The position numbers were made by a program, and so were the translations under genes. From Heliocybe sulcata (taxonomy: Eukaryota > Basidiomycota > Agaricomycetes > Gloeophyllales > Gloeophyllaceae), in contig ML213532.1 in NCBI GenBank assembly GCA_004369045.1, positions 176,314-226,220 of the forward strand: a stretch of 49,907 bases of DNA, read 5' to 3'. The notes beneath the pieces were generated by a model. That model was given only the letters and a program-made list of their open reading frames with translations, had not been told where the DNA came from and made no database searches. The stretch's first letter is position 1; the number at the start of each line of letters is the position of its first letter. Positions 1 to 49,907 of the stretch are shown here, piece after piece.

Positions 1-595
1 TTCAGATCAGTGCAAATATATTTCTACATTTTAGTTTTATCTTCCTTTTTTGATGTTGTGAAATATGATCTTTTTTACCGCATATTCTCGTTCCCTCAAT
101 GTTAGATTCGGCAATCCTCCCCCAGCATGAGCGCAATGTAATATTTTCCAAGACATATTGATATCGTCAAAATATTGCATATTGAATGTCACTACAATGT
201 TGTATCTAATAAAATAAATTGCTATACATCTGCATCACCTTCTCAGTAATTATATCGGCTGCCGTCAAAAGCTAATCCTATATATTTACCAGGTGTAATC
301 TATTTCGACCAACATATTGCAACACTCAAAATGGTGCAACTCCCGCTGTGTCAATAGGCTACATGTGAGTCATGTGACTCGATGTAGAGGAGGATGCTAT
401 TAACTTGGCATTCCACCAAGGATGCAGCGCCTGAGAGCTCTCTACTAGTCTTCAATGCACTTGACGCCGGCTTCCGACGACGGTCTGATGTTCTGTCTAA
501 CGAAAAGACACGTCGCGTTTACGGGTACGAAGTATCCTGCCACGATGTTCCAGTCCAGCTCGAAGGGCGCTCCTCCACAGTACCAATGCACTCAA
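1..595. other. Left flank, no gene seen
   Basis: The first ~390 bases are AT-rich and show no convincing coding frame, tRNA or repeat. The short open frame at 394-621 has no homologue among the other spacer copies in the window and looks like chance. From about 596 the sequence becomes alignable with 19490 and 31690, where the array's upstream module begins. Confidence 0.5.
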
Positions 596-2240
596 TCTCC
601 GCATTCGCTGTTGCGTTGTGATTTATGAAGAGCGGGAAGGCGATTAGTCCGCCATGTCAGTGCCAGGCGAAGGTCTCACCTGCAAGTAGATGTCGGCGGT
701 TTTTCTGCTGAACATCAGACTATCAGCAGGCTAGTGGTATCAAGGTCCTGCTGGCTCGCCTAATGATCTATGCGCCGCGTTGTCTCCTGGCGCCACTCGT
801 CTCGCCCTAGCCTTCGAGATTGCATACGATTGTGGCTTGAAGCTCGCTTCTGAATGGTACCGGGACACGAGCATCGCGCGATGCCTGAGTAGTAAGTGGC
901 CGATTCGCCTTGACTACATCTATGATTTCATGCCTTCCAGTAGCACCGATATTAACGGTCCATACGGTAACATTCATCGCTATCCGTCTATACGGACGGA
1001 TCAGTTCGACTTGTCCAGCGGTACTGGCTACGCGCTGGTTATGTCTACTCTGCTTCTGCTTTCGTCCTCTCTGAGTTCGAGCAGTACGATCGCAGCACTG
1101 AGAGGACACCAAAGACAGAACGCAAGTAACAGATATACACATTACCCGACCGTTGCACTCCTTCCTATTTCCGATATCCTTGCGAAGATAACTGCGCCAG
1201 TCGGGTCCGAGGTTGAACTCTCGGGGCGACGATGGCTTAAGATCAGCTCTCGACACAGATTCCTGTGTACAAATGCAACAGCATTATTGCAGACTGAAAG
1301 GAAAGCGCGAACATACTACAAGTAACAGAGATGCATGTGCTCTGACCGGAGGACTCGCGCTGCACCTCTGCCGAGATAAGTTCAGCAATATTACATTAGA
1401 AGGGAGGTTCGTCAACCTGGCGCATATGGCGCTGAGATAGATGAATGTCTGGAGTCTCTGGTGAACACGTCGACGGCTGCCCTTCTCTGGAGAAGCTCAA
1501 AGATATGGTCTGGGCAGTCCAATGCGTCTGTCCCACTGCCTCCAACGCCTGCGGCTGTCCCAAGGAGTCTGACCATAGCTGACCATAGCTAGGGATCTGG
1601 CGAAGGTAACCCCTAGAGTCATGCATCAATTCCGACAGCACCGCTGCAGGGCCTGAGAGCTTACAATGACCTTCCTTATCCGTATTATACGTCGTGGCCA
1701 TCAGCTCTTTGCCATTCTGCCAATTGTCCTTCCCTGCCCACAGTGGCCTGAGCCACGCGACGCAACACGGTATGACCCGCTAGTCTTTCTATGCTTCTTC
1801 TGACTTTCCCGCGAAGCTCAATGGCATCTGCCATGCAGAAAACCCACAGTATGCGCGTCCGACTTGGATGCGCAATCGAAAACCTCGTGAGAGCATCAAT
1901 CAAACTCTAGACGGCAGGTGAGCACTGAGACGGGGTTGAGGTCCCATGCAGATGCCGCCAAGAGTGAGTGCGTCGAGCCGCGTCCAGTCGTTCGACGATT
2001 GGGAGAGTCAGAGCGCATGTGCACACAGAATCCGAGACCACGGAATTGTATTTGGTGGATAGTGATGCCGATAGAGAGCGCGTCCGCACTCGCTGGTGGG
2101 CCAAAGCATGGCGATACGAGGCCGTCCTGACAAGTCTTCATCTGATTCCTGAGACAACGACAATTGGTCACTTGCGCTCTAGGGCTGGCTATTTCTTGGG
2201 CTAACGAGGAGTAGAGAGTATGAAGAAACATTTGATGGGT
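596..2240. repeat. Upstream module M, copy A
   Basis: This spacer is alignable, with many substitutions and small indels, to 19490-21060, 26196-27240 and 31490-33230. Shared landmarks include the stretch near 1010-1050 (TTGTCCAGCGGTACTGG-like) and the stretch near 1950 (ATGCCGCCAAGAGTGAG). On the minus strand, fragments of one ancestral reading frame can be followed between copies, for example the ORF at 1903-1685 with SIAHPSRTRI and the ORF at 1701-1396. No copy keeps a continuous frame. I read it as a decayed antisense gene plus promoter-proximal DNA carried along with each array unit. I do not recognise the protein. The plus-strand ORF at 780-1325 is not preserved in the other copies. Confidence 0.6.
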
Positions 2241-2250
2241 AAGGCTCGTT

Positions 2251-2289
2251 GCGTGACGTCGTGACGCTCAATGTCACGCATCCGTGACA
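2251..2289 (+). promoter_or_regulatory. Array palindrome box of R1
   Basis: A GTGACGTC box at about 2253 is followed by the palindrome GTCACGCATCCGTGACA at 2273-2289, about 110 bp before the R1 start. The same pair recurs upstream of the other array genes. This is a candidate binding site for a dimeric (for example bZIP-like) regulator, inferred from symmetry and conservation only. Confidence 0.6.
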
Positions 2290-2341
2290 AATTGACGCAA
2301 GCGGTCAGCACTTCGAACGAACCTTCAATCCTCCTGCACTG

Positions 2342-2388
2342 GTAGGTTGTCCTCTGCTATAACATTAAACTACATTTGCTGACAGCAG
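2342..2388 (+). other. Possible 5' UTR intron of R1
   Basis: GTAGGTTGTCC looks like a donor and ...CTGACAG(CAG) like an acceptor, 10-55 bp before the start codon. The pair is kept in most array genes (in R6 about 33288-33339, 52 nt, the usual intron length here). The branch point is not clear, so this remains a guess. Confidence 0.35.
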
Positions 2389-2398
2389 TTCTTATGAG

Positions 2399-5204
2399 AT
2401 GAGAATGCCAGTGAATGGCATAATTAGCGTCTGGAAGGTGACGCTTCGTCATTGGCGAGATGTTCGCAACAGGAAGCATATTGTCTATGTTTCAGGCCGG
2501 CAGGAAAGAAAATTGCCCTATCTCCCACCTACAGGCACTGAGTTTGTGCAGAGGCGGTGGTCATTTGCATCGAAAGCGCTCGCCAACCAGAGCAAACACT
2601 GTATCCCCAAGTCCGACATTCCTGCTGGCGCTGTCGCCGGCCTGGCCGGACGCCCAGCCCTGCTAATACGTACTCTGAACAAGAACCGACTAGATGTCAA
2701 AGACTTTGTTGATCTTACCGGGCGAATAAATAGAACTGTGCGCTTTCCAATGGCACCTGAAGAACGTTGGCTTAAAATCCACTATTTGGAACTAGGCCAT
2801 AAGAAAGGTGGTGACTGTATACCATTCCCTCCGGAGTCTCAGGGATTTCTGTACTGGCATCTCGAACCCCATGCGCCGCCTATATCAGGGCAGGTCCGCT
2901 TTCGCACCACCACATCTCCTGACCCTGCTACCTTTCCCAGTGGGCATGACTTGCAGCTTCCAGACGCCGGGACTTGGAATATACCACTCTTTCGCATTGC
3001 TCGCGCGTTGAAGTACTCTGGGATCCGTGCACTCCTTCTCTCCGAGAAGTTGGTAACAGCAGACGTGCTGGGTGCTGCCGTTTCTGCCTCCTCTCAAGAG
3101 AAACTGCGTCTACCCAAGTCCGACATTCCTTCTACCGCTACCGGGCTCCGCAAAGACTCATCCCTGCCACTGCGCACCCTGAAGCAGGCACGACTAATCG
3201 TCGAGGACTTCGTCGATCTTGCTGGGCGAGTATCGAAAGATGTACGCTTTCCAATGGCACCTGAAGAACCCAAGCTTCATACGCTCTATTTCCGCCGAGA
3301 TGGGAAGTATATTTCATTCCCTCAGGACTCACAAGGATTCTTCTACTGGCATGTTGCACCTGACGCGCCTCCTGTATCAGGGCAGGTCCGCTTTCGCACC
3401 ACCGCATCCTCTGACCCGGCTACCTTTCCAAGTGGGCGTGACTTGCAGCTTCCAAACGGCCGGATCTGGCATATATCCCTTTTTTCTATTGCTCGCCGGT
3501 CACAGTACTCTGGCCTTCGTGCACACATTCTATTCGAGAGTATTGTAACGGCAAAGACGTTGGATACTGCCCGTAATATTGCTGCCTCCTCTCAAGACAG
3601 ACGTCGTATTCCCAAGTCCGACATTCGTGCTCCCTCTGCCACCAGGCTCATCGGACGCCCAGCCCTGCTCTTGCGTCGTCTGAATAAGAACCGACTAGAT
3701 ATACAAGACTTTGTTAATCTTACTGGTCAAACCTTGAAAATTGTCCGCTTCCCAGTGGCCCCTGAAGAACCTAGACTTCTAATGCGCTATTTCCAGTCAG
3801 GTGGTCGTACAACACCGTTCCCTCCGGATTCTCACGGATTCCTCTACTGGCATCTGGAGTCCGATGCGCCCCCTATATTAGGGCAGGTCCGCTTTCGCAT
3901 CACGACATCCTCAGACCCGGCTACCTTCCCAAGTGGCCGCGACTTGCAGCTGCCTCACGGTGGGACTTGGAAGATACCGCTCTTCCGCATTGCTCGCTGG
4001 TCAGGATACTCTGGACTTCGTGCACAGCTTCTCTCCGAGAAGTTGGTAACGGCGAAGGTGCTGGATACTGTAATGAACAGTTCAGCCTCCTATCAAAACC
4101 AGCATCGTATTCCCAAGTCCGATATTCTTGCTACCGCTACCATCGGGCTCCGCAAGGGCTCAGCCCTGCCATTGCGCACCCTGAACCAGGCACTCGTAGA
4201 TGAGAAGGACTTTGTCGATCTTGCTGGCCGAGTGTCAAGATTTATGCGCTGTCCAATGGCGCCCGAAGAACCCCGCTTTCAAATGCGCTATGTCGAGTCA
4301 GGTGGTCGTAATATACCATTTCCTCCAGATTCCCAGGGATTCTTCTACTGGCATCTCGACCCTGATGCACCGCCTGTATCCGGGCAGGTTCGCTTTCGCA
4401 CCGCGACGTCCTCCGACCTGGCTACCTTTCCAACTGGGCGCGACTTGCAGCTCCCAGACGGCCGGATGTGGCATATATCGCTCTTTGCTATTGCTCACCA
4501 GTCACGGTACTGTGGCCTTCGTGCACACCTTCTCTCCGAGGGGTTGGTAACAGCAAAGGTGCTGGATACTGCCTTGAATATTTCTGCCCAGAAATGGAAA
4601 AGGATAGACCGTCTAGCTACCGATAGTCGTCTCATTTGGAAGTTCGCGCAGAGATTTCTTGTGGATCTTCCAAGCGCTCGGGTAGGACTTTGGATTATAG
4701 GAAGCTCAGCAGGAGAACGGCTGAACTTGCCTCCTCTATTCTCGATCTGTTCCCGGGAAACTGAGAGCACAATGACCTGCTACGTTCTGAGTGGTAGTTC
4801 GGACTTGGGGGTCTCTCCCCAGACCGGCAAGGATGACTTTGCGAAGAGAGTCGATTACAGGTCCTTTACAGGTACGTTGTTCCAACTGTGTTTTGCTGAG
4901 ATACTTACGAGCAGTCCTATACTGTTCAGGGCGAGCTCTGGTTCAGTTCGAACGTTCGACACTACCCGAGCACAATGGCACTCGAACCGTCGTTCTCCGT
5001 ATCCTCAAAGTCATGACGAAATCAGACTCTGATGACGCATCCTGGATGACGGAAACGCTGGAGGATGGCTTGCATATGACAGGGATCCACCAGCACATAT
5101 GGTCACTGGATGTCGACCACCCTAAGCCTGGGAGTGGTTTACCTTCCTCGTCGGCGAAAGCCCTAAGGATTCTATTCGATAACGAAGCCCTCCAAGAGCG
5201 TTAA
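2399..5204 (+). CDS. R1: four-domain array repeat protein
   Basis: Two exons, 2399-4871 and 4930-5204, joined over a 58-nt intron (GTACGT donor, CTTAC branch-like motif, TTCAG acceptor), give about 915 residues. The first ~60 residues are basic with few acids and end in QRRWSFASK, which resembles a mitochondrial presequence and its cleavage region. Four copies of a ~165-residue domain follow; their YWH(L/V) cores are coded at 2852, 3344, 3845 and 4346. Each copy reads roughly DFVDLxGR, then RFPxAPEEP, FPPDSQGFxYWHL, SGQVRFR, SDPATFPSGRDLQLP, GLRAHLLSE, LVTAKVLD. A cap domain (LIWKFAQRFLVDLPS, WIIGSSAGERL) and an acidic tail close the protein. The tail stops 7-8 codons earlier than in R4-R6 because of a base change creating TAA. 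Function unknown; I recall similar single-domain hypothetical proteins in polypore genomes, but this is memory and not checked. Confidence 0.8.
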
Positions 5205-5717
5205 GACCTCCGAAAACCTAAGCTATGAGCTGGCACGCTCGATCATCTCCGCTTCAGTGCTCATATCGTGCCTTATTCATGGGGATTTGCGAGCCTACCA
5301 AGACCAGGTTCATATGGACCGTATACGTGCGCCACCTTGTTCCTATAGTATGATTCGGCGGTCGAACCTCCGGCTTTGTAAACCTACGTATGTCATTATT
5401 TTTGCCTGTGATATATTACTGATCCACTCCAGCTTTAAGAAGCATTGATGTTTGCCAAAAAGGTAGATGAACCCAATCGTTAATTCCTCAGGTTTCATCA
5501 GAATGATCGACTTCGCAGACGTAACGTTGGACACAACTTTTACGGAGGACGATCCGATATTTAATATAATGCTGATGCAGCACGGGAAAGCGAACGTTGC
5601 CGACGTCGCGCCAGCGATGTCGAGGATATTATGATCCATTGGCGCAAGCAGGCCATGTCGAGCGTTTGTATATTATGTCAAGTCGCGGATTTGCATTCGC
5701 ATTGAGAAGAATAGTGC
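5205..5717. repeat. 3' flank of R1 (short T module)
   Basis: The first ~250 bases align with the 3' flanks of R2, R4, R5 and R6 (shared ATCTCCGCTTCAGTGCTCAT and CCTATAGTATGA stretches) and probably contain the R1 3' UTR. Bases ~5470-5717 are not shared with the other units and show no recognisable gene. Confidence 0.5.
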
Positions 5718-8555
5718 AGTTCAAGCTGAAATCAGATATGCACGTCCAGTCGTCTCCTTTCTCATTGAATGGTTGATCCTTCACACATCTAATTGACTTA
5801 AACACATCTGTCCCTGTCGTGACTCGTCGAGCTTTCAATTGAAGCTAGCGTGAAGGAACAGTTGGTGTTCCTCTACACTCTGACGGGCAGTCCAGCGTGC
5901 TTAAAGAGTCTGCCGTCTAGAGCGACGTGCGTGGTTCTCCGCCGGCAACTGGGAATGTTTAGTATTGAGACTCCCGTTCGACAGTACGACGGGAGAGCTA
6001 AAGGTACGAAGAACGCGGCAGCGAATCACGTACATCCATTACTTCTCTATTTTGCGTAGTGCCTGAATCGACTCTAGCACTTCTGTTCATGGTCAAGTCA
6101 TATTACTCTTGCTTGCGGTGGTGAGGTTGCAGAGTGGCGGGTGGTGCGACGATAAGTGGAAGACGGAGAAGAAGTGCGAGATGGCAAAGGGAAAGCCAGG
6201 GAACCTGCCGATCAAGAGGAGATTGTCATGGAGGAAGTGGCTATATCGACGCAGTTCGTGCCTCCGAGAGATGTAAAAGGTAAAGGAAAAGCGAAGGATA
6301 GCGTCCACGGCGAAGGAAAGAGGCTCGATGGTGGGCAGATTCCTGCAGATAATAGTAAAAGCAGAGGCAAGGCCTGTCATTAAACTGCGCAAGTCGAAAG
6401 GTGCGGGCGAAGGCTGAACTGGACGCCGCCTTTACAAAGTACCCTGTTGGCGAGAAGTTAAGACTTCGCATCAAGGCAGAGCCGCCGTCCCCGTCACACT
6501 CGCGTGAGCGGCAGCAGAGCTGCTGACCGAAGGAAGTAGTAAGATTGTGTGATGGGAATCATCAACCGGTGCTGATCTCATCTTCAACTGCAATGATGGA
6601 TCCATTGATCCCACATGGCCAGGCTTTACGTGCCAAACCGAGACGAGCTCGGAGATGGAAGCTTCCGGGAGCTGCTGTGAAGGGAAGGCATGCCTCTATC
6701 CACTCGAGGTAAGCTCGTGGTTCCGAGGGGAGCCTTCCTATCCCCGGGCAAACGTCGGGGAGCTGGAGATGAGCGAGGTGAAATTGATGGTAGGAGAGAA
6801 CTGCAGATGTTTGGCGGCGGCGCTATGCGACGAAGAAATGGGGTGCAGCTGGAGTCAGGAACGGTTTGGAGATCGAGTTAGACGGGGCAGAGAACACAGC
6901 GAGAGGAGGGCTCGTATGCGGAGTTCAAAACAGAGGTGTATATCCCTCCGCCTGGGGTTCAAGTGAGTCCTGTACCCGCGACGTGAGTGTCGGTGGACTC
7001 ATGTCTGGTTGAGCTGCATAGGCAAAAGTGCACAAGAACTGTTTTGGGAATATGAATTTGTACCTGCCTAGTATGTTGCCGACGGGGGCAGCACATTTTC
7101 CTTGTGCGTCTTTCTCTCCCCTTCATTCGAGCGAGCTGCGACTGATGTAGTCTACGACGGCCAAGGGTGCTGCGAAACTTACGCCAAGACTTAAATCCAA
7201 TTACGCTGAGGCTGTCGTGAGTATAATTGATAGCCTTGACGTATGCACAAAGCCTGAACGACTTGCCTTGGACAGACTGGGTTCGAGTTTCGGAAGCGCC
7301 GTGTTACACCGACTAGTATCGGTGCGGTCGTTCCAGCAGAGACTGAAGCTGCGTTGTTGGAGGTACGCCTTGATTTGACGTGCACTTTACGTGACCTATC
7401 TGACCCAGGCATACTGCATACTGCAGAATGGAGCGTGAGGCCGAAACAAAGCGACAGGAAAACGCGGCGAGCAGGTTCTCAATCGGTGGAAATGCTTGAG
7501 GATACGAGTTAGGCTGCAGCGGGAATATGCCGATGCTGGCCAAGTCGTCTCGACTGGTAAGCGAGATGATGAAGTGAAGAGTCCGAGGAGGATGGAACGA
7601 CATCCCACCTCAATTAGCTTCGTCCACGTCTTCCAAAGCATCTGGTGCGCAAAGACGTTCAGCTCGGTCCTCAAAGGCCAATAGCACCCGAGGCACGCCC
7701 TCCACTACGGGGAGCCGTAACGCTGCCGCTGGAAGCGGGTATCGGAAATGTACTCGAGGAGATATCTCCAATTCTTGAGAGCAGACAGTCGAGAGCATCG
7801 GTGAGCTTACTCCTGGTTAGAGGGCAAAAGTCACAAAGTGTATCGGCAACGTCTGTCAGACCCTAACAGGCTGTTGCGGACTTACAAAGCCAAGATGAGC
7901 ACAGAATTGCAGGAGAGGCAGAGGGACAGGGCATATCGAAGAGGCCTCCAGGAATGAGGTATTGTCTTTTACAAGTAATCCGCGTACAGTTGCCACTGCT
8001 GGAGGAGATCAACGGATTTCCTGTCACCGATGAAGCTGTACGCATGCAATCGATCTCTATTGGCTTGGTTGAAGCATAGACAATGAGCCAAGTATCTAAG
8101 ACCTATAAAGGATATTTGCTTGCCCATGGACCACGGCAGAATGCGGAGGAGAAAAGGGTGAAGGTCCGAATCTCAGTCCTAGCAGACGCGGGTGAGGTGG
8201 GTGTATCGGATCTGTTTGGCTTTCCTGGACGTATGCGCGTTACTATGGGAGAATAAAACATCGGTATAGAGCGAATAATAAGATAACGGAACCGTCGCAA
8301 TTATACAGATGGGATACTTTTCAGGACGAACAAAAGCAGAGCGAAGTTCACGCAAGATAGAGGACGTACTGGCTCGTTACATGTCCCTTCTCGCCGCTTC
8401 TCTCTCTGCGCGTGTTGGAGCGCTGTCTATAGGCTGCTATAGCTTCCTTCTCGAGGCACGCGCAGACCAGCGCTTTCGTCACTGGGGTCGACAAAACCAC
8501 GGGCACATCGGGCCGGTTGTTTAAGTGAGAGCGCATGTCGACAGAGAAGCCATTT
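5718..8555 (+). pseudogene. K module copy 1: decayed GKGKAKD-rich gene
   Basis: This 2.8-kb block aligns along its length with 13595-16465. Coding fragments are visible on the plus strand: a lysine/acid-rich piece at about 6150-6385 (PADQEEIVMEEVA, KGKGKAKD), then a piece near 6690-6960 (RELQMFGGGAM, VYIPPPGVQ), then pieces near 7150-7430 (YAEAVVSIIDSLDVC, LEVRLDLTCTLRDLS). The pieces lie in different frames with stops between them. GTGAGT/AG boundaries suggest some gaps were introns, but I could not thread an intact gene. I do not recognise the family. The block replaces the usual M module between R1 and R2. Confidence 0.55.
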
Positions 8556-8858
8556 GAAGCAGATACTCGAGGAGCATATTTCATGGATAAGTTTCCCGAC
8601 AGCGAGCGTGAAGCTTCAATTGAATAGGCCTGAAGTTACAGCGCGTCCGCCCTCGCTGGAGGGCCAAAGCATGGCGAAGTGAGGCCGTTCTGACAAGTCT
8701 TCATCTGAGTCCTGAAGCGACAACAACGGGCCAGCGGCGCTCTCTTCATGGCTATATCTTGAGATACCAATAGGTCGAGAGTATGAGTAAAAATCAGATG
8801 GGTAAGGATGCTAGATTGATGTTCAACGACAACCGCTCAATGTCAACAACCGCTCAAT
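8556..8858. repeat. R2 upstream spacer, tail of an M module
   Basis: Bases ~8638-8800 match the end of M copy A (2080-2225), for example GTCCGCNCTCGCTGG and GGGCCAAAGCATGGCGA. Only the last part of the module survives here; the rest is replaced by the K block. No independent gene is seen. Confidence 0.5.
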
Positions 8859-8875
8859 GTCACGCGTCCGTGACA
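8859..8875 (+). promoter_or_regulatory. Array palindrome box of R2
   Basis: GTCACGCGTCCGTGACA, a near-perfect inverted repeat, 103 bp before the chosen start of R2. The partner GTGACGTC box seen at other genes is missing here, and a short direct repeat (CGCTCAATGTCA-like, ~8835-8862) has taken its place. Confidence 0.55.
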
Positions 8876-8977
8876 TGTTACTTTCAATTCTTCGTACGTA
8901 GGTTATCCTCTAACATTGAATATTTGATCTCCCGAGTCTCTTTCGCTGACAGCAGACTTTGGGTAATTACAGCGCCT

Positions 8978-11900
8978 ATGAATGGCATAATTAGCGCCTC
9001 GAAGCTGACACTTCGTCATTGGCGAGACGTTCAAAACGGGAAGCACGTCGTCTCTGTTCTAGGTCGGCCGGCAAGATTATCGCTCTACCTCACATCTGCG
9101 TCCATTAGTCTCGTGCGCAAGCGGTGGGCATCCGCGGGTAAAGCGTCCGACAGCCATCGTATCACTCAGGCCAGTATACCTGCTATCACTGCTGCCGCCA
9201 GGCTCTCTGGACGCTCAGCACTGCTATTGCGTACTCTGAGTAAGGACCGACTAGATGCAGAAGACTTTGTTGATATTACCGGTCAGACCTCAAAGACCGT
9301 GCGCTTTCCAGCGGCACCTGAAGAACCTAGCCTTGAAATACGCTATTTCCAGTCAAGTGGTCGCAAAACACCATTCCCTCCAGATTCTCGCAGATTCTTC
9401 TACTGGCATCTCGAGTCTGATGCGCTGCCTGTATCAGGGCAGGTCCGCTTTCACACCACGACATCATCCGACCCGGCTACCTTCTCAAGTGGGCGTGACT
9501 TGCAGCTGCCAGACGGTCGGATATGGCATGTACCGCTCTTCCGCATTGCTCGTGGGTCACAGTACTCGGGACTTCGTGCACAGCTTCTCTCCGAGAACCT
9601 GGTAATAGCCAAGGCGATGGATACGGCTCTGAATGGTTCCGCCTCCTTTCAAGGCCACCATCGTATTCCCAACTCCGGCATTCCTGATACCACCGCTGCA
9701 GGCCTCCCCACCTCTGCTCTGCTATTGCACACTCTGAACCAGACGCGACTACACGTGGACGATTTTGCTGATCTTACTGGGCGAGTAAAGAGAGCTCTAC
9801 GCTTCCCATCGGTGCCTGAAGAACCTGGGTTTGAAATGCACTATTTTCGCTCACCTTGGGGTGATCGTAAGTGTATACCGTTCCCTCCCGATTCTCGGGG
9901 ATTCGTCTACTGGTATCTAGAGCGTAATGCACCACCTTTATCAGGGCAGGTCCGCTTTCGCGCCACGACATCCTCTGACCCGGCTACATTTCCAAGTGGG
10001 CGCGACTTACAGCTGCCAGACGGACGGACTTGGAATATACCGCTCGCCCGCATTGCTCACGCGTCAAAGTACTCTGGTCTTCGTGCCCAACTTCTGTTTG
10101 AGAAGCTGTTAACGACACAGATGTTGGATAATGCCTCGAACATTTCTGCCTCCTATCAAAACAGACCTCGTATTCCCAAGTCCGACCTTCCCGCTACCGC
10201 CGCCATCAGGCTCCGTAGACGCTCAGCTCAGCCCTTGCGCACCCTGAAGCAGGCAGGCTTGCAAGTCGAAGACTTTTTGGCTATCGCTGGGAGAGTAACG
10301 AAAAATATACGCTTTCCATTGCCGCATGAAGAACCTAGCCTTGAAATGTGCTATTTCCAGTCAGGTGGTCGTAAAACGCCATTCCCTCCGGATTCTCAGG
10401 GATTCCTCTACTGGCATCTCAACCCTGATGCACCACCTGTATCCGGGCAGATCCGCTTTCGCATCACGAAATCCTCTGACCCGGCTACCTTTCCATGTGG
10501 GCGCGACTTGCAACTGCCAAACGGCCGGACTTGGAACATATCGCTGTCACGCATTGCTCACGCATCGAAGTACTCTGCGCTTCGTGAGCGACTCCTCTCC
10601 GAGAAGTTGGTAACGGCGAAGGTGCTGGATACGGTCTGGGACAGTTCTGCCTCCTCTCAGGACAAACCTTGTCCCCTCAAGTTCGCCATTCCTGCTGCCA
10701 CAGTCACCAGGATCCAGAGATCCTCAGCCCTGCTATTGCGCACTCTAGACCCGGCACGACTAGAGGTTGAAGACTTCGTTGATATTGCTGGGCGAGTAAC
10801 AAAAACTATACGCTTTCCGTTGGCACCTGAAGAACCCAGGCTTGAAATGCACTATTTCAACTCAGGACGTCGTTGTATACCATTTCCTCAGGACTCTCAA
10901 GGCTTTCTTTACTGGTGCCTCGAGCCGGATGCACCCCCTGGATCCGGACAGGTCCGATTCCGTACCACGTCATCGTCTGACCCGGCTACCTTTCCAAGTG
11001 GGCGCGACTTGCAGCTCCCAGACGGCCGGACGTGGCATATACCACTCTCCCGCATTACTCGCCGATCACAGTACTTTGGCCTTCGTGCACACCTTCTGTC
11101 GGAGGAGTTGGTGACGGCGGCGGCGCTGGATAGTGCTCTGAATATTTGTACCTCCTCTCGAGGCCAACATCGCACTCGTGTGTCCGACGCTCCTTCCACC
11201 GCCGCTACCGGGCTTCGCAACCGTTCAACACTGCCATTGCGCACACTGAATCAGACACGAATAGATGCGGAAGACTTCGTTGATCTTGCTGGGCGATTCA
11301 CGAAACTTATGCGCTTTCCACTGGTGCCTGAAGAACCCAGCTTTCGACTGCAATATGTCGAGTCAGGTGGTCGTGCTATACCATTTCCTCCTGATGCCCA
11401 GGGATTCTTCTACTGGCATCTTGAATCTGATAGGCTGCCTTTATCCGGACAGGTCCGCTTTCGCACCACGGTGTCGTCGGACCCGGCTACCTTCCCAACT
11501 GGCCGCGACTTGCAGCTACCAAACGGCGGGACTTGGCGTATATCGCTCTCTCATATTGCGCAACGGTTACATTACTTGGGGCTCCGTGCACACCTTCTCT
11601 CCGAGACGTTGGTAACGGCAAAGGTGCTGGAGACTGCCTTGAACGGTTCTGCCTCCTCTCAAGATGAACATCGTATTTCCAAGTCCGACGTTCCTGCTAC
11701 CGCCCCCACGGGGCTCCGCACAGGCTCAGCCCTGCAGTTGCGTACCCTGGACAAGACACGACTAAATGTCGCAGACTTTACCGACCTTTCTGGGGGGGTG
11801 TTCAAAACTGTGCGGTTTGCATTGGTGGCTGAAGAACTCAGGCTTAGAATGCGCTATCTCGAGTCAGGTGGTCGTAGTACACCATTCCCTTCAAATTCCC

Positions 11901-12642
11901 AGGGATTTCTCTACTGGCATCTAGACCCTGGTGCGCCACCTGTATCAGGGCAGGTCCGCTTTCGCACCACCACATCCTCTAACCCTGCCACCTTCCCAAT
12001 TGGGCGCGACTTGCAGCTGCCAGACGGCCGGATGTGGCATATCTCGCTCTTCGATATTGCCCGGCGGGCAAAGTACTCTGGCCTTCGTGCACACCTTCTC
12101 TCTGAGAATTTGGTAACAGTAAATGTACTGAACACTGCCCAGACTATCTCTGCACGGACCGGGAAAAAGACATATCATCCCGCCACCGGTAGCTTGCTCA
12201 TTTGGACGTTCGGGCAAAGTTTTCTTGTAGATCTTACAAGCAATGTGTCGTCGCTTTGGGTTATAGGACACTCAGCAGGGGAACGTCTTGTCTTGCCGTC
12301 GCTGTCCTCGGTCTGCGTCCGCGAAACGGACAGAACCGAGATCTGCTATGTCCTGAGCGAAAATCGCGACCCGCGCGGCTCTCGGCAGACCGCTAAGTAT
12401 GACTTTTTGAATGGAGTCGATTACACGCCGTTGGCGGGTGCGTAGCTGCGACTGCTCTTTTCCTGAAATACTTACGAGCAGCCGCATAATGTTCAGGGCG
12501 AGCTCTGGTTCAGTTTGAGCGCTCGACACTGCCAGAGCACGAGGGCACCCGAACCGTCGTTCTCCGTGTCCTTAAAGTCATGACAAACTCAGACGGCTCT
12601 GAAGATGCGTCCTGGATGCTGGCACCGCAGGAAAAGGCTTGA
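8978..12642 (+). CDS. R2: six-domain array repeat protein, truncated tail
   Basis: Exons 8978-12437 and 12497-12642 around a 59-nt intron give about 1201 residues. The frame is open a further 65 codons upstream to an ATG at 8783. I chose 8978 because MNGIISASK there aligns with the starts of R1, R5 and R6, and the upstream stretch contains the promoter palindrome. Six domains have their YW cores coded at 9401, 9908, 10409, 10910, 11411 and 11912, almost exactly 501 bp apart. The last copy carries the FDIARRAKYSG variant seen in the last position of R5 and R6. In the tail exon one base is missing compared with R4 (around CAGGAAAAGGCTTGA), which shifts the frame and stops the tail about 50 residues early. 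The main body is undamaged, so the protein may still be made. Confidence 0.78.
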
Positions 12643-13404
12643 ATATGACGGAGATACACGAACACTGTTCGTCAGTGGATGTCGACAAGCCTCAGCCTGG
12701 CAGTGGACTACTTCCCTCGTCGGCGAAAGCGCTAAGGATTCTATTCGATAACGAAGCTTTCCAAGGGCGTCAAGATGGCCCAGGAGCGAAGGAATGAGCT
12801 CGCACAGTCGATCATCTGCGCTTCAGTGCTCGTATCATGCTTTTTTCGTGGCGACTAACGACCATAAAAAGAACAGGTTCTGATGGACCGTACGCGAAAA
12901 CGTGCACCGCGTTATTCCGATAGTATGACTAAGACCTCAACAGTTGAGTCTATGGTTTTGTAACTGAATAAGTCGTCATTTGCGCGTGATACATTGATCA
13001 ACCTCCACTTAGAGATGTCTCCCAAAAGCCATCCTACCCCGTAAAATGGCGGTATTCATGGTATTAATCTGTTGCTTCAGCAGCATAACATGTGCGCTAC
13101 CTTCCCTCCAGTCTAAGTCACTCACTCTGATATGGGGTGCGGACGTCCTCGGAGTACCTTGCGTTGCGGTTCTTCCGTTTTACATTATACCCTTAGCACC
13201 GATATGTGCGTCTTCTGGTACCTCTATATCGAGAGCGGTGGCTATATAACGTATATCAGGCTGGCGACACTAGACTCGCGACTAGTCAGCAGAGATAAAC
13301 ATTCAACAGGTAAGGATACTAGCTAGGTTGACGGTCAACGTTAACAACAAGGAGCTCCTCGATCGCCATTTCTGATGGCGTGACCGTCAGCACGTGTCGT
13401 TCAG
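12643..13404. repeat. 3' flank of R2 (T module, first part)
   Basis: The old tail-exon sequence continues in a shifted frame to about 12800. The shared 3' flank follows (ATCATCTGCGCTTCAGTGCTC, then a CTTCCCTCCAGTCTAAGTCAC stretch and a TAACGTATATCAGG stretch near 13250), comparable with 24940-25400 and 29215-29720. No gene is seen; the small ORFs here are not conserved. Confidence 0.45.
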
Positions 13405-13421
13405 GTCACGCATCCGTGACA
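13405..13421 (+). promoter_or_regulatory. Array palindrome box of the truncated copy
   Basis: GTCACGCATCCGTGACA, identical to the R1 box. A GTGACCGTCA sequence lies just upstream at 13379. It shows that the stub at 13546 was once a full array unit. Confidence 0.5.
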
Positions 13422-13545
13422 AATCGAACGCGTAAGTTTTCGAACTTAAAGCTTCAAATTCGAATTCAATTACGTCAGTGGGTTGTCCTGTACTATAATA
13501 TCGAAGTCCCAAGTCCCAATCTCTAACCTCAGCTTTCATGACAGG

Positions 13546-13656
13546 ATGCGGTCTGTGAACGGCATGATCAGAGTCTCGAAGCCGACATTTCATCTCAAGC
13601 TCAACACAGTGCGGCATGCACGTCCAGTCGTCTCCCTGGTAAGGGACAGTCCATGA
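13546..13656 (+). pseudogene. Truncated first exon of a seventh array gene
   Basis: From ATG at 13546 the frame reads MRSVNGMIRVSKPTFH, nearly the same as the start of R5 (MIRVSKPTFRHW) and preceded by the same TTTCATGACAG-like leader. After about 16 codons the similarity ends and the sequence runs into the K module, with a stop at 13656. This is a unit whose body was lost at a breakpoint near 13595. It probably has no function, although its promoter palindrome is intact. Confidence 0.7.
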
Positions 13657-16465
13657 TCGTTTAGGCACCTCACATCTAATTAACTTAGGCACACCTGTCG
13701 CTGTCACGCCTTCACACTCGGTCGGACGGGCAGTCCAGCACGCTCGAAGAGTCTGCCGTCCAGAACAAGTCGTGCGCCAACTCGTGCGCCAACAACTGGG
13801 AAGAATATTGAGATTTCTTTCAACAGTACGACGGGGGAGTTGAAGGTACGAAAAATGCGGCAGCGATCCTGCACATCCATTACTTCTTATTTTCTCATAG
13901 TCCCGGAATCGACTCTAGCACTTCTGTTCATGGTCAAGTCGTATGATCTTGCTTGCGGTACTGAGCTCACCGTGGTGCGATGATAAGTGGAGGACGGAGA
14001 AGAAGGGCAGGAAGAACAAAGGGAAAGCCGAGAAACCTGCCGATCAAGAGGAGGTAGACACGCAGGAAGTGGCGATACCGACGCAGTCCGTATCTCCCAG
14101 AGATTTCAAGGGCAGAGAAAGGCGAAGGATAGCATCCCCGGCGATGGGGAGAACCTGGATGACGGGCACATTCCTGCCGATCCTAGGAAAAGCGAAGGAA
14201 AGGCGAAACCAGTCGTTCAACTGTGCAAGTGGAAAGCTGCGGGCAAAGGCTACACTGTGCGCCGCCTTTACCAGGTCTCCTGTTGAGGGGACGTTGGGCA
14301 TTTCATGTCGACGCAGAGTTGCCGCCGCCCCCTCCGCAAAAGTGTGAATGCCAGTAACGCTGTTGACCGGAGGAAGCGGCGGGATCATGTGGGGGTAATA
14401 GTCAAGCCGTGTTGAGCCCATCTTCCACTGCAGCGACGGATCCACTGATCAGGGCAGAGAAAGGCGAAGGATAGCATCCCCGGCGATGGGGAAAGGCTGG
14501 ATGGCGAGCATATTCCTGACGATAACACTAAAAGCAAATGCAAGGCGAAAGCCGTTATTGGAACTGCGCGAGTCGAATGCTGCGTGCGAAGGCTGAATCA
14601 TGCACTGCCTTTACCAGGTGCCCGGTTGACGAGAGGGCGAAAGATTTCCTGCCAACCCAGAGCTACCGCCGCACGGGCATGAGTGGCAGCAACACTGCTG
14701 ACCGGGGAAAGCGGTACGATTGTGTGGTGGGAATCGTCAAGCGGTCCTGATCGCATCTTCCACTGTAGCGTCGGATCAACTGATACCACCTCGCCAGGGA
14801 TTATCGATTACATGCCAAACCGAGCTAAGGACAGAGATGAAAGCTGCTGCGAAGGGAAGATATCCAGAGCAAACGTCACGGAGCCAAGGACGATCAAGGT
14901 GAACACGATTGGATGAGAGAGCTGCAGATGGTTGGCGGCGCCGCTATGAGAGCGGATAACGAGATCGAGAGGGAGGAAGCATCTGGGATCGGGAACGGTT
15001 TGGACGTCGAGCGAGATGGGGATCTTCCTGGGCGGAGAACGCAGGGAGGGGAGGGGCTTATGCATGGGTTGTACGCAGAGTTGCGGACAAAAGTGTAGAA
15101 GCCTCCGCTTGTGGCTAATGTGAGCGATGCTCCCGCGACGTAGATACCGGTGGACTTACGTCCGGTTTGACCGAGTCGGGAAACATGCCAAAAGAACTGT
15201 CACGAGAATATCGATTGTTAGGTGTTTAGTATGTTACCGATCCGGGCGGCGCATGTCCCCTTCGCTCGAGTGAGCTGCGACTGACGTACGCATACGACAG
15301 TCAAGGGTGCTGCAAATTTTGCATCGACGCTTCGGTCCGTTTACGCTGAGGCTGTCGTGAGTATGATTGAGAGCCATGGCATATGCAAGAAACCTGAGCA
15401 ACGTGGCTTCGAGACTCGGTTCGAGTTCGAGGGGTCGGGTTAAACTGACCAGCACTGGTGTGGTCGTTGCAGCAGAGAATGAAACTGTCTCGCTGGAGAT
15501 ACGTCGTGATTTGAGGTGTACGCTGCCCATCTTCCTGACCTCTCTTCCACAGGCATACTGTACACTGCGAAACGGAGCGTGACACCGAAGACAAGCGACA
15601 GGAGAAACGCCACGGGCAGGTTCTCAAGGTGCGGATGGCACGAGCACGCGAAATAGACTGCAGCGGCAACACGCCGATGCTGGCCAAGGCGCCTCAACTG
15701 CTAAGCGAGATGATGAAGTCAAAAGTCTGAGAAGGATGGACAGGAATGACATCGCACATCAGGTAGAATCATCACTGTCTGCCATAAAATCTGGCGCGCA
15801 AAGACGCTCAGCTCGGTCCCCGAGGCACGCCCTCCACCACGGAGAGCCGTAGCGCTGCCGCTGGGAACGGACGTCGGAAACATACTCGAATGATCTCTCC
15901 CATGAGGGAGAGCAGACAGTCGAGAACGACAATGAGTCCACCCCTGGCAAGGTAGCAGAGGTCAGGATGAGTATCCATTTGGTGTCGGCAACGTCTGTCA
16001 GATCTGGCAGTGTGCTGGCAGACTCGCAAGGCCAAGACAAGCACAAAATCGCACAAACAGAGGGAGAGGCATCTAGCATACCGAGGAGGTGTCGCTCAGT
16101 GAGTCCTCGTCTTTTGTATGTAATCGGCGTACAATTGCCACTGCTGGAGGAAATCAACGGATGTCGCTGACGTTGACGAAGCTGTACGCGTGCAATAGAT
16201 CTCTACTGGCACGTTTGAATGCTGTTGAAGACGACCGAAAGCAGAGTGAAGTCCACCCAAGGTAAAGGACGTACTGGCCCGTTAATTCCTTCTCCACTCC
16301 CTTCTCTGCGCGCTCTTCTGTGATGTCTCTAAGCTCCTATCCGTTCCTTCTCGAGGCACACACGGGGTGTATATCTTCGGTTTCGGCAATGGCATCGGCA
16401 AAGTCATCGAGCCAGTTGCATAAGAATTGGCAGAGTGAGAGCGCATGACAACAGAGAAGCCGAGC
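13595..16465 (+). pseudogene. K module copy 2: decayed GKGKAKD-rich gene
   Basis: Second copy of the block at 5718-8555, alignable from the shared GCACGTCCAGTCGTCTCC start to a shared end near GAGAGCGCATG. The lysine/acid-rich fragment (PADQEEVDTQEVAIPTQS, KSEGKAKPVVQL) lies at 13990-14286. The fragment with RELQMVGGAAMRADNE lies near 14910-15098, and the YAEAVVSMIESH fragment is near 15345. Frames are interrupted. It differs from copy 1 by an internal tandem duplication (listed separately). Unrecognised gene; probably non-functional. Confidence 0.55.
14106..14788 (+). repeat. Tandem duplication of ~340 bp inside K copy 2
   Basis: The segment beginning GGGCAGAGAAAGGCGAAGGA at about 14119 is repeated from about 14452. 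Both copies run through the GCCTTTACCAGGT stretch and the CTGTTGACCGG-like stretch, and both end at CATCTTCCACTG, followed by a similar CGTCGGATCAACTGAT/CGACGGATCCACTGATC. The copies have drifted. K copy 1 has only one such segment, so the duplication happened after K1 and K2 separated. Confidence 0.7.
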
Positions 16466-16520
16466 AACAGCTAACTTGAGCTAACGATAATTAGAGAGCA
16501 TAGAGAACGATAGTGTTTAC

Positions 16521-16558
16521 GTGACGTCGGGCACGCCGGATGTCACGCGTACGTGACA
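16521..16558 (+). promoter_or_regulatory. Array palindrome box of R3
   Basis: GTGACGTCG at 16521 followed by GTCACGCGTACGTGACA at 16542-16558, 81 bp before the R3 start. This copy has the most symmetrical core, with TACGTGAC on one side and GTCACGCGTA on the other. Confidence 0.55.
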
Positions 16559-16638
16559 AATTACTTCCTCCTGCGTCGGTAGGTTGTCCTCTACTGTGGC
16601 ATTGAACTCCCGAGTTCCATTCTCTGACGGCAGTTCCC

Positions 16639-19431
16639 ATGGCAGAGCATATGAGCGGAATAGCTAAGGCCTCGAAGCTGAAGCTTCGTTGTGGGCGACA
16701 CGTTCACAACAGGATGCACTGCCAGGAGAGATTGCCGTCCTACCTCCGATCTACATTCAATAGCCTTGTGAAGAAGCGGTGGGCTTCCACGAAAAAAGCG
16801 CTCGACAAACGATGTATTTTTAAGGCGGCATGCATGCCTGCCACCACAGCTGCAGGGCTTCGGAAAAACTCAGCCATACCATTACGCACTCTAAACTACA
16901 CCAGACTGAAAGCCGACGACTTCATTAACCTTACTGGGCGATTAACGAAAACTGTGCGTGTTGAAGTGGCACCTGAAGAACCTAGCTTTCAAATGCGCTA
17001 TTTCGAGTCGGGTGGTCGTGATATACCATTCCCTTCACATTCTGAGGGATTTCTCTACTGGCATCTCCACCGGAGGCACCGCGTATATCAGGGCAGGTTT
17101 GCTTTCGTACCACGACGTCCTCCGACCCGGCTTCCTTTTCAAGTGGGCGCGACTTGCAACTGCCAGGCAGCAGACTCTGGCATATATCGCTCTTTGCTAT
17201 TGCTCGCCGATCACAGTACCGTGGCCTTCGTGCATGTCTTCTGTCCGAGGAGTTGATAACGAGAAAGATGCTGACTACTGCCATGAAACGTTCTGCACCC
17301 TCTCAAGATGACCATCGTACTCCCAAGACCGTCCATCCTGCTACCGCCGCCGCCGGGCTCCGCAAAGGCTCACCCCTGCTCTTGCATACTCTGGATAAGA
17401 ATCGACTACATGTCGAAGACTTTGTTGATCTTACTGGGCTAGTATCGAAAGATGTGCGCTTTCCAGTGGCACCTGACAAACCCAAACTTCAAACGCTCTA
17501 TTTCCGCAGAGATCGGAAGCATATGCCGTTCCCTCAAGATTCACAGGGATTTTTCTATTGGCATCTTGACCCTGATGCACCGCCTGCATCAGGGCAGGTT
17601 CGCTTTCGGACCACAAGATCCTCTGACCCGGCTACCTTTCCAAGCGGGCGGGACTTGCATCTACCAGACGGCCGGGTTTGGAATATACCGCTCTCCCGCA
17701 TTTCCCGCCGGTCACAGTACTCCGACCTTCGTGCACATCTTCTCTTAGAGGAGTTGGTAACAGCACAGGTGCTGGATACTGCGCAGAACAGTTCCGCCTC
17801 CTATCGAGAGAAACATCGTATCCCCAAGTCTGACATTCGTGCTCCCTCTGCCACCGTGCTCACCGGAGGCCCAGCCTTGTTACTGCATACTCTTGATAAG
17901 AACCGACTAGATATAGAAGACTTTACTGATCTTACTGGTCGAAAATGGAAACTCGTGCGGTTCACAGTGGCGCCCAAAGAACACAGGCTTGCAATGTGCT
18001 ATGTCAGGTCAGGTGGTCGTCAGGTACCATTCCCTTCAAATTCCCAGGGATTCTTCTACTGGCATCTCCAGCCTGATACTCCGCCTGTATCCGGGCAGGT
18101 TCGCTTTCGTATCACGAAAACCTGCGACCCGGATACCTTTCCAAGTGGCCGTGACTTGCAGCTGCCAGACGGCCGGATCTGGCATATACCGCTCTTCCGC
18201 ATTGCTCGCCAGTTACGATACTCTGGGCTTCGTGCATACCTGCTGTTTGAGGAGTTGGTAACGGAAAAAATGCTGGATACTGCTCTGAACAGTTCTTCCT
18301 CCTCTCAAGGCGAACATTGTATTCCCAAGTCCGACGATCGTGCTAAGGTCGCCTCGGGGCTTCGCAAAGGCTCAACCCTGCCGTTGCGCACCCTGAACCA
18401 GGCACGACCAAATGTCGAAGACTTTGCCGATCTTACTGGGCGTGTATCAAGAAGTGTGCGCTTTGCATTGGCGCCTGAAGAACCGGGGCTTGAAATGCCC
18501 TATTTCAAGTCAGGCGGTCGTACTATACAGTTCCCTCCAGAGTCCCAGGGATTCTTCTACTGGCATCTCGACCCTGATGCACCGCCTGTATCCGGGCAAC
18601 TCCGCTTTCGTACCACCAGATCCTCTGACCCGGCTAGGTTTCCGACCGGCCGCGACTTACAGCTGCCAGACGGTCGGACTTGGAATATACCGCTCTTCCG
18701 CATTGCACGCGGCTCTAAATACTCTGGGCTTCGTGCTCACCTTCTCTCAGAGAAGCTGGTAACAGCAGATGTTCTCCATACTGCCCTGAAAATTTCTTCC
18801 CGCAGAGGTGAAAGGATAGAACATCCAGCGACCAGTAGTCTTCTCATTTGGAAATTCGGGCAGAGGTTTCTCGTGGATCTTCCAAGCACGCAGGTGACAC
18901 TTTGGATTATAGGAAGCTCAGCAGGAGAACGGCTTGTCTTGCCGTCGCTGTCCTCGGTCTGTGTCCGTGAATCGCGTGAATCGGAGAGCACCTGGATCTG
19001 CTATGTCTTGGGCGAACCTTCTGGCTTGCACATCTCTCCCCACAGCGCCAAGAATGACTTCGCGGGGGGAGCCGATTACATACCGTTCAAGGGTGCGTGG
19101 CCACAAATGCTCTTGTCCCGCGATACTTACGAGTAGTCCTACAATCTTCAGTGCGTGCTCTGGTTCAGTTCGAACGCTCGACACTCCCAGAGCACAAGGG
19201 CACCCGAACCGTCGTTCTCCGTATTGTCAACTCATGGCAAAATCAGACGGCTCTGATGACGCGCCCGGGATGCCGGAAATGCAGGACGATGGCTTGGATA
19301 TGACAGGGATGCACCAGCACGCTTGGTCGGTGAACGTCGATCAGCCTCAGCCCGGGAGTCAGTTACTTGGCCCGTTGGCGAAAGCACTGAGGATTCTATT
19401 CGATACCGAAGCTTCTTCAAGAGTGTCATGA
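16639..19431 (+). pseudogene. R3: four-domain array gene with frameshifts
   Basis: Starts at ATG 16639 with a short basic leader (KKRWASTKK near residue 48). The first domain is in frame up to YWHL at 17056, then one base is missing compared with the other copies. The distance to the next YW core (17556) is 500 bp instead of 501, and the frame continues in the ORF starting formally at 17154. Domains 2-4 (cores at 17556, 18057, 18558) and the cap are intact. The intron is at 19093-19151 (59 nt) and the tail exon starts at 19152. A second one-base deletion near 19228 (GTCAACTCATGG against CTCAAAGTCATGA) shifts the tail; the original tail frame resumes and ends at 19431. Two independent one-base losses mark it as decaying unless they are assembly errors. 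Confidence 0.75.
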
Positions 19432-19489
19432 CCGCCGGCGACCTAAATCGTATACATGAGCTGGCATGCTCGATCGTCTACGCACACGA

Positions 19490-21060
19490 TCTTCGCATCC
19501 ACCGTTGCGTTGTGATATATGAGGAGCGGCAATTGATCCACGATGTCGCCTCCCGGCGAAGATTTCACCTGCAACTCGACGGCGGACTTCAGTCCTGTAT
19601 CCAAGCCGATCTGTTGTGCACGGCTTCGCAAACAAGTCGACATGGTCTCTTGTGAGCTATATCTAAGACATCTTGGTATTCTCCAACAGGACAGAGCACC
19701 TTCTGAAGAGCAGACTATCAGTACGCCGGTGGTATCGCGGTTCCCTTGGCTTGCCTGATTTTCTACGCGTTCCATTGTCTATGTGCCACTCGTATAGTTG
19801 GCTTGAAGCTCGCCTCCGAATAGTCCCGCGACATGAGCATCGCTCGACGCCTAGGTAGTAAGCAACCGACTCTCCTCGACTCTACCTATGATTAAGCGCC
19901 TAGCAGTAGCGACGATATTCGCTGCCCATTGATTGATATCAGTTTAGATAGACGGGATCATCTCGATTTGTCGAGGGGCGCTGGTTACACACCGAATAAG
20001 AATATGTCTACTCACTCTCCGAGTTCGGACGGTACGATCGCAGACCAAGAGGATGACCGAAGACAGAATGCAAATAAGAGATATGCATGTCCTCTGACCG
20101 TCCGAGTCTCTACCCATTCGAAAGTCCTGTTCTCAGGTCAACTCAAGCGATGCATTAGGAGGTAGGTGCGGTCGGCCTGACGAATATGACCGATGCAATA
20201 AATGGATGCCTTGCCTCTGTAGTGAGCAGTCAACGGCTGCCATTCTCCGGAGGCACTCGAAGATATTGGAGAAATGTCAACCAAGCTGCGAAGATACGGT
20301 GTGTGTGCAGTCCAAACGTATATGTTCATCCCTCCAGCTTACAGCATCCGACAACTCGACTGTCCCCAAACATCTGACTACAGATGGCTATAGCTAACGA
20401 TCTGGCGAAGGTGGCACCTAGAGTCATCCATCAGTTCCCACCACAATACTGAACGGCCTGCAAGCTTACCATATCTCTCACAAAGCCGATTATACGCCGT
20501 CGCCAGCACCTCCTTGCCATCTTGCTGATCGTCCTCCCCCGGTCACACGACGCAGCAAGACATGACCCGATAGGCTTTGCATGCTTCTTCTGACTTTCCC
20601 CGAGAGCTCAATGCAGATGCGCAATCGAGAATTGCGTAAACTCATTCTTCAAATTCTAGATAACAGGGGAGACGCGGTTGAGGTCCCTGCAGATGCTGCC
20701 AAGAGTGAGAGTGTCGAGGAGCGTTGAAAGGCAGGAAGTTGCGAGCCACGTTCTTCCAGTACGATTTCAGCGAGTTGTACAGCATGCTAGCAGAGCAGGT
20801 CCGAGTGGTGGCGAGGAGTGGCGACAGTTTTCGAGACGGCATACAGTGCTCACATACCGTAGCCCAGATCTACGCAAAGACCGTGTTGGACCTTATTTGC
20901 AGAGTTACAACAACGGGCCAACGACGCTCTAGTCTGGCTATACGTCGAGCTAGCGATAATTAGGACAACAATATTCCACGAGTAAGGATACTAGCTAGGG
21001 TTGACAGTCAATGTCAGACAGCTCCCGACACTATTTCTCATCGCGTGACGTCAGCATGTC
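19490..21060. repeat. Upstream module M, copy B
   Basis: Copy of the spacer in front of R4, directly after the R3 tail with no distal T module. It shares with copy D (31490-33230) long stretches such as the region around 20130-20420 (ACTCAAGCGATGCATTAGGAGG) and 20640-20740. Minus-strand fragments include 19775-19443 (GLDTGLKSAVELQVKSSPGG) and 20842-20642 (LKSYWKNVARNFLPFN). They correspond to fragments in copies A, C and D but in shifting frames. Unrecognised, decayed. Confidence 0.6.
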
Positions 21061-21083
21061 GCTCAGGTCACGCGTCCGTGACA
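21043..21083 (+). promoter_or_regulatory. Array palindrome box of R4
   Basis: GCGTGACGTCA at 21043-21053 and GTCACGCGTCCGTGACA at 21067-21083, about 104 bp before the R4 start. Sequence and spacing are nearly identical to those of R6. Confidence 0.6.
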
Positions 21084-21186
21084 AGTTGGTTCGTACTTCG
21101 AACTTTCAATCCTCCTGCGCCGGTAGGTTGTCCTGTACACAACAATAAATGCCCGAGTCTTATTCCATGACAGCAGCTTGTATGGC

Positions 21187-24100
21187 ATGGTGGCCCGCGG
21201 GAACGGCATCATCAGTGCCTCGAAGCCGATACTTCGCAATTGGCGAGACGTTCGCAACGGGAGGCGCGTCTTCTGCGTTTCAGGCGGCCAGGAGAGATTA
21301 CCAGCCTATCTACCATCCACATGCAATAGCCTCGTGCAAAGGCGGTGGGCATCCGCGGGGAAAACGCTCGTCTATGAAGACAAGCATCGTATTCCCTCGT
21401 CCAACATTCCTGCTACCGCCGCCACCGGGTCCCGCAAAGGCTCGGCACTGTCATTGCGTACCCTGAAGCAGTCAAGACTAACTACCGAAGACTTTACCGA
21501 TTTTAGTGGGCGATTAACGAAAACAGTGCGCTTTCCAGCAGCACCTGAAGAAGCTACCTTTCAAATGCGCTACTACGGGCAAGGTATACCCTTTCCTCCA
21601 GAGTCGCATGGATTCTTCTACTGGCATCTCGAGCCTGATGCACCGCCTGCCTCAGGGCATGTTCGCTTTCGTACCACGGCATCGTCTGATCCGGCTAGTT
21701 TTCCAACTGGCCGAGACTTGCAGTTGCCAGACGGCCGTATATGGCATATATCGCTGTCTAATATTGCTCTCCGGTCACAGTACTCTGGGCTTCGTGCACA
21801 CCTGCTCTCCGAGACATTGGTAACAGAAAAGGTGCTGGATTTGTCCCTCAACCGTTCTGCCGTTCATCAAGAGAAACATAGTATTTCCGAGTCCAATACT
21901 ACTGCTACCGGCGCCGCCATCCCAGTACGCCAAGCCCGGCAGTTGCGTGCGCTGGACCAAACGCGACTCAATAGCGAAGACTTTCTCGATCTTACTGGGC
22001 GATTAACGAAAACAGTGCACTTCCATATGGCACCTGAAGAACCTAGCCTTGAAATGCGCTATTTCCGGTCAGGTGGTCGTAACATGCCATTCCCTCCAGA
22101 TTGTGAGGGATTCCTCTACTGGCATCTCAACCCTGATGTGCCGCCTGCATCCGGGCAGGTCCGCTTTCGCACCACAACATCCTCCGACACGGCGACCTTT
22201 CCGAGTGGGCGCGACTTACAGCTGCCAAATGGCCAGACTTGGAATATACCGCTGTTCCGCATTGCTCGAGAGTCGCAGTACTCGGGGCTCTGTGCTCATC
22301 TTCTCGCTGAGAAGTTACTAACGGCGAAAATGCTGGATACTGCTCTGAATATTGCTTCCTCCTCTCAAGACAGACCCTGTATTCGCAAGTCCGGTATTGC
22401 TGCTACCGGAGCCACTGGGCCTCGCAAGGGATTAGCCCTTCTATTGCGCAGGCTGAACCAGGCAGAACTAGCCATCGAAGACTTTGTCGATCTTACTGGG
22501 CGATTAACGAAAACAGTGCACTTCCATATGGCACCTGAAGACCCTAGCCTTGAAATGCGCTATTTCCAGTCAGGTGGTCGTAAAACGCCATTCCCTCCGG
22601 ATTCTCAGGGATTCCTCTACTGGCATCTCAACCCTGATGCACCGCCTGTATCTGGACAGGTCCGCTTTCGCACCACAACTTCCTCCGACACGGCGACCTT
22701 TCCGAGTGGGCGCGACTTGCAGCTGCCAAATGGCCGGACTTGGAATATACCGCTGTTCCGCATTGCTCGAGGGTCGCAGTACTCGGGGCTCCGTGCGCAT
22801 CTTCTCGCTGAGAGGCTGGTAACACAAAAGGTTCTGGATACGGTCCCGAACACTCCTGCCTCCTCTCAATACAAACATGATACTGCCAAGTCCGACATTC
22901 CTGCTGCCGCCGCCCCCGGGCTCTGCAAAGGCTCAGTCCCGCCGTTGCGCACCTTGAATCAGACGCGACTAGCCATCGAAGACTTCGTCGATAATACTGG
23001 GCTATTAGCGAGCACAGTGTGCTTTCCAGGGGCACCTGAGGAACTCAGATTTCAAATGCGCTATTACGGACAAGGCATACCATTCCCTCCGCATTCTCAT
23101 GGATTCCTCTACTGGCATCTCGAGTCTGGTGCGCCGCCTGTATCAGGCCAGGTTCGCTTTCGTACCACGACATCATCTGACCCGGCCACCTTTCCAACTG
23201 GCCGCGACTTGCAGCAGCCAGACGGCGGGACTTGGAATATACCGCTGTCCCGCATTGCTCGCCAATCAGGGTACTCTGGGCTTCGTGCGCAACTTCTCTT
23301 TGAGAAGTTGGTAACAGCAAAGGTGCTCGATACTACCCTGGACAGCTCCGCCTCCAATCACGGCAAACATTCCATTCCCAAGCCCGACAACACTGCTACC
23401 GCCGCCACTGGGCTCCACAACGGCTCTGCCCTGTCATTGCGCACCCTAATCCGGACGCGACTAGATGTCAAAGACTTCGTCGATCCTACTGGACGATTAA
23501 CGAAAACTGTGCACTTTCCAGCGGCACCTGAAGAGCCCAGCTTTCAAATGCGCTATTACGGACAAGGTATACCCTTCCCTCCAGAGTCTCACGGATTCTT
23601 CTACTGGCACCTCGAGCCTAATGCACCGCCTGCATCAGGCCAGATCCGCTTTCGTACCACGACGTCGTCTGACCCGGCCGCCTTTCAAACTGGCCGCGAC
23701 TTGCAGCTCCCAGACGGCCGCATGTGGCATATATCGCTCTCTGCTATTGCTCGACGGTCACAGTACTCCGGCCTTCATGCATACCTTCTATCAGAGGAGT
23801 TGATAGCGGCAAAGGTACTGAAGGCCGCCGTTCCTGCTACCACCGTCGCCGCTCTCCGCACAGGCTCGACCTCGCAATTGCACAGCCTGAACCCAGGGAA
23901 ACTGGAAGTCGAAGACTTCGTTGATATGACTGGGCTCTTAATGAAACCTGTGCGCTTTCCATTGGCACCTGGAGAACCTAGCTTTGAGATGCGCTATTAC
24001 AAGTCAGGTCGTCGTGACATACCATTCCCTTCGGGTTCTCAGGGATTCCTCTACTGGCATCTTGAACCTGATGCGCCGCCTGTGTCCGGTCAGGTCCGGT

Positions 24101-24938
24101 TTCGTACCACGAGATCCTCTGATCCGGCTACCTTTCCAAGGGGGCGTGACTTGCGGCTGCCAAACGGCCGGACTTGGAATGTATCGCCTTTTGACATTGC
24201 TTGCCGGGCTAAGTACTCGGGGATTCGTGCGCATCTCTTATCCGAAAAGTTGGTAACAACGAATGTCTTGGATACTGCCCTCAATATGTCTACCTCGTCC
24301 CGGGAAAAGATGTACCGTCCAGACTCCGGTAGCCTTATCATTTGGAAGTTCGGCCAGAGATTTTTTGTGGATCTTCCAAACACCGTGGCGGCACTCTGGA
24401 TCATAGGAAACTCAACGGTAGAACGGCTTACATTGCCGTCCCTGTTCGCGGTCCTTGTCCGAGACTCGGAGACTGCCGGGATCTGCTATGTCCTGAGCCA
24501 AAAGTTCAAGTCGCGCGTCTCTCGGCAGACCGGTAGGCATGACTTCTTGAGTGGAGTTGATTACACGCCATTCGCGGGTGCGTCGCTACGACGGCTCTTC
24601 TCCTGAAATACTGACGAGCAGCCCTTTGATGTTCAGGGCGAGCTCTGGTTCAATTCGAACGCTCTACCCTACCAGAGCACAAGGGTACGCGAACCGTCGT
24701 CCTCCGCATCCTGAAAGTCATGACAAAGTCCGACGGCTCTGATGACGCGTCCTGGACGCCGGAGCCGCAGGAGGATGGCTTGGATATGACAGGGATGCAG
24801 GAGCACTGTTCGTCAGTGGATGTCGACAAGCCTCAGCCTGGCAGTGGACTACTTCCCTCGTCAGCGAAAGCCCTAAGGATTCTATTCGATAACGAAGCTC
24901 TCCAAGAGAGTAAAGACGGCAGAGGAGCTAAGTCATGA
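21187..24938 (+). CDS. R4: six-domain array repeat protein
   Basis: Exons 21187-24577 and 24637-24938 (59-nt intron) give about 1230 residues. I chose ATG at 21187 (MVARGNGIISASKP) because it aligns with the R6 start; codons upstream need a non-ATG start. The leader is rich in Arg and Ser and ends at QRRWASAGK. YWHL cores are coded at 21619, 22117, 22618, 23110, 23602 and 24052. Domains 2 and 3 are nearly identical to each other (both with VHFHMAPE and SSDTATFPSGRDLQLPNG), pointing to a recent internal duplication. The linker before domain 6 is about 50 bp shorter than usual. The cap has FGQRFFVDLPNTVAALW, and the tail exon (RALVQFERSTLPEHKGTR onward) is full length and ends GRGAKS. Function unknown. 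Confidence 0.82.
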
Positions 24939-26195
24939 GCTGGCACACTTGATCATTTCCGCTTCACTGCTCATATCGTGTTTTCTTCATGGCGACTAAT
25001 GAACGTAACAACACCAGGTTCAGACGGACGGTAGACGTGCGCCGCGTTACTCCTATAGTATGACTACGACCTCGGCGGTCGAGCCTACGGCTTTGTAAAC
25101 CACGAAATTTGGCAGATACGTTGATCCTCTCCAGATTGGGAAGTGTGTGTCGAAGGCCATGGCATCTCCGACAGCGTAATGTTTCGGCTACCTTTACTCA
25201 AGTCACACAGCTCGATAGCGGGTTCTGGACGTCTTCCGGACAGTGTTCACTGCGGTTTCTTACAGTTTACATTATAAACCACCGCTGACATGTGCATCTT
25301 CCGATACCTCTCTATGTCATTACACTTCACCTATAACCAACGCCCTTGCACTAGCGGCGACATCAGCCTTCAATATGCATATGGTTTCCTTTCGCTACCC
25401 CTCTAATGGATGAATGAACGCGGTACAGTCTGTCCAGTTAAATGGGTTATGTAGAAAGCACACCTTACTTGTCGGATCCGTCTTACCGATAGATGTCACG
25501 CAGGGATACGCTGGGCTCCCTCATGGTGGGTCGCTGCTGCATCCGGGTTGGTTTATAATCAGTAGCTCCTCTTATTTCCTGACGCTAATAGGTTCTGTGC
25601 TGAAAGGTCGAGTCATGTACTGTCAGCCGTCCGGTTGATCCACACTACAATGATACAGTACTGTCGCGTCTGATCCTGGCCTAGCGCGGAGCCAGCGATG
25701 GCTGTGCAACTCGCGTGGTAACTCAGTGCCGCATGACGAGCCAATCAGGACGGGGTACGTGCGACTAGCTGCAGCAGACGAGAGGAGGGCATGCTCGACA
25801 CCAGATCGTTCACCATGAAGCTGTTAGTCCTAGTATGCCTCCGGTACCAGTCCGACGGTGAGTCAACATGCTCATGGAGCATCAGAGGATAATGGGATGG
25901 TGAGCATCGAACGCGCAAAGGCAGTGCCTTGGCACCCCAGCGACTTAACAGATCTCCAGCGCGATCTAGGACTCCTAAAGTCGCATTGTATATGAATAAT
26001 TGTGAATACTTTTTGAGATCCTGTCATCAACTCGAGGTCGACAGCGCAAGGCCCAAAGTCATCAGTCACCACTAGACTCAAATAATACCCACTCAGTTAC
26101 TGCTTCTTCCTTCTCCTCGGTTTCTGGTATCGGTACTAGATGTGTCTGACTCCCCTAAGCACGCTGATATCACTCGGTCCTCGTTCATACCTACG
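24939..26195. repeat. 3' flank of R4 (T module with gene remnant)
   Basis: Shared 3' flank after the R4 stop, then the TTGTCGGATCCG stretch at ~25470 that also occurs at 29755 and 38360. Bases ~25780-26160 are a strongly eroded copy of the spliced gene better seen at 30166 and 39223. Its donor region (CCGACGGTGAGTCA at ~25855) and end region (CTCAGTTACTGCTTC at ~26093, TGTCTGAC at ~26141) are recognisable. The gene is dead in this unit. Confidence 0.5.
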
Positions 26196-27240
26196 CTTAA
26201 GCCCCCTCACAGTAACGACGACATCAGTGTTCCACTAGTCGCTATCTGTCTATATGGACCGGACCATCTCGATTAGTCCAGCGGCACTGGTTACACCCCG
26301 AATATGTCTACTCTGATCCCGCCTTCGTCCCGTCCGAGTTCGGACAATACAATCACAGACCGTGAGGCCATCGGGGACAGAATGCAAATAGCATATATGC
26401 TTGGCCTCTGGCCGTCGGGGTCTCTTCCCATTCGAAAGTGCTATTCTCTGGACAACTTAAGCGATGCATAGGAGGGAGGTCTGGTCAGCGTGAGGAATAT
26501 GACCGACGCGATAAATGGATGCCTTTCCTCTGTGGTGCACGCTTCGACGGCTGTCGCTCTCCGGAGACAATGGAAGATATCGGAGAAAACGAACATGGCC
26601 CTAGAGTCATCATCAGCTCCCACAGCAAATGGATTACACGCCGTAGCCACCACCTTCTTACCATCTTGGAAATCGTCTTTCTCTGCCGACCTAATGTCCT
26701 GAGCCGCGGGATCAGGGACGGCGTGACCCCCTAGTCTTTGCATGCTTCTTATGATTTTCCCGTCGAGCTCAATGCCATCCAGGCATACAAGGTATCGGAA
26801 GTCCGATATGGATGTGCAATCCAGAGCCTCGTAAAAGCATTATTGAAGCTCCAGATGTCAGATGAGACGTGATTGAGGTCCAAGCAAATGCCGCCAAGAG
26901 TGAGAGTGTCGAGGGGCGTCGAAAGGCGGTAGACTTCCACGCCCTTCTCCCAATAAATTTCAGCTTGTCGTACAGCATGCTAGCACAGAGTATACCGTCC
27001 ACCTGGAAGATACGCCATAGTGGACGAGACACAACGCATCGTATGGGTCGATGCCCGTCAGCTCATACGGGTGGAGATAGTTCGCGAGACAGCATGTAAT
27101 GTCCACATACCGGAACCCTGATCTACGCAGAGACCATGCTGGAGCTCATTTGTAGAGGTAAAACAACAAGCCTACCGCGCTATAAGGAGACAGCACAGAT
27201 AACGGTCAACGACGGCGGGCTACCATTCCTCGCCATTTCT
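26196..27240. repeat. Upstream module M, copy C
   Basis: Shorter copy of the M spacer before R5; its beginning is missing relative to B and D. Minus-strand fragments at 26743-26441 and 26940-26749 (LDTLTLGGICLDLNHVSSDIW) give the clearest view of the ancestral antisense frame, which in copies A, B and D is read in other frames. No intact gene. Confidence 0.55.
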
Positions 27241-27242
27241 AG

Positions 27243-27278
27243 TCGCGTGACGTCAGCACAGGTCACGTGCTCGTGACA
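27243..27278 (+). promoter_or_regulatory. Array palindrome box of R5
   Basis: GCGTGACGTCA at 27245 and GTCACGTGCTCGTGACA at 27262-27278, 144 bp before the R5 start. The two parts are closer together than in R4 and R6 (about 6 bp instead of 13). Confidence 0.55.
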
Positions 27279-27421
27279 AATTCACCTCCGCAAGCTGGTT
27301 CGAACTTGAGCGAACGTTGGATTCACTTGCGCCAGTAAGTTGTCCTCCACTATAGCGTTAATGAGTACCGACTCTCATTTTCAAACCTTACCGTTCACGA
27401 CAGAGGGCGTCTGTGAACGGC

Positions 27422-29214
27422 ATGATTAGAGTCTCGAAACCGACATTTCGTCATTGGCGAGATGTTCGCGATAGGAAGCATCTCGTCTATGTTACAGGCT
27501 CCCAGAACATGTTATTGGCATGCCTCTCATTTACATGCAGTAGTCCTGTGCAGAAGCGGTGGGCATCTGCGGCGAAAGCGCGGGTCTATCCAGGGAAACG
27601 TCGTGTTCCCCCGTCCAACATTCCTGCTACTGCCGCCACCTGGCCCCCCACCTCTGCCCTGCTACTGCATACGCTGAACCAGGCGCGACTGGATGACGAA
27701 GATTTCCTTGATCTTAGTGGGCGAGTAGAGAGGACTGTCCGGTCTTCATTGGCATCTGGAGAAGCCCAGTTTCAAATGCGCTATTTCCAGTCTGATGGTC
27801 GCGATATACCATTCCCTCCGGATTCTCATGGATTCCTCTACTGGCATATAGAGTTTGGTGCACCGCCTGTCGAAGGGCAGGTTCGCTTTCGTATCACCAA
27901 ATCATCTGATTCGGCTACCTTTCATAGTGGGCGCGACTTGCATCTGCCAAACGGCAAGACTTGGAATATACCGCTCTCCCGCATTGCTCGCAGGTCAGAG
28001 TACTCTGGGCTTCGTGCGCATCTTCTCTCCGAGAAGCTGGTAACAGCTCAGGTGCTGAAGACCGCCCTGAATGGTTCTCCCTCCTCTCAAGACGCACATC
28101 GTATTCCCAAATCCGACATTCCTTCTACCGCCGCCACTGGGCTCCGCCATGGCTCTGCCCTCCGATTGCGCACCCTAAAGCGGACACGACTAGATGTCAA
28201 AGACTTTGTCGATCTTACTGGACGATTAACGAAAACTGTCCACTTTCCAGCGGCACATGAAGAGCCCAGCTTTCAAATGCGCTATTACGGACAAGGTGTA
28301 CCCTTTTCTCCAGAGTCTCATGGATTCTTCTACTGGCATCTAGACCCTGATGCGCCTCCTGTATCCGGGCAAGTCCGCTTTCGCACCACCGCATCCTCTG
28401 ACCCGGCCACCTTCCCAATTGGGCACGACTTGCAGCTGCCGGACGGCCGGATCTGGCATATATCGCTCTTTGATATTGCCCGCCGGGCAACGTACTCTGG
28501 CCTTCGTGCACACCTTCTCTCTGAGAAGTTGGTAACAGTGAAGCTGCTGGATAGTGCCTCGAGCATTACTGCTGCGAAAGGGGAAAAGGTAGGCCATCCG
28601 GCCACCGGTAGCTTGCTCATTTGGAAGTTTGGACAGAGATTTCTTGTGGATTTTCCAAGCATCAAGACCGCAATTTGGATTTTAGGAAGCTCAATGGCAG
28701 AACGCCTTCTCTTACCGCGTCTGTTCTCGGTTCATGTCCGAGAATCAGAGAGCGCCGGGATCTGCTATGTACTGAGCGAAAGTTCTAAGTCGTCCGTCTC
28801 TGGGCAGACCGGTAGGCATGGCTTCTTGAACGGAGTCGATTATACGCCGTTCGCAGGTGCGTCGCTACGACTGCTCTTATGAAATACTTACGAGCAGCCG
28901 AATAATGTTCAGGGCGAGCTTTGGTTCAGTTCGAACGCTCTACCCTACCAGAGCACAAGGGTACGCGAACCGTCGTCCTCCGTATCCTCAAAGTCATGAA
29001 AAAATCGGACGGCTCTGATGACGCGTCCTGGACGCCGGAGCCGCAGGAGGATGGCTTGGATATGTCAGGGATGCACCAGCACGCTTGGTCAGTGGATGTC
29101 GACCAGCCTCAGCCTGGGAGTGGATTTCGTCCCTCGTCAGCGAAAGCGCTACGCATTCTTTTCGATAACGAGGCTTCCCAAAAACGTCGAGATCGCCGAA
29201 GAGCTAAGTCATGA
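27422..29214 (+). CDS. R5: two-domain array repeat protein
   Basis: Exons 27422-28856 and 28913-29214 (56-nt intron) give about 578 residues, the shortest member. The first ATG in the aligned frame is at 27422 (MIRVSKPTFRHW). The upstream GTG at 27413 is in frame but not a usual start. The leader ends at QKRWASAAK. Domains have YWHI at 27839 and YWHL at 28331. Domain 2 and the linker before it (SPSSQDAHRIPKSDIPSTAA) are almost the same as domains 3-4 of R6, so R5 may be a contracted relative of R6. The C-terminal cap and full-length tail are intact, which shows the frame is kept even with two domains. Confidence 0.8.
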
Positions 29215-30165
29215 GCTCGCACTACTCCATCATCTCCGCTCTAGTGCTTATATCATGTTTTATTCGTGGCCACTAATGAAGGTAATAACACCAGGTTCAG
29301 GTGGACCGTAGACATGCGCCGTGTTATTCATATAATATGACTAAGACCTCGGCGGCGAGCCTACGGCTTTGTAAACTACGTAAATCATAAATCATCACTT
29401 GCCTGTGGTATATTGATCCAGTCCAGATTAGGGAGAGTCTGCCAAAAGCCACGGCATTCTGTTACTGCAGCAGTGCCATATTTGCGCTACCTTCACTCAA
29501 TTCCAAGTCACACAGTTCGGCAGTGGGTGGTGGACCTCCCGAGTACCGTGTAATGCATTTTCCTCCAGTTTACATTGTAAACTTACCGCTGACATGTGCG
29601 TCTTTTGATATATCTTTATATGTCATTGCCTTGATCCAACTTTACCTATATTCAAGTGCGCTCGCACTGGTGGATACATCATCCCTCAATGTGGTGTCGT
29701 TTCGCTACCCCTCTGATGCATATTAATGGATGAACGGAGGCGGTTCCCAGTTCTCGGATCCGTTTCGCCTCTCGAGTCCCTGCTTCATCCGGGTTGATGT
29801 ATAATCAGTAGCTCCTCTTATTTTCTGAAACCGATAGCTCTTACGCTGAAAGGTTTAATCCTGTACTGTCAGACGTCCAGCTGGTCCACACTACCCCGGA
29901 CTTGCTCACGCCTATGTGGGACCATAATCACCTGGCTTTGATTGGACCATGCTGACGACCAAATGGTCGATACGTCTAGAGCAATATGTTTCAGGAACAG
30001 ACGCCCTGTAGAGCCTATCGATTTTAGTACTTCCGTTGGCAGACTGAAGTCCTGTAGCCTTCACGATGCAGTGACCAGTTCCCGCCGCCTGAACGTCGGC
30101 ACTGCCGTCGGGAAATCCATGCACGACAGTAATAGTGAACAGTTGCAAGGATACCAAAACGAGCT
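29215..30165. repeat. 3' flank of R5 (T module, first part)
   Basis: Shared with the flanks of R4 and R6: the 3' UTR-like start, the CAGTTTACATTGTAAAC stretch near 29570, the ATCCGGGTTGATGTATAATC stretch near 29790 and the CCACACTACCCCGG stretch near 29886. It contains no gene that I can support. Confidence 0.5.
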
Positions 30166-31160
30166 ATGCCTGGCGTAAAGGATGTAAGACAGAATGCATA
30201 CCGCGATATCCGGCTTGAATTACGATGGTACACTGTCGACACTGTCGCGTCCCCGCGACTCGCAGCTGAGTCAGCGATGGCTGTGCAACTCGCGTGTCCA
30301 GCCATTCGGTGCCGCACGCCCAGCCAATCAGAAATCCCTCAACCGACAGGTTACTTGCAAGGAGCCACACTAGTACTAGGCGAGCGGCGGGCATCCTCAA
30401 CGCCAGTTATCTCAGGAGGTCATAATTTTCTTAGCCCTGGTATGCCTCCCGTACCAATTCTGACGGTGAGTCAGGCATGCATATGGAGCATCGGATGATA
30501 ACGGGACGGTAAGCATCGGACGCGCAAAGGCAGTGCTTTGGCGCTCAGCTAACGTGTCTACAGCGCCATGTAGACTTCTCAGAGTCGCATATGTACAGGA
30601 TCATTTAGGAACACCTTAGAGATCCTGTAATGGACTCGACGTCGACAGAGCAGGAGCCTAGGGACGGCGCGTACTGCAACCGTGCAACCAGTACTACCAG
30701 CGCCAGCGCAAGCCAAAATGCCACTCAGGACCAACACGTACGATACCGCACTCTCGCATGATTTCGTTATACAGTCTGTGGCCAAGTTTACTTACCACGC
30801 AGCAGCTACAGGTCATACGCTACCTCTACCCACACAGTGGCATTAACCTGACCAGCTAATTTAAGACTATCGCTTGATGCACTGCGCCGTCGGGGACAAT
30901 CGGCATACCTCTCGCATGACCATTGGTTGCACTTTCAATACCCGTCCTACGCCTCCCCGCAATCCTGCGCATAGCAATTGTTGTATCCGATGCATTCGCA
31001 CCTGCGGGTGAAACCGTTATGACGACTCAGACGGCATGGTCTCCTGAGGCCATGTATCATCAGCGAAGGTGATCAATTGCCACGAGACTCTTACAATCCC
31101 TACTCAGTTACTGCTTCCGTTTTCTCCGCGGTTTCTCGTACCGGCATTGGATATGTCTGA
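30166..31160 (+). pseudogene. T-module spliced gene remnant, unit 5
   Basis: ATG at 30166 opens 100 codons (MPGVKDVRQNAYRD ... MPPVPILT) that end at a good donor (GTGAGT, 30466). The acceptor is CTACAG at 30563 and the next exon starts RHVDFSESHMY but meets TAG within 15 codons. The last recognisable part (SYNPYSVTASVFSAVSRTG to a TGA near 31160) matches unit 6 residue for residue. The unit 6 copy has a different stop (in exon 1), so the ancestral gene can be recognised but each copy is broken. I do not recognise the protein. Confidence 0.5.
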
Positions 31161-31489
31161 CTCTCGTAAGGACATTGACACCAAACAGCCCTCCTTCATT
31201 GGTACGTCTTGCATACCACTTTTTCGCTGTTGGCGGTTGATGGCACACCCGCCGCTATCTGCAAGACCGTAGCGGCACCTACAGAGCATGTCGGGCTCCT
31301 GATGCAGAATCAAGGGGCCATGCTCGCGAATGGAAGGCTTGATCGACCATACGCGGTATCATGTATTGTTCTAAAGACTTACACTTCCGAAGGTGCTCTG
31401 CCGACTGCGCGCGTCGCTTCCCGGCACGGGCTCTTTCGTATCCACCTAGTACGTTCATGATGGCACATCGCTAGCCACGATCCCTCCAG
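31161..31489 (+). other. Shared end of T module, unit 5
   Basis: This stretch matches 40149-40470. A common open segment reads TVAAPTEHVGLLMQNQ (31270-31310 here). In unit 6 it is part of a 75-codon ORF from 40140; here the frame is shifted upstream. It could be a downstream small gene or a further exon of the T gene. Confidence 0.4.
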
Positions 31490-33230
31490 GGGCAAAAGCA
31501 CCAAGGAGATATCCCAAAAACTGGCGCAGGAGATTGGCGTGATTTATTTGTTAGTGATGTTATGGTTGGATAAAGACGGCGGAGAGGTGATAGAGGAGAA
31601 TAGGTATATCGAGTTCTCGATTGTGAATGGGATGATAAGCGGATGATAAGCGGATTACGAGGGTCTGCATGACAATGAAAGAGGCTGAACAGGTGTTTGT
31701 GAGCGGAAAGGTGATTAATCCGCGACGTCGGTGCCCGGTGAAAGTTTTGCCTGCAAGTAGATAACGGAATTCCGTGCCGCGTCGAAACCGACTCGATCTG
31801 TCGTGCCATGGCTTCGTAGGCAAGTCCACGTCTTCTCTTGGGAGCTGTATCCAATACACCTTGGTATGTTTCAGCTGAAGAGCGCCTCCTGAAGGGCAGA
31901 CTGTCAGTAGGCTGGTCGTATCACGGTTGCACTGGATTGCCTAGTTTTCTACGGGCTTCGTTATCTATATCTCCTGTTCCACTCGTATCGCCCTAGGTCG
32001 AGATTACATACTACTGTGGCTTGAAGATCACCTCTGAATGGTGCCGCGACATGAGCGTCGCTCCATGCCCGAGTAGTAAGAGACCTACTCGCCTTGACTT
32101 TACCTATGGTTAAGCGCCTCGTGGTAGTGACGATATGGGCGGTCCATTGATCGCTCCCTGTCTATGTGAACGGGATCAGCGCGACTTGTCCAGCGGAACT
32201 GGTAACACACCGAATAAGAATATGTCTACTGACCGTCGGAGTCTACCCATTCGAGAGTCCTATTCTCAGGTCAACTCAAGCGATGCATTAGGAGGGAGGT
32301 CCGGTCAGCCTGACGTATATGACCGACACGATGAATGGATGGCTTGCCTCTGTGGTGAACAGTCAACGGCTGCCATTCTCCGGAGACTCTTGAAGATATC
32401 GGAGTAATGTCGACCAAGTTGAAAAGATACGGTGTGTGTGCAGTCGAAACGTATCTGTTCAACCCTCCGGCCTACAGCGCCCGACAACTCGGCTGTCCCC
32501 CAAAACCTGACTATAGATCGCTATAGCTAACGATCTGGCGAAGGTCGCACCTAGAGTCATCCATCAGCTCCCACAGCAGTACTGAACGGCCTGCGAGCTT
32601 ACCATATCTCTCACCAAACTGATTATACACTGTGGCCACCACCTCCTTGCCATCTTGCCGATCGTCCTCCCCCGGTCATATGACGCAGCAAGACATGACC
32701 CGATAGGCGTTGCATGCTTCTTCTGACTCCCCAGAGAGCTCAATACCGTCCAGGCATGCAAGAAAGCCACGGTATCAGAGTCCGATATCGATGCGCAACC
32801 GAGAGCTGCGTAGGAGCACTCTTCAAATCCCAGGCAGCAGGTGAGACGGGGTTGAGGTCCCTGCAGATGCCGCCAAGAGTGAGAGTGTCGAGAAGCCTTG
32901 AAAGGAAAGAAGTTGCGGGCCACGTTCGTCCAGTAAAGTCTCAGCGAGCTGTACAGCATGCTAGGAGAGCATATTAAGCACATAGAAGATAGGTCCGAGC
33001 GGTGGCCAGGAGTGGAGATAGTTTCTTACAGCGGTCACATACCGGCGCCGCAGCCTAAAGACCGTGTTCGACCTTATTTGCAGAGTTATAACAACGGGCC
33101 ATACGTCGAGCTAGCGATAGAACAACAATATTCCACGGTTAAGGATACTAGCTAGGGTTGAGAACGTTGACAGTCAATGTCAGACAGCTCCCGACACTAT
33201 TTCTCCTCGCGTGACGTCAGCATCTCGCTC
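31490..33230. repeat. Upstream module M, copy D
   Basis: Full-length copy before R6. It starts at the CCAAAAACTGGCG stretch (31515), which is found again at 40525 just before the mobile element. Minus-strand fragments (31859-31560, 31854-31471, 32983-32564) are homologous to pieces in copy B but frame-shifted relative to each other. I see no intact gene. Confidence 0.6.
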
Positions 33231-33249
33231 AGGTCACGCGTCCGTGACA
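33208..33249 (+). promoter_or_regulatory. Array palindrome box of R6
   Basis: GCGTGACGTCAGCAT at 33209 and GTCACGCGTCCGTGACA at 33233-33249, 104 bp before the R6 start. Confidence 0.6.
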
Positions 33250-33352
33250 AGTTGGTTCGTACTCGAACTTTCAATCCTCCTGCGCCGGTAGGTTGTCCTC
33301 TACTACAACAATAAATGCCCGAGTTTTATTCTGTGACAGCAACCTGTATGAG

Positions 33353-36300
33353 ATGATGGCCCGCGGAAACGGCATCATCAGCGCCTCGAAGCCGATACTT
33401 CGCAATTGGCAAAACATTCGCAACGGGAGGCGCGTCTTCTGCGTTTCAGGCCGCCAGGAGAGATTACCGGCCTGCCTACCATTCACATGCAATAACCTTT
33501 TGCAAAGGCGGTGGAAATCCGCAGGGAAAGCGCTCGTCTATGAAGACAAGCATCGTATTCGCCGGTCCAACGTTCCTGCTACCGCCTCCACCGGGCCCCG
33601 CAAAGGCTCAGCCCTGCCATTGCGGACCCTAAACCAGACACAACTAAATGCCGAAGATTTTGTCGACCTTTCCGGGAGAGTGTGCAAAACTGTGCGGTCT
33701 GCACTGGTGCCTGAAGGACTCGCGCTTCGAATGTACTACCTCGAAGTCAGCCATAGCTGCCATACGAGAGGTTGTAAAGGTATACCATTCCCTCCGGAGT
33801 CTCACGGTTTCCTCTACTGGCATCTCCAGCCTGATGGGCCGCCCGTATCTGGACATGTCCGCTTTCGCATCACGAAATCCTCTGACCCGGCTACCTTTCC
33901 AAGCGGGCACGACTTGCAGCTTCCAGACGGCCGGATCTGGAATATACCACTCTTGCGCATTGCTCGCTGTTCAAGGTACTCGGGACTCCGTGTACACCTT
34001 CTCTCCGAGAATCTGGTAACAGCAAAGGTGCTGGATTCGGCCCTCAACCATTCTGCCGTTCATCAAGACAAAAGTCGTATTCCCAAGTCCGATACGCCTG
34101 CTACCGTCGCCGCCATCCCCGTACGTTCAGCCCTGCAGTTGCATACGCTGGACCAGACACGACTCAATGACGAAGATTTTCATGATCTCACTGGGCGAGT
34201 AGAGAGTCCTCTCCGCTTTCCATTAGTGCCTGAAGAACCTAGCTTTCGGATCCGCTATTACCAGTCAGGTCGTCGTCACATACCATTCCCTCCGGAGTCT
34301 CACGGTTTCCTCTACTGGCATCTCCAGCCTGATGGGCCGCCCGTATCTGAACATGTCCGCTTTCGCATCACGAAATCCTCTGACCCGGCTACCTTTCCAA
34401 GCGGGCACGACTTGCAGCTTCCAGACGGCCGGACTTGGAATATACCGCTCTTCCGCATTGCTCGCCATTCAGGGTACTCTGGGCTTCGTGCGCATCTTCT
34501 CTCCGAGAAGCTGGTAACAGCTCAGATGCTGAAGACCACCCTGAGTGGTTCTCCCTCCTCCCAAGACGCACATCGTATTCCCAAATCTGACATTCCTTCT
34601 ACCGCCGCCACTGGGCTCCGCCATGGCTCTGCCCTGCGATTGCGCACCCTAAACCGGCCACGACTAGATGTCAAAGACTTTGTCAATCTTACTGGACGAT
34701 TATCGACAACTGTGCACTTTCCAATGGCACGTGAAGATTCCAGCTTTAAAATGCGCTATGTCAAGTCAGGTGGTTGTCTCATACCATTCCCTCCGGATTC
34801 TCATGGGTTCCTCTACTGGCACCTGGAACCTGACGCTCCGCCTGCATCCGGGCAGGTGCGCTTTCGTACCACTAAATCCTACCGCTATAATACCTTTCCA
34901 ACTGGGCGCGACTTGCAGCTGCCAGATGGTCGGATCTGGCATATACCGTTCTTCCGCATTGCTCACGCGTCAAAATACTCTGGGCTTCGTGCGCATCTTC
35001 TCTCCGAGAACCTGGTAACAGCAAACGTGCTGGATACGGCCCTGAATACTTCTACCTCCTCTCAAGACGAACGTCATACCCCCAAGTCCGACATTCGTTC
35101 TACCGCCGCCACTGGGCTCCGCCATGGCTCTGCCCTGCGACTGCGCACCCTAAACCGGACACGACTAGATGTCAAAGACTTTGTCGATCTTACCGGACGA
35201 TCAACGAAAACTGTGCACTTTCCAATAGCACCTCAAGAGCCCAGCTTTCAAATGCGCTATTACGGACAAGGTGTACCCTTTTCTCCAGAGTCTCATGGAT
35301 TCTTCTACTGGCATCTAGACCCTGATGCGCCTCCTGTATCCGGGCAAGTCCGCTTTCGCACCACCGCATCCTCTGACCCGGCCACCTTCCCAATTGGGCG
35401 CGACTTGCAGCTGCCAGACGGCCGGATCTGGCATATATCGCTCTTCGATATTGCCCGCCGGGCAAAGTACTCTGGCCTTCGTGCAAACCTTCTCTCTGAG
35501 AAGTTGGTAACAGTAAATGTACTGGATACTGCCTTGAACGGCTCTGCCTCCTATCGAGCCAAACATCGTATTCCCAAGTCCGATATCACTGCTACCGTTG
35601 CCACCAACCTCCGCAAAAATTCCGCCCTGACATTGCAAAGCCTGAACCAGGCACGACTAGATTTCGAAGACTTCGTCCATCTTTCCGGGCGAGTATCGAA
35701 ATCTGTGCGCTTTCCAATGGCGCCTGAAGAGCCTAACTTTGGGCTGCACTATTCCCGCTCGGGTGGTCGTGATATACCATTCCCTGCAGTTTCTCAAGGA
35801 TTCCTCTACTGGTATCTCGAACCTGATGCACCGTCTGCATCCGGGCAGGTCCGTTTTCGTACCACGACATCCTGCGACCCGAATACCTTTCCAAGTGGCC
35901 GCGACCTGCAGCTGCCGGACGGCGAGCCTTGGAATATACCGCTCGCCCGCATTGCTCATGTGTCAAAGTACTCTGGCCTTCGTACATACCTTCTCTCAGA
36001 GAAGCTGGTAACGGAAAAGGTGCTGAATACCGTCCCGAACAGTTCGGTATCTTCTCAAGGCAAACATCGTATCCATAAATCCGATATTCCTGCTACCGTT
36101 GCCACCCGGCTCCACGAAGGCTCAGGTCTGCCATTGCACACCCTGAACCAGACACGACTAGACGTCAACCAATTCGTCAATCTTACCGGTCAAAAATCTA
36201 AAAGGGTGCGCTTTCCAGTGGCACCTGAAGAATCTAGCTTTGAAATGCGCTATTTCCGCCCAGGTGGTCGTGATATGCCATTCCCTCCAGATTCTCAGGG

Positions 36301-37194
36301 ATTCCTCTACTGGCATCTCGACCCTGATGCACCGCCTGTATCCGGCCAGGTCCGCTTTCGCACCGCGACATCCTCTGACCCGGCTACCTTCCCAATTGGG
36401 CGCGACTTGCAGCTGCCAGACGGCCGGATGTGGCATATATCGCTCTTTGATATTGCCGAGCGGGCAAAGTACTCTGGCCTTCGTATACATCTTCTCTCTG
36501 AGAAGTTGGTAACAGTAAACGTACTGGATACCGCCCAGAACATCTCTTCACGGAACGGGAAAAGGACATACCGTCCCGCCACCGGTAGTTTGCTCATTTG
36601 GAAGTTCGGGCAGAGTTTTCTTGTGGATCTTACCAGAAATGAGTCGTCGCTTTGGGTTATAGGACGCTCAGCAGTAGAACGTCTTGTCTTGCCGTCGCTG
36701 TCCTCGGTCTGTGTCCGCAAATCGGACAGAACCGAGATTTGCTATGTCCTGAGCGGAAGTCACGAATCGCGCACCTCTCGACAGACCACTATGCATGACT
36801 TTTTGAATGGAGTCGAGTACACGCCGTTCGCGGGTGCGTCGCTACGATGGATTTTCTCCTAAAGTACTTACGAGAAGCCTTATAATGTTCAGGGCGAGCT
36901 CTGGTTCAGTTCGAGCGCTCTACTCTACCAGAGCACAAGGGTACGCGAACCGTCGTCCTCCGTATCCTCAAAGTCATGAAAAAATCGGACGGCTCTGATG
37001 ACGCGTCCTGGACGCCGGAGCCGCAGGAGGATGGCTTGGATATGTCAGGGATGCACCAGCACGCTTGGTCAGTGGATGTCCACCACCCTCAGCCCGGGAG
37101 TGGATTACTTTCCTCGTCGGCAAAAGCCCTAAGGATTCTATTCGATAACGAAGCTCTCCAAGGGCATCGAGACGGCAGAGGAGCTAAGTCATGA
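33353..37194 (+). CDS. R6: six-domain array repeat protein
   Basis: Exons 33353-36833 and 36893-37194 (59-nt intron) give about 1260 residues. The start is MMARGNGIISASKP; the open frame extends upstream only without an ATG. Residues 1-58 contain eleven Lys/Arg and a single Glu and end at QRRWKSAGK, as expected of a mitochondrial presequence. Domain cores lie at residues ~155, 321, 488, 652, 819 and 986. The cap (LIWKFGQSFLVDLTRN, WVIGRSAVERLVLP) is at ~1067-1160 and the tail at 1161-1260. Domains 1 and 2 are near copies (both YWHLQPDGPPVS and RFRITKSSDPATF). Domain 4 is almost identical to domain 2 of R5. Domain 3 has an odd KSYRYNTFPTG in place of SSDPATFPSG. No enzyme motif is apparent; the domain looks beta-rich. 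Confidence 0.82.
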
Positions 37195-37724
37195 GCTGGC
37201 ACACTTGATCATCTCCGCTTTAGTGCTCATATCATGTTTTCTTCGTGGCGACTAATGAACGCAATAACACCAGGTTCAGGTGGACCGTAGACGTGCGCCA
37301 CGTTACTCCTATAGTATAACTACGACCTCGGCGGTCGAGCCTGCGGCTTAGTAAACCATGCAAATTGGCATTTACCTGTGACACATTGATACACTCCAGA
37401 TTGAGAAATGTCGGTCAAAAGCCATGGTATTTCCGCCAACGTAAGATCTGGGCTACCTTTACTCAAATTCAAGTCGCACGGTTCGGCCGCGGGTTGTGGA
37501 TCTCCCGAGTCCCGTGCACTGCATTTTGCTCCAGTTTACATTGTGAATGTACCGCTGACATGCGGGTCTTTTGATATCTTTTTCTATATATATGTCATTG
37601 CCTTGATTCAACTTTACCCATAACCAAGTGCGCTCGCACTGGTGGCGACATCAGCCCTCAATATGTTGTTTTTTTCGCTACCCCCCTGATCCATTTTAAT
37701 GGATGAACGGAGGCGGTTCAGTTA
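37195..37724. repeat. 3' flank of R6 (T module, first part)
   Basis: Close copy of the flank of R5 (29215-29750), with the same CAGTTTACATTGTGAATGT and TAACCAAGTGCGCTCGCAC-like stretches, and ending at GGATGAACGGAGGCGGTT. It is probably the 3' UTR plus spacer. No gene seen. Confidence 0.5.
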
Positions 37725-38271
37725 CGAGTCCTGAGTTTACGAAGGATGAGTCTTTGCATGCATTTTTTGGGCGCGTTGCCGAACGTTTTGGCCGTGGGAA
37801 AGTAGATGCCGAGTAATCGGAGTATGAACGTCTTTGTAGTCATCAATACACTTAAATGAAACCCCGCCCCTATTGAGACTACAAGCGGAGTACGAAATGC
37901 GTTTTGTAGTGGTCCCGATCACTAATTCTTGTCGGTCTCCATGATGCTCACTCCTTTGCACCTCAAATTTTGAATATAAGCATATGAAAATAGGACCTGC
38001 GTACTGGAATATTTTCAAGATTTTATCACCCCTTTAGCATCCCTCACCCTTCAAACCTGTCGAATTCACCTCTGTTACCGTGGGAATGCGCGTTGAATGG
38101 GAATTGTAGTCAGTGGCGCAGGTCAGTTGAGCCAGATTCTATGGCATGATGCGTGAAGTATATTCAACCGGAGAGTTTTATTTATGGGATTAATCACTGT
38201 AGTATCATATGTATAGTGTTATATATAGTGTTACTCAAGCACAACACTACCACAGATCTACTCAGGACTCG
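37725..38271. mobile_element. 547-bp MITE with TA target duplication
   Basis: CGAGTCCTGAGT at 37725-37736 is perfectly inverted as ACTCAGGACTCG at 38260-38271, and both ends are flanked by TA. The sequence between is absent from the matching places after R4 and R5, so it is an insertion. Size, inverted ends and the TA duplication fit a non-autonomous Tc1/mariner-type element. The 93-codon minus-strand ORF inside is probably chance. Near its right end lies a small inverted repeat (AGTGTT...AACACT, ~38225-38247). Confidence 0.75.
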
Positions 38272-38701
38272 TATCAATGCCACGCGGCGCGGTGGCCGGC
38301 TACCCCCAAGTCTCTCCAGTTGAACCACGGGCTATGAAGCGAGCACACCTGACTTGTCGGATCCGTTTTACCTCTCGATCGCTGGCTCCCTCATGCTGGG
38401 TCGCTGCTTCATCCGGGTTGATGTGTGGTCAGTAGCTCTTGCTATTTTCTGCAGCTGATAGCTCCTATGCTGAAAGTTTAAGTCCTGTACTATCAGATGT
38501 CCAGCTGGTCCACACTACCCCGGGCTTGCTCACGGCGATGTGGGACTATAATCACCTGGCTATGATTGGACCATGCTGACACCAATAGTCGACGCGTCTA
38601 GAGCAATATTGCTCCGGAACAGCCGCACTGTAGAGCCTATCGATCCTACTCTCGTTTCTGTAAGGGCTCCCCTTCAGCCACCTTCGCTTTCAGCCACCGT
38701 G

Positions 38702-38715
38702 ACGTGACGTCACGT
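38702..38715. repeat. Perfect palindrome ACGTGACGTCACGT
   Basis: A 14-bp perfect palindrome inside the 268-bp element, with extra GTGAC/GTCAC symmetry around it. It contains the same GTGACGTCA core as the array promoters. Confidence 0.7.
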
Positions 38716-38774
38716 GTCACGCAGAGCGGCCACTTGTCTTTTGCACTTGTTGAAGGGTCCCTTAACCTGTTCCT

Positions 38775-38887
38775 CTTTGGAACTCCCTTCAACAACGTGC
38801 AGGTAAGCCCTTGGATACCATTAGAGGATGTATCTAGTGCTCATAGGTGTATATATTTGCTTTGGAACTCCCTTCAACAACGTGCAG
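38775..38887 (+). repeat. 28-bp direct repeat pair
   Basis: The 28 bases at 38775-38802 (starting CTTTGGAACTCCC, ending GTGCAG) recur exactly at 38860-38887, with 57 bp between. The first copy is followed directly by GTAAGC, so the segment 38803-38887 has the form of an intron (GTAAG ... GTGCAG). Confidence 0.7.
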
Positions 38888-38925
38888 CCTTGCCAGCTCA
38901 CTGGTTGTTAAGGTAGCCCTTACAG

Positions 38926-39222
38926 TTTCCAGACTGAAGTTCTGTACTTGGCAAACGACAGAGGCGTGAGCATCACGGGTACAGTTCGCGATCGGAGGGC
39001 CGGCTATTCCGCCGACATCCATGCCAACCTCATTAATGAAGTCTGCTGGCTCACCTGGTGTGACTAGGCGCATCTACCAAGATCCATGGTACCTCATGAA
39101 AATCATAGCCTTCACGACGCAGTGACTCCAGTCCCATGGACGTCTGCACTGCCGTCGGGAAATCCATGAATGTTGACAGTACTAATGAACGTTGAACTGC
39201 TGAAACGACACAAAAACGCGCC
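38926..39222. repeat. T module middle part, unit 6
   Basis: Comparable with 30035-30165 of unit 5 (CAGACTGAAG, TAGCCTTCACGA, GCCGTCGGGAAATCCATG), with about 140 extra bases near 38950-39100 that unit 5 lacks. No coding frame can be supported. Confidence 0.4.
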
Positions 39223-40147
39223 ATGCCAGGCGTAAAGGATGCAGAACAGAATGCATACCGCGATACCTGGCTTCCATTACAATGATACACTGTCGCATCT
39301 GATCGATGATCCTCAGGCTGGCCTCGCGATTCGCAGCGCAGTCAGTGATGCACGATGGCTGTGCAACTCGCGTGCCAGCCTGACCAGCCAATCAGAATCG
39401 ATCTCATCCGTCAACCGATGGGTACTTGCGACGAGCACAGTATACGAGAGGAGGGCACGCTCGACGCCAGATATGTCAGGAGGTCATAACATTCTTAGTT
39501 TTAGTATGCCTCCCGTGCCAATTCTGACGGTGAGTCAGGCATGCATATGGAGCATCGGATGATAACGGGACGGTAAGCATCGGACGCGCAAAGGCAGTGC
39601 TTTGGCACTCAGCTAACGTGTCTACAGGGCCATGTAGACCTCTCAGATTCGCATTTGTACATGATCATTCGTGAACGCTTTAGAGATCCTGCAATGGACT
39701 TGACGTCTGCAGAGCAGGAGCCTACAGACGGCGCGTGCTGCCATGCCAGCGGAGGCCAAAATGCTCACCAGGACCGGTACAGCGTACATTACTGGTCTGT
39801 AGCTGAGTTTACTCACCGCCACAGCAGCTACAGGTCATAGGCTACCCCACTCACACATTAACCTGACCAGCTAATTTAAGACTATCGCTACTGCACTGGA
39901 CCGTCGGGGACAATCGGCATGCATCTCGTATAACCATTGTTTGCACTTGCAGGTCCTCGTCCTATTCGCAGCTACAGGTGAAACAGTTAGGACGACGGGC
40001 CTTAATGGTATTTATATTCCACATGGTCTCCTGAGGCCATGTATCATCAGCGAAGGTGATCAATTGCCACGAGACTCTTACAATCCCTACTCAGTGACTG
40101 CTTCTGTTTTCTCCGCGGTTTCTCGTACCGGCATTGGATATGTCTGA
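39223..40147 (+). pseudogene. T-module spliced gene remnant, unit 6
   Basis: ATG at 39223 (MPGVKDAEQNAYRD) hits TGA after 20 codons. The frame continues shifted in the ORF 39239-39562, with SGGHNILSFSMPPVPILT before a GTGAGT donor at ~39530. The acceptor CTACAG is at ~39627. The second exon, GHVDLSDSHLYMIIRERF, is open here to QDR before GGTACAGC (~39777), unlike in unit 5. The final part (GIYIPHGLLRPC, SYNPYSVTASVFSAVSRTG) ends at TGA 40145-40147 after an upstream acceptor that I cannot place. Unit 6 thus keeps exons that unit 5 lost and the reverse. Product unknown. Confidence 0.5.
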
Positions 40148-40364
40148 CTCTCGTAAGCACGTTGACACCAAACAACAGTCCTCTCTCATTGGTACGCCTT
40201 GCATACCACTTTATCGCTATCACAAGCTGTTGATGGTTGATGGCACACCTGCCGCTATCTCCAAGACCGTAGCGGCACCTACAGAGCATGTCGGGCTCCT
40301 GATGCAGAACCAAAGGGCTATGCTGGTGAATGAAGGCTTGATCGACCATATGCTGGTGGCATAG
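40140..40364 (+). CDS. Small conserved ORF, 74-75 residues
   Basis: Starts near SDSRKHVDTKQ and reads through VDGTPAAISKTVAAPTEHVGL to MLVA. The unit 5 copy (31152 on) shares most residues but has a frame change near the middle. The N-terminal part overlaps the end of the T-gene remnant in another frame. This could be a real small protein, a 3' exon or chance. The acid/base composition gives no hint of function. Confidence 0.3.
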   Translation: MSDSRKHVDTKQQSSLIGTPCIPLYRYHKLLMVDGTPAAISKTVAAPTEHVGLLMQNQRAMLVNEGLIDHMLVA

Positions 40365-40489
40365 ATTGTTCTAAAGACTTACACTTCCAAAGGTGCTCTG
40401 CCGACTGCGTGCGTCGCTTCACGGCAGGGGCTCTTTCGTACCCACCTACGGTCATGATGGCACGTCCTATCCACGGAGTGTAATATGCC

Positions 40490-40611
40490 CTTGTACGACA
40501 TCCATCCAGGAGCAGAGATATACCAAAAACTGGCGGAGGAGATTGGCGTGATTGGTTTGTCGGTGATGTTATGATTGGATAAAAAGAGGGCGGAGAGGTG
40601 ATAGAGGAGGA
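40490..40611. repeat. Start of a further M module, cut off
   Basis: CCAAAAACTGGCGGAGGAGATTGGCG at ~40525 and GATAGAGGAG at ~40600 match the first bases of M copy D (31490-31605). The match ends at about 40611, where the mobile element begins. This is the beginning of what would have been the next array unit. Confidence 0.65.
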
Positions 40612-40630
40612 TACACGGCGGGCAAAGGAC

Positions 40631-40665
40631 GTGTCCAATTTCGCGGGTGGCACGAAATTGGACAC
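40631..40665. repeat. Perfect 13-bp hairpin near element left end
   Basis: GTGTCCAATTTCG (40631-40643) and its exact reverse complement (40653-40665) surround a 9-base loop. The core words (GTCCA, TTGGAC) recur at ~40669 and ~40679. This looks like a sub-terminal transposase-binding region, as known for CACTA elements. Confidence 0.65.
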
Positions 40666-41333
40666 CATGTCCACTCACTTGGACTGTCAGCGATTTCGGA
40701 TGCGACGCCCGGCATTGCGTCATTGTAGCGATAGGCCGGTCACATCACCAAAATAATATATCATGCATATACGTCCGAGAGAGAACATAAGCATGTCTAG
40801 AGGGCTCTTTTGTTCGGATCCACAGCCGCGACGTGGCCAGATACTGGGAAGTACACCGCCACCATGGTCACGGCGCAGCAGCATTGCCAGCTCGGCACGC
40901 CGCGGCTGTCCCGTGATGGCAGGCGACGCTTTACTTTACACCAACTTATGCTGCATGCGCAAAGTCTGGGCGCGTTGCTTTCCGACTTCAAAAACTTGTT
41001 GGAGCTGGCCTCTGGACGTAACAGCGTTTGTGCTTCCCTCAATATAGCGACCTTGCCCTTGTAGACAACAACTAGTCGAATACAGGAATGTATGTCTGCA
41101 TCGCCGCTCCAGGTCCTGCCAACGAGGCAAGCAATTACGAAACACTCTGGGATGGCGATATGGATGCCGTCGAGATGGTACACACTTTGTATGCAGGGAG
41201 GTTGTCGGCAATGTAAGCGAGCTTTGCCCGACATCACGCACCGCTGCCCTTGACACTCGGGAGGGAGCATATATTTGCGGGCAGGTTTAGTATGTTTGCG
41301 AGCGCCGAATATCTTGGAAGGCTTACTTCGACG
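40666..41333. other. Element left arm, no gene identified
   Basis: Between the hairpin and the first gene. Several open frames exist on both strands (for example minus 41270-40797), but none has splice signals, composition or features I can defend. It probably holds the promoter of the gene at 41334. Confidence 0.35.
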
Positions 41334-42231
41334 ATGTCATCCAGCCCTTCTCCTTCTGGCACTGGACAGGCTGGTCCACCGCAAGTCCCGCAGATTACCC
41401 CAGAGTTTGCGGCCTATATTGAACAGGCATTACATCATGAGATTGAGAAGGTGCAACAGCAAAGTGCACAGGAGCGGCAAGCCATGGAGGTGGCTCAAGC
41501 TGCCTGGCAGCAGGCACTGCGCGCTGAATATGAGCAGCGAGAACGGGTACATGAGCAACAGGAACAGGCCTATCGTACTGAGATAGATGCACTCCGATCC
41601 AGTCTTCAGGGGACCAGCCTGAGCATAAGGTACGCAGCCAGCAATCCCTGTGCCCTTGTACAATACTGATTCTGCATTCAGGCAAGAGCCGGCCCAAGAC
41701 AGCGAGGATGTCATAATGCGGAGCAGCTCCCTGGTGCCGTCTTTCTCCTCACAGGGACATCGTTCCAGCGGACAGGCAGTATCAGCCAACGCAACCAGTG
41801 GAGCATCCTCGAAACGTCCTTGCGACACTCCATTACCCCAGCCAAAGCGTCCAAAGAGTCACCTCAAGTCTCCCCAGCATCATCGTGTGAAGTCATCTCC
41901 GAAGAAACCTGCTATGCAGGTATGTTGCATCCTGAGCTCGGATTTACCTGGAGACCTTGGTGGCCTCAAGGTATGTATCAATACAGCTCCGTGTTTCTGA
42001 TCTATACTCATAACAGTTCAGAAGGCTCTCTATACACATATCCGAATTCTCTGGAGGCTTGAGCGCCACCAAGTCCCGACACTGCCCCCAGCCGATGTCC
42101 TTCGTGATTTCCTTGCGTGTTTCTCTGAGGCGGCGCATGATGTGGTGGCCATTCACTGCGGAACTCGACTTTTGTCTGCCCTCCGGATAGAGCCTGGTTA
42201 CCGAGGTAGTAAGCGCCTGTCCGGAGGCTGA
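41334..42231 (+). CDS. Element gene A: coiled-coil, basic nuclear-like protein
   Basis: Exons 41334-41629, 41682-41970 and 42022-42231 give about 264 residues. Another in-frame ATG lies at 41292. Residues ~25-95 are rich in Glu, Gln and Ala and should form a coiled coil (AAYIEQALHHEIEKVQQQ). Exon 2 is Ser-rich and basic with NLS-like runs (KRPKSHLKS, SSPKKPAM). Exon 3 has a compact segment, KALYTHIRILWRLERHQVP, and the frame ends at TGA 42229-42231. Exon 2 could also end at 41919: two back-to-back GT...AG stretches of 51 nt follow, both a multiple of three. The role is unknown; a DNA-binding accessory protein of the transposon is an inference from position. Confidence 0.6.
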
Positions 42232-42582
42232 ATTGCTGCGTACCCAACTTGAGCAAGATTCCGGAGCGGCCACCGATTCACGCGCACAGAGATAAGATAA
42301 CGTCAGTTTACATCTATTCGGGTCTGGCAACCTAGCAGCCTTTCGGGCCTCTCTCGGTTCCCTGTCCGCTCTCTTGCACCGTAGTAGATCCTATTTCCTG
42401 AGTAGGATAGTTCTTGAATACATCACGTAGTCACCCGTAAAAGTTGCCTAATATATCAAATATCTTCGCCGTGCAAGACATGGAAAAGCTCAACAAAGAA
42501 TATGGAAAATAGAATATATACTGGGCCGTCCTCGGTTCCTCCTCTCCTGCGGCTTGCTCTCGCACCCGTACCGTGATTCGGT
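42232..42582. other. Spacer between element genes A and B
   Basis: 351 bases, AT-richer towards the middle, with stops in all plus frames. It presumably holds the 3' UTR of A and the promoter of B. If A and B are one gene this would be an unusually long intron for this locus, so I treat them as separate. Confidence 0.4.
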
Positions 42583-44813
42583 ATGTTTGGTGTCCCAGCG
42601 GGAGCGTTCCAGCGCCCTGCCAACGCTGGTTATCATGTCCAGCAATCGTCTGTGGCAAGCACGATGCAACGCAATATGCCACAGGTGACTCCGCAATCGC
42701 AGCTGCAAATACAGGGTGTCGTTAATGCTGGCATTCCATCGCACACAGAAGGCGTACGTACCTGCCATGGATATCCCAGTGTATGCGATTAATAAGCCCG
42801 AGTTCAGGCGGTCCCGAACCTAGAAAGCCTCCCAGCTAATAGGATTAATAGTAACCGACCAGGGGCGTTCCATGCTCACCAAGCCTTTACTCCAGATCTT
42901 CCTCGTGGTCCCACCCCAGCTCAGGATGCTGCCTCAACATCCCCAACTGGCTCTAATCCCTCTCCGTTAGGGAATGTACCTGGCTTGCCGCCCGCCCCAT
43001 TCAATCAGCACATGCTCTTCCAAGAGCAACAGAAGAGCTCACCGTCAAACCATCCTTTCCAGCCATCTGCACTCCATCTTGGTGCGCCTTTCCAGCCACC
43101 AATATATCCCTCTCCCGCTAGTACTCCCGCCGAAGCTGCCTCCACGCTCTTACAGTTCTCAAATCAGAATGCGCTGGCTGGCATGAGCAGGATTGATACC
43201 ATGCAGTTCTTCCCTTGCGACTCGCTTCGAGAAGCTCGTCTCTTCAATGCATCTCCTGAGGTCTTCGTGAATGCCATGCAGCAGATGCAGGGCGAACTAC
43301 AGTTAGCCAAACAGGAAGTCATTAGATTGCGCGAGCATCAGGACTTATCTGACCAGCATGTCAAGACCTTGGATGCGACGCTGAAGCTTGTTCTTGAGCG
43401 CATCTCCCAGCTTGAGACGATTAACGAGAAGCTGGTTGAAGAGAGCAAGAGTAAGTCTAAAGGGTCCAATCATCTTGCGAACGAACACCCCGATCTTAAG
43501 GCGAGTACTCACCCACTCCGTCCACAAAGAATCCAAGCTAAAGTGTTCTCCAGAGCGATTGCCATGCCTTGCTGTGGCGCATGTGTGGTGTCAACCCTCA
43601 CCTGGACGAAGAAGAACACTTTGATCAGCTGGAGGGGCTGCGACCCACTGGTGAGGCTTACGAAGTTGATAAGGACGATAATGACAAGAAAACGTGGTAT
43701 CCGGCCTGGGAGTCCCGCGTCAATTCCAAGATGAACAAGCAATTCTTGGCTGCATTGACCGCTACAATAGTGGCAGATGAGGAAGTAAGCTCAGAGCTAC
43801 TGTTCAAATTAAATGAGAACTCAACTTTCTATGTATAGAGCCGTATCAAAGCAGGCCACTCGAAATATAAGGCTTGCGAGGAAGAGCTCGTGCATTCAAT
43901 TGCTACACAGTACTTTCAGCATGTTGCGCGGCGCTGGAAGGAGTACCAGACGAAGGATGGTCAGCAGAAGCTGGAGGCAAGGAGGCAAGTTGCACGATGG
44001 CATGGTCGACGTGCCAACGTAAGCATTCATATGTTACTCTGCTGAGAGGAAGCCATATTGATTATACGTACACATCTCAGGTCACGCAAGATCGCCGTAA
44101 GGCTGCTGAGACTTTCGAGATTCTTTTTCAAGCGGATGGCGCGGAGGGCATGCTGGAGACTGACTATGCTTCAAGCCGTCATACGTACTCCGAACGTGAC
44201 CTCAGTGATGATGCGAAGGCATGCCGTGAGCAGCAGCACCTCGGTCAGGGAGCATGGAAGGCTGTAGGAAGGAAGTGGAGGTGCAAAACAGTAAGCACTA
44301 TACAACAAGTGATATAATCAACGCTGACCTGATTTCCACGTCTAGTACGTTACGTTCCTGTTTCTGCTCGACAGAATCGATCGCATTATCGAGGATGTTC
44401 AAAGTTCTGGTGTGGTTGTGACACGAGCCGGACCAGAGGGTGAACCTGCAATGAAGAAACTCAAGGCGAAGAAAGGAAGAAAGAAGAACAACTCGAAAGG
44501 GGTCTTCTACCCTGCCCCGAGAGGTGATAACATGTCTTCGCGGCCCCCCAGTTCCAACAAGAGGCCTCTGATCGTCCCAACGCGGGGAATGGTTAAACCA
44601 CGGTACATCGTCGGACTAGACAGTGGCGATCACTTCTTCATGCGCAACAATCCTGGCTGGTGGGATACCTGGGAGGAGAAGTACTTGAAAGAGGGGTACC
44701 TGTCTGAGCGCGCCCTTGCCATCCTCGCAGAGCTTTCGAGCGATGGTAGTGACTACGAGACTGATGCTGCTCGGGCAGAGGAGGCGGCCAGGGCAATTTC
44801 AGTTGAGATCTAG
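42583..44813 (+). CDS. Element gene B: coiled-coil protein, multi-exon
   Basis: Exons 42583-42753, 42808-~43504, ~43556-43784, 43839-44018, 44081-44290 and 44346-44813, with introns of 51-62 nt. The N-terminal third is Pro/Gln/Ser-rich. Around residues 170-270 lies a coiled coil (VFVNAMQQMQGELQLAKQEV, LVLERISQLETINEKLVEES). The middle has an aromatic segment (LLWRMCGVNPHLDEEEHF, WYPAWESRVNSKMNKQF), then AAETFEILFQADGAEGMLET. The end has a basic patch (KKLKAKKGRKK) and an acidic finish. I recall this arrangement from unnamed proteins common in basidiomycete genomes, not checked. The junction of exons 2 and 3 is out of frame by one base: either a one-base indel, or a 50-nt intron from 43451 to 43500, a 4-nt exon 43501-43504 and an intron 43505-43555. 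The other junctions fit exactly. Confidence 0.62.
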
Positions 44814-45000
44814 TCGCAAGGTAATCAGTGCATAATACTTTCTCGTCAAAAAATTCCAAGCCTGGAATACTCACTAGGCTGGTGACCATGCTGATAGATG
44901 ATGTATCGCTAATTTGCTATCATGTTGCTCTTCCGCTGCTGTATCTGTCACGTCTATAGAACTCATGTATTCGCGCAAATTAGTATTTTAGAGATATATG

Positions 45001-48000
45001 TTAATCCACAAGCTCGTTGTCCTATGCGTAGTAAATCACAGCTCAACTGAAACACAAAGCAGAAGACTAACCTTTGCCAACCCAATTGTCGCCCAAGCAG
45101 TCGTGTTCTCGTCGAGTTTGACAATCGTTCGCGCTAAGTGACCCCGGATCATGCGCAGACTGATGAATACCGGCATATTGTTCCAGTTGCAATACTCTGC
45201 AATCCGCCACAAGCGTACATTCAACGCTGAACTGTTCAAGTACGACAGTCAATCAATATACAGGGCATATATATGAGTACAAACTTACAACTTGTCCCAC
45301 ACCTGATTCCGAGGACCATCCCAAGGGACAAACCAGTGCACGCGCACCAGGTATACAGGTTGATGGAGAGCGGGCTCGTTGTATTCGAAGATCTCCAGTA
45401 GCTCACCACATCCAATCAGTTTTGAACCATCGGGTTGTTGGAACGTTACTTCGATAAGAGACGTGTTGCTTAATCCAGTCGCTTGAGATGCATGGTAGCA
45501 CTTCCCCTCAAGCACCACATAGTCATAGAATGTCGCCTTGTCTCCTATCGGCATACTTGACCTGCCACGAGGTTGTTCACCTTGGCAGTGGAACATCTGT
45601 TCGGGAACCCATGTGGATAGGTACGGGGCAAACAGCCGGTATGTTTCCGACTTGAGGTGGCCTTTTACCCGCTGTGGGCTGAGTGTATAGACCATCCCAG
45701 CTGGAGAATGCAATGAGCAGATGGCATATTCAATCATTACATAACAAAAGATGTACTGTCAGCATGAGCCTCATCGAGATCCTCCGATAATGAGCGCAGT
45801 GCGGCTATGGTGCCACGCTCCTCCTTGGAAGCCTTGAGCATGATCTCAGCAGCTGCTCGCGGCACTGAATCGTCTGGAAATCCAGAAAGCGCCCTTATCT
45901 ACAAGTCGGTATGAGCATCCAGTGATGTGCTGTCACATGATACCCAACCACTTACCACCCGTGATGACTGACACATTCGCTGAAACTCTTGGAAGAAAGT
46001 ACATTCTAGTTCACCGTTGCCGTGATTATTTGTACAGAAGGACTTTAGGATCTTGTTCAGCCGCTCGAATAGAAAGGTCCAAAACTGGTGAGGTGGTCCG
46101 AAGTCACGAATGCAGTCTGGAACATGCATCGCGTAGTGATGATTCTGCTTGATGCAATCCGGACCATAGAGCTAGATAGTATTAATTCAGCATCGAGACG
46201 AAATTCAGTCCCTATCAGAAACTTACCCGCGGTAGCTCGCTAACGTACTCGCCTAGGAGGCGCTCGATCTCGTTGATGTCAAGATCAGTTAGCGTCATCG
46301 TGGTAAGCAGTCTCAGTGCTGTAGAAAGCTTCAAGAAGTTCTGAGGATCATCGGGATGCAAGCGGAAAGGCAGGTTCTCCTCGGCAGTCAGGTCTTCGTC
46401 CTCTTCATCGAGAGCATGAGCAGCAGGAGCATCAGCAACAGGAGAAGCTGGAGGGGCTGGAGGAGTCGGAGGAACCATGAATGAAGCTTCTTCGCCCAGA
46501 GACAGGCGGCCAGTGTCAGCGGGAGCAGTGTCATCCACAGTACGAGCAGAAACCGGAGGTAATGGCAGCTCGAGCGAACGAGCAGCGCCTACAGACTGAG
46601 AGCCCATGGGGAGCATATCTAGATCACTCGTGTCAGTGCTTTTACCCTTACCCTTGATCTGGGCCTTCTTAGCCGCCCTCTCCGCCTCCTTGCGCGCTTT
46701 CTCTGCCATCTTCTCTGCCTCCTTGCACGCTTTCTCCGCGATCTTCTCTGCCTCTTTCTGAGCTTTGTCAGCGGCCTTCTTCTCAGCAGCTTTTTTCTTT
46801 CGAGCGCGCTTGACAGCGGCAATCTTCGCTATGGCAGTAACACGGTCTTGAAGGTATGCCTCGCCTGGATTGGGAAGGCAGGCACTCCATAACTGGGGAA
46901 TCTAGTATGGTTCAGTTGTAAATAGTGAGGTGAAAATCGTATTAAAGAATTGCTTACAATTATCGGCCCAAACACGATGGCAAGAAGTTGCCACTGATCA
47001 GCTGTCAGGGAACCTCCAGCAGGCGTCCCGATATCCTTAGGTAGCTTCCCACATGAGGCAGGCACATCGAACTATAACACCCTGATTAATGCGATATATG
47101 CAAGATATGGGTATTTGACGCACGCCAGACAGCATCTCGTGCAAGACACGGAGCTCATGGTTGGGTCGAAGTATTTTACCTTGTACCCAGATATTATAGA
47201 AGTGTGTCTTGACGAGTCCTATACAAAGGGGTTAGCTTATGTGTCTTTCACAATAAGGATCGGTACGCATACCCAGAAACAGGTTGTGCATGGGATCAAT
47301 TATTGTCTGCCGCACCAAGTCGAAGTATGGTAGACGCAACAGCTGTGTGTACCGAGTAGCATGTATCTTCACAAATTTGTCGCGGGCGCTGTTGCTGTCG
47401 AGCTTGTTGTATTGTTCACCTAGTCGGCGCTGCTCGGCATTTGTGCAAGGCTGAAATGCTACGGTATATGATTAGGATCATGTCTGTTAATAAAAGAACA
47501 GCTACGCACCTCCCTTCGTCCAGACACTGGCAGTGGTCTTATCCTGCTGCGTGATCTTGCAGCAGGTGCAGAAGTTTGTGTGTGAATGCCCACCAAACCC
47601 GGCAAGCTTGTGGGCAGCAGGTTTGTCGCAGATGATGGCCAGCAGGATGATGCGTACAAGACGTCCTGCGATGGGAAAAGGTCAGCATATGGATTCCACT
47701 ACCGGAGTTAAAAAAAGTACCTTCCGGGGTTTCCGGAGTTGCGATACGAATACCATAGCGCCAAAGGCGAATCAGGTCACTTATGATTGGCTGAAGGAAC
47801 CTTTGAATCTCATCCGGGCTCTGTTCCTTAGGTCCTGGGAGTATGGTCGTACACATCAGATTCGAGGTACGGAACCTGATGGAGGCATCAGTCATGGAAC
47901 TCTATCATATGATGGCATCGTTATGACTTACTTGTACTCTGGTGGCAAATTGGCGATGCAAAATGACATTGGGCAAGAGGAATGAGATGGCGCTAAGTTG

Positions 48001-49503
48001 CTGCGAAGGTAGGAAAACCTAACAAATGGAACTCAGCGAGTAAAATTCAAAGGAAAGTCTTGTGACATACCAGTCGGCGCCGAGAGTGACACCAATACGA
48101 AGCTCGCCATTGGGACCATGCTCACGTTTGGCAGCTGTGTTAGAAAAGAAGGGTTTTCCATCCGGTCCCTTGAGTTCACGGGTGACACGCCCATCGAAGA
48201 TATCTTTGTATACGCCAGGACGGCGGGGTACCTTCCTCCATTTATCCATCAGGGGAGCAATGCCTTCCGCGGCAAGGATGGATGGAAGTTGCTCAGAGAC
48301 TGGAAGGTAAGGACAGCGCACTTTAGGTATGCGAGCGTCCCGCTTCTTTCCCCGGGTGGTCATATCTTCCAGAAAGAGTTCCGTGTCGCATCGTGGACAA
48401 TTGGACTGGGTGGAACTTGATGCCGGAAAGAGCTCACGACACTTTGAACAGACAGGGAGTGTGAACGTCAGGATATCAAGGCTGATAGCATGGTTCACAG
48501 ACTTGAGTGTCATGCAGGGAAGTTCGGCATCGGGATTCAGAAGGAAGACAATCAGCGCGAGAATACCCAACGCGGCATTACACACAAGGCGCGGGAGATG
48601 GAACTGTAGGTGTAGCCAGGTAATGAGAGCGTATATGCAGGCAATATGGGGAGAGAGGGCTGTGATCTCGATATCGGGGCGTTCACCGCAGCTCTGTTCA
48701 AGGAACGGATCGTTCACATCCTCTGCTGGTTCACTTATGAGTACCGGTGCGTCGGAGGTATTCCAGGGATCCTCCCGAGGTTCGCCCTCCTTGGAATCTG
48801 ATCCTGGATCATCCGGAGGGAGCTGCTGTACGTTCGCATCTGTGGGAGGTTGCTGAAGCCACCATTCACCAGGGATGGGAAGCTTGCCGTCATCATTGTC
48901 ATCTTCCTGACTCTGAGATGGATCCTGTTGCGCTTCCATCTCTTGCCGGAACATAGCTTGGAATTCCTGCTCAAGCATGTTCTGGAAAGCAGCATCTGGC
49001 GCAGCAGAAGCTTCCCGTCGCGTGAGGGGTCTGCTGGAAGCAGCTGCAAAAAAGTTCTGGGGCTGGAAGTGGTCGAGAAGGCCAAGCATTTGCTCAGGCC
49101 TGTGGATGTTCGGTCCCAGGTCAGGGAAAATGTTCCCGTATGTCTGTATGTCGAGGTCCCAAGCACAGAGTGTGCCGTTGTCGATCATCTGTTGCTCTAC
49201 AGCGCTAGCAGATGTGGGTGGGGGAAAGTCCATGGTCAAGAAAGGGTAAAAGGAGGGGTCTGGGGACGCCGAGGTATCGTTCAAAGCGACAGGAAAGGTT
49301 CGAGCAGAGGTAGAGGTGCTTGCAGCAGCAGCAGAAGCAGCCACTGCATGACCAAGCATTTGCAAGCGCACCTTATGTTGCCTGTCGAGATGAGTACGAG
49401 CTCGTTGTTGAGGGATTAATTGGCCGGGGCCCTTTCCATCGGGATCGCATTCGAGGCACCGGCACCATACTTTTTTCTCGGCTTTCTTCGTGTCCGCAGA
49501 CAT
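45001..49503 (-). CDS. Tnp2-type CACTA transposase, 13 exons
   Basis: Exons (minus): 49503-48071, 48018-47932, 47875-47721, 47665-47510, 47458-47273, 47218-47124, 47071-46958, 46901-46227, 46171-45956, 45898-45757, 45700-45289, 45231-45072 and 45021-45001. All phases match and no stop is met, giving about 1283 residues with twelve 48-57 nt introns. Residues 14-43 have CRCLEC...THLDRQH, a C2H2-like finger; VCSKC...CPRC (351-372) is a second Cys cluster. The Tnp2 core follows: LGADWFSYLRS (first likely catalytic Asp), LPPEYK, ILPGPKEQ, LQPII, then IICDKPAAHK (second Asp) and LPYF...DPMHNL. These match the order of plant Tnp2 motifs. Exon 8 codes a long Lys/Ala/Glu-rich insert (KEAEKMAEKARKEAERAAKK). 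Exon 9 has FWTFLFERLNKILKS, like the region after Tnp2 in plants (DUF4218-like). It ends DNELVD. It should cut and join the element's ends in the nucleus. Confidence 0.85.
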
Positions 49504-49907
49504 ACCGAGTGGTAGCAGAGCAGGTGGTCCTGGAAGAGGAAAGCCTGTTCAAGACAGCCGGGTGGGCGTGATTGTCACAGCGACTAGCTGTGCCACCAGA
49601 CCCAAACAATAACAAACAGGCTTACTGATTCTTAACCAGATAAGCAAAGGTGAGGAGGGTCTTGAGATAGACAAGGGACACAGAGGGTGAGGATAGATCA
49701 GAGTTATAGATTGCAGATGTAGAGATGTAGTGCTGTTAGGCTACTAGGTATCGACGAGGAGGCTAAGTCTGGGGTCTCAAGGAAATATCTACAAGTCTTA
49801 TATACACAATAGAATGATGACTAAATGGAAATGACATGGCTGAGCAATGATGAGTAATAATGAGTCATAGCTGACTAACTATCTATAATATCAAATGGTC
49901 CATAATC
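49504..49907. other. Upstream of the transposase gene
   Basis: Promoter side of the transposase. AT-rich at the far right, with TGAGTCA and several short ATGA(T)GAGTAATAATGAG-type repeats near 49845-49870. No TIR is seen before the window ends, so the element's right terminus lies outside. Confidence 0.4.

Follow-up and report, generated by a model that had tools for sequence, protein, structure and literature searches.

A cluster of six same-strand genes of Heliocybe sulcata contains 28 copies of a repeat domain, here called D, in per-gene counts of 4-6-4-6-2-6, and, among the clusters found of a family spread through the genome, is the richest in units. Gene copies have arisen by duplication, D units have been shuffled within and between genes, and the units are under constraint. 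Tentatively, at a rough probability of 0.4, we infer a nuclear-encoded family that would be targeted to mitochondria and whose recombination-shuffled units would bind, and possibly track, a changing mitochondrial target.

Layout of the array

The analysed stretch of DNA (the window, 49,907 nucleotides; C30:176314-226220) belongs to a 31.6-Mb genome in 51 contigs. A repeat search of the window with a 300-nt core recovered all 28 units, in agreement with the first-pass annotation, which had proposed six same-strand genes with this series of domain numbers, a core spacing of 492-507 bp in nearly all cases, and a common leader, repeat domain, cap, intron and tail. Of the 22 start-to-start spacings within genes, 21 measured 492-507 bp, the sole exception being the last spacing of gene 4 (450 bp), and every spacing was a multiple of 3. 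The parts were present in all six genes in the order leader, D units, cap, putative short intron, and tail (Table 1). The repeat period of ~167 residues comprises the unit and a linker, D itself having ~150 residues. Among the matches listed, copies were 61-87% identical in DNA to the 300-nt reference copy; at the protein level, units had 51-72% identity with the reference unit. An HMM built from the window units gave 240-266 bits for 27 of the 28 units, and a chance origin of the repeats is therefore excluded.

Table 1. Positions of the array features within the window
Feature	Position	Strand	Content and basis
Gene 1 exon 1	2399..4873	+	Leader, 4 D units, cap; ORF 2369-5032, HMM hits; start codon chosen by us and end approximate, both from translation
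Gene 1 D units	2654-3103, 3155-3604, 3659-4108, 4154-4603	+	HMM hits
Gene 1 exon 2 (tail)	4926..5201	+	Tail HMM 151.2 bits; ORF 4791-5201
Gene 2 exon 1	8978..12439 (ends approximate)	+	Leader, 6 D units (9212-12172), cap
Gene 2 exon 2 (tail)	12490..12794	+	Two frames; tail HMM in ORFs 12490-12639 and 12603-12794
Gene 3 exon 1	16639..19094 (ends approximate)	+	Leader, 4 D units, cap; ORFs 16606-17253 and 17046-19133
Gene 3 exon 2 (tail)	19058..19428 (ends approximate)	+	Two frames; ORFs 18913-19428 and 19058-19300 (tail HMM)
Gene 4 exon 1	21187..24579 (ends approximate)	+	Leader, 6 D units (21436-24312), cap
Gene 4 exon 2 (tail)	24633..24935	+	Tail HMM 177.5 bits
Gene 5 exon 1	27422..28858 (ends approximate)	+	Leader, 2 D units (27650-28102, 28151-28588), cap
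Gene 5 exon 2 (tail)	28909..29211	+	Tail HMM 184.3 bits
Gene 6 exon 1	33353..36835 (ends approximate)	+	Leader, 6 D units (33602-36568), cap
Gene 6 exon 2 (tail)	36889..37191	+	Tail HMM 182.2 bits
Duplicon with gene 4 and flanks	20087..25429	+	Partner 32222-37722 (gene 6); self-BLAST 77.7% over 5558 columns

In gene 3, unit 1 (16864-17315) is broken across two frames (16864-17106 / 17070-17315); against the unit HMM, its halves scored 102.5 and 115.3 bits. According to the tail HMM, genes 2 and 3 each also have a tail broken across two frames. Because of these split frames, two of the six genes look damaged or carry sequence errors, which the first-pass annotation had overlooked. If the frameshifts were sequencing errors, they would fit an assembly artefact of duplicated or collapsed repeats; we consider this extremely improbable, as most copies differ by ~18-30% in DNA, a divergence that misassembly does not create, and genes of the same architecture occur on other contigs. 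That the cap and tail together might be a decayed additional D was also considered, an idea which profile comparison left unsupported by sequence (probability 0.42%, E 0.14); structure predictions of both parts were of low confidence. The tail alignment (A2) holds 18 of 38 tail rows, a subset selected in trial runs because it aligned soundly.

Relatives, predicted fold and genomic spread of D

Searches against Pfam gave nothing above cut-off for five exon-1 ORFs (gene 3: first ORF only, with no family at E 0.1) or among 88 units (best E 0.11). Nothing was found in NCBIfam (bacterial and archaeal library) for 19 diverse units, among PDB sequences (best E 0.15 or worse), or, as a confirmed relative, in bacterial or archaeal contigs (55 pattern matches) and viral contigs (26 and 42); among the literature matches listed, the family is not described. 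The earlier statement that no described family has this architecture thus holds across the Pfam, NCBIfam, PDB-sequence and literature searches run, and D, judged by sequence, represents a large domain family absent from the libraries searched. Similar unnamed proteins are presumably present in mushroom-forming fungi. Structure prediction of one repeat, as suggested before, modelled D as a compact mixed alpha/beta fold (pLDDT 89.1, pTM 0.83), for which no convincing PDB structural match was obtained in a comparison of which unit-only Foldseek was not part. Units have a mean of 0.84 Cys and a composition of 11.9% K/R and 9.8% D/E.

The family extends across the genome, and most of its genes lie outside the array. 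With gene 6 as query, at least 82 matches were obtained in the genome, with a member on C6 at least 124, with a more distant C6 member at least 110 (weakest on C23 and C2), and with the tail at least 62; as genes 2 and 3, with their split tails, each account for two of the last, these correspond to ~60 tail loci. Within the fetched loci, outside of which further matches to the tail and C6 queries lie, 53 gene or module loci were counted. A single unit is present in 33 (including one partial, L064, and leaving out the 34-residue fragment L030:45-146), and two to six units are present in 20, i.e., six in the window, eight on C44, and two each on C4, C7 and elsewhere on C30. The 93 unit pieces found include 88 full-length ones, which make up alignment A3. 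Whole modules (unit, cap, tail) are arranged in tandem on C6, and C30 starts with telomere repeats, its family copies lying ~56-213 kb from that end. The genome-wide family and its many single-unit members had been missed by the first-pass annotation.

An array with turnover and damaged copies would also be expected of spore-killing or driving elements that spread as tandem arrays, of which wtf genes are an example. This explanation is improbable, given that diverged members are spread over at least eight contigs and that the leaders, the only part scanned for it, carry no membrane-type hydrophobic stretch.

Unit exchange and gene duplication

Units have no memory of their gene and a weak memory of their position. 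Based on 27 of the 28 units (the frameshifted unit 1 of gene 3 was left out), mean unit distance was 0.259 within genes (n = 55) vs 0.261 between genes (n = 296; permutation p 0.34). Across the three genes with six units, it was 0.247 for the same position (n = 18) vs 0.265 for other positions (n = 90). The closest in-window pair is unit 2 of gene 5 and unit 4 of gene 6 (dS 0.137, dN 0.074), and the last unit of gene 5 differs from a unit on C44 by a dS of 0.037. Correspondingly, the unit tree groups the last unit of gene 5 with unit 4 of gene 6 and a C44 unit; the last units of the other five genes cluster with C44 last units (support 90/87). Scrambling is hence not total, since same-position units are slightly closer and the last units of these five genes cluster.

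The trees of the two gene ends conflict. The 5'-end tree, which omits the C4 gene L008, pairs gene 4 with gene 6 and gene 1 with gene 2; in the 3'-end tree, genes 2, 4, 5 and 6 form a group outside which genes 1 and 3 fall, with gene 6 placed beside gene 2 and gene 4 beside gene 5 and a C44 gene. Pairwise gene identity shifts abruptly along gene length. Taken with the lack of gene memory among units, these conflicts and shifts bear out the earlier suggestion of unequal crossing-over and conversion. A two-gene duplication unit (4+6, 4+6, 2+6) behind the alternating counts was rejected, as the 3'- and 5'-end trees disagree with it.

Between genes 4 and 6, the duplicated segments extend past the gene limits (self-BLAST). 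Across 525 alignment columns of upstream sequence and leader, the two genes are 92.4% identical, and divergence is low in the leader (dS 0.10), the tail (dS 0.21), the 5' flank (K 0.14) and the 3' flank (K 0.20) vs the six units (dS 0.39-0.66) and the cap (dS 0.41); in the leader, dN is close to dS (0.103 and 0.104), a point against the mitochondrial recognition reading preferred below. Sliding identity was 0.82-0.94 in the 5' flank and leader and 0.69-0.83 in the units, with 0.65 in the first 200-bp bin of the block. This two- to six-fold synonymous step is accounted for by unit exchange or conversion of the ends and not readily by protein selection; the low divergence of leader and flanks could reflect conversion restricted to those parts. 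Segmental duplication including flanking DNA gave rise to gene copies, after which unequal crossing-over or conversion moved whole in-frame units within and between genes; by sequence comparison, near-identical units appear on another contig as well.

Constraint, leaders and candidate role

Pairwise omega of the window units had a median of 0.44 (range 0.23-0.69) and exceeded 1 in none of 351 pairs; among other family units it did so in 2 of 1830 pairs. Along D, pN/pS of the window units was 0.17-0.42 at residues 56-105, and 0.65-1.18 at residues 21-55; of the two ends, the N-terminal one had 0.44-0.58 and the linker one 0.64-0.80. All selection figures are simple counts and not codon models. 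For 15 columns, picked after inspection of the profile and counted irrespective of recombination and phylogeny, pN/pS was 1.06 in the window units (bootstrap 0.97-1.15) and 1.08 in all 88 units (1.03-1.13). This pattern suggests that D may have a variable face on a conserved scaffold. A loosely constrained loop fits too, because the columns were chosen post hoc, the counts are simple, and pN/pS is also raised at the linker end.

Such a loose loop is part of the main rival explanation, i.e., ordinary birth and death of an expanded mitochondrial family with a routine role in binding or assembly, whose units were exchanged unequally without selection for diversity. We regard it as a credible alternative, at less than even odds. 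That genes 2 and 3 are frameshifted fits neutral birth and death, as do fragments elsewhere, the single unit of 33 of the 53 counted loci, and a median omega of 0.44 with no strong sign of positive selection; it accounts less well for the concentration of amino-acid change in part of D and for genes 4 and 6 having diverged in their units and cap rather than in leader, tail or flanks.

A mean of 9.1 K/R and 1.5 D/E in ~53 residues and a mean hydrophobic peak of 0.68 were determined from 45 leader rows, in which some genes occur twice, the start of L037 is mis-set, and gene 5 and others not fitting the start pattern are missing. A loose basic-end pattern of our own was matched by 28 of these rows; counting against mitochondrial targeting, most leaders retain an Asp (HWRDVRN). 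The leaders of eight more distant members (L062 and L063 lie outside this set, and the start of L061 is doubtful) are basic as well, with 5-11 K/R and 1-4 D/E in the first 60 residues. By composition, no signal-peptide-like hydrophobic core was present in the leaders, the highest 15-residue hydrophobic mean being 1.41 in the main and 1.62 in the distant set. Because of this composition and general knowledge of such sequences, the leaders are read as mitochondrial presequences, and the family proteins are probably imported into mitochondria, a prediction made from composition and not from a trained predictor. The first-pass annotation had not noticed the presequence-like character of the leader.

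Adhesion had been among the roles first considered, next to recognition and conflict, which are plausible candidates. Fungal adhesins such as ALS are gene families with variable internal repeats, and the array family resembles them in this variation of repeat number. Secreted or surface proteins for adhesion or recognition are nonetheless decidedly improbable here: the leaders are basic and, by composition, unlike signal peptides, units average less than one Cys, and Pfam scans of the five exon-1 ORFs and 88 units gave no adhesin domain.

Under the mitochondrial recognition reading that we prefer, proteins would be imported via the leader, and each D would bind a target through a variable stretch (residues ~36-52, pN/pS about 1) set on a conserved scaffold. 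Altered unit number or order would then alter binding, and variability would be kept for a changing target, which may be a selfish element of the mitochondrion or a mitochondrial transcript or protein that varies. An unlikely, more far-reaching version is that a nuclear-encoded fungal system, with no sequence kinship to PPR or NLR proteins that could be detected, recognises fast-changing targets in mitochondria, such as selfish DNA, plasmids, mitoviruses or transcripts that vary, by combinatorial arrays of an undescribed alpha/beta unit renewed by recombination. Against the preferred reading, no feature found ties the family to mitochondrial parasites.

Among known systems, plant restorer-of-fertility-like PPR genes are nuclear, mitochondrion-directed, clustered and repeat-bearing, with fast turnover. 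The array family is likewise nuclear, clustered and repeat-bearing, with fast turnover, and its putative mitochondrial direction is taken from leader composition. PPR is a helical 35-residue repeat, whereas D is predicted to be mixed alpha/beta and gave no PPR match (Pfam, five exon-1 ORFs and 88 units). In fungal NLR genes (Podospora nwd family), repeats are exchanged within and between paralogs and vary in number, with positively selected positions on predicted interaction surfaces of a conserved repeat scaffold, and highly conserved repeats (>85% identity) are reported from ascomycetes and basidiomycetes (PMC4986451). As in the nwd/HNWD genes described there, array units have been exchanged within and between paralogs (trees, distances, divergence of genes 4 and 6). 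Unlike these NLR proteins, those of the array showed neither NACHT or NB-ARC (Pfam, five exon-1 ORFs; gene 3 first ORF) nor WD, ANK or TPR repeats (Pfam, five exon-1 ORFs and 88 units); compared with the NLR repeats, D is ~150 residues long, its copies fall short of 85% protein identity, and the leader is presequence-like. In Heterobasidion parviporum, an interaction of nuclear and mitochondrial loci including a non-conserved mitochondrial reading frame is reported (PMC10512249), to which we claim no link of the array family.

By analogy, the scrambled domain pattern is one otherwise seen in genes that need constant change in recognition. If the proposed role is true, fungi would own a counterpart to plant restorer genes built from a different module, and fungal mitonuclear conflict would become testable at a defined locus. 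Even if it is not, the results provide a large domain family not contained in the searched libraries, together with a natural experiment in genes 4 and 6, in which little-diverged flanks and leaders surround much more diverged, shuffled unit arrays.

Duplicated DNA in and around the array and a candidate transposon remnant

In a self-BLAST of the window, a segment lying between genes 1 and 2 (5879-8073) matched one between genes 2 and 3 (13722-16219) at 68-75% identity, and the pair is, judged from sequence, a second duplicated segment in the window, with opposite GC skew and no recognised gene. A further 1.6-kb duplicate lies outside the genes (30055-31602 and 39106-40613, 77% identity). Separately, positions 45288-49548 possibly hold a DNA-transposon remnant. 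Its minus-strand ORF, which we take to resemble basidiomycete Tnp2-type transposases, had a sole Pfam match, sub-threshold and unrelated.

Features of the candidate transposon and of a single-unit family member
Feature	Location	Strand	Description
ORF	window 48022-49548	minus	putative likeness to Tnp2-type transposases
ORF	window 45902-46171		Pfam, both sub-threshold: C8 (E 0.0031), DUF4218 (E 0.085)
Single-unit member	L039:459-1775		one 439-codon open frame (unit and tail)

Family members outside the array

Unit and tail of the single-unit member are read in one frame because its intron is in frame and without a stop codon. The genome-wide search also returned a weak match to the repeat unit, interrupted by a stop (C23:122225-122452, E 1.8e-5), possibly an old relic. 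On C6, entire modules (unit, cap and tail) are repeated in tandem (L046, C6:451300-454900), whereas on C30, the array's contig, the unit alone is repeated.

Possible exchange between contigs

The last unit of gene 5 has a near-identical counterpart on C44 (L009:1471-1908), and the low synonymous divergence between these two units (dS 0.037) suggests recent exchange between contigs.
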